64,000 nt of DNA from Pedobacter steynii. Lineage in GTDB: Bacteria > Bacteroidota > Bacteroidia > Sphingobacteriales > Sphingobacteriaceae. The notes below the pieces were generated by a model. It was not told the DNA's origin. It was given only the letters and a program-made list of their open reading frames with translations, and searched no databases. Made by a program: the position numbers and the translations under genes. Below are positions 1 to 64,000 of the stretch, piece by piece. Position 1 is the stretch's first letter; every line of letters begins with the position of its first letter. The stretch is from the NCBI RefSeq assembly GCF_900103665.1, contig NZ_FNGY01000001.1:248001-312000 (forward strand), in the 5' to 3' direction.

Positions 1-23
1 TGTCTTCATTTTATCCATTAAAC

Positions 24-221
24 ATGAAATACTTCAAAAAGGCATGGAGGCTGTTGTGCCTTGTGCTATTGGTTACGCTTGCTGTAGCAGGAATTGGCCT
101 GGGTGGCGGAGTTCCTATACCTGCCAGTAGCAGAAAAGAAAACCACATAGAAATTTCCGTAGAACTACCCGAGTCAAAGGAGGAATCAAAAGAGGTTGAA
201 GAATTCTTCCAGAAAGTGTAA
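24..221 (+). CDS. small exported or membrane-anchored protein of unknown function
   Basis: A 65-residue protein. Basic residues at the N-terminus (KYFKKAWR) precede a hydrophobic stretch at about residues 10-34 that ends in a Gly/Pro-rich segment, which looks like a signal peptide or single membrane anchor. The C-terminal half is charged and Glu/Lys-rich, possibly helical. I recognise no family. It is followed by about 400 bases without a convincing gene, so it does not appear to share an operon with the next gene. The start is the only ATG in frame near the window edge. Short exported proteins like this are common in Pedobacter and usually uncharacterised. Confidence 0.5.
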   Translation: MKYFKKAWRLLCLVLLVTLAVAGIGLGGGVPIPASSRKENHIEISVELPESKEESKEVEEFFQKV

Positions 222-624
222 AAGAGAATAAGACCAGCTCGTTTCCATGCAGGCTATTCTACTGGTTCCTGGAAACAGGTAAAATTACGCATGAAACTTC
301 TTAAATCATTATTTACATTTGATCAATGTCTTGCTTCATCCCGGCCAGACAAATGGTTTCTGAAAGGTAAACCTGTTTTTCGTGGTCTGAGGGCTGGGAA
401 AACATATAAGCTTTATCCCCTCATAAAATAGCATATTCTGTGCTGTGAAATGATCAATAGCTGACCGATGGTTGGTAACTGAACAAGAATATACAAAGAT
501 TTTCAAATTAACCGCTCTCATGGATAACCGAAAATTCGTTACCGACGTGTTTATCTCCTTCTGAGCACAATGAAAAATTGCGCATTAAGCGCTTTTTAAA
601 AAAGCAACTTTAAAACTAAAGCAG
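222..624. other. intergenic stretch without a convincing gene
   Basis: About 400 bases. One minus-strand reading frame (336-521) is open but has no recognisable composition or motif. A TACATTTG sequence at 314-321 resembles the Bacteroidota -7 box, but there is no clear TTG element 19-21 bases upstream, so it is not called a promoter. A short GCGC-ATTAA-GCGC hairpin followed by T residues lies just before the next gene. Confidence 0.4.
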
Positions 625-3600
625 ATGAATACGTCACAAACGCCTCCGGGATTGTCCTTTGCCATAAACAGCCAGGATCAGGACAATACGATTTACATTA
701 CCCAAGACCCATTGGTAAACAAGCTTACCTTTACGATAGATACCAATGTTAGCAATACTGTTTTTACTCCGGGCAGCCTGGTTGATCCGGATGATGTTTC
801 CAATACCAAGGCCTCTCTGATCTATCTTGATTTAAGCCCACTGCAGATTCCGGTTAAAGACTTTAACCAAATTGTCTGCGAGGCTACAGGCTGGCAATTT
901 CAGCATTTTGCAAATAGCATCATTGGGATGGCACCTCTTGCGGGGCTGAACATTAATGCGTCATCACCGTCGGTGGAAATCAGCATCAGCAAACTGATTC
1001 TGCCAAATCCGCCATCCGGTTCCAATGTTAATCTTTGGGTCCGGTATTACCATGTCAGCCCTATAAATTATCTGAACATTCCTGGCGTAACCTACTTTAA
1101 AGTTTCCTTACTTAATGCGCCGGAAAACAAAAAAGACCTGCACGAAGCGATAGATTGTGTGCTGGTCTCTCCATCCTTTATTGTGAACACGATAGACGGA
1201 TACCCCCAGGTCAAAAACAGCATTACTTTTGCATTTAAGCCTGGTGCAAATCCGGTTCCTGTAATTGCTAATGCAAATACCAGCTTTACCCTTAGTTTTG
1301 TATATGCGCCTTCGGCGCCGGGTTGTGGCGCCTTAACCAGTCCTCAGTCTGCACTTGATTTCATTAAGGTTCAACAGGAGGGAAGCGGGGCCGCATGGAC
1401 CGTCACACCCGATAATAATGTGCAAAATCCAGGTTGGATACTGCAACCACCCAGTCAGAAAGCCATAATAGGTGTTGACGCAGTGGTTTCTTTTGATGTT
1501 AATGACATCATTACCCGGTTTGAACCTGGTCCAACCTTAATGCATGTTCAATACCATAATGTCCCTGGTTATAACGATGGAGCTTACAGCATCGTCTTAG
1601 ATAAAATCCCGCATGTATCGATTGCTTCGCTGGAAGTCTCACCTAATCCTTCAGTAATCGTTGATGGAACGGCATCCGTTGAGCTCTCCTGGATTGCCTC
1701 AGATTACACCTCACTGATGCTGATGCCTTTTTATGAGGATGTGACGCAATTGAATACCTATACCGCTAAGCTGGAAAAATCGGAAGTCATCACCCTTGTG
1801 GCCACAGGTTCCGGGAGCAGTGCCAATCAGGCTATTTCCAGGGCTAGTGCGGATGTGTTGCCGGTGATCAACGCTTTTGGTGTAACGCCATCTGATGTTT
1901 ATTTCCATGATTATCCTCATGAATCCCGGTTTTTCTGGGATGTAGCAACGAATGATACGGTGTTGCTGGCGGATGACAGCTCTAAAAATACTGAAATCGT
2001 ACCTGCTAAAGGTACTAAGGTGGTTAGTGTCAGTTCGCCTGGAATGTGGTCGTTGATTCCCCAGGATAGTGCGAACCCACATACGCTTGCCCGTAACGTA
2101 TTGATTCGTTCTTTTAATATTGAAGCACAAGCCAATGATTGTGGGTTTAGCCCACTGGCAGCTGTAGCTTCTCCTTCCGCAGCTTTTATTGCGGTACTCA
2201 ACAAGGCTGCAAATATCCTAAGCCTGAGAAATCCACTTGATTTTAGCGAGTATGCGGCCCCGATTCCGACAGGGGCAGGTCCGGTAGATCAGGTTTTTTC
2301 CTATGGCGGACAGTATCTGTTTGTGTTAAATAGCGGAGGTTCTGTTACCATTGTTAAAACGATCTGGAATGGCAGCACTGGGATTTATAATTTCTCGGTA
2401 CTTCAAACGATCGCTATTGAAGGAACACCGGTACGGATAGCCATTTCAAATGATGACAAATACATTTTCGTGACGACCAGTCTGATTGGCTTTGGGAAGT
2501 TGATTGTCATTGAAAACAAAGGTGGAGATGTGTTTGGCGTTAAGCAGGACATCGAGGTTACGCAAAATCCTTCGGGAATAGGAATAGACCCCTGCGGGTT
2601 GAATGTATATGTAGCCATGACCGGCGACGATAGTGTTGCAGTTATAAGCTATAGCGCCATTGACCAGGAATTTAAATACAATAGAAGTATTGTGGGCTTA
2701 CCTGCTCATCCGGTAGACATTGCTGTGGGAGATCCTCATGGAAAAACCCTGTTGGTGGTTTGTGGAGCCAGTAATGTACTGATGGCACTGAATGCCGGGG
2801 ATGATGATGCCTCAACGGGACAACGCATTGAAATCAGCGGGGCGCCTGTCAGGATTACTGTGACTCCCGACAGGGCCTACGCTTTTATCGTCTGTAACGG
2901 TACAAATGCAGCCACGCTGATTAGCTGTTATTCAGGAGCTGGAAATTGTAAAATTATGGAAAGCGCGATTCCTGCGGGCACGAAGCCAGTCTCCGTGACT
3001 ATGGCCTACGATGGCACTGCAGCATATGTTTCAAATGCTGATCACAGTGTGACAAGCTTTAACCTTGTCAATTATCAACTGCGGAATACCCCCGTAAACG
3101 TTGGAAAACAGCCAACAGATGTGGCCGTTTCTGCTGATGGAAAGTTCGCGGTTAGTTGGCATAATGTTTTGTTCATCAGCAATAAACCAAACTATACCAA
3201 AGGGATTTATATCTATGAAACTGACTCTGGCGCGATTTCCACGCGACTGGAAACGAAAGACATCATTAAGTGTGTCTTTTCTCCATCCGGGAATTCGGCG
3301 AATATGTATGTCATTCAGCAGGATGAGCAGGAAGTAACCATCCTTGAAACAGGAGAGTTTGCTGTAAAATCGACGATTCCAATACCTGCAGGGGCAGGCG
3401 GGTTGGCACGTTTTCCAGTAGAACTAGGGATGTCTGCAAATGGTTTAAACCTGTACGTGATCAGCAAAGATGCCAGCGGGAAATACAGTTTTCTTGCCTA
3501 TACCTGCGATGAGTCTAAGGGTGTTTTTAGCCTGAAGACAGACCTGACTTTGTTTACTTCTTCCGCCTCGAATCACATCATGATGCAGTATACGCCTGAT

Positions 3601-4086
3601 GGTAATTATGTCTTCGTGGGAAGTGGGGCCGACAAGAAAATACGCGTTCTTCAGCTCGGTAGTAATGGGCTTTACAACTTAAATTCAAACCAGATCAACC
3701 TGGATATCCTCGCCCGTACAATGGTGGTATCGCCAGATAACAATACACTTTACGTGATTCTACAGCAGAACATGAAGTCCTCCATAGTCATTGTAAACAT
3801 CAAAGACCTGAAATCAGAAGAATACCTGTTCCCGGCAACGTATGCCACACTGGTCAATTTTCAGCAGGCAGTTATTTCTGCCGATGGCAAGCGGATTTTT
3901 ATTACAGATGCAAATATCGCAGGGCTGAGGGTATTGAGTACAATGACCTTGCGTGTGATACAGACCCTTTCCTGGGAGCAGAATATACAGTATCCAATGG
4001 GTATTGCCATGCAGGGGGACGATTCCAGGTTGTTCATTACTGGTTTTTTTAGCGGCAATATGGCGATGATCAATCAAATCAATTAA
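625..4086 (+). CDS. large YVTN-type beta-propeller repeat protein
   Basis: A 1153-residue protein without an evident signal peptide. The first ~300 residues are beta-rich and unrecognised. Residues ~310-500 look like Ig-like domains (SVELSWIASDYTSLML; FFWDVATNDTVLLAD). From ~505 to the end there are repeated blades of about 40-45 residues of the type G-x-P-V-x-I-A-x-S-x-D-x-K-Y-I-F-V, the YVTN/lactonase-like beta-propeller pattern, enough for one or two propellers. Examples are VRIAISNDDKYIFVT, PTDVAVSADGKFAVS and ARTMVVSPDNNTLYVI. Such propellers usually bind proteins or surfaces; an enzymatic role is not supported. The gene lies 41 bases before the next co-directional gene, so the two are probably expressed together. 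The exact function is unknown. Confidence 0.7.
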   Translation: MNTSQTPPGLSFAINSQDQDNTIYITQDPLVNKLTFTIDTNVSNTVFTPGSLVDPDDVSNTKASLIYLDLSPLQIPVKDFNQIVCEATGWQFQHFANSIIGMAPLAGLNINASSPSVEISISKLILPNPPSGSNVNLWVRYYHVSPINYLNIPGVTYFKVSLLNAPENKKDLHEAIDCVLVSPSFIVNTIDGYPQVKNSITFAFKPGANPVPVIANANTSFTLSFVYAPSAPGCGALTSPQSALDFIKVQQEGSGAAWTVTPDNNVQNPGWILQPPSQKAIIGVDAVVSFDVNDIITRFEPGPTLMHVQYHNVPGYNDGAYSIVLDKIPHVSIASLEVSPNPSVIVDGTASVELSWIASDYTSLMLMPFYEDVTQLNTYTAKLEKSEVITLVATGSGSSANQAISRASADVLPVINAFGVTPSDVYFHDYPHESRFFWDVATNDTVLLADDSSKNTEIVPAKGTKVVSVSSPGMWSLIPQDSANPHTLARNVLIRSFNIEAQANDCGFSPLAAVASPSAAFIAVLNKAANILSLRNPLDFSEYAAPIPTGAGPVDQVFSYGGQYLFVLNSGGSVTIVKTIWNGSTGIYNFSVLQTIAIEGTPVRIAISNDDKYIFVTTSLIGFGKLIVIENKGGDVFGVKQDIEVTQNPSGIGIDPCGLNVYVAMTGDDSVAVISYSAIDQEFKYNRSIVGLPAHPVDIAVGDPHGKTLLVVCGASNVLMALNAGDDDASTGQRIEISGAPVRITVTPDRAYAFIVCNGTNAATLISCYSGAGNCKIMESAIPAGTKPVSVTMAYDGTAAYVSNADHSVTSFNLVNYQLRNTPVNVGKQPTDVAVSADGKFAVSWHNVLFISNKPNYTKGIYIYETDSGAISTRLETKDIIKCVFSPSGNSANMYVIQQDEQEVTILETGEFAVKSTIPIPAGAGGLARFPVELGMSANGLNLYVISKDASGKYSFLAYTCDESKGVFSLKTDLTLFTSSASNHIMMQYTPDGNYVFVGSGADKKIRVLQLGSNGLYNLNSNQINLDILARTMVVSPDNNTLYVILQQNMKSSIVIVNIKDLKSEEYLFPATYATLVNFQQAVISADGKRIFITDANIAGLRVLSTMTLRVIQTLSWEQNIQYPMGIAMQGDDSRLFITGFFSGNMAMINQIN

Positions 4087-4127
4087 TCATTAAATATTTT
4101 CATTTACCAATTTAAACAAATTAGCGC

Positions 4128-5189
4128 ATGAGTTACGATGGATTTTTTATCAGAGACTATGTTGGCGAGCCAATTAATGGTTCAAAAGCGCCAAACTGGA
4201 CCAATTCTCCGGACATTATTTGTACCGGGCCAACACCGTTATCCGATCCCAGGGTGGTTTCGGATGTGAACCAGTATAAACAGGGCTTGCCGCAGGCGAA
4301 TACACAGACGCCCCTAACGAATAACTGGGTATATCTGCGTGGATTAAACCCACAATCTGGCCCGTTGAAAACTACGCTTTATCTGTATTATGTGGATACT
4401 TCCATTGTACTCTGGCCTCAGAACTGGAAGACGGCGGGCATTGTTGTTGCCGGTGAACAGCAAAACTGGCAAACATTGAATGCACCGGCAAGCACTGATA
4501 ATGACGGAATTGCGGGGACAATTACCCCTTTTGGATGGACACCACCAAGACAGGGCATACATTATTGTCTCGTTGCCTGGGCTGAAAACGGCCCGAATCA
4601 ATCCACTCCACCAGACCTTGGTAGTATTGGTAGTGTTTCAGATATGGCAAATTTCATCATTTCCCATCCCAATGTAGGTTGGAAAAATACCGTTGAGGTA
4701 GATGCTTCACAAGCAACTATGCAGGGAGTGGCCTCCGTAATCGGGCCTCCCGAGGGGGGACAACTGATGGTAGGGTTGCAATGTGTAGATATTCCTACCG
4801 ATGGTTATATTGAGTTTTCTGTACCCGGACCTAATCATGACAATACGATCATCTTTCCCAGAACTCAGGTGGCAAAACCCAACTACGGGCAAACCTTCCT
4901 GGTCAATTACCCTCCTGGATTCAAGACCTCATTGAGCTGGACCTATTATAAGGGGCCAACTGAAGTTCCTGATGGGGCGAATATCATTCCTTTTGTTGGG
5001 GAATGGGGGTCCAGTAATGCTTTTATTGAACAGGCAAGGGTTGTTGCTCCGGGGCACCTTATTGAAGCACATCATCATGGTACACCTCAGGAGTTTTTGG
5101 CCAATGGCAATGCTTTTGCCGTTTCGTCTAAGGCTACCAGGACGATTATGCTGATCGGGTCTGTTCCTTTCAGAATGACTCATAAATAA
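4128..5189 (+). CDS. uncharacterised beta-rich protein, partner of the upstream propeller gene
   Basis: A 353-residue protein with no signal peptide or membrane segment. It begins MSYDGFFIRDYVGEP and is rich in Trp, Asn, Pro and Gly. Its N-terminal half (WVYLRGLNPQSG; TTLYLYYVDTSIVLWP; GIHYCLVAWAENGP) resembles Ig-like modules that describe strand-rich assembly proteins, but I recognise no named family. The C-terminal half (about 200-353) contains a second beta-type region. It follows the propeller gene by 41 bases and is closed by a strong terminator, so the pair is probably one transcription unit. It resembles in style, but not clearly in sequence, the unknown protein at 61778-62500. Confidence 0.6.
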   Translation: MSYDGFFIRDYVGEPINGSKAPNWTNSPDIICTGPTPLSDPRVVSDVNQYKQGLPQANTQTPLTNNWVYLRGLNPQSGPLKTTLYLYYVDTSIVLWPQNWKTAGIVVAGEQQNWQTLNAPASTDNDGIAGTITPFGWTPPRQGIHYCLVAWAENGPNQSTPPDLGSIGSVSDMANFIISHPNVGWKNTVEVDASQATMQGVASVIGPPEGGQLMVGLQCVDIPTDGYIEFSVPGPNHDNTIIFPRTQVAKPNYGQTFLVNYPPGFKTSLSWTYYKGPTEVPDGANIIPFVGEWGSSNAFIEQARVVAPGHLIEAHHHGTPQEFLANGNAFAVSSKATRTIMLIGSVPFRMTHK

Positions 5190-5205
5190 GAGGACTCCTT
5201 CACAC

Positions 5206-5243
5206 AAAAACGCCTGAAATCATCTGATTTCAGGCGTTTTTTA
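5206..5243. terminator. strong hairpin terminator, likely bidirectional
   Basis: A near-perfect stem of about 16 bp (AACGCCTGAAATCA pairing with TGATTTCAGGCGTT) with a two-base loop, A residues before and T residues after. It sits between the plus-strand unit ending at 5189 and the minus-strand gene ending at 5271, so it can serve both. Confidence 0.85.
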
Positions 5244-5270
5244 TAGCTGTAGAGATCAAGCCGCATTCAA

Positions 5271-6002
5271 TTAGCTCAGGAATTTCCCTTTCAGTCTTTC
5301 TATAAATAATGCCTTGAATGTATTGCCGATGGGGATCGGTTCTTCGGCACCTTCAAGATAAAGCCGTCCGCCATCCATGGAAATGATCTTATTGATAGAA
5401 ATGAGATAGGATTTATGTATCCTGACGAAATTTTGCGCTGGCAACCTGTCTTCCAGCGTTTTCATGTTTAATAAGGAAATCACCCTTCTTTTATTGGTCA
5501 GATAAAAGGAAATGTAATTTTTCAGTCCCTCAATATAGATAATGTCATTATAATCGATTTTAATGATTTTGCCTTTATCAGTTTTAACAAAGATCTGGTG
5601 TTCTGTTTCTTTAATTTCTACCGGAGGAGCTTTTTCCGCAATCGGTTTGTACAGTCTGTTCAGTGCCTTTTGGGTTGCGACAAGGAACCTTTCAAAAGGG
5701 AAGGGTTTGAGCAGATAATCGATCACATCATTGTCAAAAGCCGTTACCGCATAGTTGGAATACGCCGTTGTTAAAATAATATTGGTCTTGTTTCCAAAAG
5801 ATTTGACAAAGTCAAGCCCCGTAAAGGTGGGCATATTGATATCCAGAAAGATCAGATCAATATCTTCTTTTTCTATATATGGCAATGCCTCGAGCGCGCT
5901 GTTAAAGGAAGCTACAATTTCTAGATAAGGAGTTTTTTTACTGTAATTCTTAATTACTTCAATAGCATGTGGTTCATCATCAACTATGAGACATCTGAGC
6001 AT
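5271..6002 (-). CDS. LytTR-family response regulator
   Basis: A 243-residue protein with an N-terminal receiver domain (residues ~1-120) followed by a LytTR DNA-binding domain (~145-240). Receiver landmarks are the acidic pair at D8-D9 (LIVDDEPHA), the phospho-acceptor D54 in LIFLDINMP, the T/S of ILTTAYSN and the K of LLKPF. The LytTR part shows IIYIEGLKNYISFY and FVRIHKSYLISINKI. This is the LytR/AlgR type that pairs with membrane LytS-like kinases in Bacteroidota. The kinase gene lies directly upstream on the same strand (gap 115 bases). The target is unknown; the adjacent lanthipeptide operon is one possibility but not shown by the sequence. Confidence 0.92.
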   Translation of the reverse strand: MLRCLIVDDEPHAIEVIKNYSKKTPYLEIVASFNSALEALPYIEKEDIDLIFLDINMPTFTGLDFVKSFGNKTNIILTTAYSNYAVTAFDNDVIDYLLKPFPFERFLVATQKALNRLYKPIAEKAPPVEIKETEHQIFVKTDKGKIIKIDYNDIIYIEGLKNYISFYLTNKRRVISLLNMKTLEDRLPAQNFVRIHKSYLISINKIISMDGGRLYLEGAEEPIPIGNTFKALFIERLKGKFLS

Positions 6003-6117
6003 AATGTATTAATTATTGATATCTAAATATATATATAATTGAATTTAAATGAGCACAAATGGATTTATTGTTTATCTATTGAAAAAAAAATATGTTAAAC
6101 GACAAATTACTGGTTAA

Positions 6118-7209
6118 TTACAGTGCGATTTTCAGCGATAAGGTGTACCTTTTTTCTTCATTTTTGATGTCCAGGCTAAATTTATCCGGGTAGTAGTTTT
6201 CCAGTTTATAGAGGATGTATTTAATGCCGATCCCATGGCCATCGTTGATCAGGGAGTCTACCGGTTTTTTTTTGTTCGTAAGCGAAAAAGACAATTGGTT
6301 GTTTTCTACTTCCAGACTAATGTCCACTGGATTTTCGGGGTCTGTAATCTCACCGAATTTCATCGCATTTTCTATCAGTGTAATCAGGATCAGTGGTACA
6401 ATCTTATGATCTGCTTTGACTCCGGATTCCCTGAAATTAAAATTGAACTGATTTTGAAACCTGAAATTGTTCATGAGAATCAGGTTTTTAATGTGTTTGG
6501 TTTCCTCACTTAACAGTGACTTTCCGTCGTAATCGACATCTTTAAGGGAGTATCTCATGATTTCAGATAAGGTAATTATTCCTTTGGCCAACTCATTGGA
6601 GAGGTCAAGAGATTTAGAGTAAAGAAAACTGAGCGTATTGAATAGAAAGTGTGGGTTAATCTGGGCTTTCAGAAAAGACAACTTCATATTCAGGATGCTG
6701 TTTTTTAGCGATTGTTCCTCATTCTCTTTTATCCTTAACCGTTTTTCCGACAGGATGGACATTCTCGCGAACCAAAAAGCGGTTCCAAGGAAGATGAAAT
6801 AGCTTAACCGCCAGATTGATCCTACAATATAAAAGGTCAGGTTAGTGGTGAGTGTTTTATTGCCCGACAGCCCCAGGTGGATGAGCAGGTAGGACATTAA
6901 GGTTTTGATCAAAATATAGCAAACCATGAGGATCATTATTTTAACCAGGAACGAGACGATGGGGATTTTAGGTTTATGTTGTGGCAGTGCCCAATAGGTG
7001 CAGAAATAGAAAACGGAGATGTTAAGAAAAGCCATGAGAATGGTCTCTGTCCAGAAAAGACGCTTGGGTTCTAAGATGAAAACCAGCGAGATTTCATATA
7101 GCCAATAAATTATCCAAAAAGCCAAATGCTTATAAAAGATTCTTGATCGAAGGAAATGGAAAGGAGTCATAAAGGAAGGTACAAAGTTTTGATCATAAAT
7201 GGTATTCAT
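6118..7209 (-). CDS. LytS-type sensor histidine kinase
   Basis: A 363-residue membrane protein. Four hydrophobic segments lie in the first ~150 residues (for example ~30-47, 60-75, 85-112, 125-148). They are followed by a linker helix and a His_kinase (PF06580) domain with the phospho-acceptor H187 in AQINPHFLFNTL. A HATPase domain has the N-box LITLIENAMKFG and the G-box GHGIGIKYI. This family signals from the membrane to a LytTR regulator; its partner is the downstream gene at 5271-6002. No extracytoplasmic sensor domain is evident, so the membrane segments themselves probably sense the signal. The start was chosen as the first Met in frame; Met14 is an alternative. Confidence 0.92.
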   Translation of the reverse strand: MNTIYDQNFVPSFMTPFHFLRSRIFYKHLAFWIIYWLYEISLVFILEPKRLFWTETILMAFLNISVFYFCTYWALPQHKPKIPIVSFLVKIMILMVCYILIKTLMSYLLIHLGLSGNKTLTTNLTFYIVGSIWRLSYFIFLGTAFWFARMSILSEKRLRIKENEEQSLKNSILNMKLSFLKAQINPHFLFNTLSFLYSKSLDLSNELAKGIITLSEIMRYSLKDVDYDGKSLLSEETKHIKNLILMNNFRFQNQFNFNFRESGVKADHKIVPLILITLIENAMKFGEITDPENPVDISLEVENNQLSFSLTNKKKPVDSLINDGHGIGIKYILYKLENYYPDKFSLDIKNEEKRYTLSLKIAL

Positions 7210-7480
7210 TCGCCCTCATTTTATCCGGATTTCGTGGTCGTTTATCCAATTTTAATCCTGGATTTCATACTTGCCGGAATCTTAGCGAATCGTGTTGTAT
7301 GGGTGTTCAGGCAGGAGAAATGGCCTAAATCCGATTGTCCTTAGTCCTGTTCCGGCAACATCTTGAAAATTCGTTCGTACATGAATTTGCTACGTTGGGC
7401 ATTTTCCTGACTGAGTTGGTGTAATACTTTTCTGATCCTTCTCCTTTCTATACACATTTGTTCAACCAAACTATCAGATC

Positions 7481-7648
7481 ATGAAACCAAAACAAGAAAC
7501 TAAAGAGATTAAGTTCAAAAAAAGAACCATTGAGTATTTAAACATTCAGGAAATGAAAGCTATCAATGGTGGTGGTGATCCCCAGAATCCTTCAGATACA
7601 ACCAACACCCTTACCATTACCTATACGATTAGTGTACCAAAACCCTAA
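7481..7648 (+). CDS. Cys-free GG-leader peptide, putative RiPP precursor
   Basis: A 55-residue peptide. The leader carries the Bacteroidota class I lanthipeptide-type motif (EIKFKKRTIEYLNIQEMKAI) ending in NGGG, a double-glycine cleavage site suited to the C39 transporter in the same operon. The predicted core is DPQNPSDTTNTLTITYTISV then PKP: seven Thr and two Ser but no Cys. A lanthionine cannot form in this peptide alone, so if it is modified the product would be dehydrated, or dehydrated and reduced, but linear. It is the first gene of the operon, 11 bases before the LuxR regulator. It could also be a signalling peptide. The peptide and its GG leader are clear; substrate status is inferred. 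Confidence 0.75.
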   Translation: MKPKQETKEIKFKKRTIEYLNIQEMKAINGGGDPQNPSDTTNTLTITYTISVPKP

Positions 7649-7659
7649 ACTAAAAGATT

Positions 7660-8361
7660 ATGACCAGGATCATCCCTTTTTCGACAGCCAAAATTGTAGA
7701 TGCTATCTGTATTGCATCCGACAATAATATTCTTTGTGAAGCACTTTTTGACTACCTGCAGCACCGCAACTTTGAAAACATAGGAGTAGCGTGTTCTGAG
7801 AAAGAAACCCTTGATTTTCTTGGTAGGTGTGATTCTTCTATCCTGATCATCAGCGCCAACTTGTTGGATAGCACTGTTTTTCAAACGATAGATGCATTAA
7901 AAAAACTTAAAACGGATGTGAAGGTAATTCTGCTGAGCAATAAAATAGAAGTCCTCCGGTACTTTGAGGAAAGTCAGGATGGCGTGGTGAAGGGGCTGTT
8001 GTCCAATCATGAAAGCATGAGCGATTTGTATTACTGCATCATGGAGGTTTATAACTCCAGGAAGTATAAGTCGGGTCACGTGAAGCGGTTATTGCTGCAG
8101 AGCCAGATCAGCTCCTATGATCTTCCTGCATTAGGTTGCAGCTTTAGCAAGATCAAAGAGTTGACAAAAAGAGAGATGGAAATTTTTCTGGCCATTTCCA
8201 ATACACTATCTACAAGAAGAATTGCTGAGGCCTTGTTTATCAGCCCCGCAACAGTCAATAACCACAAGGCCAGTATTATCGGGAAGCTGAGTTTAAAGGG
8301 CAAAAATCAACTGTTGTCCATAGCGGTTTGGTACAGGACCACACTCACTAACATCGCATGA
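7660..8361 (+). CDS. atypical NarL/LuxR-type regulator lacking the phospho-acceptor Asp
   Basis: A 233-residue protein. The C-terminal LuxR-type helix-turn-helix (about 165-225) is clear: LTKREMEIFLAIS, then TRRIAEALFISPATVNNHKA. The N-terminal ~125 residues fold-match a receiver, but where the phospho-acceptor Asp is expected (D-x-N-L-P-D) it reads S65-A-N-L-L-D, and the acidic pocket near residue 20 is ASDN rather than DD. It is therefore probably a phosphorylation-independent regulator, perhaps responding to a peptide or protein partner. It lies between the precursor (11 bases upstream) and a LanC-like gene it overlaps by 4 bases (ATGA), so it is a pathway regulator by position. Confidence 0.85.
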   Translation: MTRIIPFSTAKIVDAICIASDNNILCEALFDYLQHRNFENIGVACSEKETLDFLGRCDSSILIISANLLDSTVFQTIDALKKLKTDVKVILLSNKIEVLRYFEESQDGVVKGLLSNHESMSDLYYCIMEVYNSRKYKSGHVKRLLLQSQISSYDLPALGCSFSKIKELTKREMEIFLAISNTLSTRRIAEALFISPATVNNHKASIIGKLSLKGKNQLLSIAVWYRTTLTNIA

Positions 8362-9410
8362 TTAAGACCGCATATTTATCCGACATTTTAAGGCTCGAAA
8401 TTGATAAACAATGGAGCCGGTCTGACAGTTCAGAAGAACGTTGTCTGATCCGCTTTCTGCTGGCCCTGATCCAGGAGACGCCTTTCGAGATGGAGGATAG
8501 AAGGCTGTTAAATTCCGGCCGGTTTTATGAAAAATTATCCTTTAGTGAGCAGTTTGTTCATGCCTTAAATATTCTCTTTGTGCTTGACCCGCTCATAGAA
8601 AAAAGAGTTTTTCAATCCGAATATATTATCCCCGAAGTGAATGATTTCATCTTCAGCAGAAGCACCCGGTTGATTGCAGCCCATCGTTACGATTTTAACA
8701 ATGGTGCAACAGGACTGATGTTTTACCTGAAATCCTGCGGAACTGAGCAGGTGGAAGAGATGAAGTTGAATTTTGTCAATGGAATCAGGGCTTATCTCGA
8801 AGGGAAAGCATATCAGGTTCATAGTGCTCCTCAAAACCAGTTGTCCCATATTGCTGATACCCTGTTCGGTTTGTATTTTAACAATGAACATTATGACCAG
8901 CAAAGGGAAGAAAACCTGATTCAGGTCATTGACCTTTGCTTCGATGCCCTGTTTTCCTTCTGGGAAGATGTGAATATTGAAGAATATAAATATCTTTTCT
9001 TTGGGAAGCATCCCGAAAATGCCACACTTACCGATCTTCTGAACTGGAAAGAGGGAGACCTTCAGAAATCTAATATTATTCTCGCTTATTCCATTTTTAA
9101 AAATAACAAAACCTTGTACCGTACCGGTTTGCTCGTTGGCTTGCATACCTTGATTTTACCTTCTCTTTTGAAAGATGATATCGATAGCTATGATTTTCAG
9201 CATGGCGCACTTGGTCTGCTTTATGGCTATAACGCTTTATATGATTTTACCGGCGATGTTAAGTTTCTTGAGGCCTCTAAAGCCTGGCAATCTAAATTAG
9301 AAGTTAACCTTTACAATGCCATCAGTTTGGAGGGGAAATTTGATATTAAAGCAAAAATTGACCTTTTAACCTGTTACGCATTTTTACTCCATAAATCTTC
9401 AGGATCATGA
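8358..9410 (+). CDS. degenerate LanC-like protein (no zinc ligands)
   Basis: A 350-residue protein whose C-terminal part has the alpha-toroid repeats of LanC cyclases. The last repeats are recognisable (FQHGALGLLYGYNALY near 280-295; NNGATGLMFYLK near 115), but the zinc-binding residues are not kept. The WCYG position reads W230-K-E-G, and the CHG position reads Q281-H-G. It overlaps both neighbours by 4 bases (ATGA junctions), so it is translationally coupled to the regulator before it and to the LanC after it. It is probably a non-catalytic partner or scaffold of the downstream cyclase rather than an independent enzyme. The LanC-like assignment rests on these motifs and on position. Confidence 0.65.
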   Translation: MIKTAYLSDILRLEIDKQWSRSDSSEERCLIRFLLALIQETPFEMEDRRLLNSGRFYEKLSFSEQFVHALNILFVLDPLIEKRVFQSEYIIPEVNDFIFSRSTRLIAAHRYDFNNGATGLMFYLKSCGTEQVEEMKLNFVNGIRAYLEGKAYQVHSAPQNQLSHIADTLFGLYFNNEHYDQQREENLIQVIDLCFDALFSFWEDVNIEEYKYLFFGKHPENATLTDLLNWKEGDLQKSNIILAYSIFKNNKTLYRTGLLVGLHTLILPSLLKDDIDSYDFQHGALGLLYGYNALYDFTGDVKFLEASKAWQSKLEVNLYNAISLEGKFDIKAKIDLLTCYAFLLHKSSGS

Positions 9411-10594
9411 TAGATAACGCGACTTTGGAATGGTTTGATGAACAGATCCTGGCCCATAATGATCAGGCTGGTAACTCCCTGTATTCGGGAAAGCTGGGCT
9501 CCATTCTTTATTTTTTTGAAGCGGGCAGGATAAAAGGAGAAATCTTTACCGACCATGCGGAAGCATTATTGGCGGAGTTGTTCGAAGAAATGAACGCTGC
9601 TGAAACGGTTTTTACTGATTTTTCCCTGGCTAACGGATATGTGGGATTGCCTTTGCTTGTTAATTATCTGGTTAAAGAAGGTTTTATTGATTTGGGTGTA
9701 GATCAGGAGTTTTACGATCTTGACCTGTTGATTGCAGAAAAGGCATTCCTGGAATTAACGAAAGACAATACCGATTTCCTTTATGGAACTATTGGCCATC
9801 TGCACTATTTTTCTCAACGCAATTTAAGCCCTTTTATTAAAGATCTGCTTCAACGAATGCTAAAGGAAATCTTTAAAAGGGAAATTATTGATGAGCAAGG
9901 TTTAAGGATCAAAAATGCTTTTTATCATAAAAAAGAAGGCGAGGAAGAATTCATAAACCTGGGGCTTGCCCATGGCAATCTGTCGCTCGGACTAATTTTG
10001 CTGAACCTGATCGACCGGGATCCTGATTTTTCCTGGCTCATTCCAAAGGCAAAACTGATGGCAGATTATTTGATTTGCAAACTTTCCTATAAAACAGGAG
10101 ATGACGAACGGATCCGTTCGCTCTTTCCTTCGATCATCAATAATGAAGGACTTGCCATTTTCAATAACATTCCGGTAGCCTGGTGCTATGGAGACCTTGC
10201 CGTTTGTCTATTCCTCTATGAGTTGGGCAGACTATCGGGAGATCAGTCCTACCATCATAAAGCAGAAGAAATCGGCTTGTTTTCATTTTCCGAAACGGCT
10301 ATTCATCGCGAGGTGGTTGACAATCCTTTTTTCTGTCATGGGACCTCGGGCATTGCTCAGCTTTATAAAAGCCTGTACAACATTTCCGGGAATCCCATAT
10401 ACCTGAAAGCTTATGAATTGTGGATCGGCTGGACCTGGGAAATGATGGAAAGCAATTACCTCCGGGAGCCGCCGGAATTGCTGCCTTCCTCTGAAGTGTT
10501 GTCCGTTATCGAAGGATTCGTTGGCGTTGCACTGGTACTGAACGGTTATCAAACAGAAATTGACCGGTGGTCATCCATTTTCATTTTAAAATAA
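9407..10594 (+). CDS. LanC-family lanthionine cyclase with complete zinc site
   Basis: A 395-residue LanC homologue, near the usual ~400. It keeps the three motifs that hold the catalytic zinc and active-site His in NisC: LGLAHGNLSLG (H189), AWCYGDLAV (C260) and FFCHGTSGIAQLY (C310, H311). LanC enzymes add Cys thiols to dehydroalanine/dehydrobutyrine to make (methyl)lanthionine. Its operon has a precursor without Cys, so its substrate is either another peptide, such as those at 20392-21262, or it acts in another way. It is coupled by a 4-base overlap to the degenerate LanC-like gene and followed 7 bases later by the outer-membrane protein gene. Confidence 0.88.
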   Translation: MIDNATLEWFDEQILAHNDQAGNSLYSGKLGSILYFFEAGRIKGEIFTDHAEALLAELFEEMNAAETVFTDFSLANGYVGLPLLVNYLVKEGFIDLGVDQEFYDLDLLIAEKAFLELTKDNTDFLYGTIGHLHYFSQRNLSPFIKDLLQRMLKEIFKREIIDEQGLRIKNAFYHKKEGEEEFINLGLAHGNLSLGLILLNLIDRDPDFSWLIPKAKLMADYLICKLSYKTGDDERIRSLFPSIINNEGLAIFNNIPVAWCYGDLAVCLFLYELGRLSGDQSYHHKAEEIGLFSFSETAIHREVVDNPFFCHGTSGIAQLYKSLYNISGNPIYLKAYELWIGWTWEMMESNYLREPPELLPSSEVLSVIEGFVGVALVLNGYQTEIDRWSSIFILK

Positions 10595-10601
10595 TCAAAC
10601 T

Positions 10602-12989
10602 ATGAAAACATTATTCCTATTATTCATCGCCTGCATCACATTTACCCGGTTAACGCAGGCACAGGAACGCCCGGAAATTCATATTCAGGGCAGCGTGAAG
10701 GACATGCAAAAGCAGCCTGTCATTTATTCCACATTGTCGTTGATCGACTCCACCGGAAAGGCCATCAATTTTGCCATTTCTGATGAACAGGGTATTTATC
10801 ATTTTCGTGCAAAGCTGAAAGCCGGAATCTATAAAATATCCGCTTCTTCTATGGGATACGCAGCTGGGATCAAAGCATTTGATATTGGTGCAGAGGTCAA
10901 AGAGCTGCAGCTTCCGGAGCTCGTGCTCGTTGCTGATACCAGGACACTTGCTGAAGTCACGATAAAAAGTAAAAAACCACTTATAGAACAGAAAATAGAC
11001 CGGTTGGTGTTCAATGTTTCTCAAAGCCCGATGGCTGCCAGCAGTTCTGCGCTCGACCTGCTGAGGAGGGCTCCTGGCGTGAACGTAGATCAATCCGATG
11101 CGATTAAGCTAAGGGGAAAGAATGTGTTGGTGATGGTCGACAATAAACGGACTTATTTATCCGGCGATCAGGTTGCCCAATACCTTAAAAGCATGCAGGG
11201 CGATCAGATCGAGAAAATGGAAATTATCAGCAATCCTTCTGCAAAATACGATGCCGAAGGCGTGGGAGGGATCATCAACATTGTATCTAAAAAGGATAAA
11301 AAGATGGGGGTCAATGGTGCGGTAACTGCCGGCGGTGGCTATGGTAAGAATGGAAAATACAATGGAAATACCGTACTTAATGTCAGAGAATCCAAATTTG
11401 CAGTTTCCGGAACACTGGGTTTCAACCACGACAAAAGTCCTACCTCAGGAGAACTAAACCGGGTACTCGAAACCACCACTTTTACCCAGAGCAGTTCCAG
11501 TTTGAAAACCCTGAACTCAGGTCTGGGAAAATTGTCTTTTGATTTTTTCCTCGATAAGAAAAATACGTTTGGTCTGGGCTTCATCGCCAATCAGGCAGAA
11601 AATGACCTGTCCAATACCAGTCTTACCTTTCTGAACCAAAATCAGAATAGCAATCAGCTGAACCTGTTCAGTTCGAGCCTGAGCAAATGGAATAGTCAGA
11701 CCTATAGTTTTAACTATAAATCCCAGCTTAAAGAAGAGGAGAGCATTTCAGTCGATGCAGACCTTTCCAGGTACAATAACAATGGAAATATCAATTACAT
11801 CTCCCAGGATATCAACTCGGCGGCACCGGACGATAAAACCTTTAATAACAACCGTATCGGGATTAATATTGCTTCTGTAAAACTGGATTATGAAAAGGCT
11901 TTGTTTAAAAAGCTTGGTCTGGAGGCCGGCCTTAAATATAGTCGGGTGAGCACCAACAACCTGACCAAATTTGACCAGCTGATTGATGGAAACAGGGTAG
12001 ATGATGTGAAAAGGAGTAATGTATTCCGATATGATGAAAATATTTATGCCGGATACCTCAATTTCAACGCTAAGCTGAATGATAAATTGTCACTACAATT
12101 TGGCCTTAGGGGAGAGAAGACGATATCCGACGGAAATTCAAAAACACTGGATTCTGCCTTTAGGCTGAACTACTTTAAATTGTTCCCAAGCCTTTACGGT
12201 ACTTATAGCTTTAGCAAGAACCATCAGGTTGGCGCGTCCTACAGTCGCAGGATTGGAAGGCCGGGGTATAAAGATTTAAATCCTTTCATTTATTATGTAG
12301 ATCAATACACTGCAAATCAGGGGAATCCGTATTTAAGGCCCAGTTTTACCAATTCTTTTGAATTCAACTACACCTTTTTCCAGCAGTATAATATTTCTGT
12401 AGGTTACCAGCAAACGAATGATGAGTTTGAAAAAGTAGCGATACAGGAGGCGGATACCAAACTGGTTAAAGAGATGTATCAGAACTTCGATAAATTTTAT
12501 GGATACTTTATCAGCGCTAATATACCGGTAACGGTAGCCAAGTTCTGGGAAATTAATAATGCAGCTAACCTTTATTACACTGACTATACCCTCGGGCAGA
12601 TCAGGTCCAGAGGTTCAGCCTTGCAGCTGAACAGTACCTCTACTTTCAGTATTCCGGGAAATTATACCGCAGAAATGGATATGATCTATTTTTATAACAA
12701 TGCCTATGGTATTTACCGCGTTAAGCCGAACCTGTATTTCAATATCGGTGTGGCTAAAACCTTGAATGACAAAAGGTCCTCGCTTAAATTGAGTGTTTTT
12801 GATCTTTTTAACAGCAACCAGTCTAATGTGGTGGCAAATCTTGGAACGCTGAATCTGGATTCCAGATACCGCTGGGAGGGGACGCGCGTTAACCTGAGCT
12901 TCAATTATAAGTTTGGAAAAAATACAGTAAAAGGAGCGGCTACAAAGAGGAAATCTTCTGCGGAAGAGCAAAGCCGTATCAAAAATTAA
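10602..12989 (+). CDS. outer-membrane beta-barrel protein with carboxypeptidase-regulatory-like domain and plug
   Basis: A 795-residue protein with signal peptide (residues 1-20, ending TQAQ). It has a carboxypeptidase-D regulatory-like domain (~26-105; HIQGSVKDMQKQPVIYSTLS), a TonB-plug-like domain (~125-225; ALDLLRRAPGVNVDQ, KMEIISNPSAKYDAEGVGG) and a long C-terminal barrel typical of the outer-membrane beta-barrel family (PF14905). These are relatives of TonB-dependent receptors, and substrates are mostly unknown. Encoded inside the RiPP operon, 7 bases after LanC, it may carry the product across the outer membrane, take it up, or be the receptor through which the peptide is sensed. No TolC-like channel gene is present in the window. 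Confidence 0.88.
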   Translation: MKTLFLLFIACITFTRLTQAQERPEIHIQGSVKDMQKQPVIYSTLSLIDSTGKAINFAISDEQGIYHFRAKLKAGIYKISASSMGYAAGIKAFDIGAEVKELQLPELVLVADTRTLAEVTIKSKKPLIEQKIDRLVFNVSQSPMAASSSALDLLRRAPGVNVDQSDAIKLRGKNVLVMVDNKRTYLSGDQVAQYLKSMQGDQIEKMEIISNPSAKYDAEGVGGIINIVSKKDKKMGVNGAVTAGGGYGKNGKYNGNTVLNVRESKFAVSGTLGFNHDKSPTSGELNRVLETTTFTQSSSSLKTLNSGLGKLSFDFFLDKKNTFGLGFIANQAENDLSNTSLTFLNQNQNSNQLNLFSSSLSKWNSQTYSFNYKSQLKEEESISVDADLSRYNNNGNINYISQDINSAAPDDKTFNNNRIGINIASVKLDYEKALFKKLGLEAGLKYSRVSTNNLTKFDQLIDGNRVDDVKRSNVFRYDENIYAGYLNFNAKLNDKLSLQFGLRGEKTISDGNSKTLDSAFRLNYFKLFPSLYGTYSFSKNHQVGASYSRRIGRPGYKDLNPFIYYVDQYTANQGNPYLRPSFTNSFEFNYTFFQQYNISVGYQQTNDEFEKVAIQEADTKLVKEMYQNFDKFYGYFISANIPVTVAKFWEINNAANLYYTDYTLGQIRSRGSALQLNSTSTFSIPGNYTAEMDMIYFYNNAYGIYRVKPNLYFNIGVAKTLNDKRSSLKLSVFDLFNSNQSNVVANLGTLNLDSRYRWEGTRVNLSFNYKFGKNTVKGAATKRKSSAEEQSRIKN

Positions 12990-13024
12990 ATAAGCTTAAG
13001 GGATAACATCTTAAAAAAAAGCGC

Positions 13025-13954
13025 ATGAAAATAGGTATTCTTGAATTTGGAAATATAGAGCAGCGTTCTGGTGCTGAGGTGCTTGAGGCTGTTTTAGAAT
13101 ATGCACAATGTGCAGATGTGAATGGTTTTAGTCGTTTTTGGATTACCGAACACCATCCTTTAAGTATGGGTTGGAATAATCCGGAAATGCTGTTGCCTAC
13201 CCTGGCCTGTTATACGGAAACGATCAAAATCGGTATTGCCGGAATCTTGTCGGCAATACATGCACCCTATCGTGTCGCTTCCAGCTTTAAACTGCTCGGG
13301 ACGATGTTTCCCGGAAGGATAGATCTGGGTTTTGCTAATGGAAAACCAAGTCCCGAAGCTTGCAAAAACATGCTGAATACAGAAAGTCCGGCGCCGGATA
13401 TTTACCATAATTTTCACGGTCACGTCAGGAAAACCCATGCCTTTTTAACAGATGAAGGGCCCGCTGCGATAGCCCCGTATCTGGGCGATCTCCCTGAAAT
13501 GTGGCTGCTCGGCGCGTCTTATCAGCAACTGGAACTGGCAGCGGAACTAGGTGTTGGCTTTTCCAGATCTATTTTTCATACCGTTGAGCGGCCAGAACAT
13601 GAGGCGGAGAAAGTATGGGAACACCGGGCGCAATTTGCCGCAATCCACCAGGCACCGGCTCCGCTCAATATCGCTTTTGCCGGAATCTGCGACAAAGACG
13701 ACCGTAAAGCAAGGAAGAAGTTCTATGAGCTGTACCAGACGGAATATGATCCCAACAGCAATTTTATCGTCGGAAATCCAGCATATTTTAACGACCGCTT
13801 GTCGCAAATGATGGAACAAACCGGGATAGAAGAGTTCATCTTTAAAGACCTTCAGACCAATAACCTCGGCCGGATGGATACCCTGCACCTGCTAAGTAAA
13901 TTGATTTCTAAACCTATTTCAGCGCCTACAGATTATGATAAACTCGAGCTTTAA
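13025..13954 (+). CDS. luciferase-like flavin-dependent oxidoreductase (LLM class)
   Basis: A 309-residue member of the bacterial luciferase-like family, with MKIGILEFGNIEQRSG at the start, RFWITEHHPL, LGTMFPGRIDLGFANGKPSP and a C-terminal helical region. The family uses reduced FMN or F420. In lanthipeptide pathways, members of this superfamily reduce dehydroalanine/dehydrobutyrine to D-Ala/D-Abu (LanJB/LanJC type). That role here is an inference from its place in the operon. Its 3' end overlaps the start of the ABC transporter gene by 20 bases, implying coupled translation. A chromosomal housekeeping role is less likely because it is embedded in the operon. Confidence 0.85.
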   Translation: MKIGILEFGNIEQRSGAEVLEAVLEYAQCADVNGFSRFWITEHHPLSMGWNNPEMLLPTLACYTETIKIGIAGILSAIHAPYRVASSFKLLGTMFPGRIDLGFANGKPSPEACKNMLNTESPAPDIYHNFHGHVRKTHAFLTDEGPAAIAPYLGDLPEMWLLGASYQQLELAAELGVGFSRSIFHTVERPEHEAEKVWEHRAQFAAIHQAPAPLNIAFAGICDKDDRKARKKFYELYQTEYDPNSNFIVGNPAYFNDRLSQMMEQTGIEEFIFKDLQTNNLGRMDTLHLLSKLISKPISAPTDYDKLEL

Positions 13955-16163
13955 AAAATTCCCTCATTTTACCCAGTTGGACCATATGGATTGTGGTCCT
14001 ACATGTTTGAGGATTATCAGTAAATATTACGGCAAATTTTTCAACCTTCAAACGTTGAGAAACCTGAGCAAGACGACCCGGGTGGGCAGCAGTATGCTTG
14101 GATTGTTAAGGGCTGCTGAAAAGTTAGGCTTTAATAGTTTTGGTGCGAAAGTGGATATTGAGATGCTTCAAAATGAAATAGACCTGCCTTGTGTGGTCCA
14201 TTGGAATCAGAACCATTTTACCGTTTTGTATAAGATCACGAAGACTAAAGTGTATACCTCTGATCCGGCAAAGGGATTGTTGGTCTATAGCATTGAGGAA
14301 TTTATGAAAGGCTGGTCTGGTGGAGCAGAAGTAGGCGTGATCCTGATGCTGGAACCAACTCCGGCATTTTATGCACAGGAAGAGGAAGAAAACGGTTTGT
14401 ATAACGGTATCGGCTTCCTGCTTCCTTTTATGAAAAAATATAAAAGTTATGGCCTGCATCTGTTGTTTGGCTTATTGCTTGGAGGTGCTTTGCAGCTTGC
14501 TTTTCCTTATTTAACGCAATCTATTGTAGATAAAGGGATCAAAGAGAAGAACGTAGACCTGATCTATCTGATTCTGGCGGCTCAATTGTTTTTGTTTCTG
14601 GGAAAGATCAGTATTGAGATCGTCAGGGGCTGGATCCTGGTCCACATCAGTGCACGGTTAAATATCTCAATGTTGTCTAACTTTTTCATCAAGCTGATGA
14701 AATTACCTTTGTCGTTTTTTGATGTCAAGATGACCGGCGACTTATTACAGCGGATCAATGACCATAAAAGAATCGAGCAAACCATTACCTCAAATTCCAT
14801 CAGTACCCTGATTTCCTGTTTCAACTTATTCCTTTTTGGGATTGTTCTGGCGCGGTACAATACCTCCATCTTTCTGATCTTTTTATTCGGGAGTGTATTG
14901 AATTTTATCTGGATCTATTTCTTTATCAAACGAAGAGGCGATCTGGACTACAAACGTTTTAACCAGTTGAGTGCCAATCAGAGTAAAACAATAGAGCTGA
15001 TCAATGGCATGCAGGAGATCAAGCTGAATAATGCAGAGAAGGAAAAGAGATGGCAATGGGAAAGATTTCAGACCAAGCTTTTCCGGACCAATATTCAGAG
15101 TCTTGCGCTGGATCAGGTTCAAAATATCGGCTCCTTATTTATCAATGAGCTCAAGAACATCATCATTACGGTTATTGCTGCACAGTTGGTGATTAAAGGA
15201 GAATTGACAATAGGTATGTTGTTGTCTATCAGTTATATCATTGGGCAGTTGAACTCGCCGATTACGCAATTGGTTTCCTTCGTCCAATCTTTCCAGGATG
15301 CAAAACTTAGTCTGGAGCGTATTGCTGAGATTCATGGTAAAGAAGAAGAATGTAATAAATCAAACTCAGAAGTCTTTGATGTGGAGGATGGGGTTGAAAT
15401 TGAATTGAATAACCTGACTTTCTCCTATTCCGGTCCGCAGGAGAACATCATCCTTAAGAATGTTTCCTTTACCATTCCAAGGAATAAGGTCACTGCTATT
15501 GTAGGCGCCAGTGGAAGCGGAAAGACCACACTGATGAAAATTCTGCTGAACTTTTACAAGCCTACAGCTGGTGAAATACTGGTCAACAATAAGCGGTTGA
15601 GTACTGTTTCCGATGAATTCTGGAGAGACGTATGCGGATCTGTGCTTCAGGAAGGTTTCATTTTCTCTGATACCATAGAAAAGAACATCGCGGTAGGTGT
15701 GGAATTTGTGGATTACGACCGGCTTCAACATGCGCTAAAGGTTGCGAATGTAGAGAGCCTGGTAAATACCCTGGCCTTAGGGCTCCAAACTAAAATCGGA
15801 CAAGAGGGCATTGGGTTGAGCAGCGGCCAAAAGCAACGGCTCTTAATTGCAAGGGCCATTTATAAAGAGCCTCAGGTACTTTTCTTTGATGAGGCAACCA
15901 GTGCACTGGACAGTAAGAACGAAAAGGAAATTGTACAAAACCTGGATAACTTCTTTCAGCAGAAAACCGTTGTCGTGATTGCACACCGTTTAAGTACCGT
16001 TAAAGCTGCAGACCAGATCGTTGTTCTGGACGACGGCCGGGTTCAGGAAATCGGTACGCACCTGGAGCTGATTGAAAAAAGAGGATATTATTATGAGCTG
16101 GTGAAAAGTCAATTGAGCATGGAACCGGCGCCATTGGAAAATTTACACTATAAATCTGCCTAA
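13935..16163 (+). CDS. peptidase-containing ABC exporter (C39 family, LanT-type)
   Basis: A 742-residue protein with three parts. An N-terminal C39 peptidase domain (~10-140) has catalytic C20 in LDHMDCGPTCL, a His in QNHFTVLY and an Asp in SDPAKG. A membrane domain of about six helices spans ~165-460. An ATPase domain (~490-725) has Walker A GASGSGKTT, signature LSSGQKQR and Walker B LFFDEATSALD. C39 exporters cleave leaders after a double glycine and export the core peptide, which fits the GG sites of all five precursors here (7481 and 20392-21262). The short N-terminal extension makes the chosen start sound. It overlaps the upstream gene by 20 bases and is followed 2 bases later by HlyD. 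Confidence 0.95.
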   Translation: MINSSFKKFPHFTQLDHMDCGPTCLRIISKYYGKFFNLQTLRNLSKTTRVGSSMLGLLRAAEKLGFNSFGAKVDIEMLQNEIDLPCVVHWNQNHFTVLYKITKTKVYTSDPAKGLLVYSIEEFMKGWSGGAEVGVILMLEPTPAFYAQEEEENGLYNGIGFLLPFMKKYKSYGLHLLFGLLLGGALQLAFPYLTQSIVDKGIKEKNVDLIYLILAAQLFLFLGKISIEIVRGWILVHISARLNISMLSNFFIKLMKLPLSFFDVKMTGDLLQRINDHKRIEQTITSNSISTLISCFNLFLFGIVLARYNTSIFLIFLFGSVLNFIWIYFFIKRRGDLDYKRFNQLSANQSKTIELINGMQEIKLNNAEKEKRWQWERFQTKLFRTNIQSLALDQVQNIGSLFINELKNIIITVIAAQLVIKGELTIGMLLSISYIIGQLNSPITQLVSFVQSFQDAKLSLERIAEIHGKEEECNKSNSEVFDVEDGVEIELNNLTFSYSGPQENIILKNVSFTIPRNKVTAIVGASGSGKTTLMKILLNFYKPTAGEILVNNKRLSTVSDEFWRDVCGSVLQEGFIFSDTIEKNIAVGVEFVDYDRLQHALKVANVESLVNTLALGLQTKIGQEGIGLSSGQKQRLLIARAIYKEPQVLFFDEATSALDSKNEKEIVQNLDNFFQQKTVVVIAHRLSTVKAADQIVVLDDGRVQEIGTHLELIEKRGYYYELVKSQLSMEPAPLENLHYKSA

Positions 16164-16165
16164 TT

Positions 16166-16885
16166 ATGCCCGCAAATCAAATCAGTCAAAATGCGACAGA
16201 AAACGAGTTTTCTGAAGAAGTGGATTATATCCTGAGTAGTTTACCCCGTTGGTTAAAAAGGTGGAATTTATACGTTATTCTATCGATGTTTATTGGAGGA
16301 GGTATCATTATTCTGGTGGTCAGTCAACTGGTACGAAAGCCGGTTGTTTACACCAAAATGCAGGTTTATCCTGGCGCACTTAAAGTCAGCGTCGACAAAG
16401 TCTCCGGGATTAAGGAGATCCTGCACAAACAAGGCAGCCTGTTGAAATCGGGGGATACCATTGCCCGGTTGTATGACCTGGAAAACCCACAACTGACCTC
16501 CATATTGAGGTCGCCGGGATCTGGCAGATTAAAGACCTATCACAACTACCAGCCCAATGCCATTGTCAGGCCCGGGCAAGTCATTGCTGTCGTGGAGTCT
16601 ACGCATAAAAAGACCATCCTTGGAGAGTTTAAACTGGATAATGTGCAGGCGAGTCAGTATAAAGAAGGACAAAAGATCCGGATAGAAATTAAAGCCGGAC
16701 AGAAGACCATGACCATTGATGGAATCCTGCAGGAGATCGTTTATCCTGCCGGTGACCAGGGGCAGGCTATATTATACTATGAGATTTCTGATGTGGATCA
16801 ATTGAGTTTTTCCGACCCGACGCAACAGTTGCAAGGCAGGCTCATCGAAAAGAAAATGTCCCTCTCTCTAAACGCTATATTTTAA
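16166..16885 (+). CDS. short HlyD-family membrane fusion protein
   Basis: A 239-residue protein with one transmembrane segment at about 37-58 (YVILSMFIGGGIIILVV), then a biotinyl-lipoyl-like half-motif (VSGIKEILHKQGSLLKSGD), a second lipoyl-like part and a C-terminal beta-barrel region. Standard HlyD adaptors are 350-450 residues with a long coiled-coil hairpin between the lipoyl halves. Here that hairpin is missing, so contact with an outer-membrane channel would have to be made differently. It is the last gene of the operon, 2 bases after the C39 exporter, and is followed by a strong terminator. The adaptor role with the upstream exporter is inferred from this arrangement. Confidence 0.85.
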   Translation: MPANQISQNATENEFSEEVDYILSSLPRWLKRWNLYVILSMFIGGGIIILVVSQLVRKPVVYTKMQVYPGALKVSVDKVSGIKEILHKQGSLLKSGDTIARLYDLENPQLTSILRSPGSGRLKTYHNYQPNAIVRPGQVIAVVESTHKKTILGEFKLDNVQASQYKEGQKIRIEIKAGQKTMTIDGILQEIVYPAGDQGQAILYYEISDVDQLSFSDPTQQLQGRLIEKKMSLSLNAIF

Positions 16886-16910
16886 TCCCTATCTCTACCT
16901 TAATCAAGCG

Positions 16911-16942
16911 AAAAGCCCGGCAGTTGATCTGACCGGGCTTTT
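16911..16942. terminator. hairpin terminator, likely bidirectional
   Basis: A 10-bp GC-rich stem (AAAAGCCCGG with CCGGGCTTTT) and 12-base loop. It closes the plus-strand operon ending at 16885 and lies past the 3' end of the minus-strand LanB gene at 17006. Confidence 0.85.
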
Positions 16943-17005
16943 GTGTATTGTTTTGCAATCTGTTAAGTTGAAAAATGATTCCCCTTTGGGGGAATCTGAT
17001 TTGGG

Positions 17006-20000
17006 TCAGGATTGTTCTGCAACTTTATCCTTGCGGCTAAACTCCTTATTCAGCCCTGATTTTCCATTTTTCATCGCCTTTTGAGTTTTATAATAGGTAT
17101 AAAGAAATTCATAAATGATCATTTCATGGACCCTTTGCTGGAAGGGGAACAACCGGATCATGTGCATATGCGTCATACTGGATAAGATATTCATAAGGGG
17201 GGTTTTTGATTCCTGGTCTTTCATCAGGTGATCCAGTTGTGGAATGATCAGAGATCTGATGTTGTTGGATCTTTCTTCAATGAATTCAAATAATGGCGCA
17301 TATTCATTTTCAACATCCTTTTCCCTATCCATACTCTTATAAATCTCCGTACGGAAATCCCTGTATTTTTTATTGATCTGAAGATTGGTGTTTTTGTCTG
17401 CATTAAATTCCTGCGCAAAGCCCATTTTTATTGGCTCTAAAAAGATTAGTTTTTCATCAGCGTTGAGGCCGAAGTCGTCCAGAAGGGCATCGATAGAACG
17501 CATTCCCCAGAGCCACCTGATCGTTTCCCCCTCCAGGCCTTCTATATTTTCAAGGACCTGTACCACGCTTTCACTGTCGTAATAGAAAATGTCTTCCATC
17601 AGGGAGATGTTTTTTTCTCCGTAACGTTCGATCTCTCTTTCGTAGGTATCAATGATGGTTTTCCAAACCAGTTTTTCCTGAATGAAATAATCCAGGTGTT
17701 TTTTAACGATGAGGATCACTTCTCCTGTACACTCCGGTTTCTTTAACCTGAAGCGGATTCTGAGGTGCTGGTCAGGATCTGCAAATCTTAAAAAGAACCA
17801 TCCATTGATCAGTTCCTTTTCCTTGAGTTCCTGTACCATGGGTTGCAGCTTTTCTGCAATAATTCTTTCGCTGATCTGTGTACCACAATACAGTTTGAAA
17901 TACAGCCATTCGGAACCAACCGTAAATGTCCGTTGAACCGTTCCTTCAGGTTTTGCTGTTTTCAACAGCGTATTACCGGTGGTGGTTGCCTGCTTCCTGC
18001 TTATCGGAAGAATCAGTTGGTTCAGGTATTTATTGCCCTGCTTATCCAGGAAAGGATAATTATGATCTGAAAAAATATGTTCCTTTAAGATGACCGTATC
18101 TCTGTTTTTGATCATGTCAATAAACAGGTTGGCGGAATTTGATTCCTTAAAATCTACCAGTAAAGTATTGTCGCCATCTGCTACAGTAATGAGTTCCGGT
18201 AAATCCAATTTCTGCAGTTGACTTTTGATGGCATTCATATCCTTCGCTGCGGCCAGAAAAGCATTGATTTCTTTTTTATCCAAAGTCCAGGTAGCGAATG
18301 AGATGACCACATTTCCTACCGTAACCCGTGGAAGAAATTTATGTTTTTTTGCCAGGTCAAACCACTGGAAATTGAGTCCTCTTCTGCCATGTTGGTGTTG
18401 CATATCGCATAGAAACTGATAGACTGGTTGTGCGTTATGTGCATAGTTGTGGGCGTTGCTCAATCTTGGCAGGATTTCTTTATTTAGCTTTTTAGAGCGA
18501 AGTACAATTTTGTTTCTGTTTACGGAGATCATAATGTCGTCCAATCCGATGATATGATCCGCATCCACAGAGGCCTTTGCCAGATACGGTATTTCGTATT
18601 TTCTATATTTTGGATGTAATAGAATATTACCGACACGGCTTTCCGGAAGGTGAACGATTTCTGCAAGAATGGCCTGGGTTTCCAGGGCTAACTCCTGATC
18701 TACCAGATTTTGGATCGTAGATTTGATATTTTGATCTGCATGTCCGAAGCGGCCCAGTACATTAATGGCACTGCTTCCCGCAAAGGATTCAATGTGGATC
18801 ATTTCCTCTCCAAGGTAGGAAAGGATTCCTGACATGGTCAGAGGAAGATCGTCATAACTGGCCAGGTTTCCGGAGGCTTTAAGTTCTTCGGTAGAAAGCC
18901 GGATCGTTTTATGGCCAAGGGTCATCGCTTCTTCCAGTTTGGAAAGCAAGAATAATTCCTGTTTATGAACGTCAATACCAAAATAATCCGCATATCTTTT
19001 ATTCAATACCAGTCCATCAAGAAGGGGTGAGAAGCCGTTTTTCTGTTTGACCTGATAGCCGACACCGGATTCTGTATCCAGGGCCTCCAAAATCGGAACT
19101 TCCCTTTCTTCATACCGGGTATAAAAGTTTTTGGCAAATGATTGCAGGTTTTCATTGGAGCGGATTGGGTTCAGTGCGCATAAAATATCCATTGCTTCCA
19201 AAATATCCTCCTGCAGATGTTCACTTAAAATGGTTTTACCATCCGGCCTGAAGGTATCGGTCTGGAACAGGTATTTTTCATTGATGGAGACATTTAAGGA
19301 CCTGGCCATTTCAACGACCTGCTGATAAGCAGCAGGATCATTTTTCCCTTTTTGATCCAGTTCCTGAATGGCTGCTTTAAGCGGGAGCAGCAGGTTCAGC
19401 TCTTTGCTCAGTTCAGCACCTTCATTGCTGATTCTCTGCATGACGTTAATGATCTGCGAAAACACATCATCGCCGGTTACTTCAGGTTCAATCTCACTGA
19501 TCAGCAACTGGGCATCAATACAATTATGGATAAATTCCATAGCCTCCACAGGACTATATCCCATTTCTTCTATAATGGCAGAGAGTTCTGCAGCTGTAGC
19601 CCCTTTTTTACTTTGTTCAAGCATCGCAGCTGCTTCATTGGTTTTCTGAACGGAGCTGATCTGATGCATTCGTTTTCCGTTAACGACCTGATATTCGACA
19701 TACCTCAATTCGTCACCCAAAGGGTAAATAGAAGTATTGGGATAGTATTTTAAATAAGGCTTGATTTCGGGTAGTTTTTCCAGTGTACGTGACAGTTCAC
19801 ACAGATAAAGCATATCCAACCGGGTATGGCGGAGGAGGTTTTCAGATATCTCAATATCGTTTGCCGTTCCCCATTCCGCATGTGAGCAGCTGGCAAATAA
19901 GCCAAAAGGCGTACACCTGGTACTCATGCGGATCAGGTATTTGGTAAGGGAGGTTACGATTTTATCTGATTCCTGTTTATTGGGAACTTCTCCTTTTACC

Positions 20001-20179
20001 CATTTTTCTGCTTCGCGGTAAAGGACAGGGGAGGCGAGAAATACCGCTTCCCTGAATATCTCCAGTTCTTCAAACAATGATTTTACTTCCTCCTGAGTAT
20101 AAGAGGTTTTATAGGGAAGTACCGGTAGCCTGGCGACAAAGTTCCTGTTAAAAGTATAGTTGTTCTTAAAATGTGACAT
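17006..20179 (-). CDS. lanB: full-length class I lanthipeptide dehydratase (LanB)
   Basis: A 1057-residue LanB, the usual full length. The large N-terminal glutamylation domain begins with YTFNRNFVARLPVLPY and contains the family motif RMSTRCTPFGLFASC. The C-terminal elimination domain (SpaB_C/thiopeptide type) has WLYFKLYCG and GWFFLRFADPDQHLRIRF. Class I dehydratases use glutamyl-tRNA to glutamylate Ser/Thr and then eliminate glutamate to give dehydroamino acids. It is the only LanB in the window, so all precursors here probably depend on it. The gene is divergent from the four tandem precursors, with a 212-base promoter region between them. Fusion of both domains in one chain contrasts with the split dehydratases known from some other Bacteroidota clusters. 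Confidence 0.95.
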   Translation of the reverse strand: MSHFKNNYTFNRNFVARLPVLPYKTSYTQEEVKSLFEELEIFREAVFLASPVLYREAEKWVKGEVPNKQESDKIVTSLTKYLIRMSTRCTPFGLFASCSHAEWGTANDIEISENLLRHTRLDMLYLCELSRTLEKLPEIKPYLKYYPNTSIYPLGDELRYVEYQVVNGKRMHQISSVQKTNEAAAMLEQSKKGATAAELSAIIEEMGYSPVEAMEFIHNCIDAQLLISEIEPEVTGDDVFSQIINVMQRISNEGAELSKELNLLLPLKAAIQELDQKGKNDPAAYQQVVEMARSLNVSINEKYLFQTDTFRPDGKTILSEHLQEDILEAMDILCALNPIRSNENLQSFAKNFYTRYEEREVPILEALDTESGVGYQVKQKNGFSPLLDGLVLNKRYADYFGIDVHKQELFLLSKLEEAMTLGHKTIRLSTEELKASGNLASYDDLPLTMSGILSYLGEEMIHIESFAGSSAINVLGRFGHADQNIKSTIQNLVDQELALETQAILAEIVHLPESRVGNILLHPKYRKYEIPYLAKASVDADHIIGLDDIMISVNRNKIVLRSKKLNKEILPRLSNAHNYAHNAQPVYQFLCDMQHQHGRRGLNFQWFDLAKKHKFLPRVTVGNVVISFATWTLDKKEINAFLAAAKDMNAIKSQLQKLDLPELITVADGDNTLLVDFKESNSANLFIDMIKNRDTVILKEHIFSDHNYPFLDKQGNKYLNQLILPISRKQATTTGNTLLKTAKPEGTVQRTFTVGSEWLYFKLYCGTQISERIIAEKLQPMVQELKEKELINGWFFLRFADPDQHLRIRFRLKKPECTGEVILIVKKHLDYFIQEKLVWKTIIDTYEREIERYGEKNISLMEDIFYYDSESVVQVLENIEGLEGETIRWLWGMRSIDALLDDFGLNADEKLIFLEPIKMGFAQEFNADKNTNLQINKKYRDFRTEIYKSMDREKDVENEYAPLFEFIEERSNNIRSLIIPQLDHLMKDQESKTPLMNILSSMTHMHMIRLFPFQQRVHEMIIYEFLYTYYKTQKAMKNGKSGLNKEFSRKDKVAEQS

Positions 20180-20296
20180 GGAATTTAGTTAATAGGATGA
20201 ACGAATGGTTAGGTTTTTTGCTAAGGCAATATAAATAATAACCTATTATATATATATGGTTCAGCATCAACTATTTTCCTGCTAAAAAATGATCAT

Positions 20297-20336
20297 TTAT
20301 CACTATTCCACAGGGGTGATAAAGGATCTAATTTTA
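20297..20336 (+). promoter_or_regulatory. dyad operator candidate and weak -7 box before the precursor array
   Basis: In the divergent region between LanB and the precursors there is a perfect inverted repeat, TTATCAC (20297-20303) and GTGATAA (20316-20322), 12 bases apart. A TAATTTTA element follows at 20329-20336 and resembles the Bacteroidota TAnnTTTG box. No matching TTG element was found at the expected distance, so promoter assignment is weak; the dyad itself is clear. Confidence 0.4.
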
Positions 20337-20391
20337 CCAATGTTAAATCGATAATCAAATAATTAACAAACAACTCATAAACTATTTAATC

Positions 20392-20586
20392 ATGAAAAAG
20401 AAATCATTAACCGACAACAAACTTAGCTTAAACAAAAAAGCAATCTCTAAACTGGATGATGTAAATCTGGAAAACATTCAAGGTGGAATCAGCTTCACCT
20501 GTTGTACAGAAATCATTATCAAACAAGGCCTGGAAGAGGCAGAAGCAGGCGACCTGAGTGTACACTACTCTTGCGGAAAAGCATAA
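20392..20586 (+). CDS. lanA1: class I lanthipeptide precursor A1
   Basis: A 64-residue precursor. The leader has LSLNKKAISKLDDVNLENIQ followed by GG at residues 31-32, the leader/cleavage motif shared by all four copies. The core (residues 33-64) starts ISFTCCTE, has a variable acidic linker and ends with SVHYSC plus GKA. It holds three Cys. Ser/Thr before the Cys pair and the Ser five residues before the last Cys can be dehydrated by LanB and cyclised. First of four tandem copies; the closest to the promoter region and the most divergent in its C-terminal extension. These peptides match the group reported from Pedobacter lusitanus as LanB/LanC products. Confidence 0.93.
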   Translation: MKKKSLTDNKLSLNKKAISKLDDVNLENIQGGISFTCCTEIIIKQGLEEAEAGDLSVHYSCGKA

Positions 20587-20625
20587 CCCAGCCCAAAAAC
20601 CTAACCAAAACTAAAATTAAACAAG

Positions 20626-20817
20626 ATGAAAAAGAAATCATTAACCGACAGCAAACTTAGCCTGAACAAAAAAGCCATCTCTAAACTGGATGATGCAAAC
20701 CTGGAAAATATTCAAGGTGGTATCACTTTCACCTGCTGCACAAAAGTAACCATTGAGCCAAAAGAGAAAGAACAACTCGCAGAGGTTGGCAGTGTACATT
20801 ACTCTTGCGGTTCCTAA
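20626..20817 (+). CDS. lanA2: class I lanthipeptide precursor A2
   Basis: A 63-residue precursor, second in the tandem array, 39 bases after A1. The leader is nearly identical to that of the other copies (LSLNKKAISKLDDANLENIQ then GG). The core begins ITFTCCTK, continues VTIEPKEKEQLAEVG and ends SVHYSCGS. It keeps the Thr-Phe-Thr-Cys-Cys-Thr block and the Ser-Val-His-Tyr-Ser-Cys block, while the linker differs from A1 in charge and sequence. Expected to be dehydrated by the divergent LanB, cyclised by a LanC, cleaved after GG and exported by the C39 transporter. Confidence 0.93.
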   Translation: MKKKSLTDSKLSLNKKAISKLDDANLENIQGGITFTCCTKVTIEPKEKEQLAEVGSVHYSCGS

Positions 20818-20856
20818 CAAAATTAAAAACCTAACCAAAATCAAAAAATAAACATT

Positions 20857-21045
20857 ATGAAAAAGAAATCATTAACCGACAGCAAACTTAGCCTGAACAA
20901 AAAAGCCATCTCTAAACTGGATGATGCAAACCTCGAAAATATTCAAGGTGGTGTTACTTTCACCTGCTGCACAGAGGTAATCATCAAAAAACCATCTCTG
21001 GAAGAAGCGATTGGTGATGTAAGTGTACACTATTCATGTAAATAA
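20857..21045 (+). CDS. lanA3: class I lanthipeptide precursor A3
   Basis: A 62-residue precursor, third in the array, 39 bases after A2. The first 96 bases are almost identical to A2 (recent duplication). The core begins VTFTCCTE, continues VIIKKPSLEEAIGD and ends VSVHYSCK, the shortest C-terminal extension of the four. It keeps all three Cys and the conserved blocks around them. The same enzymes are expected to act as for A1, A2 and A4. Confidence 0.93.
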   Translation: MKKKSLTDSKLSLNKKAISKLDDANLENIQGGVTFTCCTEVIIKKPSLEEAIGDVSVHYSCK

Positions 21046-21070
21046 TTTATAACCTATAAAACTTAACCAG

Positions 21071-21262
21071 ATGAAAAAGAAATCATTAAACGACAGCAAA
21101 CTGTCTTTGAATAAAAAAGCAATCTCAAAATTAGACGACGCTAATTTAGAAAACATCCAGGGTGGAATTACTTTTACCTGCTGCACAAAAGTAACAATCG
21201 AACCTTCTAAACCGAAAGAAGAAGCATTTGAAGACGGAAGTGTACATTATTCTTGCGGATAA
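21071..21262 (+). CDS. lanA4: class I lanthipeptide precursor A4
   Basis: A 63-residue precursor, last of the array, 25 bases after A3. Its leader protein differs from A2 by one residue, yet about 16 of the last 23 leader codons differ synonymously, so this copy is older and its leader is under strong selection. The core begins ITFTCCTK, continues VTIEPSKPKEEAFEDG and ends SVHYSCG. The array is closed 38 bases later by a terminator, before LanC. This will make precursors more abundant than the enzyme. Confidence 0.93.
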   Translation: MKKKSLNDSKLSLNKKAISKLDDANLENIQGGITFTCCTKVTIEPSKPKEEAFEDGSVHYSCG

Positions 21263-21300
21263 AATATTTTAAGATTTGGGGTCTCAGACCACAAATGTTT

Positions 21301-21333
21301 CTCCTCAGGTAGCCATTCCTGAGGAGTTTTTTT
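21301..21333 (+). terminator. terminator between precursor array and LanC
   Basis: Nine-bp stem CTCCTCAGG / CCTGAGGAG with an 8-base loop and seven T residues. It lies between the last precursor and LanC. Partial read-through would give high precursor and low enzyme expression from one promoter. Confidence 0.85.
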
Positions 21334-21353
21334 ATCTTTATTAAACTGAAATC

Positions 21354-22511
21354 ATGGAATATGAGATGATAAAATCATTTGACGATGCACTTCTTTCCGA
21401 TCGGATTGCTGAGTCAGATGTTGAGGATGATTCTTTGCTGGGTGGTGGTATGGGATACAGCTTATACCATGCTGTTCTCGCGGAAACAAGGGATGATGAG
21501 CAGTATCCGGAAAGGGCGTTTCAACAGATTGAAAAGACCTTTCAGCGTTTATCTGCAGGTGCATCTTCACTCGATGGAATAGCGATGGGGACCGGTCTAA
21601 CCGGTTTTGCTGCGGTTATCGCTTACTTTTGCGAGCAGGGATTTTTGAATGAATCGGTGAAAGAAGAGTTGACTGGTATTGAGGAGATCATGTTTAAAGG
21701 CGCGATGTTACAAATCGAAAAAGGGCATACTGACTTTCTGTTTGGAGCATCCGGGCCCTTATCTTATTTTCTTGATGAAAAGCCAAATGAGCAGAATACG
21801 GCCTACATCAACAAGCTAATTGAGGCGATGATCTATCATGGGGGAAAGAATGGCACGCCTGGTTTGTTGCTACCTGAACCAAACCGGTTTTTTTCGCATA
21901 TTAATCTCGGTATTGCACACGGACTCAGCGGGACCGGATTGGTATTGGCTAAAGCTGCTGCCGATCCAAGGGTAGCGCAACAAGGGCCGGTAAGGGAGAT
22001 GTTGCATCATATTCTGGGATACCAGTTGCAGCAAAGGACAACCAGAGGGGACGCAATTTTTCCGATCAAGGTGGATAAACAAAGCGGAAAACCTGAATTC
22101 AGTTCCAATCAGTCCTGGAGCTATGGTGATCTTGGTGTTTTGCTATTCATCTATACGTTATCGAATTTGTTCGATGATGCACAAATCAGAAATACTGCCG
22201 ATCTGCTAACAGAGGAGATCATGGCCAATCGTTTTACACATGAAATGGGCACTGAGAATCCCGGATTGAGACATGGTTTTGCGGGTAAAATCATGCTGAT
22301 CGGGAAGCTGGCAGCCATCAGCGGAAACCAGAAGTATAAGACCTTATATAAAAATCAATATTCATTATTTCAGTCTATGATGAATAATTATGACCTCGAT
22401 CTCGGTGGTTCTTCTCTTAATTTTGAAGGTCTGGTTGGCGCAAGATTGGTGGCTCATAGCCATTTGCTATCTGTTGAACAGCTTGCCTGGAAAAAAATAT
22501 TCTTAATGTAA
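21354..22511 (+). CDS. lanC: LanC-family cyclase lacking two of three zinc ligands
   Basis: A 385-residue LanC homologue next to the precursors. The active-site His motif is kept (GIAHGLSGTG, H189), but the zinc Cys of the usual WCYG is S256 (NQSWSYGDLGV), and the usual CHG reads R306-H307-G (GLRHGFAGK). Only one of the three zinc ligands is therefore present. A LanC without canonical zinc ligands that makes LL-lanthionine has been reported from Pedobacter lusitanus, and this protein fits that type. It follows the precursors and a terminator, and its stop codon abuts the start of the MDR reductase, so the two are coupled. The start at ATG 21354 could also be Met5. Confidence 0.9.
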   Translation: MEYEMIKSFDDALLSDRIAESDVEDDSLLGGGMGYSLYHAVLAETRDDEQYPERAFQQIEKTFQRLSAGASSLDGIAMGTGLTGFAAVIAYFCEQGFLNESVKEELTGIEEIMFKGAMLQIEKGHTDFLFGASGPLSYFLDEKPNEQNTAYINKLIEAMIYHGGKNGTPGLLLPEPNRFFSHINLGIAHGLSGTGLVLAKAAADPRVAQQGPVREMLHHILGYQLQQRTTRGDAIFPIKVDKQSGKPEFSSNQSWSYGDLGVLLFIYTLSNLFDDAQIRNTADLLTEEIMANRFTHEMGTENPGLRHGFAGKIMLIGKLAAISGNQKYKTLYKNQYSLFQSMMNNYDLDLGGSSLNFEGLVGARLVAHSHLLSVEQLAWKKIFLM

Positions 22512-23633
22512 ATGATGAGATCGCTTGTATTATTGTCTGCTCTGGGGACGGAAGAAAAAAACGCTTTCCAGCATTCTGCTGCTATTCACGGCATCCCTTT
22601 TCATTTTGGTCTTCTGGCAACTGAACGCCCGGAATTTCCTTCGGATGCTGATGCTGCCTACCAGGTTTTAGTGAAAAAACGGGCAATCTCGATTAATTTC
22701 AGAGATCTTTCTATTCTCTTTACCCTGAACAACGGCCTGAGCAATAATCCCGGAGGGTATAATTGTTTCGGTTCTGACTTTGTCGGAGAAGTGGTTGCCG
22801 TTGGTAGAAAAGTTAAAAACCTGAAAGTGGGAGATCGCGTTATTCCGAATTGCGATTATGAGATGAAGCCTAAAAGAGGAATTTCTATGCGGGGGATTCC
22901 GTCGAACAGGGCTTCTGCGGCTTATGATTTTTTTGCTGCAGAAAAATTGTTGAAAATCGATGATTCAATTACCGATGAGGTTGCGGCCTGTATGTCTATT
23001 GGCCTGCAGACTTCCTATTCCATGATCCGAAAAGCGAAGATCAGGAAAGGGGAGCGGATTCTGGTGACATCAGGCAGTTCAAATACTTCTTTATTTCTGA
23101 TTGAAGCGCTAAAGGCGAAAGGACATCGCGTTACCGTACTCACCAGTAATCCGGTTACACAGGAGAGGCTAGGTAAAGAGCAGGAGGTCATCTTATATCA
23201 AAATACAAATGATCTGACCGCTCAGCTTGACCTGCATAAAAGTAAGTACTCCTCCGGGTTTGATGTCGTATTTGATCCGTTTAGCGATGTCTTTTTTGAA
23301 AAATTAATTGATTATCTAAATGCTGATGCCAGGTATCTGACCTGCGGACTATATAAACAGAAGCCAGAATTCAAAGATCTGGCGGAAAGTTCAATTGTGA
23401 GCAAGCCACCATTGGGTTATTTGCTGGCACACCTTATCATGAAGAACATCCGTTTGATTGGAAATTGTCTGGGCACTACAAAAGATCTTGTGGAGGCGAT
23501 AGCAGACTATAAAGAAGGTAAAATCAATATCGCGATTGATGCCGTCTTTTCTGAAAGAGAGCTGGGCAGTTTTATTGATAAAGCGTTTACCGATAAACGC
23601 CGGTCAGGAAAAGTGGTGTTGACGTACTATTGA
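22512..23633 (+). CDS. MDR-family (quinone oxidoreductase-like) dehydrogenase, candidate dehydroamino-acid reductase
   Basis: A 373-residue medium-chain dehydrogenase/reductase. The N-terminal GroES-like domain contains SINFRDLSILF and FGSDFVGEVVAVGRKV. The Rossmann part has the nucleotide-binding turn RILVTSGSSNTSLFLIEALK. The catalytic-zinc Cys/His ligands of alcohol dehydrogenases are not evident, which points to the zinc-independent branch. In lanthipeptide clusters, MDR enzymes (LanJA) reduce dehydroalanine/dehydrobutyrine to D-amino acids using NADPH, but those are usually described as zinc-dependent, so the role here is inferred. It starts immediately after the LanC stop codon. Its 3' end overlaps the convergent S41 peptidase gene by 7 bases. 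Confidence 0.8.
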   Translation: MMRSLVLLSALGTEEKNAFQHSAAIHGIPFHFGLLATERPEFPSDADAAYQVLVKKRAISINFRDLSILFTLNNGLSNNPGGYNCFGSDFVGEVVAVGRKVKNLKVGDRVIPNCDYEMKPKRGISMRGIPSNRASAAYDFFAAEKLLKIDDSITDEVAACMSIGLQTSYSMIRKAKIRKGERILVTSGSSNTSLFLIEALKAKGHRVTVLTSNPVTQERLGKEQEVILYQNTNDLTAQLDLHKSKYSSGFDVVFDPFSDVFFEKLIDYLNADARYLTCGLYKQKPEFKDLAESSIVSKPPLGYLLAHLIMKNIRLIGNCLGTTKDLVEAIADYKEGKINIAIDAVFSERELGSFIDKAFTDKRRSGKVVLTYY

Positions 23634-24616
23634 GCCATTTGTTTTAAGACTTTGATCGCTTGATGAATGCATTCTTCCTGATCCACGATTTCTTTTTCTA
23701 CCACATGATCCGGACTTATTCCCTTTCCTACCTCATCGTAGGGCTGTCCATTACGGTCTGTCAGTGTGCCATTGGTTAAGACCAGGTAAGCACCATCACT
23801 CAGTTTAAATTCCGAATTGGAGGAGGTTAGTCCGGTTGTTTTCTGACCTATAAGTTGTGTTTTTTTTCTATCCTTAAAGGCCATTGCGATAAACTCTCCG
23901 GAACTACCTGTACGCTTGTTGATGAGAACCACAAGAGGCTTATCAAAGTTTTTTAACTGGATTAAAGGCGTTTTGTACTGGTAAACTAAAGAGTCTCCAT
24001 AGTAAGCAGCATTGTTTCTGTAACGATAATAGCTGACAGTGCCTTCCGGTTTTTTGATCCCAAAAGCGTCTTCGTCGTGTATAAAAGGAGCCACCATACC
24101 AATCATTGGCTGTAACATTCCTCCATCATTGTCACGTAAATCCAGGACCCAACCCTTTAGTACGACTTTGTCCATCTCCCTGATCTTGTGGTAGGCATCT
24201 GTGATAAATTGTTCCCATTCCTCTTCATTGGCGAAATAGAAATGGGGAACAGTAACGTAAGCGTAGGACTTTTCTATAATGGCAGTTTTCACCAGGGGCA
24301 GTTGTTCGCCATTTGCCAGGTAGCCTTTAAAAATGCCTTCCACCATTTCAGGAGGATAAAAATGAGAATGCTGATCTGCTAACATTTTTAACGTGGAATC
24401 AATTACAGCATAGGTTTGCTTTATCGAGTCCAGGTCTTTTGCCTGCTCATGGGCAAAATTATAGATCTTTTCCCAGTCGAGTTTATGCTTGTTGATCGAT
24501 TGGGCCTTCATGATATCCAGCGCCTGATTGAGATAATCCTTCACTTCAATGTTATTTTGTGCCAAAGCAGGTTTGAAAAATAAAACAAACAAAAATAAGA
24601 TAGCAATACGATGCAT
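23627..24616 (-). CDS. exported S41-family (tail-specific type) serine peptidase
   Basis: A 329-residue protein with signal peptide (residues 1-19, FKPALA then Q). An S41 catalytic domain has GWVLDLRDNDGGML (about 155-168), the nucleophile region KRTGSSGEFIAMAF (Ser238/239), and GQKTTGLT downstream. It ends with the strand-turn region EVGKGISPDHVV. S41 peptidases of this size in Bacteroidota are exported and of unknown substrate. It converges on the MDR reductase gene, sharing 7 bases, so it is on its own transcript. A role as immunity or leader-processing protease is possible only by proximity, since the C39 transporter already provides cleavage. Confidence 0.88.
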   Translation of the reverse strand: MHRIAILFLFVLFFKPALAQNNIEVKDYLNQALDIMKAQSINKHKLDWEKIYNFAHEQAKDLDSIKQTYAVIDSTLKMLADQHSHFYPPEMVEGIFKGYLANGEQLPLVKTAIIEKSYAYVTVPHFYFANEEEWEQFITDAYHKIREMDKVVLKGWVLDLRDNDGGMLQPMIGMVAPFIHDEDAFGIKKPEGTVSYYRYRNNAAYYGDSLVYQYKTPLIQLKNFDKPLVVLINKRTGSSGEFIAMAFKDRKKTQLIGQKTTGLTSSNSEFKLSDGAYLVLTNGTLTDRNGQPYDEVGKGISPDHVVEKEIVDQEECIHQAIKVLKQMAQ

Positions 24617-24713
24617 TTCAATTCTTAATTAGGTAGAAAGCTAACTAATTTCTGTGAGATTTTCTGTCTTCAATTTGGCTTCCTGCATTGGCACATCGTG
24701 TATGTCTTTTTGC

Positions 24714-26906
24714 TTAATGGCTGATCGATTTGACCCTCAGCACAACACTCGTTCTATTTGCACTCGCTTCCGGGTTAAAGCCGACTTTCATTAAAAAGTC
24801 TCCGGAATATACCTTACTACTGTCAATCGGCGATTTTGTGCCTGGATATAAGTTAATTTCTTCTACCTGGTATTTCTTCGCAGCATCCAGTCCTTTTAGT
24901 TTAACCGGTAATATGACGCCATTTGTAAAAAGCGTAGCCACGTGATAATTGAAAACAATGGCCTGATCTTTCGTGTCATTTACATAGGCAATTGAGGCGA
25001 TTTTGTTTTCATAAGGGTCTTGCAAACGGTACTGTTGCCCATGCCAAACGATGTCTTTAAAAGTGTTGTACGTTCGAACCGCATTTTGGCTAAAAAGTAA
25101 ATCATTCTCCGTCAGCTCATTCACCCGGACATCATACCCTAGTTTACCCATCATGGCGACATCAGTTTTAAACTTAATTGGCTGTTTTCCCATATCGGTA
25201 ATGTGGTTGTCTACTGCGATAGAAGGGAAGTAATAGGAATATTCCCACTGGATAAAAATACGGTCGTAAGCATTGGTATTGTCGCTGGGCCAGAATTCGG
25301 TGAAATATTTTAGGGAAGCATAGTCAACTCTGGAACCTCCGCCTGCACACAGCATCATTGGTATTTTTGGATATTTTTTTCGGATTCTTTCCAATACATT
25401 GGTTAATCCTCTGGTGTATTCGATATAAAAATGATCCTGATTTTTTAAAGTCGCGGAGTGTGCATTGTAGATTAATGAATTGCAATCCCATTTGATAAAG
25501 GCAAGTTCCGGCACTTCTTTAAAGATATCATCAACCGTTTTAAATATAAAGTCCTGAACTTTTGGGTTGGTCAGATCCAATACCAATTGGTTTCGCATGT
25601 AGAATTCTTTTCTGTCCGGTTGTCTGATGATCCAATCCGGATGATTCTCGTACAATTCGCTTTTTGGATTTACCATTTCCGGCTCCAGCCAAATGCCAAA
25701 TTTAACCTGATTTGCAGTGGCCTCTTTACCTAAAGAGCTGATGCCGTTTTTCAGTTTTTGTCTGTTATATTGCCAATCTCCAAGACCGGCTGCAGCACCA
25801 TTACGGGGATATTTATTGCCAAACCAGCCATCATCTAATAAGAAAACATCCACACCTAGTTTTTTAGTGTCCTTGGTCAGCTGATTTAGCTTTTCGTCGT
25901 TAAAATCGAAATAGGTAGTTTCCCAATTGTTTAAAATCGTTGACCGCTCTCCTTTACCATCAAGCAATTGATAATTCCGGGCCCAGTCCTGTAGGTTTCT
26001 GCTGGCCAGGCCTTTGCCCGATGAGGAATAAGTATATACAAAACGAGGGGTGACAAAGTTTTCTCCCGCTTTCAAAGTGTAGTTTGATGAAAAGTTATTG
26101 ATTCCTGCGGTGATTCTCAGATAGTATTCGTCGAAAGTTTCAAAATCAAGTCTGAAATTTCCTGCCCAGGCTAAAGAACCGGCGATGACCTCACCCCGTT
26201 CCTCTGTTGCAGGCTGATCGATAGAAACCATAAAAGACGAAGAATGTAATAGATTGGTTCTGGTACCCAATTTTGAATCAATGGTTTTAATGCCATGCAA
26301 TAATTGTTGTTCTTCTGATCGCATTTCTCTTACCGCGCCACTATAATGGTTCTTTAAAAAGAACTTCCGGCCGCTTAAGGTAAGGTTGGCCGAAGCGTAT
26401 TTGTTCAATACAACCACACCTTTTTCCTGATGTTTGATTTCTGCCCATTGTTCAATTACATCCTCCTTAAAATAGGCCAGGTAGTGTAAATCGACATTGA
26501 ATTTATACTTTGTGTCCGTTAAATGAACAATAGTGAGTTTTCTGTTATTGTCCAACTGCTTTTCTTCAACCGCAGTAAAAGTAAGTACCGTTGATTTATT
26601 GCCATCGCTATGCGTTACACTTAAACCAGGTTCTAAGAGATTTAGTGATCCGGAAGCAATGTAGGCTTCGCGTTTATTCAACAGGTCGTCCGAGCCTGGT
26701 TTGTATTTATCCAGAGGTTTAATACTTGTGTATTCAGAAGGACTTTCGAGCTTTTTGCCAAAATAGGTTGACAATAAGCTTTTATCCTGGTCTGTTTCTA
26801 ATACCAGAACATTTTTTGCAGTGGCAATTAAAATTGTTTTTTGAGCAAGACTGTTCATCGAAAGGGTTAGGGTTAGCAAAAAAAGAGCTTTAAATTTTCT
26901 CGTCAT
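24714..26906 (-). CDS. exported alpha-galactosidase, glycoside hydrolase family 36
   Basis: A 730-residue protein with signal peptide (1-21, ending NSLAQ) and the GH36 three-part layout: an N-terminal beta-supersandwich, a catalytic barrel and a C-terminal beta domain. Landmarks are FLLDDGWFG, KFGIWLEPEMVNP, the nucleophile D474 in FIKWDCN, and the acid/base D542 in FWPSDNT. GH36 enzymes release terminal alpha-galactose from raffinose-type sugars and galactans. It lies upstream of, and divergent from, the membrane regulator at 27065 and the SusC/SusD operon, so it may serve the same uptake system, but the operon's own cargo does not look galactan-specific. Confidence 0.93.
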   Translation of the reverse strand: MTRKFKALFLLTLTLSMNSLAQKTILIATAKNVLVLETDQDKSLLSTYFGKKLESPSEYTSIKPLDKYKPGSDDLLNKREAYIASGSLNLLEPGLSVTHSDGNKSTVLTFTAVEEKQLDNNRKLTIVHLTDTKYKFNVDLHYLAYFKEDVIEQWAEIKHQEKGVVVLNKYASANLTLSGRKFFLKNHYSGAVREMRSEEQQLLHGIKTIDSKLGTRTNLLHSSSFMVSIDQPATEERGEVIAGSLAWAGNFRLDFETFDEYYLRITAGINNFSSNYTLKAGENFVTPRFVYTYSSSGKGLASRNLQDWARNYQLLDGKGERSTILNNWETTYFDFNDEKLNQLTKDTKKLGVDVFLLDDGWFGNKYPRNGAAAGLGDWQYNRQKLKNGISSLGKEATANQVKFGIWLEPEMVNPKSELYENHPDWIIRQPDRKEFYMRNQLVLDLTNPKVQDFIFKTVDDIFKEVPELAFIKWDCNSLIYNAHSATLKNQDHFYIEYTRGLTNVLERIRKKYPKIPMMLCAGGGSRVDYASLKYFTEFWPSDNTNAYDRIFIQWEYSYYFPSIAVDNHITDMGKQPIKFKTDVAMMGKLGYDVRVNELTENDLLFSQNAVRTYNTFKDIVWHGQQYRLQDPYENKIASIAYVNDTKDQAIVFNYHVATLFTNGVILPVKLKGLDAAKKYQVEEINLYPGTKSPIDSSKVYSGDFLMKVGFNPEASANRTSVVLRVKSISH

Positions 26907-27064
26907 TGGTTTTAGTTGTTGCTTATTATATTATGTTTGCAGCGTTAGGAAAGTTGTTTCGTAAATTTAACAGGAAGTACGCGATTTAAAATGAAAATGG
27001 AATTCCAAAGTGAAGACATTGTTTTGTATAGTTAACCTGTTTATTATTAGTTATATATAGTTAG

Positions 27065-28378
27065 ATGAACGATCAGTCTGTACAGCCAAATAACCCGTTA
27101 TACTTTGATACATTAGATGGTTGTTGCAAAAAAATCATTGAAAAAATGGGCAATAAGCCTATTGCTGAATGGAGAGCTTCAGACTATAATACCTTAAGTA
27201 GCCTGCTGGGTCAGCAAACTAAAGTTTATTTGAGTGAAAATACACTAAAGCGTATTTTTGGCCGCCTAAAAACATCTCAGCGTTATTACCCTCAGCTGGC
27301 GACCCGAAATGCACTCGCCCAATTTATCGGTTACCGGGATTGGCAGGAGTTTGAATTGGTTTACACCAGTTCGCAGATCAGTACAAAAGCAGAGGAGCCG
27401 TTAACGGAAGAAAAAAATCAACCCGAAGCAGAAAAGCCGATCCTTAAAAAACGTGTGCTCCTGTCTCCGGTAATGATCGGTTTTGCACTGATCGTGATAG
27501 TCTTCCTACTTGGCTTTTTTCTTTATCTAAATAAAGAACAAGGATTGAACAGCGTGAAACTGGTTTGTGAGAATCCTTTTGGAAATGTGCCACATACCGC
27601 GGTTTTTGCATTAAAGTCTGACCGTGCTTTCGATAAGGAGGAGGAATTCAAGCTGGATTGCATGGAAGAAGCGCTTCCGGCCACCATTACCGGAAATGAT
27701 AAGATAACCAGGTTCTTCAAAAACCCTGGGGTGGTTTATGTAACCTTATATCGTAAAGATAAAGCGATAGATACAGTGTCGATTTGTTTACAGACGAAGG
27801 GATGGGTAGCCAATTCAGGAAATGATACCTCAAGAGCATATCCGATCGCTAATTTAAAGGCACTTGATCCAAAAAATATAGCAGTTTCGGCAGCGCAGTT
27901 AGATTCTGCAGGTCTGGATACCAAAAAACCTTTTCTGATCGGCTTTAGTAATATTCACCCATCTGACATTAGCGGTGATAATTTTTCTTTCTCTACGAAG
28001 GTTTTTGCAGAACAAAACAGGCCAGGTGTACAATGTATTGAAACTACGATCATTATTTTGGGAGAAAAAGATAGACACCTGCTCACGTTGTTTAGAGAAA
28101 ACTGCGTCGCGTTGTCCAGATATACTTTTTCTGAATTGAAGGCTATAGGTTCTGAAGAGTTTTTAGGAAACTTAGCTTTTAATGCTTCAAATGGTGGGGA
28201 GATCGTACTCAGTGTCAAAAATAAAGTCGTTACTGTGATCCTGAATGGTAAGAAAGTACTCCGCACAAAATACCAGAAATCAATTGGAAAAGTGATGGGG
28301 GTAAAAATTCTCTTCAACGGTATTGGAAAAGCCGTGTCCCCTGAGTTGCGGGATTTGAATACTCAGGCACTTTTTTAA
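27065..28378 (+). CDS. membrane-anchored protein with N-terminal helical putative DNA-binding domain
   Basis: A 437-residue protein. The cytoplasmic N-terminal ~100 residues are helical (YFDTLDGCCKKIIEK; LSENTLKRIFGRLKTSQ), as found at the start of many Bacteroidota membrane proteins, and resemble a small DNA- or protein-binding module. One transmembrane segment lies at about 138-158 (VMIGFALIVIVFLLGFFLYL). The periplasmic C-terminal ~275 residues are beta-rich, with a jelly-roll-like part near the end (LLTLFRENCVALSRYTFSE). It sits between the alpha-galactosidase and the SusC gene, 275 bases upstream of the latter, so it may sense a substrate for that operon. That role is an inference. Confidence 0.6.
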   Translation: MNDQSVQPNNPLYFDTLDGCCKKIIEKMGNKPIAEWRASDYNTLSSLLGQQTKVYLSENTLKRIFGRLKTSQRYYPQLATRNALAQFIGYRDWQEFELVYTSSQISTKAEEPLTEEKNQPEAEKPILKKRVLLSPVMIGFALIVIVFLLGFFLYLNKEQGLNSVKLVCENPFGNVPHTAVFALKSDRAFDKEEEFKLDCMEEALPATITGNDKITRFFKNPGVVYVTLYRKDKAIDTVSICLQTKGWVANSGNDTSRAYPIANLKALDPKNIAVSAAQLDSAGLDTKKPFLIGFSNIHPSDISGDNFSFSTKVFAEQNRPGVQCIETTIIILGEKDRHLLTLFRENCVALSRYTFSELKAIGSEEFLGNLAFNASNGGEIVLSVKNKVVTVILNGKKVLRTKYQKSIGKVMGVKILFNGIGKAVSPELRDLNTQALF

Positions 28379-28652
28379 GCAATTTCTTATTCTTCCCGCT
28401 CGGGTTATTTGTTTTTATAGGAACAAATCTCAGATTTTTGCGTCCATTGTAATTTTCATGTGCTATGTAATTTGTTGTTTGTGAGTGTTTTAGTGCTCCA
28501 TTCTTTTGCGCAAGCTTTGTACGCTTCCAGCCTACATTCCTGCGCTTAATTGGGCCTAGATTTACCTAATGTCAAACCGGAAAGTATTTAATACCAACGG
28601 TTGATGTAAAGGATGAACCACATCTATAACCAAACAAACTAAACAAAATTAT

Positions 28653-31600
28653 ATGAGAATTAAGTACCTATTGTTAGGTGGGATGATGATTACAGGCTGG
28701 AGCTATAGTTACGCCAGCGGTGATGATCTCCATCTGAAAAAGATGGAAATCCTGAGTAACCTGTCGTCCCGTTCGGAGCATCGGGAGCAAGCCATATTTC
28801 TTAAAGTATCCGGCTTTGTAAAAGATGAATTGGGGATGCCCATACCAGGCGTATCAGTTAAAGTAGCAGGAAGTGCAAAAGTGGCGCTAACCGACAACAA
28901 AGGATTTTATAGCATTGATGTAGATGCCAATGGTCAGTTGGAATTCAGCTATGTTGGCTATAAGAAACATGTGGCTGATATTGGAAATCAGACAACACTC
29001 AATATTACCCTTATACCGGAAGCCGGTAATTTGAATGAAGTGGCAGTTGTTGGTTATGGCCGGCAAAAGAAAGCAAGTGTGGTAGGTTCACAATCTACCA
29101 TCAAACCAGAAGAACTTAAGCTACCTGTAAGAGATTTAACAAGTGCAATCGCAGGCCGGCTGGCAGGTGTGGTTGCTTACCAAAGGGGTGGAGCTCCTGG
29201 AGCAGACGGTTCTGACATCTTTATCCGGGGGATTGCCACTTTTGGCTCCAGTCCGCGTACACCATTGCTGGTGGTAGACGGCGTTCCGGACCGGTCGATC
29301 AACAATTTAGATCCGGAAGATGTAGAGAGCTTTACCGTACTAAAAGATGCTTCCGCCACTGCAGTATATGGTACACGTGGTGCAAACGGGGTAATCTTAA
29401 TCAATACCAAAAAAGGGAAAGCAGGTAAACCTTCGGTTAATGCAGAATTCAATCAGGCTGTAAATAAATTTACTGCATTGCCTGATTTTATAGACGGGCC
29501 TACCTTTATGACCATCTTTAACGAAGGTTTAACCATGCGGGGCAGGGCTCCTCAGTATACTCAGGAAGCAATTGATAAAACGGCAAGCGGAGTTGATCCC
29601 GACCTGTATCCCAATGTGAATTGGTATCAGGAGCTGTTTAAGGATTATGGGCAGAACAAACGCGCCACTTTAAATGTAAGCGGGGGCTCTGAAAACGCCA
29701 CATATTACCTCTCTGCAGGTTATTTCGGTGAAACAGGACTTTTTAAAACAGAAGATGTCAATGCCTATAATTCTGCCTTAAAATTAGATCGCTTTAACTT
29801 CACCAGTAACTTAAATCTGAATGTGACCAAAACCACTAAACTTGATTTTGGTATCAATGGTTACATTACCAATTATAATGAGCCTAACTATGGCGTAAAT
29901 CAGATTTTTGCATTAACCACTTCTACACCTCCCCATACCATCCCAACCGTATATAGTAACGGTCAGTATCCGCAATTAACCGGATCCGGAATCAGTCCCT
30001 ATATGGCGCTGACACAATCCGGGGTATACAGTGCTTTTAACAATGTAGTGCGGTCTAATATTAAAGTAACGCAGGATTTGGCGGCTTTAACACCGGGTTT
30101 AAATGTTTCAGCCATGTTTGCCTACGATGTAAATTCCAGCACAGGTAACAGACGTGGCCGGACTTTACAAACTTATAATGCCACTGGCAGAGATGCGAAT
30201 GGCAATCTGATTACAGGAATTACTTCAACAGGTACAAACGACCTGAGTTTTGCAATCACCCGTTTCGGGGATCGGAGATTGTATATGGAAACTGCATTGA
30301 ACTATAACCGGAAGTTCGGTAAAAGTGAATTTGGTGGATTGGTTTTATTCAATCAATCTGATTTTAGCGATGCACAATCCCGTGTCGATTCCTATAAAGG
30401 TGCAATTCCTTATCGCCAGCGAAACCTCGTTGGAAGGGCAACATATGGCTATAATGAACGCTATTTTATAGAAGGGAATTTTTCTTACTCGGGCTCTGAT
30501 AACTTTATCCCCAGCAAGCGCTTTGGCTTATTCCCTTCAATTGGGGCAGGATGGATTGTTTCAAATGAGCCATTTTTCAAACCCATAAATGACATTGTAA
30601 GTTTCTTTAAACTCAGGTATACCTATGGTGTATCGGGTAATGCAGGGTTATTGGATCCTGACTTAAGATTTTTATACTTAACCACTATTGGGGCTGGAGG
30701 AACCTATGGTTTTGGTGATACGCCTTCCTCTGTTACCGGTTATGCCGAAAGCCGTATCGGGGGAGATGTACAGTGGGAAAACTCTTACCGGCAGAACCTG
30801 GGATTGGAACTGAATTTTCTAAATAATGACCTCGAGTTAATCGTAGAATTATTTAAGGAAAAAAGGAGAAATATCCTGGTAGCCAACACCAGCATTGCCT
30901 TTAATTCTGGTTTTACTTATGCAAACCTGCCCTATAGTAATATTGGGGAAGTAGATAACAAAGGAATTGATGCGACATTGAACTATACCAGGAACTTTTC
31001 TGACCGGGGCTTCTTCAGCTTCAGAGGAGTGTTCAGCTACAATAAAAATAAAAACATTGTGGATGGTAATGCCCCATGGAAATACAGTTATATAGACCGG
31101 GTTGGAAAACCAGTCGGACAGCGATTCGGATACATTGCAACCGGACTTTTCCGATCGGAAAATGAAATCGCCAACGCTCCTAATCAGGCAGGTAACACCA
31201 TGGTGGGCGACATCCGTTACAAGGACTTAGATGGTAATGGAGTGATCAATGGGGATGACCAGACCGCTATTGGTTACGGTTCTGTTCCGCGTATCGTTTA
31301 TGGGTTAAATCTTGGTGGGGGATATAAAGGTTTTGATATTGCTTTATTCTTTCAGGGAACAGGCCAGGTTGACTTTAACTATGCCAGTGGTAATGCCACA
31401 ACACCATTTACCAACGGGCCCACAAACAGTAATATGTACAAGCAGGTACTGAACAGATGGACTCCTGGTAATCCCGATCCCCGTCCATTTTATCCTCGTT
31501 TATCTACTACTCAGGATCTGACCACAAATTATTTAACCAGCACCTGGTGGATCCAGCGCGCAGATTATCTAAGGTTGAAAAGTGCGGAGCTCGGTTATAC

Positions 31601-31781
31601 TTTTAACTCAAAAGTATTTGAAAAAGCGGGCATTAAAAAAGTCAGGATCTATACCAATGGAACGAATCTCCTGACCTTTTCGCGATGGAAATTCTGGGAT
31701 CCGGAATTGGGTGATGGGCGTGGTGCTTCTTATCCAAATATTACGACCTATAATCTTGGTTTACGTGTTAATTTTCAATAA
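28653..31781 (+). CDS. SusC/RagA-family TonB-linked outer-membrane transporter
   Basis: A 1042-residue protein with signal peptide. A carboxypeptidase-regulatory-like domain (~50-125; VSGFVKDELGMPIPGVSVKV) is followed by the SusC signature near the plug (VAVVGYGRQKKASVVG), a plug domain with RGIATFGSSPRTPLLVVDG and ATAVYGTRGANGVILI, and a long 22-strand-type barrel ending LRVNFQ. It is the active-transport half of a SusC/SusD pair importing an oligomeric substrate with TonB energy. The partner SusD follows 8 bases later and the next genes are spaced by about 10-20 bases, so this is an operon of five genes. Confidence 0.95.
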   Translation: MRIKYLLLGGMMITGWSYSYASGDDLHLKKMEILSNLSSRSEHREQAIFLKVSGFVKDELGMPIPGVSVKVAGSAKVALTDNKGFYSIDVDANGQLEFSYVGYKKHVADIGNQTTLNITLIPEAGNLNEVAVVGYGRQKKASVVGSQSTIKPEELKLPVRDLTSAIAGRLAGVVAYQRGGAPGADGSDIFIRGIATFGSSPRTPLLVVDGVPDRSINNLDPEDVESFTVLKDASATAVYGTRGANGVILINTKKGKAGKPSVNAEFNQAVNKFTALPDFIDGPTFMTIFNEGLTMRGRAPQYTQEAIDKTASGVDPDLYPNVNWYQELFKDYGQNKRATLNVSGGSENATYYLSAGYFGETGLFKTEDVNAYNSALKLDRFNFTSNLNLNVTKTTKLDFGINGYITNYNEPNYGVNQIFALTTSTPPHTIPTVYSNGQYPQLTGSGISPYMALTQSGVYSAFNNVVRSNIKVTQDLAALTPGLNVSAMFAYDVNSSTGNRRGRTLQTYNATGRDANGNLITGITSTGTNDLSFAITRFGDRRLYMETALNYNRKFGKSEFGGLVLFNQSDFSDAQSRVDSYKGAIPYRQRNLVGRATYGYNERYFIEGNFSYSGSDNFIPSKRFGLFPSIGAGWIVSNEPFFKPINDIVSFFKLRYTYGVSGNAGLLDPDLRFLYLTTIGAGGTYGFGDTPSSVTGYAESRIGGDVQWENSYRQNLGLELNFLNNDLELIVELFKEKRRNILVANTSIAFNSGFTYANLPYSNIGEVDNKGIDATLNYTRNFSDRGFFSFRGVFSYNKNKNIVDGNAPWKYSYIDRVGKPVGQRFGYIATGLFRSENEIANAPNQAGNTMVGDIRYKDLDGNGVINGDDQTAIGYGSVPRIVYGLNLGGGYKGFDIALFFQGTGQVDFNYASGNATTPFTNGPTNSNMYKQVLNRWTPGNPDPRPFYPRLSTTQDLTTNYLTSTWWIQRADYLRLKSAELGYTFNSKVFEKAGIKKVRIYTNGTNLLTFSRWKFWDPELGDGRGASYPNITTYNLGLRVNFQ

Positions 31782-31789
31782 TTGAAATC

Positions 31790-33610
31790 ATGAATTTAAA
31801 TAAATTATTCTTCCTGGCATTGGTCATCGTTGCGCTGTTGCCCACAGGATGTAAAAAAGGATTTTTCGAGACTGTACCAGATAATCTGATTACTGTAGAC
31901 GGTGTATTTACCAACAGAGGACAAACAGAGCGTTGGCTGGCAGGATTATATAGTTCTGTTCAGGATCCATGGTTAACTTCCGGCGGACTTCAGTTTCACA
32001 TTACCACCGATGAAGCGGATATCAGCAACTGGGAAAACCCGGCGATGAACAGTGGTGCACTTGCTGCAACTTCCATAAACATTACTACCGGTGGCTATTA
32101 TGAGAAAATCAGGCTGGCCAATATTTTTCTGGAAAATATTGATAAAAACCAGGAGATTTTAGCACTCAACAACGGTGAAGAAATTATTAAGCGTTACAAA
32201 GGAGAAGCACAATTTTTAAGGGCTTATTACCACTGGGTATTGATGAAACAATTCGGGCCTATAGAAATTGCCCCTTTAAAGTCCGGATCTCCTAATGATG
32301 ACTACCAGATTCCAAGAAGTTCCTGGGATGAATGCGTGGCTTTTGTGATGAAGGAAATGGAAGAGGCAAAGCAGAACTTACCTGCCAATAATTTTACGGT
32401 AGGTACCAGTGACGTTGATCCTGCCAGAACAGGACGTATCAATCAAATCGTAGTTTCTGCCGTACAGGCGCAAATATTATTGTTCCATGCCAGTCCGCTT
32501 TATAACGGAAATGTAGAGTTGGGCGATTTTAAAAATATGGATGGAAAACAATTAATCAACCAAACTTATGATGCGGGCAGATGGGCGAAAGCAGCAGCAG
32601 CGGCTAAAGCAGCAATAGATCTCGCGGAAGCCAATGGAAAAAAATTGTTCAGGGTGAATGATGCGGATCCTTTCAGGGCTGCTTTTTTATCCTGCCGGAA
32701 CCTGTATTGGGACGGTTGGAAAGATGAAGGAATCTGGTTGAGGGTAACCAATAGTTCTGGTCCTTATGAGTACAGTGCTGCCCCGCGGTCTATACAAGGG
32801 ACCCCCTGGAATGGTATTGCATTGGTGCAGGAACTGGTAGATGATTTCAGAATGAAGGATGGAAGCGAAATTGGCGGATCCGGATATAATGAGAATACTT
32901 ATACCAATACGGCAAATCCTTATTACGTTTCCGGTACCAATACGATGTATACCAACCGCGAGCCCCGTTTTTATGTTGATGTCACTTTTAATGGTTCGGT
33001 AACCCCGGCTGTTGCTAAAGCAGGCGCAAATAATGCACGTGTTGAATTTTTTCTGACCGGAAACTCTGGTAAAGCAGGTGAAACACGTAACTGGCCTAAA
33101 ACAGGTTATACTTCCAGAAAGAACATTCATCCGACTTTTAGCTTTAGCCCTTATGTTTATTTAGCAAGACCTGCTATGCTGATCCGTCTGGCAGAACTAT
33201 ACCTGATCTATGCGGAAGCATTAAACGAAAGTGACCCGGGAAATCCTGATGTGCTGAAATACTTAAATGCGGTACGTACACGTGGTGGCATTCCTGCCTT
33301 AACCGGAGGTACACAGGTGCAATTGAGAACCCAAATCAGAAGGGAGCGCAGAATAGAGCTTTGTATGGAAAATGGAGCAAGATATTTTGATGTCAGAAGG
33401 TGGAAAGTTCCGCAGGAAGAAGGATTTGTTCAGGGAGGATCTTATACCGGAATGAACATAGAAGCTGGTTCAATCTTGTCGGACCCTGCTTTTCACCAGC
33501 GAAAAATAGCTTTTAGCCGGGCGGTATGGCAACGCAAATATTATTTTTATCCTTACCCGCAGGAAGAAATGGATAGAAATAAACAATTGGTTCAATTTCC
33601 CGGATATTAA
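31790..33610 (+). CDS. SusD/RagB-family surface lipoprotein
   Basis: A 606-residue lipoprotein with a lipobox at LLPTGCKKG (Cys 21). The SusD fold has TPR-like helices and a long C-terminal region; typical signatures are RYKGEAQFLRAYYHWVLM, PRSSWDECVAFVMKEME, LIRLAELYLIYAEALNE and RTRGGIPAL, and it ends YPYPQEEMDRNKQLVQFPGY. It captures substrate at the cell surface and lids the SusC barrel encoded 8 bases upstream. The next gene, a surface lipoprotein with a discoidin domain, starts 12 bases later. Confidence 0.95.
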   Translation: MNLNKLFFLALVIVALLPTGCKKGFFETVPDNLITVDGVFTNRGQTERWLAGLYSSVQDPWLTSGGLQFHITTDEADISNWENPAMNSGALAATSINITTGGYYEKIRLANIFLENIDKNQEILALNNGEEIIKRYKGEAQFLRAYYHWVLMKQFGPIEIAPLKSGSPNDDYQIPRSSWDECVAFVMKEMEEAKQNLPANNFTVGTSDVDPARTGRINQIVVSAVQAQILLFHASPLYNGNVELGDFKNMDGKQLINQTYDAGRWAKAAAAAKAAIDLAEANGKKLFRVNDADPFRAAFLSCRNLYWDGWKDEGIWLRVTNSSGPYEYSAAPRSIQGTPWNGIALVQELVDDFRMKDGSEIGGSGYNENTYTNTANPYYVSGTNTMYTNREPRFYVDVTFNGSVTPAVAKAGANNARVEFFLTGNSGKAGETRNWPKTGYTSRKNIHPTFSFSPYVYLARPAMLIRLAELYLIYAEALNESDPGNPDVLKYLNAVRTRGGIPALTGGTQVQLRTQIRRERRIELCMENGARYFDVRRWKVPQEEGFVQGGSYTGMNIEAGSILSDPAFHQRKIAFSRAVWQRKYYFYPYPQEEMDRNKQLVQFPGY

Positions 33611-33622
33611 TGTAATTCAAAA

Positions 33623-34597
33623 ATGAAAAAACTATTAAAATTGGCTAGCCTTGCTTTGCTGGGACTATCCCTGTTTACCGGATGCAAAAAAAATGAAGCT
33701 CCGTATGAGGAGTTGACTGATGCTAAGGACGGTGCCAGCGTTTATATCGCCAGATTTACAGGTAACGAACAAAAACTCAGTATTTTTCCTTATCAGGATG
33801 AAGCGCGGACATTTGAGTTTGGCGCATCATTTGGCGCATTGGGTTTACCGAAAAACAACATCAGCGTAAAATATGCGGTAGACGATAAAGCCTTTGACAG
33901 CTTAAATGTTCAGCGGGGGAAAATGGGGTTGACTGCTTATCGTAAATTTCCGGCAGAGGCCTACCAGATCAGTACGCTTAACAGTACCATTTCTTCCGGA
34001 AAAACAACTTCAGATTTGATAAAAGTGAGTTATTTCTCCAGGCTGTTCGATCCTGCCTTCGATTACCTGTTGCCCATCAGTATTGTAAGTGCCGATGGAT
34101 ATAAAATCGGAACAAATAAGACCATTTTTTTGGTTGCGCCTAAGCTCAGTGAAACTCCAGCCAGTAAAACAGGCTGGACGGTTAGTGCTGATTCTGAAGA
34201 ACTGGTAGGAGAGGGCAGTGTTAACGGTAAAGCCACCGCTGCTTTAGACGGTAATATAGACACTTACTGGCATTCTAAATGGCAGGGAGGGGAATTGCCC
34301 TTTCCACATTGGCTCACTATAGATATGAAGCAGGATATTTATGTAACCAGAGTGGAATTGGCTGCAAGGCAAAATGCCAGTACAGGTTTTAGCCGGTTTA
34401 ACATTGAAGCCAGTAATGACGGCAGCACCTGGATAAGTCTGGGCACCGGATTAATCATGGATCCGGCCAATAAAGCTTTTCAATCTTTTCCCGTGACACC
34501 AGGTTATCGGAGATATTTGAAAATCACGATGACCGCCGGTGCGACCAGTGTCACCAAATCCACCCATTTAGCTGAAATCAATGTATACCGTTATTAA
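33623..34597 (+). CDS. surface lipoprotein: DUF1735 plus F5/8 type C (discoidin) domain
   Basis: A 324-residue lipoprotein with lipobox LSLFTGCKKN (Cys 21). A DUF1735-type domain (about 35-165) is followed by a C-terminal discoidin/F5-8C domain (about 190-320; ALDGNIDTYWHSKWQ, FPHWLTIDMKQ, RYLKITM). Discoidin domains bind sugars, often galactose-type. It is third in the SusC/SusD operon, and such proteins are accessory surface binders or parts of glycan-degrading complexes. The end overlaps an upstream alternative start of the next gene, but the better start there is at 34608, 10 bases after this stop. Confidence 0.88.
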   Translation: MKKLLKLASLALLGLSLFTGCKKNEAPYEELTDAKDGASVYIARFTGNEQKLSIFPYQDEARTFEFGASFGALGLPKNNISVKYAVDDKAFDSLNVQRGKMGLTAYRKFPAEAYQISTLNSTISSGKTTSDLIKVSYFSRLFDPAFDYLLPISIVSADGYKIGTNKTIFLVAPKLSETPASKTGWTVSADSEELVGEGSVNGKATAALDGNIDTYWHSKWQGGELPFPHWLTIDMKQDIYVTRVELAARQNASTGFSRFNIEASNDGSTWISLGTGLIMDPANKAFQSFPVTPGYRRYLKITMTAGATSVTKSTHLAEINVYRY

Positions 34598-34607
34598 TTC
34601 ATTTACC

Positions 34608-36239
34608 ATGAGAAAATTCATCCTCTTCTTATTGCTTGGCGGAGTATCCTTTGCCTGTAAGAAAAGTGAAGCGGTGGCCAATCCTCCGGTGGTGGTACCG
34701 CCAGTAACAACCGGCCCAATTGAAAGGGTGAATGGTACGACTCCGGGGACAAACCTGACGGACCGGGAATTCAATCTGCAGGTCGTTTACTTTGTCCCTA
34801 AAGATTTAGAGGTTATTAAAGGCTATGAAACGAGGTTAAGTGAACTGATGCTCTGGGGCCAGCAATGGTATAAGGAAAAGATGGCCATTTATGGCTACGA
34901 TAAAACTTTTGGGATGTATACCGATGCGGCTAAAAAGAGCGTGAGAATCACAACCGTCTATGGTACAAAAACTTCCGCAGAATATACTGCAGAGGGTGGT
35001 GCTGCACCAATATGGAAAGAAATAGAAGCCTATTTCAGTGCAAATCCTGCCTTACGTACAAGCGATCACTTTATCAATATTGTGCCCAGGTATTCTTTTA
35101 AGGCAAATGGAGAACCTACCGGACCTCCTTATCATGGCGCAACCTATGGTAAAAACAGAACTTGTTTTGTGCTTGACTATGAAGATCAGGATTTAAAATA
35201 CATGGCGGATAAAACGGATAAGGGAAAGTGGTTCAGGTTGTATTACGGCGGATTGTTACATGAGCTTGGGCATGCTTTAAATTTACCCCATAACATGCAA
35301 ACCACTGCGGAGTTGGCCGATCCAAATAAAGGATCAGGAATGATGCACATTGGCAACTATACTTTAGGAAGCAGTCCTACTTTTTTAACCCCTTTTGATT
35401 GTGCGTTATTAAACGATAATCAGGTGATGAATAAAAATAAAAACACCTATTATGGAAGTGTAACTGCATCGATAACTGATCTTCAGGGTACTTATAATGC
35501 GGTTAAGGGGGCGATTGTCTTAAGCGGAAAGTTCAGTTCCAACACCCCCGTTAATAACATTGGTATTCTAAATGATCCTAATGTAAATAATGAAGGGCTT
35601 GGAACGAATAAGGACTATAATGCTTTGGCTTATGCAGTAAAGCCCGGTCAGAATAACGATTTTTATATCGAGATGCCGGTAACAGATTTTACTTACCGAA
35701 GTAATGAGGAGTACGAACTGAGGATCTTCCTGGTGCACAATAATGGTACTTTAACCCTGAAATCTTATGCTTATAAGTTTGTGAACAATATTCCGGTAAT
35801 TGATTTTAGCACGCGTCCGGAAATTGCCAAAGACGGCTGGGTGGTTAGCGATTTTAGTTCGGAAGAAACTGCAGCCGAGGGGAGGGCTAAAGCGGTGATC
35901 GATGGTTCCCTGCTTTCTTTCTGGCACTCCAGGTGGTCTTCGAATAGCGCCAGTTATCCACATTACCTGACTATTGATCTGAGCGCGTCAAAAACGACGA
36001 ACGGACTTTCTCTTACCCACAGAGAGGGAGGAAGCAGGGCAATTAAGGATTTTGAATTGTTAACCAGCTCAGATGGAGTTACCTTTAACAGTTTGGGCAA
36101 TAAGGTGGCGGCAAATTCAAGCGGGACGCAATACTTTAACTTTGATTCGCCCAAAACATTCCGGTATTTTAAGGTGATTTGTAAGTCGTCCTGGGATGGA
36201 ACACAAAATGCTGCACTGGCAGAACTTGGACTATATTAG
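34608..36239 (+). CDS. surface lipoprotein: zinc metallopeptidase with discoidin domain
   Basis: A 543-residue protein from the start chosen at 34608 (the lipoprotein signal MRKFILFLLLGGVSFAC requires this Met; an earlier Met at 34581 lacks a signal peptide). The lipobox Cys is followed by a Pro-rich linker. The middle region carries the zinc motif HELGHALNLPH, an HExxHxxxxxH pattern of metzincin type, at about residues 217-227. A C-terminal F5/8C discoidin domain (~415-543; KAVIDGSLLSFWHSRWS, YPHYLTIDLS) follows. Its partner in the operon carries the same binding module, so both proteins may engage one polymer, perhaps a glycoprotein. The exact peptidase family is not certain. Confidence 0.8.
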   Translation: MRKFILFLLLGGVSFACKKSEAVANPPVVVPPVTTGPIERVNGTTPGTNLTDREFNLQVVYFVPKDLEVIKGYETRLSELMLWGQQWYKEKMAIYGYDKTFGMYTDAAKKSVRITTVYGTKTSAEYTAEGGAAPIWKEIEAYFSANPALRTSDHFINIVPRYSFKANGEPTGPPYHGATYGKNRTCFVLDYEDQDLKYMADKTDKGKWFRLYYGGLLHELGHALNLPHNMQTTAELADPNKGSGMMHIGNYTLGSSPTFLTPFDCALLNDNQVMNKNKNTYYGSVTASITDLQGTYNAVKGAIVLSGKFSSNTPVNNIGILNDPNVNNEGLGTNKDYNALAYAVKPGQNNDFYIEMPVTDFTYRSNEEYELRIFLVHNNGTLTLKSYAYKFVNNIPVIDFSTRPEIAKDGWVVSDFSSEETAAEGRAKAVIDGSLLSFWHSRWSSNSASYPHYLTIDLSASKTTNGLSLTHREGGSRAIKDFELLTSSDGVTFNSLGNKVAANSSGTQYFNFDSPKTFRYFKVICKSSWDGTQNAALAELGLY

Positions 36240-36260
36240 ATTATTATTATATTTTTAGAC

Positions 36261-37163
36261 ATGAAGAAGTTTTTATTTAAGTTGGTTTTTTTATCGGTAG
36301 CCTCGATTTCAGCGGTGGCACAAAAAAGTCCCGCCAGGGTATTGGTCCTTGGTCTTGACGGATTTAGCACAGAAGGTTATAAGGTGGCAAAACACCCCAA
36401 TATTGATAAGCTCGTGGCCGAAGGAGTACTTTCGTTAAGCACCAGGCCTGTGATGCCTTCGATTACCTTACCCAATTGGACCAGCCACTTTACCAGCTCC
36501 GGTCCTGAAGAACATGGGGTTACGGCAAACAACTGGACATTGGAAAAGCACCCTTTGCCAGCAATAGCTGTGGATGAGCAAGGTTATTATCCCTCTATTT
36601 TTAAAGTGCTGAAAGACAATGTACGTAATGTGAAAACGGCCTATTATTACAACTGGAAGGAACTGATCAATCCCATTAATCAAAAATACCTGGATGAGGT
36701 TGCTTTTGAGGAAAAGGATGGATATCAGGTGAATTACGGCAAGGCCTTTGATTTCATGCTGAAAAACAGGAAAGATCCGGCATTGATCTTTCTCTATAGT
36801 GTCCATACGGATCATGCTGGCCATGAATTTGGCTGGATGTCTGAACCATATATTAAGGCGATTGAAGCCGCAGATGTTGCGATTGGCGCTTTGTTGGACA
36901 AGTTAAAAGCAGAAGGGCTTTACAAAGACACGCATTTTCTGTTGATCACCGACCATGGCGGCATTAACAAAGGTCATGGGGGTGTTTCCATGAACGAGAT
37001 GCAGGTTCCCTGGGCAATTACCGGACCTAAGATTAGAAAAAGAGGATTGGTTACAGACTTCAACAGCAATAAGAATACTTCATTGGTACTCGCAAGAATT
37101 TTTAACGTTAGCAAGTTGCCGGAAGCCTGGACGGGTATTTTGCCAAATGTGATTTTTAAATAG
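36261..37163 (+). CDS. exported nucleotide pyrophosphatase/phosphodiesterase-like protein (alkaline phosphatase superfamily)
   Basis: A 300-residue protein with signal peptide (1-20, SISAVAQ). It has alkaline-phosphatase-superfamily metal sites: VLVLGLDGFSTEG at the start, the nucleophile region MPSITLPNWTSHF with its Thr, HTDHAGHEFGW, and LLITDHGGINKGHGG. NPP enzymes cleave phosphodiester or pyrophosphate bonds, including phospholipid and glycan-linked phosphates. It closes the SusC/SusD operon, so it may remove phosphoryl groups from the imported substrate. The family is certain; the substrate is inferred. Confidence 0.9.
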   Translation: MKKFLFKLVFLSVASISAVAQKSPARVLVLGLDGFSTEGYKVAKHPNIDKLVAEGVLSLSTRPVMPSITLPNWTSHFTSSGPEEHGVTANNWTLEKHPLPAIAVDEQGYYPSIFKVLKDNVRNVKTAYYYNWKELINPINQKYLDEVAFEEKDGYQVNYGKAFDFMLKNRKDPALIFLYSVHTDHAGHEFGWMSEPYIKAIEAADVAIGALLDKLKAEGLYKDTHFLLITDHGGINKGHGGVSMNEMQVPWAITGPKIRKRGLVTDFNSNKNTSLVLARIFNVSKLPEAWTGILPNVIFK

Positions 37164-37195
37164 GAATCCCTGAATTCAGCATAAGTGTATATTAG

Positions 37196-37230
37196 AAAAA
37201 CCGCCTCAAATTGACATGAGGCGGTTTTTT
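37196..37230. terminator. hairpin terminator, likely bidirectional
   Basis: Perfect stem AAAAACCGCCTCA / TGAGGCGGTTTTT with a short loop. It ends the five-gene operon at 37163 and lies past the minus-strand TonB-receptor gene ending at 37251. Confidence 0.88.
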
Positions 37231-37250
37231 ACTACATATTTAGTACAAAG

Positions 37251-39833
37251 CTATAAAGCATAGCGCAGTGTAATGCCATATGTTCTTGGATCACCAAGCA
37301 CACCGGCATATAAACCAGAGTTACCCGCTGCGGCCTGCAACTGTTCGTAATAGTTTTTGTTGGTGATATTTCTAACCCAGCCCAATACGGAAAATTTATC
37401 TGACTTAAATCCTAATCTGCCATTTAGCAAAGAATAAGCTTCCACATTTAACACCCGTGAAGGTGTTGGGTTGGAAGAGTACTGAGAACGGTAACTGGCA
37501 TCTGCAGCGATAAAATATCGACCTGCTGTGCTGGCCAGAGTGCCCGGATTGCTAAACTCAGCACCACCAGAAACATTCCATTTGGAGATACCTGGCAATC
37601 TGCCTCCGGAAGCGTCTTTAAATGCTACCTGTGTCGCCACACCATTCACAAGTTCTGTATGTCCGGTTTCTTCCAATGGGAGTGGTGCATTTGTGAATTT
37701 TTTATATTTGCCGTCAAGATAAGCCACAGCGGCATTTAAACTTAAGAACCTTCCCAATTGATAACTTCCATCCACTTCCAGCCCTTTTACATTCACTTTT
37801 TCTGCATTGGCAAGATAGCCCCTGTTTACGCCCAGTTGTGGTGACTGCACATTGGTTTGGTAATCTTTAATGTCTGTATTGAATGCGCTAACGTTGATCA
37901 GTGCACCTTTAAATGGTTTGGTTTTAACACCTAGTTCATAATGTTGGACATATTCTGGTTTTACGATAGCCACCGATAAGTCCGGCTCTCCGGTAGAAGT
38001 TGTTGGCAAGCCTCCTACGTTAACACCAACTGGTTTATAGGCGGTAGAGAAAGTACCATAAGCGTTTAGCTTAGTCGTAGGCCGGTAGGACAACGTGATA
38101 TTACCAGACAAGTTATTGTTGTCTACACTCGTATTGAACTTCTGATTGTTATAAACCGCATTTTTAAGTGTAATTAAAGCCGCATCTGAAGTTTGAAGAC
38201 CTCCATAAGTCACCCTGTTATAATCCACATCTTTTTTATCATAAGTATACCTTAAACCAGGTAAAATATGCAGGTGATCCAGAAACTCCCAGTCTACCTG
38301 AGCAAATACCGCAGTACTTAGTGATTTGATGGTGGAATTGGTTCTGATGCCATAACCGTCCAATAATCCCGGTGTGGAATATGCTGCCTGAGCACCGCTA
38401 TTACTTGTCTGTACAAATCTCCACTGATCTTTACCTACTTCTTCCGTTTGGTCCAGTCCTTTCAAATTCTGGCTAAGGGCAAATACACCAACTACTGCGC
38501 TTACTTTTTCAGCGATATTACCAGCGTATCTAAGTTCCTGAGAATATTGATCATGGCGGGAGTTTCCCTGAGATTTGGTTAATGCAGACAACTCTGAGAA
38601 ATCCCTGTCGTTTGTAGGATTCCAATTCCAGAATCTCCAGGCAGTAGTTGAAGTAAGTGTTCCATTGCCGATCTTATAATCCACATTTACGGATATACCA
38701 CCAATTGACTGGTCATGTTTCCAGGGCGTATTGGTATTGATGGTTCTGGAAGCCGGGTCGATTACCGGTTGCTGATAACCCAAATCAGATACGATTTTTG
38801 CATACTGGCGGTAAGCGCTTCTTTCTGTTGTGGTCACACCTGCAATCACCAGTGGGTAACCTGCGGGATGCTGAATGCTTGCATCACCACTTAACAATAC
38901 CTGTAGTTTTTCTGAGGGTGTATAATACAACTGACCTTTAAAACCAAGGTTGTTTTGACCACTATATCTGCGTTCCTCTTTAGTATTGAAAATTGTACCA
39001 TCCCGTTGAGTTCCGGAAATGGATAACCTTGCTGCAAGATTTTTAGCAACAGCTCCTGAAACCGAGGTCTTTGCCTGTAGAAAATTATAGTTTCCAAAAT
39101 TCAGTTCGACTTTGGCACTTGGCGTTTGAGTTGGTTTTGCTGTAGTGATGTTAAATGCACCTGCAGTCGTATTCTTGCCAAACAAGGTTCCTTGTGGGCC
39201 ACGCAATATTTCTATTCGTTCAATGTCAAGGAAATCTGTTGAGGTCGCAGCTGGACGAGCCTGGTAAACGCCATCTACATAAAAGCCCACTCCCGGATCA
39301 ATACCATCATTGGTTAGGCCAAATGTTGAGCCCAAGCCCCTGATATTAAGTGTGGTGTTTCTGGCATTTGAAGCATACAACTGTACAGAAGGAACCAGTT
39401 CTTTTAAACGATTAACGTTAAAGGCGCCTGCATTTTCTGCAGCTTGTCCCCCGATTACAGTAATTGCGATGGGCACATCCTGAAGTACTTCTGAACGTCT
39501 TCTTGACGTTACAACGATTTCATCGAGCAGTTCACTTTCAATCAGGACCAGCTCGAATGGGGTATCCTGAAGCTTTAAAATTTGAAAATCCTGAGACTTG
39601 TAACCAATTGAACTGACCCGAAGGTAAAATGGAAGATCTTGTTTTGAATCAATGCTGAACTTGCCGTCGATATCTGCCATTACCGCAATCTTAGTGCCTC
39701 TGATCGATACTGTTGCATTTGGTACCGGGGCACCGTTACTATTTTTTATTATACCCGTTATCGGACTTTGGGCAAAAACATAATTTGCCGTAAGTATAAA
39801 TGAAAGGATAATAAGTAAATGTTTCTTCATCAT
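37251..39833 (-). CDS. TonB-dependent receptor with carboxypeptidase-regulatory-like domain
   Basis: An 860-residue receptor with signal peptide (1-22, NYVFAQ). A carboxypeptidase-regulatory-like domain (~24-105; ITGIIKNSNGAPVPNATVSI) is followed by a TonB-box-like junction (LDEIVVTSRRRSEVLQDVPI). The plug domain has LNIRGLGSTFG and ERIEILRGPQGTLFGKNTTA, and the C-terminal barrel ends ITLRYAL. The plug resembles that of siderophore- and sugar-type receptors, and the ligand is not evident. The gene is alone on its transcript, and its ~300-base 5' leader carries a Cys-rich micro-ORF (40020-40109) and a promoter, so expression may depend on a metal or thiol signal. Confidence 0.93.
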   Translation of the reverse strand: MMKKHLLIILSFILTANYVFAQSPITGIIKNSNGAPVPNATVSIRGTKIAVMADIDGKFSIDSKQDLPFYLRVSSIGYKSQDFQILKLQDTPFELVLIESELLDEIVVTSRRRSEVLQDVPIAITVIGGQAAENAGAFNVNRLKELVPSVQLYASNARNTTLNIRGLGSTFGLTNDGIDPGVGFYVDGVYQARPAATSTDFLDIERIEILRGPQGTLFGKNTTAGAFNITTAKPTQTPSAKVELNFGNYNFLQAKTSVSGAVAKNLAARLSISGTQRDGTIFNTKEERRYSGQNNLGFKGQLYYTPSEKLQVLLSGDASIQHPAGYPLVIAGVTTTERSAYRQYAKIVSDLGYQQPVIDPASRTINTNTPWKHDQSIGGISVNVDYKIGNGTLTSTTAWRFWNWNPTNDRDFSELSALTKSQGNSRHDQYSQELRYAGNIAEKVSAVVGVFALSQNLKGLDQTEEVGKDQWRFVQTSNSGAQAAYSTPGLLDGYGIRTNSTIKSLSTAVFAQVDWEFLDHLHILPGLRYTYDKKDVDYNRVTYGGLQTSDAALITLKNAVYNNQKFNTSVDNNNLSGNITLSYRPTTKLNAYGTFSTAYKPVGVNVGGLPTTSTGEPDLSVAIVKPEYVQHYELGVKTKPFKGALINVSAFNTDIKDYQTNVQSPQLGVNRGYLANAEKVNVKGLEVDGSYQLGRFLSLNAAVAYLDGKYKKFTNAPLPLEETGHTELVNGVATQVAFKDASGGRLPGISKWNVSGGAEFSNPGTLASTAGRYFIAADASYRSQYSSNPTPSRVLNVEAYSLLNGRLGFKSDKFSVLGWVRNITNKNYYEQLQAAAGNSGLYAGVLGDPRTYGITLRYAL

Positions 39834-39860
39834 ATTAATATTAAATGGTTTGTGGTTATG

Positions 39861-39879
39861 CGCGACCAGACATCTCGCG
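39861..39879 (-). promoter_or_regulatory. small GC-rich hairpin just upstream of the TonB-receptor start
   Basis: CGCGA / TCGCG stem of 5 bp with a 9-base loop in the leader mRNA, about 28 bases before the receptor start codon. It could affect translation start or be part of attenuation with the Cys-rich micro-ORF. Short, so only a suggestion. Confidence 0.3.
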
Positions 39880-40019
39880 TTATGTTTTGTTTTTTTGTTG
39901 TTTTATAGAATAAATGGCCATAGCAATGCCTTGAGGATGTTTTATTATCCTTTGGGTTTTAAAATGCGCGATGGGATTTACAGGTGTTTTAGTTTTGCTC
40001 AGTGATTACTGAAAGAAAA

Positions 40020-40109
40020 TCAACAACAACAGGTACAGTCTACCAGAAAGAGCGTTCCTTCTTTAGCTGTTTTTCTTTTCATTTTTATAAAATGTAAGTC
40101 TGTTTTCAT
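40020..40109 (-). CDS. 29-residue Cys-rich upstream ORF before the TonB receptor
   Basis: A micro-ORF in the leader of the TonB-receptor gene. It reads MKTDLHFIKMKRKTAKEGTL followed by FLVDCTCCC and stop, so four of the last five residues are Cys. An internal Met10 is an alternative start. It lies 36 bases downstream of a good promoter (40145-40174), and its stop codon is 187 bases before the receptor start. In other bacteria, poly-Cys upstream ORFs act as cysteine-responsive attenuators (mycobacteria) or copper-responsive elements controlling a TonB receptor (CruR in Bordetella). The Cys run and position suggest a similar regulatory role here. Whether the peptide itself matters is unknown. 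Confidence 0.6.
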   Translation of the reverse strand: MKTDLHFIKMKRKTAKEGTLFLVDCTCCC

Positions 40110-40144
40110 TGGTTTCTAAGTTGTTAAGAGTTAGTTTGATGGTA

Positions 40145-40174
40145 CGAAGATAGGATTCTTTTTTGATATTCAAA
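40145..40174 (-). promoter_or_regulatory. promoter of the uORF/TonB-receptor transcript
   Basis: Reading on the minus strand: TTTG (40174-40171), 18 bases, then TATCTTCG (40152-40145), close to the Bacteroidota TTTG / TAnnTTTG promoter. It places the micro-ORF inside the receptor mRNA leader. Confidence 0.6.
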
Positions 40175-40274
40175 TAAAATCTATGGATTTTGTAGTTTTT
40201 ATTTGAGTAATCAGTTTTGAGCGCAAAACAGTTTAGAAATTTTATGGGAATTTAGGAGGGCTTTCTGTTAAAAC

Positions 40275-40309
40275 AGAAAGCCCTGGAATCTTATGATTCC
40301 AGGGCTTTG
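40275..40309. terminator. hairpin terminator
   Basis: Stem AAAGCCCTGGAATC / GATTCCAGGGCTTT with a 4-base loop (TTAT), located past the minus-strand gene that ends at 40352. Confidence 0.85.
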
Positions 40310-40351
40310 TATCGTTTTTATACTCCTCCTCGTTTTGGTAATTTACGCTCT

Positions 40352-40945
40352 TTAATCTGTAACAGTGCCGGTTTTGACTTTTCCGGCCCGTCTGTAATTG
40401 GCCATAATAACGCCACTGGGGGTAACTGTACTTTCTATCAGCGTAAACGCGGCGGGTATCGCAGCATCGTCAAATAGCTTTTTCCCTTTACCAAGAAGTA
40501 CCGGATGAATATTGAGCCAAAATTCGTCTACCAGGTCATGTTTCAGTAAGAGTTGAACAAGCTTGCTGCTGCCCCAAATTTTTATATCCGGACCTTCTGA
40601 ACTTTTGAGTTTTTCAATTTCTTCCACGCTTGTAAGGACCACCGAGTTTTCCCAGTCTGACTTTTCCAGGGTATTGGACAAGACGTATTTTGTGACTTCA
40701 TTGACTCCTGGCCAATGTTCTGCATGTTTAGGCCAATAAGCGGCAAAAATATCAAATGTTTTTCTGCCCAAAAGAAGGTCGGCAGGTTCCATCTGTTTTT
40801 GCATTACCTGACCAGAAGCTTCATCGCTATAAGGCGCGGTCCAACCTCCATATTTGAAACCCTCAGACGGATCTTCCTCGGGGCCGCCCGGTGCCTGCAT
40901 TACTCCGTCTAATGTAATGAATGATAAAACAGTTATTTTTCTCAT
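40352..40945 (-). CDS. dihydrofolate reductase-like (RibD C-terminal) family protein
   Basis: A 197-residue protein with the RibD C-terminal/DHFR-like fold: MRKITVLSFITLDGVMQAPG, LLLGRKTFDIFAAYWP, KYVLSNTLEKSDW, IKIWGSSKLVQLLL, DEFWLNIHPVLLGKGKKLF. Members reduce small substrates with NADPH; this branch (often called dihydrofolate reductase family) is not known to make folate. It is monocistronic, with a terminator behind it. Nothing in the neighbourhood identifies its substrate. Confidence 0.9.
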   Translation of the reverse strand: MRKITVLSFITLDGVMQAPGGPEEDPSEGFKYGGWTAPYSDEASGQVMQKQMEPADLLLGRKTFDIFAAYWPKHAEHWPGVNEVTKYVLSNTLEKSDWENSVVLTSVEEIEKLKSSEGPDIKIWGSSKLVQLLLKHDLVDEFWLNIHPVLLGKGKKLFDDAAIPAAFTLIESTVTPSGVIMANYRRAGKVKTGTVTD

Positions 40946-41140
40946 ATCAATTTATCCTCCTTTTATAGTTCTTTAAAAGTTTATTTAAGATAGATTAGTT
41001 ACATGGTAAATATCGGGAATAATATGATTACGTCTGCGGTATGTATGCGGCAAATAGAAGGGGGGAATACGACAGGTTTAAAACAAAAAACTCAATTGAG
41101 CGAAGAGAAATGTGCGATTAAAAGGTAAAAGAAAATATAT

Positions 41141-41839
41141 TTAACAGATCAAGAGCAGCCGATATTCACCATCATTTTCTACCGGTGCCCTATGAACACA
41201 GGGTAAAACTTTTTGCCCAGGATGATCTACCGCTAATCTCCAAAGATGGCCCAATCCTAAATTTATTGCCTTAGCGCCTAGTTTAGGTTGATAATGCAGG
41301 TCAAAATAATGTTCGCTTAAAAAGGTTTCAAACTCCGCTTCAGATCCCTCATGCAATTCCTTAAGCTTTTCCCGGATTTCTGGAATTAAAATCTTCTGTT
41401 CCACCTGATCGTTGGGTAGGATATCGCTTGCAGTACCATAATAAGTACATAAAAAAGTATCTGCTGAGATAGGAGAGCGGTCCACATGATAAGAATATAC
41501 GTCCGTTGAAATGAAATCCAGTTCTTCATCCCGCTGGTAATTTTTGATCAGATTGAGCGAAGGAGAGGCTCCAAAATCAGTCAACAGCTGCAAATCACTT
41601 AAAATAATTTCCCTCGCGATGTTTCCCTTTTCGGATAGCCCGAGCGCTAAAAGAGTTTCAGGATAGACCTCAGTGACATTTTGCTCTAATTGAAGTTTAG
41701 ACACAATTTCCTTAAAATCTCCAGCTAAATCTCTGTACCAACAAACTGCATTTGCAGCGCCTGGAAAAGGGGTATTTAGAAGTTCAGAAAAAGTAGGGAC
41801 CACTTTAATTTGCTTGCTGTCCGAAAATTTATGGTTCAT
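41141..41839 (-). CDS. DUF1826-like protein
   Basis: A 232-residue soluble protein. The C-terminal half carries conserved stretches such as HYQPKLGAKAINLGLGH, LWRLAVDHPGQKVLPCVHRA and YRLLLIC that resemble the DUF1826 family, recalled as having a 2-oxoglutarate/Fe(II) oxygenase-like fold and, in proteobacteria, sometimes zinc-limitation context. The middle contains VYSYHVDRSPISADTF and FLCTYYGTASDIL. No neighbours suggest a function here. Family assignment is moderate because it rests on memory of a few motifs. Confidence 0.5.
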   Translation of the reverse strand: MNHKFSDSKQIKVVPTFSELLNTPFPGAANAVCWYRDLAGDFKEIVSKLQLEQNVTEVYPETLLALGLSEKGNIAREIILSDLQLLTDFGASPSLNLIKNYQRDEELDFISTDVYSYHVDRSPISADTFLCTYYGTASDILPNDQVEQKILIPEIREKLKELHEGSEAEFETFLSEHYFDLHYQPKLGAKAINLGLGHLWRLAVDHPGQKVLPCVHRAPVENDGEYRLLLIC

Positions 41840-42002
41840 GTATTGGAGAAATGGCTAATCATTAATTCTCGACAAAGGTACCGAATAAACAGAAAACAAT
41901 TTATAAGGATTCCGGTGTTCCGCGGCTGAACATTAGCGTGGGGCGCCTGTTATTCGCCAGATATAACGCGATTGCATATATTTGAGCGTTAACCTCCATT
42001 TT

Positions 42003-42623
42003 ATGATAAAGACCAAATTATATAACCTACTGACAATTTTCATTCTGATAATGGCAATAATTCAAGCGCCATTAATTTATTATTATACGTTCGGACTATT
42101 TGCTTTCTTTATTGTAATTCCTTATCTGATCATTGGACTTGGCCTGACAGTTTGGTTACTGACTGTCCTATTGAAAAATAAAATTTCAGAAATGATAAGA
42201 TTTCAAAAGTTAGGAGTTATCCTGACAATTTCCATTGGTAGTTTTACCCTTTTTTTCGGTGAAGATATCATTGAGAAGTTAGATTGGCAGTTCAGAAGAA
42301 ATTCGAGGGAAGAAATTATTGAGCTTATTAAGTTTGGTAAACTAAAACCCAATGTAACCCATAACAATTTCATCTGTACTTTGGACAATTGGGATATCCC
42401 ACCCATTTCAAACGGTGGAAATGAAATCGCAATATATAAGAATGAGGACAATAAATTAACAGTTGAATTCTATATTGACAGGGGGTTTTTAGGCCATTAC
42501 TCTGCTTTTGTTTATACAAACGACAAGGGAAAAATAAAAGAATTGGAAGAAAAAATGACCTTGGATGAAGGATTACACGTTAACAAAAAGCTTGACGAAA
42601 ATTGGTACAGAGTATCGTATTGA
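42003..42623 (+). CDS. membrane protein of unknown function
   Basis: A 206-residue protein from the ATG at 42003; an upstream TTG at 41982 is less likely because the hydrophobic start fits the ATG. Three hydrophobic segments lie in the first ~90 residues (LLTIFILIMAIIQAPLIYYY; FAFFIVIPYLIIGLGLTVWL; LGVILTISIGSFTLFFG), followed by a soluble, charged C-terminal domain (~95-206) with FICTLDNWDIPP. I recognise no family. It precedes another membrane-protein gene that is frameshifted. Confidence 0.55.
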   Translation: MIKTKLYNLLTIFILIMAIIQAPLIYYYTFGLFAFFIVIPYLIIGLGLTVWLLTVLLKNKISEMIRFQKLGVILTISIGSFTLFFGEDIIEKLDWQFRRNSREEIIELIKFGKLKPNVTHNNFICTLDNWDIPPISNGGNEIAIYKNEDNKLTVEFYIDRGFLGHYSAFVYTNDKGKIKELEEKMTLDEGLHVNKKLDENWYRVSY

Positions 42624-42672
42624 AAGAAAGAATAAAGTGTACTAACTAAATAGTGAACCTTTAAAACTGAAT

Positions 42673-43387
42673 ATGAAAAGTGTTTACAAGACAGGAGTTA
42701 TCAATCACATTAAGTCGTCGAGATACATTCTCTTCAATCTTTTTTTAGTGCTGCTGATTTTTTGTCTTATTGTAGTTATTGGAAAAGTGGACATCTACCC
42801 AGACGGCTTGATGATAGGAATCTTAGGAGTCATTCTTGTGCTAGTAGTCGATGCACCAGCAGTTTTTCTTCATATTAGTTACTACATTAAAAATTTCGGA
42901 CTGAAAATAATAATTGATGAGCGTCAAAATACATTGATCGTGAGTAAATTATGGAAAAGAGCAAGCTTATCGTTTTTTTGATATCATTTCTGTAGAGCGG
43001 CATTTGGCTATTTATCATAAAAATAGAATTGATCATTTAAATAGGAGGGGCGGGTCAGGGACGCCTTACGGTTACCTACTTATAAAGTTCAATGATGGTT
43101 TAGAAGTTTATGCCACTTCTTTAATGTTGGATGTTTTTAATCCGCCTATCCTCGTAAACCATACCTATTTTAGATGTTTCCCCTATATGAAATCCGGACT
43201 TGAATTTTCCAAAAGACGTGTTGTTGTCAAGGAAAATTATGAAAACAAAATTTCACAATTCAAATCGACTTTTAAACACCATAGTAATCAGCAGTTAAAT
43301 GAAAAGATCATAAATAGGAAAACTTATGATAAAGCGGCAGTTGAGGCTGCCAGGCAATTGTTGGCGATCCGGTCAAATATGGTTTAA
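42673..43387 (+). pseudogene. frameshifted gene for a membrane protein of unknown function
   Basis: The N-terminal piece (42673-42981) has two hydrophobic segments and ends RQNTLIVSKLWKRASLSFF. The next reading frame over (43004-43387) continues naturally, since the overlapping bases there read NYGKEQAYRFFDIISVERHL followed by AIYHKNR, and the frame then runs to 43387. A one-base change near 42945-42960 would join them into about 235 residues. I see no known family. It could be a sequencing error or a real inactivating mutation; a programmed frameshift is unlikely, although a T7 run at the first stop exists. Confidence 0.6.
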
Positions 43388-43454
43388 GTCTTTTAGAGCT
43401 GCATCTGTTTGGTATAGTTACACAAACTGAATTTTTTAATAAACATCATCTGCC

Positions 43455-43632
43455 ATGAAAAAATTACGAAGTTAAACAAATTTAGCCTTGCAGTTAATTG
43501 AAATCAATGTATTCGATACTATAACATGTTTAATGTCATTTTGATATATGTTTTTTGGTGAGTTCTTACCTGTTCAAAATTTACTCACCGAATCACTCAC
43601 CAGTCTTGTTTTTTTGTAGCTGCAAATGCTAT
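43455..43632. repeat. chimeric island-end remnant
   Basis: The first part (~43455-43590) matches the sequence just upstream of the integrase gene (56625-56750 region; shared AACAAATTTAGCCTTGCAGT). It then passes through the 17-base motif TCACCGAATCACTCACC (43585-43601) directly into the left-border type sequence (AGCTGCAAATGCTAT) seen at 45650 and 48760. The tRNA fragment that normally lies between is absent. It looks like a junction formed by recombination between the two ends of a former element. Confidence 0.6.
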
Positions 43633-43687
43633 GGTAATAATTTACATAAAGCAATATAACAAATTAAGGAGAGAGTAATGGTATGGT

Positions 43688-44077
43688 TTAAATCCCTGCT
43701 TTCAGTTCATATTCTTTTACCAGTGCTTCGGCTGGTATGTGCAGGAGTTTACTGAATTTACGGATCATGGTTAGGGAAAGTGACTGTTTGTAATTCAGTA
43801 CTTTACTTACTGTTCCTTTGTCACCATAGGCTTCTGCTAGGTCTGCTGACTTATAGCCAAAATCTTCCATACGGATCCTGATCATTTCCACAGGGTCAAC
43901 TTCAGGGAGTTCAGATCCTTTATTTTCATATTCGGAAATCAGGTGTACCAAAAGCAATTTTTCCTTGTGTTCCTGTGTTCCTTTTGGTGCAGCCTTTATT
44001 TCCTCATACCTCGCAGCAGCACGCTCGTACTCTTGCTCAGTTTCAATTAAAAACCAGTTTAGGTTTTTCATATACAT
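43688..44077 (-). CDS. higA: HigA-type antitoxin (XRE family)
   Basis: A 129-residue protein with a C-terminal helix-turn-helix (about 68-122): RIRMEDFGYKSADLAEAYGD, then KGTVSKVLNYKQSLSLTMIR and LLHIPAEALVKEYEL. It is the HigA-type antitoxin that neutralises the toxin encoded just upstream (34-base gap) and represses the pair's own promoter. The N-terminal ~60 residues (MKNLNWFLIETEQEYERAAA) are typical of the HigA branch in Bacteroidota. The pair sits in the tRNA-Ser accessory region. Confidence 0.88.
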   Translation of the reverse strand: MYMKNLNWFLIETEQEYERAAARYEEIKAAPKGTQEHKEKLLLVHLISEYENKGSELPEVDPVEMIRIRMEDFGYKSADLAEAYGDKGTVSKVLNYKQSLSLTMIRKFSKLLHIPAEALVKEYELKAGI

Positions 44078-44111
44078 TTTCTATAATTACTACATTTCAG
44101 CGAAACAGGTG

Positions 44112-44405
44112 CTATATGGTTTCTGCATCAATGTCATCATATTCAGAATGGGTTCCAATGAACCTGATCTCTACAATTCCGTCGTCATAATCCACCTCGA
44201 CGATTAGGCGGTATTTGTTCCCGACGATCTTGAATCTTGCCCGGTCATTTTTAATGATCCCGGCTTTCGGGAAGTCCTGTAAGACATCTGTACTTTTTGT
44301 CCAAACGGCTTTTGTAGTAACCGTTTTCCAGACGCTTAGGCTTTTAGCTGAATCTGCATGTTTTTTTGCAAACGCATCCAACCTCTTTAAGAAAATAACT
44401 TTCAT
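44112..44405 (-). CDS. higB: HigB-type toxin (RelE superfamily)
   Basis: A 97-residue toxin with [20 protein letters not shown] at the start, [35 protein letters not shown] and [18 protein letters not shown], the HigB pattern. HigB toxins are ribosome-dependent mRNA endonucleases. It is encoded before its antitoxin, as is typical for higBA. A promoter with an operator palindrome lies 133 bases upstream. In the accessory region it could stabilise the island remnants. Confidence 0.9.
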
Positions 44406-44537
44406 GTGCTGAAATGTTGTAGATTAATGTTTCGATCTGTGCCATTTTGTTATAATTTAATGTGAAAAGTTTTTTGTTGGTGGGTTTGCCTCTTTTTGCA
44501 TTAACATACTGCTCCGCTCCCGGAGCTTTCGGTTAAA

Positions 44538-44570
44538 CAAATATAAGTATTAGTTGGTTATTTGCCAACT
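44538..44570 (-). promoter_or_regulatory. higBA promoter with operator palindrome
   Basis: On the minus strand: TTG (44568-44566), 20 bases, then TATATTTG (44545-44538), an excellent Bacteroidota promoter. A perfect palindrome AGTTGG-N7-CCAACT (44552-44570) overlaps the spacer and -33 element, a natural HigA binding site for autorepression. Confidence 0.7.
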
Positions 44571-45020
44571 TTTATGCGGAATATTTTTTACGTAAGACTG
44601 GGATTACAATGGGCAGAGGTTTGATTTGGTTGAGGCAGTAGAAATCACAGAAAAGGGATTGTTTGTGTTGGTTTTACGTTGGTGCTTCTATTCCAGTTTT
44701 CGCCCGCTATGCTTTTAAACCTTCCCAAAATTTTGAGTATGCCTGTACTTCCGGTATAAACTGAACAAACTGAATTGGATAACCCTGAAAGGAATGCTAT
44801 GTGTTAGATAATGAGAGCATTAATTTAAGCAGGATGTTCGCCCTAAGCGATGCCCGCTTTACTTTTCGTCTTGCAGTTTTAGGCTGAGGCCTTTCGGGAA
44901 TGGGGGTATTGAATGGTTTTGTTCGGGTGAAAAGAATGTTTTTTTCTTAACATTCAGCCCGATAATTATAAATAGCTTTAATAATTGATTATGATCTATT
45001 AGCCTCTTAAATCTAAATTT
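44571..45020. other. AT-rich intergenic stretch without a gene
   Basis: About 450 bases between the higBA promoter and the truncated gene at 45021. No reading frame with coding character or repeated element was found on either strand. Confidence 0.4.
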
Positions 45021-45327
45021 ATGCAAAAAGCAATTGCTTTCTCCAACAATGATGTGATAACCATTGCCTGGAGCTTTGACAGGAAGCCTGAGGGATGTCT
45101 GGGTTTCGCCATTTACCGTATCAATCCGGACGGTCATGAAGAATCACTGCCGAATAAGGCGGTGTTTCCCGACACGCTGGAAGTTGATGACAGGTCTTCA
45201 GCAAGGTTTCCGATACAGAAGTTTTACTGGAAGGATGTATATGCGCGGCCGGTTGCTGAGCGTACAGGGAACAGCGTATTAAATGGAACTAATGGAATAA
45301 TTGAAGTACCCAATTACAAAAAACACG
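45021..45327 (+). pseudogene. 5' fragment of a phospholipase-D-like protein gene
   Basis: The first ~100 codons read MQKAIAFSNNDVITIAWSFD, then KPEGCLGFAIYRINPDG and FPIQKFYWKDVYARPV. This is the N-terminal Fn3-like domain found before PLD-type catalytic domains in many Bacteroidota proteins. The reading frame then runs into island-end sequence starting at about 45328 and ends at 45449 with no PLD HKD motif, so the catalytic part is gone. The gene was truncated by an integration or deletion at the island border. Confidence 0.65.
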
Positions 45328-45665
45328 TAAACAAGAAAAGCGGAAATGATCTCCGACCATTCCCGCTTTATAAATTAACGCTCTCATATATAAAGACGTT
45401 AAGAAACATTAAATATTGTGTAGCCCCAAAGATTAACTTTTGGTATTGATCCGGATTAATGAGAGTTTTGATACCTGACTAAAACAAAAAAGCCTGAAAT
45501 CTTACGATTCCAGGCTTTTTGTAGATTTTGATATCTCAGCGGAGAGTGGGGGAACTGTACCCCGGGTAAAAATCCCGCTTTAATATGGTGTCAGAGAGGT
45601 TTGTGATTAATGACTCACCGAATCACTCACCGATCTTAATTTCTTTTTTAGCTGCAAATGCTATA
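45328..45665. repeat. remnant of an older island end at tRNA-Ser
   Basis: In order: (1) 45328-45435, near-identical to the region downstream of the integrase gene (55290-55393; shared GGAAATGATCTCCGACCATT); (2) 45456-45540, a copy of the terminator region that follows tRNA-Ser (shared GCCTGAAATCTTACGATTCC); (3) 45541-45563, a decayed copy of the tRNA-Ser 3' end (GGAGAGTGGGGGAACTGTAC); (4) 45564-45665, left-border sequence also found at 48665-48766, including the 17-base motif at 45615-45631. The integrase itself is deleted. It shows an earlier insertion of a related element. Confidence 0.75.
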
Positions 45666-45849
45666 CTTAAATTTAAGTGTTTTTTATTAAAATCTATGTT
45701 TTAAATCTGATTTTCAGTATCAAGTTCAGTAAGGTTGAGAAACTCCTTCAAGTCATTTTCGAAAACCATGGTTACAAATATAACTCCTTCTTGAAACCCT
45801 CAAGTATCCTAACGCAGGTCTGTGAATATAATTTGGGATGCTTGCGGGT

Positions 45850-46500
45850 TTATTTTTCGGCCTGGTAATAACAGTAGCTGCCGAGTTTGGTATTGATGTA
45901 ATCTGCTTCAGTGACCTGTTTGAATCCAGCCTGACCGATCAGCCATGGCATGAGCCCATTCACGTTGTCGCTGGTGGTTTTAAAGCCGTCGATGAGCTGT
46001 ACTAGGTAAAAAAGGAGGCGCATGAGTTTAGATTTTGGTTTTCCCCAGTCTCCGATAACGAGCTGGCCTGAGGGCCGGAGTACCCGGTAAATCTCTTTCA
46101 GGCACAGCGCCTTGGTGCCTCTGTCCAGGTGATGGAACACCAGGGAGCTGAGTACTTTGTCAAATGACTGATCGGGATACGGAAAGGTTTTGCCGTCGTA
46201 AAGGTCAAGGGGCAGGATGAATCCCTGTTTGGTCATGTTTTTTATGGCTATTGCTTTTACTTTAGGATCGATGTCCAATCCGCTGAGTTTAACGTTGGGG
46301 TTTTGCCGATGGATTTTGATGAGATTCTGTGCGGTTCCGTAGCCAAATTCGAGTATGGTTTCTCCGCTTTTGGGGGCGAGCCAATCGATCAGCCTGGTTC
46401 TGAACTTGTTTTCGGGCATGGTGATTTTAACAGCAAGGTCGTAAAACCGAGTAAGATAGTCGAATGCCAGGGCTGGTGTATATTCTTTTTTTGTGCTCAT
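45850..46500 (-). CDS. class I SAM-dependent methyltransferase (UbiE/MenG-like)
   Basis: A 216-residue protein from the start chosen at 46500 (MSTKKEYTPALAFDYLTRFY); an upstream Met at 46536 adds 12 atypical residues. SAM-binding motif I is ILEFGYGTAQNLIKIH, motif II KLSGLDIDP, and motif post-II FDKVLSSLVFHHL, followed by EIYRVLRPSGQLVIGDWG. This is the UbiE-type fold that methylates small molecules. It lies 65 bases after the AraC regulator gene on the same strand, so it is probably controlled by it. The substrate is unknown; it is cargo between two island remnants. Confidence 0.85.
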   Translation of the reverse strand: MSTKKEYTPALAFDYLTRFYDLAVKITMPENKFRTRLIDWLAPKSGETILEFGYGTAQNLIKIHRQNPNVKLSGLDIDPKVKAIAIKNMTKQGFILPLDLYDGKTFPYPDQSFDKVLSSLVFHHLDRGTKALCLKEIYRVLRPSGQLVIGDWGKPKSKLMRLLFYLVQLIDGFKTTSDNVNGLMPWLIGQAGFKQVTEADYINTKLGSYCYYQAEK

Positions 46501-46565
46501 ATTCTTTGCTTTAGAGTTGGACACAAAATTCCACAAAGAACAGGTTTAAAACTTGTACAAAACGG

Positions 46566-47273
46566 CTAACTTTTCAGTACGAAGGATGGTCCTGTCCCGA
46601 ACATTTTATAAAAGGCTCTGTGGAAATGGGAAGAGTCTGTAAAACCTGCGGAATGTGCGCAAGTTGTTAAGGAATGTCCTTCCCTTGAATTTGAAACGGC
46701 CAGCAGGATTTTTTTCCAGAGGATGTATTGATGAACGGAGATGCCCAGCTGTGCTTTGAACAAATGGGCGAGCCTGTCTTTGGATAAAAACGAAAGTGCT
46801 GCCAGCTCGTTCAGACTGATTTTCTGGTCGGCAAAGGCTTTGTCTATCGCCTGAATACAGCCTGTAATCCTGGGGTCTATGTCCTGGGAGCTGGTGCTTT
46901 TCCCGAGGTGCGAGATTTGTGGCATATCAAAGTTTCCCTCTTGGTGGAGCTGCCGTACTTCGGGTACATTGGTCAGAACGTTTTTTGATCCAGCGAGCTG
47001 GTATTGTTGCATGAAGTAGTGGCCGATGTGGGAAAGGGGGTCCAGGAACAGCAGGTTACAGCTTGAGTTCAGGCTGTTGAAACTGTGCGTCAGGTTGGGT
47101 GGGATAATGACGTTTTGAAGGTTGGTATAATTGCCTTGCTGGGTACTTAGCTCGAATAGGCCGTTGATGCTACACACAATTTCGATGGCATAATGCGCAT
47201 GTCTTTTGGTCAGGTAGTTGCTCCTGGAAAATAGGGTATAACCTTTCTCGATATCAAATATGGCTATGGACAT
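46566..47273 (-). CDS. AraC-family transcriptional regulator
   Basis: A 235-residue regulator with a cupin-like N-terminal sensing region (RHAHYAIEIVCSINGLFELS; VIIPPNLTHSFNSL) and a C-terminal AraC helix-turn-helix pair (about 145-233): SLNELAALSFLSKDRLAHLF, KAQLGISVHQYILWKKI, TTCAHSAGFTDSSHFHRAF and KMFGTGPSFVL. It likely senses a small ligand and controls the methyltransferase gene 65 bases downstream. It begins near an island remnant at about 47370. Confidence 0.9.
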   Translation of the reverse strand: MSIAIFDIEKGYTLFSRSNYLTKRHAHYAIEIVCSINGLFELSTQQGNYTNLQNVIIPPNLTHSFNSLNSSCNLLFLDPLSHIGHYFMQQYQLAGSKNVLTNVPEVRQLHQEGNFDMPQISHLGKSTSSQDIDPRITGCIQAIDKAFADQKISLNELAALSFLSKDRLAHLFKAQLGISVHQYILWKKILLAVSNSREGHSLTTCAHSAGFTDSSHFHRAFYKMFGTGPSFVLKS

Positions 47274-47369
47274 GTTGCTGTTGTGCGGGCCTAAATTACA
47301 AATTATCTGCTGGTGTTTAGTGAATCCATAGATATGAGTAGCAAGTCTAAATGAAACGACTATGTTAAA

Positions 47370-47600
47370 GATTATTGATTAACAAATTTAACGTCGCAGT
47401 GATTAGAAATCAAAATGGTTTGTCTTTTAAACATTGTTTAATATCAATTTAATATCGATTGTTCAGTGAGTTTTTACAAGTTCAAGATTTACTCACCAAT
47501 CTTATGTGAATAAATGAGAATTTTGATACCTGATAAAAACGAAAAAGCCTGAAATCTTACGATTCCAGGCTTTTTGTATGGCTTTGATCACCATTTAGCG
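47370..47600. repeat. second remnant of an island end
   Basis: 47370-47500 resembles the integrase-upstream region (CAGTGATTAGAAATCAAAAT; compare 56648-56666). 47513-47600 copies the tRNA-Ser downstream terminator region (GCCTGAAATCTTACGATTCC). At the end, where the tRNA copy should begin, the sequence has decayed (GCGGGGATCAAGGG). No integrase gene remains. It marks another past insertion event. Confidence 0.65.
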
Positions 47601-47687
47601 GGGATCAAGGGAGTCCGGTGCAACACTTGGAGGGTGTTTTCTCGATTTTGAAGGATCTTTACTTAAGATAATGATATCTCGTTATTG

Positions 47688-48428
47688 CTACTTCAGTAAA
47701 TATTCATGAGCAGGAATAACATGAATGACCTTTCCATTTTTTTCGAATTGATCTTTTTGTGAAATGGTAACTAAAGTTCCTTCTTCAATATTAAATAACT
47801 CCAATGCTTCAATCATTCCATTGAGTTCTCTGTCTAGATTATCTGGATTTAATTCATAACATACCTGGATAGCTTGATGAAAAGCCCCATTTTTAAATGC
47901 AATAAAATCACATTCTCCTTTTTCTGAAAAATAATAAATCTCTTTATAAGTTCGGCGAAGATGCAAAAAAATGAGGTTTTCGAATTTACGCCCATTGTCT
48001 TCGGTAAAAGACCCTGAATTGACATTCACAAGGCCAGTATCAATTGCATATACTTTCCTCGGGTTGGCAATTTGTTTTTTTAGAGAGTAGCTAAACTTAG
48101 GCACAAAATGTAATAAATAGGAATATTCCATATGTGACAAATATTCCAATACGGTACTGGTAGCACCTACTTCAAAAATGTTTTTAAGCTTATTACCCGA
48201 TACGGGTTTTCCGACATTTGAGATTAGATACTGGGCAAGGCGCTGGAGTGTTCTGATGTCTTTGATACTGTAACGCACTGCAATATCACGAATCAGTATG
48301 TCTTCAAAAAGATGGTTTAGAATATCGTCGGTTCTTTCTTTAATATATTCTGGAAAGCCACCGATTGTCAAATAGTTAATTAGCGATTGGGCTGAAGGTT
48401 TTAATTCAAATTCGAAATAAGGTGACAC
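47688..48428 (-). pseudogene. C-terminal part of a DUF4143 ATPase (N-terminal AAA lost)
   Basis: 246 codons that begin at a GTG inside the domain (SPYFEFELKPS) and run through the DUF4143 region: LTIGGFPEYIKERTDDILNH, FEDILIRDIAVRYSI, VLEYLSHMEYSYLLHFVPK and NPRKVYAIDTGLV. Normal members are ~380-400 residues with an N-terminal AAA_14 ATPase carrying a Walker motif, which is absent. Upstream sequence (48429-48600) shows no trace of it. The gene was truncated at its 5' end, apparently at the edge of the inserted element starting at 48640. Confidence 0.75.
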
Positions 48429-48604
48429 TTCCTTTCAAAGCATGTTTTCTGAAATATATAAGCATAAGTGAGGTTCTTATTATGGCTTGGAGCAATATCT
48501 AATAAAATTAAAGTAGAATTTGTAAAAAGTCAATTAGTATAGTTGGAAGCGAGGGAGGAGAGAGTTAGAACACCGAAAAGTGCATGCAAAAGCATTATAA
48601 ACAG

Positions 48605-48627
48605 TAAAGCCCAACATTGTTGGGCTT
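48605..48627. terminator. hairpin terminator at the left edge of the island
   Basis: Perfect 10-bp stem AAAGCCCAAC / GTTGGGCTTT with a 3-base loop. It lies just outside the left direct repeat of the element. Confidence 0.7.
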
Positions 48628-48639
48628 TAAATTACTTTT

Positions 48640-48766
48640 GCGGAGAGTGGGGGATTCGAACCCCGGGTTAAAATCCCGCTTTAATATGGTGTCGAAGAGG
48701 TTTGTGATTGGCGACTCACCGAATCACTCACCAGTCTTGTTTCTTTTTTAGCTGCAAATGCTATAT
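48640..48766. repeat. left attachment site and border of the current island
   Basis: 48640-48663 repeats the 3' end of tRNA-Ser exactly. It is followed by border sequence (AATCCCGCTTTAATATGGTG) and the 17-base motif TCACCGAATCACTCACC (48716-48732). The same order occurs at 45541-45665. Confidence 0.75.
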
Positions 48767-48802
48767 AGTAAAAGTAAATAATTTCTAAGATAAAAGCATT
48801 AT

Positions 48803-48950
48803 TCATCTTTGGTGTTTTAATGACATAACCATAGTGGTTAGGTTGAACAATTGAATTCCCTCGGTATCTTCACTTTGATATTGCTCCCATTCAACGTCTT
48901 TTGTTCCAATTTTGGCTTAATTTGGCCAGTTGATACCTTCTGTTGGTAAA
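48803..48950 (-). pseudogene. small decayed coding fragment
   Basis: On the minus strand a stretch reads KIGTKDVEWEQYQSEDTEGI, then QLFNLTTMVMSLKHQR and stop, preceded after an in-frame stop by EGINWPN. Composition is protein-like but it is interrupted and too short to place. It is probably the 3' remnant of a lost cargo gene near the left border. Confidence 0.3.
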
Positions 48951-48958
48951 TCATTTTT

Positions 48959-49342
48959 CTATAAAGAAAGTCCATAAAAATCAAATGCATCCTTAATCTT
49001 GGTAAGGCTTATAGGTTTAGGGATAATAGGGTAATCTGGAAGGTTAAGCGCTTTTAATCTATCTTTTATGGCTATGTGTCCTGTTAAAATCATAATTTTC
49101 ATCGAATCCAACTCCAACCTTTTCATTTCTTCTAGCAGTTGGAAGCCGTCTAGTGTGCTTTTTATTGATAGGTCAATATCAATAATGACGTATGCATAGT
49201 CTGATAGGTTTTTTAGATCGCCAAAATCCTGAGAAGAAGGGAATACTTTATATTCCAATTTGTTGTCGAAATATAATAGGTTAAAACCATCAAATGAGGT
49301 CTTAATGGCTCTAAACTCATTTTCAAATATTGCTATTTCCAT
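48959..49342 (-). CDS. stand-alone response-regulator receiver protein
   Basis: A 127-residue receiver-like protein with no output domain. Landmarks are an N-terminal acidic position (IAIFENEFRAI), a phospho-acceptor region YVIIDIDLSIKSTLDGFQLL, a T/S site IMILTGHI and the conserved Lys in PIIPKPISL. It overlaps the kinase gene by 20 bases, so it is translated with it and is its probable partner. Without an output domain it must act by protein contact, perhaps on the membrane protein encoded first in the operon. Confidence 0.8.
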   Translation of the reverse strand: MEIAIFENEFRAIKTSFDGFNLLYFDNKLEYKVFPSSQDFGDLKNLSDYAYVIIDIDLSIKSTLDGFQLLEEMKRLELDSMKIMILTGHIAIKDRLKALNLPDYPIIPKPISLTKIKDAFDFYGLSL

Positions 49343-51017
49343 CTTCGATCTTTAATGTTAAAGTTAATATTAAGTTCTCATTTAAAAGAGTCATTTTATG
49401 TTTAATATCCTGTTGAATGAGATATTGTTTCACCATCCTTAATCCAGTACTTGATCGTTTCATCATTTCGTTCACATTTTCCTGATTGAAATCTTGGGTA
49501 ACTTTGTTAATTACGGCTCGTTGTTTGTCAATGTTTTTCACTTGGTTTTTAAAACTGATGCTCGTTCCAGTCTTATTATGGAAGGTTACTACACATGAAC
49601 CGGTTGAATACTTTTTTAGGTTAATAATTAACTCCTCAATAACATAAGATATCAAGTTTAAGTTAATTAAAACCTTTTTGTCAAAGGTGTTTTCATTCCA
49701 CTCGACACTATAATTAAACTGAATAGCATTGTCCTCTTCACATATATTGCGAACTATCGAAAATAGCTTTCTTAAACTAATTATCTTAGTCTCAGATATA
49801 ATATTATGGATCATCGTTTTTTCTGCCATTTGATTCATTTTAGCAGTAATTGGAGCAAGGCTATCTATAGCGTTTTTTTTCTCTGTTTCTATAAGTTCTT
49901 TCAGTTGATCAACTTTACTTGGTTCAGTCTCAGGAAGAAGTCTTAACATTTCAAAGTAATTAAGTACTGGTGACAGCTTATTGTTTAAATAATGGATTGC
50001 ATTCACTGCAGTTTCAATGCTCTCCATTCTGTTTTTTAATTCTTTGAAATACTTTTTGTTTTCCAAGCTTAACTGGTATTCAGTATAAGCAACCTGTACG
50101 ATCTTTGAGAACAGTGGTTCTAAAACTTTGGTTACATATATATTTAACGCAATATCTATGGGTGGTCTTCTATAGAAGTCTACAAAGAAAACGTACTTAT
50201 TTGCTTTATATTCCATTATAAGAAAAAGATTTTGTTTACTTTCTCTCCCGTCTAAGACTATAGTTTGGTTCGACAGACTATTTTCGGTAAGTAATGTTTC
50301 GCATAATGTGGCGTTATCCTTAATAATAATATTTGCAATGAATTCTGAGCTTAACAAGATTTTTAATCCTTTTTCATCCCGAAGTTGAAAAAGAATAATA
50401 CTTCTTAGTGGGATCCATCGAGAGACGAACTTATTTTGTTCATGTCTTTTAACTACTTCTTTAAGAATTCGGTGTGTTTTACCAATATTGAGATTATCTC
50501 GGTAGAATTCCTCAATGATAGAGTAAAGATTGTTGACATAATTAATTAAATAGAACCGGAAAGAGATCAGTGAGTTTATGAGACTAATTGCAAAAATAGA
50601 AGTTAGAAATAACCAGTTGAACTTGAAATCATTAATAATAAAATGTGTTATCAGAATTACGGCAGATAATCTAACAGAAAATGGTCTAATCTTACGTTTC
50701 CCTGAATGATTAATGTTGTTTAGAAGTGGAAGTAAAAGGAAGAGTGATATTTGTAAATTTTCTAATGGTTTTCCATATAAGATAATACCCATAAATGCAT
50801 AGTCATTTACTAATCTTAGAAATGCAAGTAATTTGTGTTTGTTAAATAACGAAGAGTAGATCGCTATGTATATGCAAATAGCTAACAAATACCAGTAGAT
50901 ACTAAAGTGATTTTGATAAACTGAAATTAGAAATACCGCATAAATAATTAAGATTGCTCTAAATAGTATTGATATTGCCAACTTTATTACGGAGTCAGTT
51001 ACTTTTATGATTGACAT
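49323..51017 (-). CDS. membrane histidine kinase of unusual type
   Basis: A 564-residue protein with about six hydrophobic segments in the first ~170 residues. A long cytoplasmic region follows, then a histidine-containing helix (AVNAIHYLNNKLSPVLNYF) resembling a DHp H-box, and a HATPase-like domain (ISYVIEELIINLKKYSTGSC; then SSTGLRMVKQYLIQQ). The N-box Asn is at ELIINLKKY, and the G-box is reduced. It overlaps both neighbours (1 base with the membrane-protein gene, 20 with the receiver), so the three form one coupled unit. The signal is unknown. Low GC and location in the island suggest horizontal acquisition. Confidence 0.75.
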   Translation of the reverse strand: MSIIKVTDSVIKLAISILFRAILIIYAVFLISVYQNHFSIYWYLLAICIYIAIYSSLFNKHKLLAFLRLVNDYAFMGIILYGKPLENLQISLFLLLPLLNNINHSGKRKIRPFSVRLSAVILITHFIINDFKFNWLFLTSIFAISLINSLISFRFYLINYVNNLYSIIEEFYRDNLNIGKTHRILKEVVKRHEQNKFVSRWIPLRSIILFQLRDEKGLKILLSSEFIANIIIKDNATLCETLLTENSLSNQTIVLDGRESKQNLFLIMEYKANKYVFFVDFYRRPPIDIALNIYVTKVLEPLFSKIVQVAYTEYQLSLENKKYFKELKNRMESIETAVNAIHYLNNKLSPVLNYFEMLRLLPETEPSKVDQLKELIETEKKNAIDSLAPITAKMNQMAEKTMIHNIISETKIISLRKLFSIVRNICEEDNAIQFNYSVEWNENTFDKKVLINLNLISYVIEELIINLKKYSTGSCVVTFHNKTGTSISFKNQVKNIDKQRAVINKVTQDFNQENVNEMMKRSSTGLRMVKQYLIQQDIKHKMTLLNENLILTLTLKIEDGNSNI

Positions 51018-51748
51018 TATATTTTAAATCTTGATTTAAGTTGATCTACGAAAACATTTACAACAATAGCTATAAAAAAGCACTTAGTGAGTATTAATAC
51101 TAATGTGCCCCAAATATTAACGGGCAGTACAAACTTATCTTGTTGAATATCGAAAATGGACATCAATATGTTAGAACAATGATTTAAAAAAAAAGAGTCA
51201 CTTACTTGATAATAAGTAGTTTTAAAAAGGACAGGGAAATCTTTGGGGGCAGGTAGATAAATAATAAAACAGAGCATGAAGCATGTTATTAATGCAATAG
51301 CAATACTCCAATTATTATATAAACACCCTGTGAAAAACAGTTTGAAAAAATTTCTGAATTTGAAATTTTGGCATTCCTTTTTAAATTCAACTTTATTAAG
51401 TAGATTTTCAAATTCAATCGTTTTTTCAAAAAGATGTTCCCGCTTGATTTCTCTTAATGCGTATTCTAGTAAATTAAATTGCTGTTCAACATTGAATAAC
51501 TGAATAAGATCAACAATGTGACTTTCGCTGAATTCATCATAGTTATATTGTTTTTCTTTCAGGGACTGTATATAGAAATATATATACTTTTTAACGTCAA
51601 CATAAATGTCATTCTGTAATCTAGGGATGGATGAATGAAGCTTTAGTTGAATAATATTATTAATACATGTAGATTTTTCACTTGCCTCTGTAGCGTTTAC
51701 TAGGCGTAATTCTTCATCATTAATTAAATCAAAAATGGTAATAGTCAT
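51017..51748 (-). CDS. membrane protein of unknown function, first gene of the signalling trio
   Basis: A 243-residue protein. The N-terminal ~130 residues are helical and charged, while the C-terminal half has two or three hydrophobic segments (YNNWSIAIALITCFMLCFII; VNIWGTLVLILTKCFFIAIV) and a basic end (DQLKSRFKI). I recognise no family. Its stop codon overlaps the kinase start (TAATG), so all three genes are translated together. It could be the sensor or the effector of the system; nothing in the sequence decides. Confidence 0.65.
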   Translation of the reverse strand: MTITIFDLINDEELRLVNATEASEKSTCINNIIQLKLHSSIPRLQNDIYVDVKKYIYFYIQSLKEKQYNYDEFSESHIVDLIQLFNVEQQFNLLEYALREIKREHLFEKTIEFENLLNKVEFKKECQNFKFRNFFKLFFTGCLYNNWSIAIALITCFMLCFIIYLPAPKDFPVLFKTTYYQVSDSFFLNHCSNILMSIFDIQQDKFVLPVNIWGTLVLILTKCFFIAIVVNVFVDQLKSRFKI

Positions 51749-52101
51749 TCGAGTTGCGTTTTTTAATATAATTTTGGCTGGAGTTTTATCAAATATATGC
51801 TAAGTAGGCATGGGTTGGCAACTATTAGTTATTAACAAAGCTAGATTTGAAAAAGAATGGTTGGAATAATTATATTAAAATCAATAATTTTTAGTAGATA
51901 TTTTATTTAGTAATTATCAGGTTGTTGTGAGGTCTTGTTTTAATACTTGAGACTGTAATGGTGGTGGATTTTACAAGGGCAGTTTTGCCCCACGCGCATT
52001 TTCGGCCTGCAAAATCCCATGCGCTCGTTGCCCAATTGGGATTTTGCTTTGGTGTTTACCGAAATGGTCTCTGCTCTAAACGAACGCAAGAAGCTTAACA
52101 C
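51749..52101. other. AT-rich gap with one perfect inverted repeat
   Basis: No supported gene. The AT-rich part (51749-51960) is followed by a GC-richer stretch containing the 11-bp inverted repeat at 52009-52047. A plus-strand frame at 52019-52204 is open but mostly antisense to the next gene. Confidence 0.4.
52009..52047. repeat. perfect 11-bp inverted repeat
   Basis: GCAAAATCCCA (52009-52019) and TGGGATTTTGC (52037-52047) are perfect inverted repeats around a 17-base loop. There is no T-run, so it is not a standard terminator. It could be part of a transfer origin or a protein-binding site of the island; no relaxase gene is present to support the former. Confidence 0.4.
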
Positions 52102-52392
52102 TCAATGGAGGAGTTCTTTTAAACTTCTGGCTTCCGGATTTCGACTTGCCAGTGTTCCCGGCGCAAAGTCAAACAATTGTTCAATAATGACTACTTTTTC
52201 ATAGGGAACATCCTGAACATCATCTACCAGAATTCTCCGGTAATTGTGAAATGTATTTAAAGAAACGCCCAATAGTTTTGGAAGAAGTTGTACTATTTTG
52301 CGGTATTGCCACGCGTTTAGGTTGTATAAATATTCATTGATCCTGTATTTGCTAATCTGTTCGTTCATAACATTAGTTTTAAGGGTGTGCAT
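52102..52392 (-). CDS. small helix-turn-helix-like protein
   Basis: A 96-residue protein (88 if Met9 is the start). The middle part looks like a winged or Cro-type helix-turn-helix: IVQLLPKLLGVSLNTFHNYR, then VPYEKVVIIEQLFDFAPGTL. It is the second gene of a two-gene unit, 4 bases after the stop of 52397-52999. It may regulate the element, but no specific family is recognised. Confidence 0.55.
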   Translation of the reverse strand: MHTLKTNVMNEQISKYRINEYLYNLNAWQYRKIVQLLPKLLGVSLNTFHNYRRILVDDVQDVPYEKVVIIEQLFDFAPGTLASRNPEARSLKELLH

Positions 52393-52396
52393 GGTT

Positions 52397-52999
52397 TTAG
52401 TCTACGGTTGTGTCATTGCTTACATAGAGTAGTACATTTTGGGTAATGTCAATCAGATAAATGACCTCTATCAGCTTTTCCAGATACTCTTTCACAAGTA
52501 CCATGACACTTCCGTCCTCAATAACTTCATCAATGGTCATCTGACGATAAGCATATTCAACAATCCGACTTAACATTAACCGCCATTCGTTCAGGCTTAG
52601 AAAACTGAAAAAATCTTTAAAAAAGCAATGGGTGTTTTTAATCTCTTCCTGAGAAAGGTTTTTAAAATGGGTGCTTATTAATACGTTGCAATAACGGGTG
52701 AGGTCTTTTGCACAAGGTGAGGCATTGGAAGAAGCACAATGAAGCGAGAACTTTGTACCCTTACAAAAGAAGATGTGTCCGGCTTCTAAAAGTTTAAGTA
52801 AACATCTGTAATTGTAAAAATACTCTTCGCTTTTACCGTGCTGTGTGGTGCTACATGCAGAGCGAATCAGGTCGTGGATTTGTGTGCGGAATGCTTCAAT
52901 GTCAATTTCATGTCTGCAAAAGTCCGCAATGAAGGTGTGAGGGTTTAAGATCTGCTTATCCGTAAGCTGATTGTACCGAAGGTTTCTTTTTTTGCTCAT
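52397..52999 (-). CDS. uncharacterised island protein
   Basis: A 200-residue protein from the start chosen at 52999 (MSKKRNLRYNQLTDKQIL); an earlier Met at 53053 would extend it into the structured repeat at 53035-53120, which is unlikely to be coding. Mostly helical, Cys-containing and soluble (HDLIRSACSTTQHGKSEEYF; SRIVEYAYRQMTIDEVIEDG). I see no known domain. It is followed 4 bases later by the helix-turn-helix gene, so the two are co-expressed. A role in element maintenance is possible but not shown. Confidence 0.55.
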   Translation of the reverse strand: MSKKRNLRYNQLTDKQILNPHTFIADFCRHEIDIEAFRTQIHDLIRSACSTTQHGKSEEYFYNYRCLLKLLEAGHIFFCKGTKFSLHCASSNASPCAKDLTRYCNVLISTHFKNLSQEEIKNTHCFFKDFFSFLSLNEWRLMLSRIVEYAYRQMTIDEVIEDGSVMVLVKEYLEKLIEVIYLIDITQNVLLYVSNDTTVD

Positions 53000-53034
53000 A
53001 ATTTTGAAAATTAATTGAGCCCTGGAGATGCAGA

Positions 53035-53205
53035 AATAGGTGCGGAACTGCATCTCGTGGTTGCATAAAAGTTTCTGAAGCCTTACGTAACACGAGTGTA
53101 CAGCAGTCCCGCACCTATTTTAGGAATATGCAAATATAGCATATTAGTAAATAGGCTTGGTATTCTGCTGTCTTGCGTTACGGCTTCAGAAATGCAACCG
53201 CAAGA
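53035..53205. repeat. pair of inverted structured repeats with complementary loops
   Basis: Hairpin 1 (53035-53120) has an outer stem AATAGGTGCGG-ACTG pairing with CAGT-CCGCACCTATT and an inner stem CTCGTG (53054-53059) / CACGAG (53091-53096). Hairpin 2 (53171-53205) has the stem TCTTGCG / CGCAAGA. Loop 1 contains TTTCTGAAGCC (53072-53082) and loop 2 its exact complement GGCTTCAGAAA (53182-53192). The two units are inverted copies of one element (GTTGCAT...TTCTGAAGCC...GTAAC) whose stems differ by compensating changes, so base pairing appears to be conserved. It lies between divergent genes. It could be a REP-like element, a structured RNA or a recombination site. Confidence 0.6.
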
Positions 53206-53278
53206 CCCTTAATGTCTTAATAACTGTTTATTATCGCATATATAATTATTTAATACTCTAAGATAAGGATATAGCTTG

Positions 53279-53327
53279 TATACTCCAAATAAAAATACTC
53301 TTTTTATGGAGTGTGTTAAAATGGAGT
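53279..53327 (+). promoter_or_regulatory. repeated operator half-sites before the XRE gene
   Basis: ACTCCA (53282-53287), TGGAGT (53307-53312) and TGGAGT (53322-53327) form an inverted and direct set of half-sites in the ~70 bases upstream of the XRE gene, as expected for autoregulation by that protein. Confidence 0.5.
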
Positions 53328-53346
53328 ATTTGCTTTACTTTATTTC

Positions 53347-53604
53347 ATGGCAAACAAGAATCTTTTAACAAGTGAACAAGAATTAAAGAAGATAGGTTTA
53401 AGACTTAAAGGCCTTCGTAAATCCAAAGGTTACACAAGTCCAGATACGTTTTCTTATGAGAATAACTTGAATCGTTCTCAGTATGGTAAGTATGAGGCTG
53501 GAAGCGCAAATATAACTATTGGCACATTGATCAATATTTTAAATTGCTTCGGTGTGAGCCTGAGTGAGTTTTTCAATGAAGAATATGAAAATCTAAATAA
53601 ATAG
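53347..53604 (+). CDS. XRE-family transcriptional regulator
   Basis: An 85-residue protein that is almost entirely one helix-turn-helix domain: ELKKIGLRLKGLRKSKGYTS, FSYENNLNRSQYGKYEAGSA, then NITIGTLINILNCFGVSLSE. It is likely a dimeric repressor. The upstream half-sites (53279-53327) suggest it controls its own transcript, which continues into the three genes after it (gap 31 bases to the next). Confidence 0.85.
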   Translation: MANKNLLTSEQELKKIGLRLKGLRKSKGYTSPDTFSYENNLNRSQYGKYEAGSANITIGTLINILNCFGVSLSEFFNEEYENLNK

Positions 53605-53635
53605 TGGGCTAGGAGCTGAATGCAAACCATAAAAA

Positions 53636-54211
53636 ATGAAAGTATATAATCTCTCAGCTGATTTAAAGGAGTTTATGGAAAGGTCAAGCACAAATATTTT
53701 TCTGTCGAAGGCCAGGGAATTTGTCTTTCTTTTAGAAACTCCAGATATCGATAAAAATGTGTTTTATTCGGAAGCACATGTAAAGCTTTTAGAGCTTTAT
53801 TATGCAGGACATAAGTTAGACTTAATTGAATTAAAATATTCCTCTGCTGAAAGTGGGATTAACAATGATTTTGAAAACAAGAATGTTAATCTGATTTCTG
53901 AGCTTGGATTACAAGAATATTATTGGGAGGTTCATGACCCAAGGTATTTCGAAATGAAGGAAGGGCTGGATGAAGGTACTTCTTTGTCAGACAAAGAAGC
54001 ATCACAAGGAATGCTATCTGATGATTTCATGGATATCTATGTGGATTTAAAAAAATCACTATCACAAATTGATAAAATGGAAACAGACGAAGCTATCGAA
54101 GATGCTTTTTGGCAATTGAAGTGGGGATTTTCAAATCATTGGGGGCATCACTGCATAAACGCATTGCGTTACCTTCACTATCTTAATTATGATGGAAAAA
54201 AAACGCTTTAG
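53636..54211 (+). CDS. DUF5063-like protein, immunity-type
   Basis: A 191-residue acidic soluble protein (ADLKEFMERSSTNIFLSKAR; LGLQEYYWEVHDPRYFEM; LKWGFSNHWGHHCINALRYL). The last stretch is the pattern I associate with DUF5063, a family common near polymorphic toxins and immunity genes in Bacteroidota. No toxin gene is present here. It starts 31 bases after the XRE gene, which probably controls it. Family assignment is moderate. Confidence 0.6.
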   Translation: MKVYNLSADLKEFMERSSTNIFLSKAREFVFLLETPDIDKNVFYSEAHVKLLELYYAGHKLDLIELKYSSAESGINNDFENKNVNLISELGLQEYYWEVHDPRYFEMKEGLDEGTSLSDKEASQGMLSDDFMDIYVDLKKSLSQIDKMETDEAIEDAFWQLKWGFSNHWGHHCINALRYLHYLNYDGKKTL

Positions 54212-54264
54212 TCTAACTGCAAATGTTAGTCAACCAGGTCTAATATATTCTTATAACACTTAAT

Positions 54265-54588
54265 ATGTGGATACCAATTTCATTAAAAAAATTAGAAAAT
54301 TTGATTTTAAGTGGAGAGTTAGAGCTTGAAGATGAATTATTGAATTTCTGGAACTTAATAAAAATAGAACCTCGAAAATGGCAAGAGGAAGAATACGGAG
54401 ATGAGGGAGGTGGATTCTGGGTTGTTGCAATTTTTGGAAATGAAGTTATCTATTACAACGACATTGAGGATGGGTTTAATATTTCAGAATATAAAACCTA
54501 TGGACAGATTCGGGAGTATCACTGTAGTCAAAGTGAACTTAATTGGACTGTAATTGGACTTTACGAACGTATTAAAATTAAAAACTAA
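54265..54588 (+). CDS. small immunity-like protein
   Basis: A 107-residue acidic protein (MWIPISLKKLENLILSGELE; EDELLNFWNLIKIEPRKWQE; YNDIEDGFNISEYKTYGQIR). Size, acidity and high Trp/Tyr content are those of immunity proteins found in arrays next to toxins, but I recognise no named family. It lies 54 bases after the DUF5063-like gene and 4 bases before the next. Confidence 0.5.
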   Translation: MWIPISLKKLENLILSGELELEDELLNFWNLIKIEPRKWQEEEYGDEGGGFWVVAIFGNEVIYYNDIEDGFNISEYKTYGQIREYHCSQSELNWTVIGLYERIKIKN

Positions 54589-54592
54589 AAAA

Positions 54593-55282
54593 ATGGACTG
54601 GAGATATAATACTATATGGTTTGAGCAATTAGAGCAAGGCGATTTCTTTACAAAGGATTTTAAAGAAAACTCTATTTCTACCGATAATAAGGATTTTGGA
54701 AGTGCTAAATATGCTATCTTATGGTATTTAAAAAGAAAGCTAGGCTCATTTGATAATTTATGTGATTCAGATAGATTACTCTATCTTGAATTAAACTGGG
54801 CTAATATTACAGATTTTACTGGAATTGGAAAGTTCAATAACTTGAAAAGACTTGAACTTCATTCTTGTGTGAAACTTGAGAGCGATAATGGTTTAAATCA
54901 ATTGAGTGATAGTATTGAGTTTTTGCATATAAATCAATCGAAGAAATTCAAATTTGACCATGAACTGTGTGAACTTAAAAAGCTAAAGGTTTTGCGCTTA
55001 AATAGCTGTGGTCCAATTGAAAGTCTTGATTTTTTAAGTCACTTGCCTAGCCTAGTTGACTTTCGTTTTGTTAATACAAATGTTTTAGATGGTAACCTTA
55101 ACCCAGTTTTAGAGCATCCGACAATAAGATCGGTGGGTTTTTTCAATAAAAGGCACTACAATCTTAAAGAAGACAAATTAACTTTAGAACTCGGGAATAA
55201 GTTCTCAGAAGAGCATAAAACCTTCGCTTATAAAGGAGATTACTCTACTTTCAGGATTGATTATGGAGATAACAACAGTTAA
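54593..55282 (+). CDS. leucine-rich-repeat-like protein, immunity-array type
   Basis: A 229-residue protein from the start chosen at 54593 (MDWRYNTIWFEQLEQGDFF); an earlier Met at 54554 overlaps the previous gene. Repeats of ~22-24 residues with spaced Leu (LLYLELNWANITDFTGIGKF; LKRLELHSCVKLES; LKVLRLNSCGPIESLDFLSH) form a short leucine-rich-repeat solenoid. Such proteins appear in immunity arrays and as protein-binding modules. It is the last gene before the integrase, ending 111 bases from it on the opposite strand. Confidence 0.6.
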   Translation: MDWRYNTIWFEQLEQGDFFTKDFKENSISTDNKDFGSAKYAILWYLKRKLGSFDNLCDSDRLLYLELNWANITDFTGIGKFNNLKRLELHSCVKLESDNGLNQLSDSIEFLHINQSKKFKFDHELCELKKLKVLRLNSCGPIESLDFLSHLPSLVDFRFVNTNVLDGNLNPVLEHPTIRSVGFFNKRHYNLKEDKLTLELGNKFSEEHKTFAYKGDYSTFRIDYGDNNS

Positions 55283-55289
55283 AATCTGC

Positions 55290-55393
55290 TAAACAAGAAA
55301 AACGGAAATGATCTCCGACCATTCCCGCTTTATAAATTAACGCTCTCATATATAAAGACGCTAAGGAGCGTTAAATATTGTGTGCCCTGCAGA
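55290..55393. repeat. integrase-downstream region, present in a second copy at 45328
   Basis: About 70 bases (55290-55360) are nearly identical to 45328-45397, with further similarity beyond. The sequence has GGAAATGATCTCCGACCATT followed by CCCGC. It is a conserved right-end part of this element family. Confidence 0.7.
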
Positions 55394-56611
55394 TTAAATT
55401 ACTGCATATTTCTTTTTCAATAGCGCCATATCAGCACCAACCTTAATATCCAGTATTTTTGCATAATGTTGAGTAGTTTGGATATTTGTATGACCGAGCA
55501 TTTTTGAAACACTTTCTATAGGAATTCCATTCAGTAAGGTAACAGTTGTCGCAAATGTATGCCGGGCAATGTGAAAGGTTATTGGTTTGTCTATACCGCA
55601 GAAGTCAGCTATTTCCTTTAGATAGCTATTCATCTTCTGATTGCTTAAAACAGGAAACAGCAATCCGGTATTTAAGCAGATCCGGTTTTCCTGATATTGA
55701 TTTAATAGGGCAGAGGCCATCGGTAATAAAGGGATGCGTGCAGGAGTGTTGGTTTTCTCTCTTTTTATGGAAATCCATTTCTCGCCATCTATACCATTTA
55801 CAATGTCTATCCCTCTTAGATTTTTAACATCTATATACGAAAGGCCAGTGTAGCAGCAAAACAAAAAGATGTCTCTTACGTGAGTGAGCCTTTCAGTTGC
55901 CATCTTTTTACTAGTCATCAACAAAATCTCTTCAGCGTTGAGATAAACCCGATCTACTTTTTTGACTTTAGGTTTGTAGTTTAAGAACGGATCAATGCTT
56001 AACCAGCCATTGGAAAGGCAAATACGGATAATTTTACCGAAGTTCTTGAGATACTTCACGGCAGAGTTGTTTGCGCATTTACGGACAGAACGGAGGTAGT
56101 AGTCATACTCAGAAATGAAAGTATAGTCTACTTTTTTGATTTCAATATCTAGGAGACCATATTTCCACGTTAGGAAATCTATCGTGTGTTTTAATGATGT
56201 GCGGTAACGTTCCGCAGTTCCCTTCTTAAATTCACTTCCAATCAATGATTCCATTTTCAGGTTATGATCCTTAAAGACTTCAATTAAGGTCATACACTTC
56301 TCTGTCTTGCCCTGGAATTTATTACGCAGCGTTTCGGCAGTAATCATTTCATCTGCTTCCATTAAAAGACTGTGCGCTTCATAAACTTTAATCTGTAGGT
56401 GATCTAAGAAGGTATTCAGTGTCTTGATTTCTTCTTTATTACCATTTGCTCTGCCTACACGGGCATTCCATCTGAAGGATTCACAACTAGGTCCAGTGGT
56501 CACTTCTGATCGGTTACCATTCACTGTGATACGTAAATAGATAGGGGCAACGCCTTTTTGATAATTCTTTGGCTTCTTCATGTAGAAGAGCAAGCTGAAA
56601 TTGGTTTTCAT
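55394..56611 (-). CDS. int: tyrosine-family site-specific integrase
   Basis: A 405-residue integrase from the start chosen at 56611 (MKTNFSLLFYMKKPKNYQKG); a further upstream Met at 56665 would add 18 residues of border sequence. The arm/SAM-like N-terminal domain spans about 1-210. The C-terminal catalytic domain has LFCCYTGLSYIDVKNL (first Arg region lost to Gly-Leu, as is common in this family), HIARHTFATTVTLLNGI (His-x-x-Arg), MLGHTNIQTTQHYAKI (His and catalytic Tyr). This is the Bacteroidota CTn/island type. It points away from the tRNA it targets, 253 bases from it. It probably integrates the element at the tRNA-Ser 3' end. Confidence 0.93.
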   Translation of the reverse strand: MKTNFSLLFYMKKPKNYQKGVAPIYLRITVNGNRSEVTTGPSCESFRWNARVGRANGNKEEIKTLNTFLDHLQIKVYEAHSLLMEADEMITAETLRNKFQGKTEKCMTLIEVFKDHNLKMESLIGSEFKKGTAERYRTSLKHTIDFLTWKYGLLDIEIKKVDYTFISEYDYYLRSVRKCANNSAVKYLKNFGKIIRICLSNGWLSIDPFLNYKPKVKKVDRVYLNAEEILLMTSKKMATERLTHVRDIFLFCCYTGLSYIDVKNLRGIDIVNGIDGEKWISIKREKTNTPARIPLLPMASALLNQYQENRICLNTGLLFPVLSNQKMNSYLKEIADFCGIDKPITFHIARHTFATTVTLLNGIPIESVSKMLGHTNIQTTQHYAKILDIKVGADMALLKKKYAVI

Positions 56612-56863
56612 AATGTTAAACATTAAAAAGTAAACAAATTTAGCCTTGCAGTGATTGAGAATCAAGATGTTTAGTCTTGTAGCCTGTTCAATATCAGTTT
56701 AATATTTAATTTCTGGTGCATCGTTTTCTTTTAAAGATTTATTCACCGAATCACTCACCAATCTTTTGAAAATTAATGAGAGTTTTAATACCCAACTAAA
56801 ATCAAAAAAAGCCTGAAATCTTACGATTCCAGGCTTTTTGTATGGCTTTGATCACCATTTGGC
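56612..56863. repeat. right end of the island between integrase and tRNA-Ser
   Basis: Contains the integrase-upstream sequence (shared with 43455 and 47370), the 17-base motif TCACCGAATCACTCACC (56743-56759), and the terminator region GCCTGAAATCTTACGATTCC (56810-56842) repeated at 45490 and 47550. It supports the view that these blocks are ends of one element family. Confidence 0.75.
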
Positions 56864-56949
56864 GGAGAGTGGGGGATTCGAACCCGCGGACCCTTTGACA
56901 AGTCAACAGTTTTCAAGACTGCCGCAATCGACCACTCTGCCAACTCTCC
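56864..56949 (-). tRNA. tRNA-Ser (UGA)
   Basis: 86 bases with the acceptor stem GGAGAGT / ACTCTCC and the long variable arm of tRNA-Ser. The anticodon loop is CTTGAAA (stem GCAGT / ACTGT), giving UGA. The T-arm reads GGGTTCGAATCCC. CCA is not encoded. Its 3' end is the attachment site of the island. Confidence 0.95.
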
Positions 56950-57103
56950 GGCGCAAAAGTACAAATCCTAACTGGTTTTCCAAATAAAGATTGAAATATT
57001 TTAAAATATTTTGTAAAACGGCCTTTTTTCAGTCCTTAAGGGCAAAAAACAACCTGTTTTTCTTTTACAGTGACACTCATTTCAATATTTTTCTACCTTG
57101 ATT

Positions 57104-58048
57104 TTAAAAGATAAGCTCCATTTGGATGTTACATCTTTCATATGGAGAAGGAATTCCTGTGATTTTTTTGAAGCCAAGCTTATGATAGAGGTTGATTGCC
57201 GGTTTCAAAATCGTATTGCTTTCCAGGTACAATCCTTTAGCTCCTTCCTCTTTTGCTTTCTGAATTAATGCATTCCCCAGCATAAAGCCAATGCCTTTTC
57301 CTTTTGCTTCATCTGATACCGCCATCTTAGCCAGTTCAAAAGTGTTGTTCTCCATTTTGATCAACGAACAGGTACCTATAGGGCTTCCCTGGTACAGTGC
57401 AATGAAAATAAAGCCTCCTTTATCCAGTATGTACTCTTTAGGATGGTCCAGCGAGTTAAAATCGGCTTCTTCCATTTTAAAATAGGTGGTGATCCAATCC
57501 TGATTCAGCTTTTTAAATGCCTGCTGATAACTGTCATTATAGGGGACGATCTCTACCGCTTTGCTTTCTCTCAATTTCTTTTCTTCTTCCACTCTCTTCA
57601 ACATGCTCTTCTGACCTAACAGAAACTCCCATTCTTCAATGGCTTTCCAAAGGTTGTACTGGCTTTCACCAAGCATATTTTCAACCGCAGAATTTACATC
57701 CTCAAATTGAATCTTGGCACTTTCCTTAATCGCGAGTCCTTTGGCAGTGAGTTTCACGAAGTTCTTACGTGCATCTTCTTTACCCGGGCTTTCTTTCGCT
57801 ATCTTTTGTTTCACCATTTCTTTAACAATGGTACTCACAGAGGGGTGGGAGTGACCGATCTCCTGTGCAATTTGAGTAATTGATTTTTCAGCTCCACCAG
57901 AAAGTGCATAAACTACAGGAAACCATTTTGCCTGCAGCTCAATTCCGTATAGCGCATAGATTTCACCTGCCTGATCCATCATCAATTCACTTAATCTGCG
58001 GAGGCGACTTCCGATCGCCATCTTCCCAACGGTATTATAAATGTTCAT
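57104..58048 (-). CDS. fused MarR-type regulator and GNAT acetyltransferase
   Basis: A 314-residue protein. A MarR helix-turn-helix domain (~1-140) has SITQIAQEIGHSHPSVSTIV and MVKQKIAKESPGKEDARKNF. A GNAT domain (~160-310) has IALYQGSPIGTCSLIKMENN, then ELAKMAVSDEAKGKGIGFML (the acetyl-CoA P-loop) and LYLESNTILKPAINLYHKLG. Such MarR-GNAT fusions are known and link a repressor to acetylation of a small substrate. A strong palindromic repeat (58061-58080) just upstream suggests self-regulation. Confidence 0.9.
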   Translation of the reverse strand: MNIYNTVGKMAIGSRLRRLSELMMDQAGEIYALYGIELQAKWFPVVYALSGGAEKSITQIAQEIGHSHPSVSTIVKEMVKQKIAKESPGKEDARKNFVKLTAKGLAIKESAKIQFEDVNSAVENMLGESQYNLWKAIEEWEFLLGQKSMLKRVEEEKKLRESKAVEIVPYNDSYQQAFKKLNQDWITTYFKMEEADFNSLDHPKEYILDKGGFIFIALYQGSPIGTCSLIKMENNTFELAKMAVSDEAKGKGIGFMLGNALIQKAKEEGAKGLYLESNTILKPAINLYHKLGFKKITGIPSPYERCNIQMELIF

Positions 58049-58060
58049 CTGTATATTTAA

Positions 58061-58080
58061 TTACGTAATCAGTTACGTAA
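58061..58080 (-). promoter_or_regulatory. MarR-type operator candidate
   Basis: Two copies of the palindrome TTACGTAA (58061-58068 and 58073-58080), 4 bases apart, 13-32 bases before the start of the MarR-GNAT gene. A good candidate for its own binding site. Confidence 0.6.
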
Positions 58081-58205
58081 ATGTAATTATAGTTTTTAAT
58101 AATCAAATAGCTGCTGCTGTTTTATGACAATTCTCTAATGCTATGACCTGGGATTGCTTGCTGATCAGCCCAAAATGTTTAGTTTTGAAAGCAAGGCAAC
58201 CCTTT

Positions 58206-58718
58206 ATGAATTCAAGAGAATTTTTTTTAGCAGCATGTAATAAAATCAGTGACGGGCTTTGTGATTTTGGATTTAAAGCTAGTCAGCAGTGTCAAAGTTT
58301 AAAAAAGACGACAGCTGATAAAGACATTACTTTTGAAATCTTTTTTCAGTCCAGCTCCTTAAATAGTACTGGTTTTGTGAAGTTGCTGCCACATCTTCTT
58401 ATTTCTTCAAAACGGTTAAAGAAATGGCTAACGGAACAAGATGATGGAGAATTTGAGAACGCGATGATCTATGGAGAACAACTGGGATATATGACTCATT
58501 TTCAGGAATGGAAATTATGGAATGTTTCCGGAAACAAAAAAGAACAAGCGCAGGAATTCTTCCTCAATTATCTTGCTGATGCCGGAGGAAAGGGCAAAAT
58601 TCTGAATTTGTATAAAGAGTTGACAAAAGGCACGCAAATTAATTTAATGCATCATGAGTTCGTTGATGCGGCTTATGTGAAACTGGCCTTCTTAAATGGC
58701 CTTAAAACAAGTAAATAA
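58206..58718 (+). CDS. conserved soluble protein of unknown function
   Basis: A 170-residue protein from the start chosen at 58206 (MNSREFFLAACNKISDGLCD); the upstream extension to 58143 is unlikely. It is soluble and mixed alpha/beta (KKTTADKDITFEIFFQSSSL; IYGEQLGYMTHFQEWKLWNV; INLMHHEFVDAAYVKLAFLN). The start slightly resembles DUF4304-type proteins, but I cannot confirm this. It is divergent from the MarR-GNAT gene. Confidence 0.55.
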   Translation: MNSREFFLAACNKISDGLCDFGFKASQQCQSLKKTTADKDITFEIFFQSSSLNSTGFVKLLPHLLISSKRLKKWLTEQDDGEFENAMIYGEQLGYMTHFQEWKLWNVSGNKKEQAQEFFLNYLADAGGKGKILNLYKELTKGTQINLMHHEFVDAAYVKLAFLNGLKTSK

Positions 58719-58837
58719 GTGCATCAATATCCTATTGTCTGATTTGCCCCCTGAATATGTCGTTTTTACACTACTCTAAACCAGGAATTCGGACTTAATT
58801 TTGAAATGGTAAATGAACCTTAAACAAACCAATCAAA

Positions 58838-59206
58838 ATGAAAAAGAATAAAATAATTTATTGGATTACAACCACCCTTATTTTTCTGTTCGAAGGCGTG
58901 ATGCCTGCATTAACTTCTCAAACGGAACTTGCGAAAGAAGGAATCAGACACCTGGGATATCCGGACTATTTCGGAGTAATGCTCGTGGTGTTTAAAGTGC
59001 TGGGCTCAATAGCCTTGATTATTCCAAAAACACCTAAACGTATAAAAGAATGGGCTTATGCGGGCTTTGGGTTTGACTTTATTGCGGCCAGTGTAAGTCA
59101 TTTTGCCGTGGATGGCTTTGGCTTTAACGGTTTCTTCCCGTTAATTGTGATGGCAATTCTGGCGGTATCTTACATCTACTATCATAAGATCAGCGATACG
59201 CTTTAA
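58838..59206 (+). CDS. DoxX-like small membrane protein
   Basis: A 122-residue protein with four membrane segments (IIYWITTTLIFLFEGVMPAL; GVMLVVFKVLGSIALIIP; WAYAGFGFDFIAASVSHFAV; FFPLIVMAILAVSYIYYH) in the DoxX-like arrangement. This family is widespread, with roles in quinone/thiol redox or stress. It is monocistronic and closed by a strong terminator. Confidence 0.82.
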   Translation: MKKNKIIYWITTTLIFLFEGVMPALTSQTELAKEGIRHLGYPDYFGVMLVVFKVLGSIALIIPKTPKRIKEWAYAGFGFDFIAASVSHFAVDGFGFNGFFPLIVMAILAVSYIYYHKISDTL

Positions 59207-59232
59207 CCAGTAAGCTTATATTGAAGAATTTC

Positions 59233-59262
59233 ATTCCGGTACAATATAGATTGTACCGGAAT
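59233..59262. terminator. hairpin terminator, likely bidirectional
   Basis: Perfect 13-bp stem ATTCCGGTACAAT / ATTGTACCGGAAT with a 4-base loop and trailing T residues, between the DoxX gene (+) and the minus-strand gene ending at 59268. Confidence 0.88.
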
Positions 59263-59267
59263 TTTTA

Positions 59268-59528
59268 TTATTTACCGCCCTTGCTTTCTTTTAAATTTTC
59301 AAGGTAGGTCTCTAAAATGCTTTTTAAGTAAAGTTCAGGCTTTGGCATCGTAATGATTGCTCCTGGTTCTTTATCCTGAGATTGTTTAATGTAATTGGCT
59401 TTTATCTTTCCCCAATCCAGAGAATAAAGCTGAATAAAGGTGTCAACGAATTGTTTGTCTGTATAATCTTTTGGAAGCTTACTCAGTACGACTGCAATTT
59501 TCTCTTCTTTTCTATGTAATACTGCCAT
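59268..59528 (-). CDS. small uncharacterised protein
   Basis: An 86-residue charged, helical protein (MAVLHRKEEKIAVVLSKLPK; DWGKIKANYIKQSQDK; YLKSILETYLENLKESKGGK). No known domain was recognised. It is the second of two minus-strand genes, 61 bases after the stop of the 188-residue gene, and may be co-transcribed with it. Confidence 0.5.
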   Translation of the reverse strand: MAVLHRKEEKIAVVLSKLPKDYTDKQFVDTFIQLYSLDWGKIKANYIKQSQDKEPGAIITMPKPELYLKSILETYLENLKESKGGK

Positions 59529-59589
59529 GTTGTTTTTTTCTTTCCAAAGCTACGAACTAATTTGATTTACACCTTATCATTCCAATGTT

Positions 59590-60156
59590 TTACTGGTTTT
59601 CCGTTAATTCCTCAAGATCGGATTTTATTCCCTTTATCTTTCTCGTTTCAAAATGTTCAATATATGCGGCTCTCGACTTGAATGTGGCATCCGGGTTTTG
59701 CTCATAGTATTCAATCGCTTTCAGGACCTTTTTATTCTTCCGTTTGTCTTTCGGTTTGTTTTCGAGATAGGCTTTGGTTTCGTTTCTGTCAAATCCAAAA
59801 AGTAGCTCTATGTCTACATACACCTGAAGATCTGTTCCTGCACTAAATTTAGCGTCATAAAGCATGTAGATATCCTCCATTTCCATATGCTTGTATAACA
59901 TAAATGCGCAAAGGTCTACCGTATAAACCGGTGTGTTTATTTGAGAAGCTTTTAATTCTTCGGTCAACAGCCACTTTATCAAAGGTTTGTCCGCTAACCC
60001 ATAATTATGATACAATTCAAAAATCAGGTCTTTTCGTTTCCAGTAATTCAAATCGAAGATTTCATAATAGCCGGTTTTGCCGTTATGAATAAACCTGAAG
60101 TCTTCCAGAATGGATTCTTCTTTTTCCGCCCGATAATTGTTAATGATTTCCTGCAT
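59590..60156 (-). CDS. uncharacterised protein
   Basis: A 188-residue soluble protein (MQEIINNYRAEKEESILEDF; WKRKDLIFELYHNYGLAD; KAYLENKPKDKRKNKKVLKA), helical and charged. No domain was recognised. It is likely co-transcribed with the small gene downstream on the same strand. Confidence 0.5.
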   Translation of the reverse strand: MQEIINNYRAEKEESILEDFRFIHNGKTGYYEIFDLNYWKRKDLIFELYHNYGLADKPLIKWLLTEELKASQINTPVYTVDLCAFMLYKHMEMEDIYMLYDAKFSAGTDLQVYVDIELLFGFDRNETKAYLENKPKDKRKNKKVLKAIEYYEQNPDATFKSRAAYIEHFETRKIKGIKSDLEELTENQ

Positions 60157-60335
60157 TATGGTTTAAACTGGTCTGAAATTATGCTTTTGAATCTGAGTAT
60201 TTGCTAACAAATATAATTATTTTAGTAAATATGAATCCTTAAAGCTATTTTCGTTAAAAGAATGACTCCTGTGTTTGACTGGAAAGACGATGATCTTTCA
60301 ATAATTAAACCTGGCGCATTTATGACCTGATTTAG

Positions 60336-61754
60336 ATGATGAAACTTACTTACTTTAAAGCATTAATTTTATTACTGAGCCTTGTACCATTGGTCACTGT
60401 GGCCCAGGATAACCAACAAAAGAAATGTGATTCTTTGTTCCATCTTGTAAAGAAATACATTGATGAAAAGAATGTCAACCTGATCTATTCCCTGACCAGT
60501 AAGGAATTTAAAGCTACAGCAACTGAAAATGACCTGCAGGCATTTTTTGAAAAGCAAATTTATCCCCTGGGGCAGATCAGGTCAGCATCTTTTTTCAGTT
60601 CTCAAGATAACCTGTATAAATATATGCTGGTATTTGAAAAGAATAGTTTAGCGTTTTCTTTTTCAATTGATCAGGATAACAAGTTAGTTAATCCGCTTTT
60701 TTCGCCTTTTGTACTGGTAACTGGGCCTGTTCTTAGCTCTAATCCGCTGAAATCTAAACTGGACAAAAAGGTAGATTCAATGGTCATGCCTTTTATGAAG
60801 CGTCCGGATGCGGTAGGCCTAAGTATTGGTATCATCAAAGAGGGGAAGACCTATACCTATGGATATGGTACGACCCAAAAAGAAAAAGAACAACTTCCTG
60901 ATGCCAATACTATTTTTGAGATCGGTTCTATTACGAAAACCTTTACTTCTGCAGTATTAGCCTATTATGTGAACAAAGGGAAAATAAGCTTAACAGATCC
61001 GATCACTAAATACCTGCCGGACTCTCTGGCAATAAATCCGGAGCTTCAAAAAATTAGTATCGTAAATTTAAGCAACCATACTTCCGGATTACCCCGTTTG
61101 CCGGGCAATTTTTTTAATAAAAACACAGACGATTTAAATCCTTACAAGAACTATACACCGCAGTTGTTTTTTGCCAGTCTCAAAAATTGCAAATTAGATG
61201 CTGTTCCCGGAACCGTTTATGCATATTCAAATACCGCACCTGGTTTGCTGGCGCTGATTCTGGAAAGAATCAGTGGAAAGACCTATGAAACACTAGTCAA
61301 AGAAATCATCACTGGCCCACTAAAAATGAAGTCTACGTTTCAGGAGTTAACACCAGAATTGAGCAAACGTTTTGTGAAAGTTTATGGGGTAAATGCGGTG
61401 GAGACTAAGGCCTGGGATTTTGATGCACTTGCCGGCTGCGGGGCACTTAAATCTACTGTTAATGATTTACTGACGTATGCTAAGAATAATATGGAAAGCG
61501 GAGATCCTGATTTATCTGCGGCATTTAATCTTTCCCATAAAGTTACTTTTTCAAAACAGCCTGCTATCGGTCTGGGTTGGCACTTATTACAGGAGAGAGG
61601 AGAGGTGTATTATTGGCACAATGGAGGAACAGGTGGAAGCCGGAGCTTTTTAGCATTCAATATAAAGAAAAAAACTGCGATAGTTTTACTTGCAAATTCG
61701 GCCGATGAGATCACTGCTTTTGCTTTTGAGATTCTGCCAAAGCTCTTAAACTAA
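60336..61754 (+). CDS. exported serine hydrolase (class C beta-lactamase-like) with DUF3887-like N-domain
   Basis: A 472-residue protein with signal peptide (1-23, LVTVAQ). The N-terminal domain (~28-130; LFHLVKKYIDEKNVNLIYSL) resembles DUF3887. The catalytic beta-lactamase/esterase domain (~150-465) has the Ser-Lys motif S198-I-T-K201 (FEIGSITKTFTSAVL), Y297-S-N299 (AYSNTAPGLLAL) and H428-N-G-G (WHNGGTGGSRSF) in place of KTG. It is of the AmpC/esterase VIII-like type; members hydrolyse peptides, esters or beta-lactams. The natural substrate cannot be told from the sequence. It is followed 23 bases later by an unknown gene. Confidence 0.9.
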   Translation: MMKLTYFKALILLLSLVPLVTVAQDNQQKKCDSLFHLVKKYIDEKNVNLIYSLTSKEFKATATENDLQAFFEKQIYPLGQIRSASFFSSQDNLYKYMLVFEKNSLAFSFSIDQDNKLVNPLFSPFVLVTGPVLSSNPLKSKLDKKVDSMVMPFMKRPDAVGLSIGIIKEGKTYTYGYGTTQKEKEQLPDANTIFEIGSITKTFTSAVLAYYVNKGKISLTDPITKYLPDSLAINPELQKISIVNLSNHTSGLPRLPGNFFNKNTDDLNPYKNYTPQLFFASLKNCKLDAVPGTVYAYSNTAPGLLALILERISGKTYETLVKEIITGPLKMKSTFQELTPELSKRFVKVYGVNAVETKAWDFDALAGCGALKSTVNDLLTYAKNNMESGDPDLSAAFNLSHKVTFSKQPAIGLGWHLLQERGEVYYWHNGGTGGSRSFLAFNIKKKTAIVLLANSADEITAFAFEILPKLLN

Positions 61755-61777
61755 AACAATTAAAAACCTGCATAAAT

Positions 61778-62500
61778 ATGAGTACTCAAGCAACACTTAA
61801 TGTTTACCTGCAGGCATTGGGAGGGAAGTTTCTCGGACCTAATGCCTACCAGACGGATAATATCGACATCATACTTAGCTATTCGGAAGGAGTCGTCCAG
61901 CTACCTTACCAGCTGGCGAGCAATACGGACGATGGGAATATTGGCGCTTGCTTTACACCAGGAAGTAGCAGCTGTATGCCTATCCTGCAAATGAACGGCA
62001 GTGACACGCCAATTGTTAACTATTTAACGACGGATGCAAATACCATTTATGGAAGTGCAGCAATCCTGATCAGCGGAGAAGAAACGGCGAACTTAACCGC
62101 CATCATCCCTAAGCCGGACGGGCAAACATTAACCATTTCCCAGAGTATCGTGCTTAGTCCTTTGCAGGATTTGTATGAGGTCATCCTGACTGTACCTGGT
62201 CTGCTGCTCTTATCAGATCCACAATCTGGATTATTAGCTGTCTTTGTAGAAATGATGTGCGGATGCAAAATTACGCAGGGAACACCTAAGTCTTTTTGGT
62301 CATATGAGGATTTTGAGGTATGGGCGGTACTTACGCTGGCAAATGAGGAGACGCTCCAGGTTCCGCTGCAATTCGATCTTGAAAGTAACAACTCTCTTTT
62401 TACCGCACCTATACTTCCTGATCAACAAACGGAAATTGTGCAGTTAACTTACTATGCAAAACAGAAAAGTACCGGAAACTATGCCTTCGTGGTCGGTTAA
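61778..62500 (+). CDS. uncharacterised beta-rich protein
   Basis: A 240-residue protein without signal peptide (MSTQATLNVYLQALGGKFLG; GIDIILSYSEGV region; ILQMNGSDTPIVNYLTTDAN; LAVFVEMMCGCKITQG). It is rich in Ser/Thr and beta-strand residues and resembles in composition the protein at 4128-5189. No family was recognised. It lies 23 bases after the hydrolase gene and 11 bases before the next. Confidence 0.5.
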   Translation: MSTQATLNVYLQALGGKFLGPNAYQTDNIDIILSYSEGVVQLPYQLASNTDDGNIGACFTPGSSSCMPILQMNGSDTPIVNYLTTDANTIYGSAAILISGEETANLTAIIPKPDGQTLTISQSIVLSPLQDLYEVILTVPGLLLLSDPQSGLLAVFVEMMCGCKITQGTPKSFWSYEDFEVWAVLTLANEETLQVPLQFDLESNNSLFTAPILPDQQTEIVQLTYYAKQKSTGNYAFVVG

Positions 62501-62511
62501 ATGATACGTTC

Positions 62512-63728
62512 ATGGCTAAATTTTTTATTACGCTCTTTATCTGCGCTTTCATTTGCGGTCCATGTCTTGCAAATATTGACCATATCAATATTGATAAAAT
62601 AAGTACAGAGGCCGCGCAAGTCAGGCATTTCAATTTTATTAAGGATCATAAAAGGTATTACGACCGCTGGACGCAGAACTGGACTCATGATCAGCCAAAA
62701 GCAAGCCTCATCGCAGCGCTCAAAGATGCCTATACCTCATTTTCTGCGATACCAGAACAAAATATAGAACTGCAGTTATTGTTGGGTGATATCTCACATT
62801 ACCTGTATAATATGGAAGTGTCTGAGTCATTTCAACTGGCGGTAAATAACTATGAGCTGGCCATCAAAAGTAGCCCTGAAGATGTCAGAGGGTATTGGTT
62901 TTTAGGTTACCATTTTGGACTTGCTAATGTGATTCCAAAGGCAATTGATCAGTTTGCTTTGGCTCAAAAAATGCTATTGGGTGTTCATGCAGGCGGATTT
63001 TGGAATGATTATGCTTATATTTCCACCATAGCTGGTATGCCATCGACAACAGTATTTGCCATGAAAAAGGCGAAGCTTGCTTTCGGTAAACCGGGAGCAT
63101 TTGAAAATGAATTCGGCCCGCAAACACTCGCATAGAAATCTGGGAGGCATTGAAAGGAGAAATGGTTAGTTTCATTTCACGGCCATTAGGGGTTAAATTG
63201 TTGCTGGACAGTACCTGGAGAGTTGATATCCCGGACTATAAAAACCGGCAGGGCGTATTTGTGATCACACCCCCAACTGTAAAGAATAAAAACGGGAAAG
63301 ACATTGGTTATACCATGTTACTGATGGGGAAAGTTGCGGGAGAGGACGAGCAGCTCAGTGGCTATGTAGAAAAGTTGGTTGGCAAATATCCAACGAGGCA
63401 AAAGATCAGTTTTTCCAACAAATACGATCAAATGATCGCTTACGAAATCAAAGACAAAAATCTGTATCCACATCTTGGTGGCGGTCACCTCTACACAGTT
63501 GGAATCGAGAGAGACAGCCCGGAAGATCCTGGTTTATTACTTGAACAACCGGTAGTTTTGCAGATGAAGGCAAACGGACAAATGACGTATGCCCGTGCCA
63601 ATCAAAGCCAGAATAGATTTCCAGGTAAGATCTTCTATGTTTTTCTGTTAGATAGCTGTGAGGATATCCATGAACAATCATTGGAAAACTTCCGGTCTTT
63701 TCTGGAAAAACAACTCATTATAGAATAA
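62512..63728 (+). pseudogene. exported TPR-like protein gene, apparently split by a frameshift
   Basis: The first part (62512-63135, 207 codons) has a signal peptide (ICGPCLANI) and a TPR-like region (ESFQLAVNNYELAIKSSPED; VIPKAIDQFALAQKMLLGVH). It stops at 63135. The next frame opens at 63111 and reads IRPANTRIEIWEALKGEMVS, continuing to 63728 as a beta-rich domain (VDIPDYKNRQGVFVITPPTV). The second part has no start or signal of its own, so a single-base change between 63111 and 63135 probably divided one ~400-residue protein. A sequencing error is equally possible. Confidence 0.65.
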
Positions 63729-63848
63729 GCTGATTCATAAAATAGTCCATCATTACCAATGTAATATCCATTCCTAATCACTCCGGTTCATTTAAGTTTG
63801 TATTTGATCAATTGATCTATTTTAATTTCAGTTTAAAAAGTACAATTT

Positions 63849-64000
63849 ATGAGATTCTTTCCGGCCTTTTTTCTTTTTGTTTTGCTGGGGCAACTGGCTT
63901 TTGCACAGGAACAGCTTTCACTTGCCGGATCCTGGAAATTCCAGCTGGACCCTGCAGGAAACGGAGAAAAAGAACGCTGGTATCAGCATCAACTTAAAGA
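63849..64000 (+). CDS. start of a glycoside hydrolase family 2 type enzyme (cut by window end)
   Basis: Fifty codons are visible. A signal peptide (MRFFPAFFLFVLLGQLAFAQ) is followed by LSLAGSWKFQLDPAGNGEKE and RWYQHQL, the sugar-binding-domain start of GH2 enzymes (beta-galactosidase/beta-mannosidase/glucuronidase group). The rest, including catalytic residues, is outside the window, so substrate and activity cannot be assigned. Confidence 0.75.
   Translation, partial: MRFFPAFFLFVLLGQLAFAQEQLSLAGSWKFQLDPAGNGEKERWYQHQLK

Follow-up and report, generated by a model that had tools for sequence, protein, structure and literature searches.

Among described systems, the class I lanthipeptide loci of Bacteroidota (the pinensins and the PedA15 group of Pedobacter lusitanus) share with the locus analyzed here a LanB, a LanC, GG-leader precursors, and a C39 exporter. 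In the part of a 2020 survey available to us, D-residues are recorded in class II only, and the leader motif of Bacteroidetes class I is given as LxLxKx5L (PMC7268733). Luciferase-like enzymes (LanJC) lie inside the birimositide- and lexapeptide-type clusters, according to the available portions of PMC7268733 and PMC10373908, and the locus has a likely counterpart in a Bacteroidota class I context. Two-component lantibiotics with D-amino acids, bicereucin and rodencin among them, likewise combine more than one peptide with a LanJ (PMC11519912, available in part); they are class II LanM systems of Bacillus, whereas the present locus is class I and has a Cys-free peptide at a histidine kinase (HK)-LytTR promoter. 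A zinc-less synthetase-like protein has been tied to Agr quorum sensing in Clostridium acetobutylicum, namely, the LanM-like CA_C0082; in the accessible text (PMC10301443), it is an effector that lacks catalytic residues and is dispensable for signal production, while the LanB described below is full length.

The DNA studied is a window of 64,000 nucleotides from Pedobacter steynii (assembly GCF_900103665.1, contig NZ_FNGY01000001.1, positions 248,001 to 312,000, forward strand). It holds a cluster of two transcription blocks that appears to make ring-containing peptide antibiotics. A Cys-free, Thr-rich peptide, A0, encoded next to a sensor-regulator pair, is probably acted upon by the same modifying enzyme as the ring-containing peptides and may be the signal that turns the cluster on. 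Taken as a whole, our explanation, in which both blocks form a single class I lanthipeptide system that includes its own signal peptide, is given a probability of roughly 0.45. Below, arm 1 is the block beginning with A0 (7481-16885), and arm 2 is the block with LanB and the Cys-containing precursors A1 to A4.

A preliminary description, made from the sequence alone, had read this region as a class I lanthipeptide locus of a Pedobacter, and the gene content bears it out: there are a full-length LanB (PF04738 and PF14028), a LanC with a zinc triad (LC1), and precursors with a leader and a Ser/Thr/Cys core, from which (methyl)lanthionine rings are predicted in the product. The further genes it listed were also recovered (Table 1), namely, three LanC-like proteins (two by Pfam, the third, with a weak Pfam match, raised by an hhalign profile match), five GG-leader precursors, the exporter, adaptor, and outer-membrane barrel (all agreeing with Pfam), and two unrelated reductases, by Pfam a luciferase-like monooxygenase and a zinc-type MDR dehydrogenase, both LanJ-like. 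Its remark that arm 1 had not been described is contradicted by no paper that we found in the open-access literature. By its account, the Cys-containing precursors may belong with the group reported from P. lusitanus. Correct on gene content, it missed the zinc-ligand loss in the LanC at 21354-22511 (LC2), the wider set of A0-like open reading frames (ORFs), and two further members of the locus by sequence, the HK-LytTR pair (5271-7209) and an S41 peptidase (23627-24616). Compared with the known Bacteroidota class I set, the locus adds zinc-less LanCs and a Cys-free precursor under a separate promoter, and it has two kinds of LanJ-like reductase together.

TABLE 1 Features of the P. steynii locus, in order of position in the window
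Feature	Position	Strand	Evidence
LytTR response regulator	5271..6002	-	PF00072 and PF04397; 67% orthologue by arm 2 in P. jeongneungensis
Histidine kinase, PF06580 type, divergent from A0	6118..7209	-	55% orthologue in P. jeongneungensis arm 2
Direct repeat GTTGG-N16-GTTGGTGTAATA, 21-bp phase, candidate LytTR site	7394..7426	+	54 nt before A0
A0, Cys-free, Thr-rich GG-leader precursor, core GDPQNPSDTTNTLTITYTISVPKP	7481..7648	+	NF038153, ~22.2-22.3 bits (cut-off 22)
LuxR/GerE-type regulator	7660..8361	+	PF00196, 7e-14; PF00072 receiver match weak, below cut-off; 69% orthologue
LCx, LanC homologue, both zinc Cys ligands gone	8358..9410	+	hhalign 98.8%, E 5e-17
LC1, LanC, zinc triad intact (C260, C310, H311), H189 also present	9407..10594	+	PF05147, 7.2e-32
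Outer-membrane beta-barrel, OMP_b-brl_3 with plug	10602..12989	+	PF14905, 3.2e-95; 68% orthologue
Luciferase-like oxidoreductase, LanJC-like	13025..13954	+	PF00296; tree grouping 97/94
C39 peptidase-ABC exporter	13935..16163	+	PF03412, PF00664, PF00005; 82% orthologue
HlyD-type periplasmic adaptor	16166..16885	+	PF13437, 2.7e-08
Full-length LanB dehydratase	17006..20179	-	PF04738, E 1.8e-137; PF14028, 2.1e-65
Conserved motif ATAATTTTACC-NN-TGTNAAANCGATAA	20328..20354	+	LanB/A1 divergent promoter
A1, Cys-containing lanthipeptide precursor	20392..20586	+	NF038153
A2, Cys-containing precursor	20626..20817	+	NF038153, over cut-off
A3, Cys-containing precursor	20857..21045	+	NF038153, over cut-off
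A4, Cys-containing precursor	21071..21262	+	NF038153, over cut-off
LC2, LanC, two zinc Cys ligands replaced (Ser, Arg)	21354..22511	+	Ligand columns; Pfam LanC-like, 4.7e-28
MDR dehydrogenase, zinc type, LanJA-like	22512..23633	+	tblastn to pMRC01 gene
S41 peptidase, arm 2 partner	23627..24616	-	PF03572; same place by arm 2 in P. jeongneungensis, 55%

LanB carries complete glutamylation and elimination domains, has a 62% identical orthologue in P. jeongneungensis, and matches PDB entries 9g04 (1.7e-56) and 5ehk, a lantibiotic dehydratase (5.7e-31). Among the three LanC-like proteins, the C-C-H zinc triad is kept by LC1 alone. In LC2, which adjoins the Cys-containing precursors, two of the three ligands are missing in 3/3 species, and the third, a His, is retained together with an aligned Asp/His pair (NisC match, 4.2e-07). 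LCx falls below the Pfam cut-off (LanC-like, E 0.0068) and was recognized against a 16-sequence LanC profile by hhalign; its ligand positions read K, Q, H in the window and R, Y, S in the P. jeongneungensis orthologue (44% identity). Its structure model has a pLDDT of only 63.6 and aligns with NisC at Z 9.8 (rmsd 8.7, 264 residues aligned), with unrelated helical proteins at similar Z. A bicereucin-like LanM system was rejected for the locus, which is of the LanB/LanC kind, with LC1 and LC2 matching the LanM model in its C-terminal portion only and at scores well under the cut-off.

The state of LC2 recalls the cyclase domain of the LanKC protein ThurKC, a LanC fold from which the zinc ligands are gone and which has Ser at the C284 position, as LC2 does (PMC10604976, available in part). 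LC2 could be the working cyclase of A1 to A4 in this class I locus, independent of metal as in class III, with another role left to LC1. The retained His and Asp/His pair and the neighborhood of the Cys precursors fit this idea, which we nevertheless consider improbable: ThurKC lacks the Asp/His pair, its remaining replacements (Phe and Asp) are Arg and His in LC2, and the zinc site of LC1 is complete while A0 offers no Cys to cyclize. LC2 also differs from ThurKC in standing alone beside the precursors.

The MDR dehydrogenase matches the MDR gene that ends the lanM cluster of pMRC01 (tblastn, 36.6% identity, 92% coverage, 3e-38). We take that gene to be ltnJ, the LanJA of lacticin 3147, a LanM system, whereas the P. 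steynii locus is LanB/LanC. Since the best PDB match, a carbonyl reductase, reached 5e-14 (with another program and library), the enzyme is closer to LtnJ than to generic alcohol dehydrogenases, and it is predicted from sequence to be a LanJA-like reductase of Dha to D-Ala. The luciferase-like enzyme groups with those of lanthipeptide loci in a tree with flagged long branches: its side of 11 sequences, split from 19 others at 97/94, comprises 10 labelled by a LanB-, LanC-, or C39-like neighbor, itself included, and one (G250) with a LanB on the same contig, while three sequences labelled by lanthipeptide neighbors fall on the other side.

All five precursors have the class I lanthipeptide leader of NCBIfam model NF038153. 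A whole-genome search returned six matches, and the five over the cut-off are A0 and A1 to A4 (37.5 to 40.4 bits for A1 to A4, and 22.2 for A0); in a separate search, A1 scored 37.1 bits. There are three Cys residues in each of A1 to A4 and none in A0; therefore, mature A0 contains no ring. The A0 gene differs from that of Pedobacter sp. KBW06 at 5 of 168 nucleotides, every change being silent, and has an orthologue of 48% identity in P. jeongneungensis. Its core contains an unbroken T-x-T-x-T-x-T-x-T-x-S run of six alternating hydroxyl residues, a length reached by 132 of 100,000 core shuffles; the P. jeongneungensis core has four (2,012 of 100,000).

A0 resembles a set of Thr-rich, Cys-free ORFs of 40 to 56 amino acids, found in at least four genera, that diverge from an HK-LytTR pair near LanB. 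Of 14 distinct LanB loci with an HK in view, 10 have such an ORF divergent from the kinase, by scan criteria that were fixed after several examples were known, and three of the 10 are near-duplicates; no clear A0-like ORF was seen beside the HK of L049, L057, and L130. Outside the lineage of A0 itself, these ORFs are candidates by pattern and position. In four loci (L108, L194, L195, and L244), HK, LytTR, A0-like peptide, and a LanB with both domains are contiguous; the LanC is zinc-less or not found there, and none of the four showed a C39 exporter, a LanJ, or a precursor with Cys. That no exporter was seen in these four loci counts against A0 as a signal.

These peptides could be unmodified regulatory or chance peptides rather than LanB substrates. 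NF038153 matches A0 of the window and KBW06 only and did not return that of P. jeongneungensis; six other A0-like peptides gave no match in the one library searched for each (NCBIfam for four, Pfam for two), and most of the ORFs are single sequences. On the other hand, the A0 substitutions are silent, the basic leader resembles, by eye, the Bacteroidetes class I motif of PMC7268733 (available in part), and the only modifying enzyme recognized in L244, where homologues of the window's genes were sought, is LanB. We regard the unmodified state as unlikely and are fairly confident that A0 is a substrate of LanB.

Direct repeats 21 bp apart are known from plantaricin-type promoters. The locus resembles class II bacteriocin, ComDE, and Agr signaling in its small peptide, C39 exporter, HK, LytTR regulator, and 21-bp-phased repeat before the peptide gene, at which LytTR binding is predicted; it differs in its Gram-negative host, its predicted LanB-modified peptide, and its PF06580-type HK. 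This HK (hydrophobic segments 28-47, 57-75, and 79-114) was rejected as an AgrC/ComD type, as it matches PF06580 His_kinase alone (E 0.001), and for that reason the locus is not filed under Agr/ComDE-type quorum sensing. HATPase_c or HATPase_c_5 is the only conserved domain of AgrC/ComD-type kinases in the accessible text of PMC8895600. The kinase type also counts against A0 as a signal, as do the HK loci without a clear A0-like ORF.

The repeat is exact in the window, KBW06, G621, and G014, with one mismatch in Olivibacter, three in P. jeongneungensis, and four in G419; it lies 54 to 65 nt upstream of the start codon in six of the seven A0 or A0-like genes that have it and 108 nt in the seventh. 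Within one mismatch, it occurs in the P. steynii genome at A0 only, and searching with it led to a new A0-like locus in another genus (G014). At that stringency it is not enriched genome-wide (32 sites versus about 48 in the reversed control among 395 genomes and 17 versus about 16 among 145). The pattern itself was drawn up from three of the seven exact sites; among the other four, which are new, a single genome accounts for three, and one alone precedes an A0-like gene. With four mismatches allowed, the repeat is absent at L050, L052-L055, and L196. The motif of the LanB/A1 promoter was found with up to four mismatches in orthologous promoters only (retrieved loci longer than 9 kb, 1.32 Mb) and with up to five at one site in the window.

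The chief rival to A0 as a signal is a two-peptide lantibiotic in which A0 would be the partner without rings. One component of bicereucin is free of rings. LanB would turn the alternating Thr residues into Dhb and the luciferase-like enzyme would reduce these to D-Abu, giving a partly alternating D,L peptide that acts on membranes with the A1 to A4 products. The strict hydroxyl run and the LanJC-like gene within the A0 operon point this way, as do the LanJ enzymes of bicereucin and rodencin (in the available part of PMC11519912). However, Thr-rich cores also occur in the four contiguous loci, where no LanJ or Cys precursor was seen, A0-like ORFs are located at HK promoters, and Thr/hydrophobic alternation is compatible with a plain amphipathic strand too. 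We hold the lantibiotic role to be rather unlikely, and that A0 is the signal to be a serious possibility, if somewhat short of probable.

The preliminary description treated both arms as one system, and co-conservation favors this: among 145 genomes of the genus, 3 have orthologues of both LCx and LC2, and none has an orthologue of just one. Its support is tempered in that two of the three genomes are close relatives and that about 48 kb separates the arms in P. jeongneungensis, where they are unlinked; the same facts would suit two independent systems brought into one genome by chance or placed side by side recently. Against independence, neither arm looks complete (arm 1 has no LanB, and arm 2 has neither an exporter nor a zinc-competent LanC); in a 20-kb stretch around each arm of P. 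jeongneungensis, likewise no LanB was seen at arm 1 and no exporter at arm 2. Shared partners also change arm: S41, HK, and LytTR flank opposite ends of the locus in the window and all adjoin arm 2 in P. jeongneungensis, where A0 is about 57 kb from the HK. Independence is thus very improbable, and the arms very likely form one system, presumably coregulated. These genomes do, however, contain additional LanB and LanC genes at other sites, which could still serve.

The sequence itself establishes which genes are present, which ligands are lost, that the arm markers are conserved jointly, the presence of the repeat, and the recurrence of the divergent HK/A0-like pair. In the system we envisage, LanB would dehydrate Ser/Thr in A1 to A4 and in A0. 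LC1, the sole LanC of the locus with a full zinc site, would close the thioether rings of A1 to A4 in trans, with LC2 and LCx as substrate-binding or metal-independent helpers, and the LanJA- and LanJC-like reductases would convert some leftover Dha/Dhb to D-Ala/D-Abu. The C39 exporter with HlyD would cut the GG leaders and export both kinds of peptide. The HK, encoded in the divergent direction, would then detect mature, ring-free A0, LytTR would bind the repeat and turn on the A0-LuxR-LCx-LC1-OMP-LLM-C39-HlyD operon, and LuxR would in turn activate LanB and A1-A4-LC2-LanJA.

We therefore propose A0 as a LanB-dehydrated autoinducer. More tentatively, a ring-free dehydroamino-acid pheromone, made by LanB from a Cys-free, Thr-rich precursor and sensed by a divergent HK-LytTR pair, could constitute a signaling system of Bacteroidota not described in the papers that can be searched. 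It would perhaps contain D-amino acids in some loci, use the GTTGG repeat in part of the family, activate lanthipeptide operons and perhaps those of other RiPPs, and stand alone in some loci, with a zinc-less LanC or none and no exporter in view. LC1, LC2, and LCx offer a natural three-way test of zinc-free LanC function, and the presence of both LanJ-like reductase types in a class I locus broadens the places in which to seek D-residues. Should A0 prove to be a signal made by LanB, it would represent an enzyme-modified pheromone of ribosomal origin in Bacteroidota, would account for LanB loci with no Cys precursor or zinc-competent LanC in sight, and would provide a simple switch for silent lanthipeptide clusters.

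The gene inventory of the preliminary description (one LanB, three LanC-like proteins, five GG-leader peptides, a C39 exporter with its adaptor, an outer-membrane barrel, and two reductases) proved correct by open reading frame (ORF) positions and domain searches. In the whole 8.06-Mb genome, which is of the same genus as Pedobacter sp. KBW06 and P. jeongneungensis and carries the window on its contig C27, the class I lanthipeptide leader model found five ORFs over the cut-off, namely, the Cys-free, Thr-rich precursor A0 and the Cys-containing precursors A1 to A4. Arm 1 is a tight single-strand run, whose genes overlap in several places and are otherwise no more than 35 nt apart. Upstream of the locus, positions 625-5189 encode a large beta-propeller-like protein of 1153 aa, which gave a Lactonase-type match, and an orphan of 353 aa; neither had a match beside either P. 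jeongneungensis arm (loci L046 and L047).

Features of the window locus and places of A0-like ORFs beside histidine kinase (HK) genes
Feature	Position	Strand	Remarks
Candidate LytTR-type repeat GTTGG-N16-GTTGGTGTAATA	7394-7426		54 nt before A0
Arm 1	7481-16885	+	Order: A0 (7481-7648), LuxR, LCx, LC1, OMP, LLM, C39, HlyD
LanB, arm 2	17006-20179	-	Divergent from A1-A4/LC2/MDR
A1-A4, LC2, MDR reductase, arm 2	20392-23633	+	LanB faces away from these genes
A0-like ORF at HK			Window, KBW06, Olivibacter sitiensis (L108), G621 (L194), G419 (L195), G014 (L244), G167 (L196)
A0-like ORF at HK			L050, on the window genome's own contig C18
A0-like ORF at HK			L053-L055, OMP-LanB-LanC-LLM-C39 clusters
A0-like ORF, HK cut off			L052, cluster as in L053-L055

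The proposal that the two arms make up one system was supported when co-conservation was checked with the LanC-like proteins LCx and LC2 as markers of arms 1 and 2, respectively. LCx and LC2 of orthologue grade were confined to one set of three among the 145 genomes of the genus, namely, the window genome, KBW06, and P. jeongneungensis; because two of these are near relatives, the co-occurrence is worth about two independent observations. Identities to the window LCx and LC2 are 96% and 92% in KBW06 and 44% and 43% in P. jeongneungensis, and the remaining matches do not exceed 32% for LCx (9 genomes in all) and 29% for LC2 (21 in all). Relatives of the third LanC-like protein, LC1, with more than 50% identity occur in the same three genomes only, among 399 of the family. 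A pattern scan based on a LanB alignment returned 30 loci from a collection of 84,980 species, among which close LanB matches came only from KBW06 (97%) and P. jeongneungensis (62%), the next being O. sitiensis at 43%.

In P. jeongneungensis, both arms lie on a single contig (C1, 81.1-90.5 and 138.8-147.9 kb), about 48 kb apart. The 20 kb fetched around arm 1 holds HlyD, C39, LLM, OMP, LC1, LCx, LuxR, and a Cys-free A0, with no LanB, and the 20 kb fetched around arm 2 holds LanB, precursors, LC2, and the reductase, with no exporter. The S41 peptidase, LytTR regulator, and HK are all with arm 2 there, whereas they stand at opposite ends of the locus in the window. Arms that stay resident in the same genome while their common partners relocate are hard to see as unrelated neighbors, and the system would extend over about 5271-24616, with HK-LytTR and S41 included. 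Further LanB and LanC genes are present in the same genomes, so a reliance of either arm on its partner is an inference.

The window LanB has both of its domains. Of the LanC-like proteins, LC1 has complete zinc ligands; LC2 has Ser and Arg at the positions of NisC Cys284 and Cys330 in all three species and retains His as third ligand, together with the aligned Asp/His pair; and LCx has lost both Cys ligands, its His being present in the window and KBW06 and gone in P. jeongneungensis. Across the fetched loci, the Cys-Cys-His triad is intact in 57 of 71 distinct LanC-like ORFs (near-duplicates included); the other 14 comprise three each of LC2 and LCx, an LCx-like protein of Olivibacter, and seven more. 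With the sole zinc-competent LanC beside the Cys-free peptide and the zinc-less LC2 beside the Cys-containing peptides, the gene order suggests that LanC cyclization acts in trans between the arms. LC2 may also be active, given that an excerpt of PMC10604976 describes the LanC-fold cyclase of class III LanKC as functional without zinc.

The assignment of LCx rests on profile comparison; an AlphaFold model (pLDDT 63.6 from a three-row alignment) was set aside as evidence of its fold. This model had no Foldseek match under an E value of 0.001, and its VIA list gave NisC and MadC amid unrelated helical proteins of like Z. The best plasmid-collection relatives of the LanJA-like MDR reductase include the MDR gene of the pMRC01 lanM cluster (36.6%, 3e-38), which we take to be ltnJ. 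The luciferase-like protein LLM groups with those of LanB/LanC loci; a split with values of 97/94 sets this group apart from most generic enzymes, in a tree with long branches in which three labelled rows fall on the opposite side of that split. For luciferase-like enzymes of this kind, an excerpt of PMC7268733 uses the name LanJC.

The A0 gene differs from its KBW06 copy at 5 of 168 nt, all five silent, and the P. jeongneungensis A0 retains the leader and the T-x-T-x-T core. When zinc-less LanCs and the promoter were traced, one arrangement came up repeatedly, in which a Cys-free, Thr-rich ORF of 40 to 56 aa with a basic leader is divergent from an HK gene, with LytTR and LanB near (see the table). 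Outside A0 and the set of L052 to L055, each A0-like ORF is a single candidate sequence, recognized by pattern and position. The arrangement is present in 10 of the 14 distinct LanB loci where an HK was in view, a count that includes the near-duplicates L053 to L055; none was seen at the HK in L047 (P. jeongneungensis arm 2), L049, L057, and L130. In a census of 51 distinct fetched LanB loci, LytTR lay within 6 kb in 10, with L045, whose LytTR is outside the fetched stretch, scored as lacking it. In L108, L194, L195, and L244, LytTR lies within 65 bp of a full-length LanB (overlapping its end in L244), and comparison with the window proteins and inspection of small ORFs found no C39, Cys-containing precursor, or LanJ. 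LanC is zinc-less in the first three, and none was found in the 20 kb of L244; the Olivibacter genome, the one of the four searched with the class I leader model, gave no match.

A scan for Cys-free ORFs placed 8 of 12 candidates near HK starts (within 600 bp), compared with 4.5% of intergenic bases (P = 7e-09), a value that overstates the enrichment because the criteria were fixed once most examples were known and because L054 and L055 are near-duplicates. Its sole truly new find is L196; the G621 peptide was apparently excluded by the mask (it overlaps a longer ORF) and the L053 peptide by the Ser/Thr threshold. The four candidates with no HK in view are L052 (HK cut off), L105, L106, and L123.

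The constant feature across genera is the place at the HK, even where little other lanthipeptide machinery is seen, and for this reason we favor A0 as a signal peptide, at a probability of about 0.45, although L105, L106, and L123 are then left unaccounted for. The chief rival, in which A0 is the second component of a two-peptide lantibiotic, appears less probable on the same ground; the LanJC-like gene within the A0 operon speaks for it, as does the alternating Thr run of A0, which was reached in 132 of 100,000 shuffles. A gramicidin-like strict D,L alternation of A0 was demoted, as Thr-rich cores recur at loci with no LanJ seen.

L050 (window genome, C18:249001-269000) carries a second Cys-free Thr-rich ORF at 7249-7419(-), beside HK, LytTR, and a 934-aa LanB; all three LanC matches of the genome are on other contigs. 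In L052 to L055, from four genomes of the genus, the A0-like ORF is followed directly, in the same direction, by a strongly conserved, Cys-free GGG-leader peptide of 72 aa (core QSDDDIRF...VSQEDSLL), and the clusters hold three to six Cys-containing precursors. Beside HK-LytTR-LanB in L108 (15437-17516) are adjoining LCx-like and LC1-like proteins, both without the zinc triad. L123 (Flavobacterium sp. Root186) has, at 14957-15121(+), a GG-leader peptide that lacks Cys and whose leader is class-I-like, near LanB and without an HK in view. L049 (window genome, C28:193001-213000) holds LanB, HK-LytTR, and a 340-aa gene for which Pfam gave nothing at an E value of 0.001; C28 has no LanC match, and no clear precursor lies near the HK. 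A separate, presumably pinensin-like cluster of the window genome (L051, C22:628001-648000) combines a split LanB with a 674-aa LanC-domain protein and a C39 exporter; a GG peptide that contains Cys lies close by. At 16822-18045, next to the LanB/HK/LytTR locus of L195, lies a member of the arginase family (PF00491) that has an additional region at its N terminus and is possibly a peptide arginase.

For the candidate repeat before A0, a stricter pattern, in which the inner bases were fixed, failed to return the window site in a genome-wide search; a looser form recovered it, and the replacement pattern was derived from the window, KBW06, and G621 sites. The repeat is exact in KBW06, G621, and G014 and departs from the pattern at one position in Olivibacter, at three in P. 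jeongneungensis, and at four in G419; it precedes the start by 54 to 65 nt in six of seven A0 or A0-like genes and by 108 nt in G621. At up to four mismatches, it was not seen at the A0-like ORF of L050, L052 to L055, or L196. Because shuffled loci gave 14 to 18 matches at this level in 20 loci, the P. jeongneungensis and G419 sites lean on position no less than on sequence. Among 395 class genomes and 145 congeners, there are seven distinct exact sites, all intergenic; 31 of the 39 one-mismatch sites examined (41 listed) are inside ORFs of at least 120 aa. Since there was no excess over a reversed-pattern control at up to one mismatch (32 versus about 48 in the class genomes and 17 versus about 16 in the congeners, all counted at this level), weight falls on the exact sites only.

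Three of the seven exact sites (window, KBW06, and G621) had been used for the pattern, and the four new ones comprise three in G014 and one in G221. That on G014 contig C15 led to a LanB/HK/LytTR locus not known before, whose Cys-free peptide contains TDTTTIVTYT; the others stand upstream of a GG-leader peptide, a 3,223-aa ORF, and a 356-aa ORF. The 3,223-aa ORF (L245, G014:C56, 10250-19921) has no Pfam match at an E value of 0.001 in its first 917 aa. Six sites within one mismatch occur in G014, one of them some 470 bp upstream of a cluster of a peptide gene, an ATP-grasp gene (TIGR04192, above the cut-off), and C39; a TIGR04192-like gene that scores below the cut-off also borders the G419 locus. 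These placements give a thin hint that the repeat might serve a regulon of RiPP genes; in the window genome, it is found nowhere except at A0 within one mismatch. A motif at 20328-20354 recurs at the orthologous LanB/A1 promoters and, with four mismatches allowed, nowhere else in the 1.32 Mb of fetched loci; it may be a second-tier regulatory site. A second, weak repeat, CTCATTCGT/CTCATTGGT, 21 bp apart, lies upstream of the A0-like ORF in L052 to L055 and is known from an alignment of close relatives, amid several repeats of like score. The odds given for a signal rest on position beside HK and LanB, not on site counts.

Among the titles and opening lines of abstracts returned from the open-access literature, no description of the LanB/HK/LytTR/Cys-free-peptide arrangement was found. 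According to an excerpt of PMC10301443, a zinc-less LanM-like protein of Clostridium is tied to Agr signaling, so that lanthionine-type proteins and such signaling have met before, though with the protein as effector. In the mechanism that we propose, LanB would dehydrate A0 as well as A1 to A4, LC1 would form the rings of A1 to A4, LanJ-type enzymes would reduce part of the dehydrated residues, and C39-HlyD would export the peptides. Ring-free A0 would then be the signal sensed by HK-LytTR, which would switch on the A0 operon, and LuxR would relay the signal on to arm 2.
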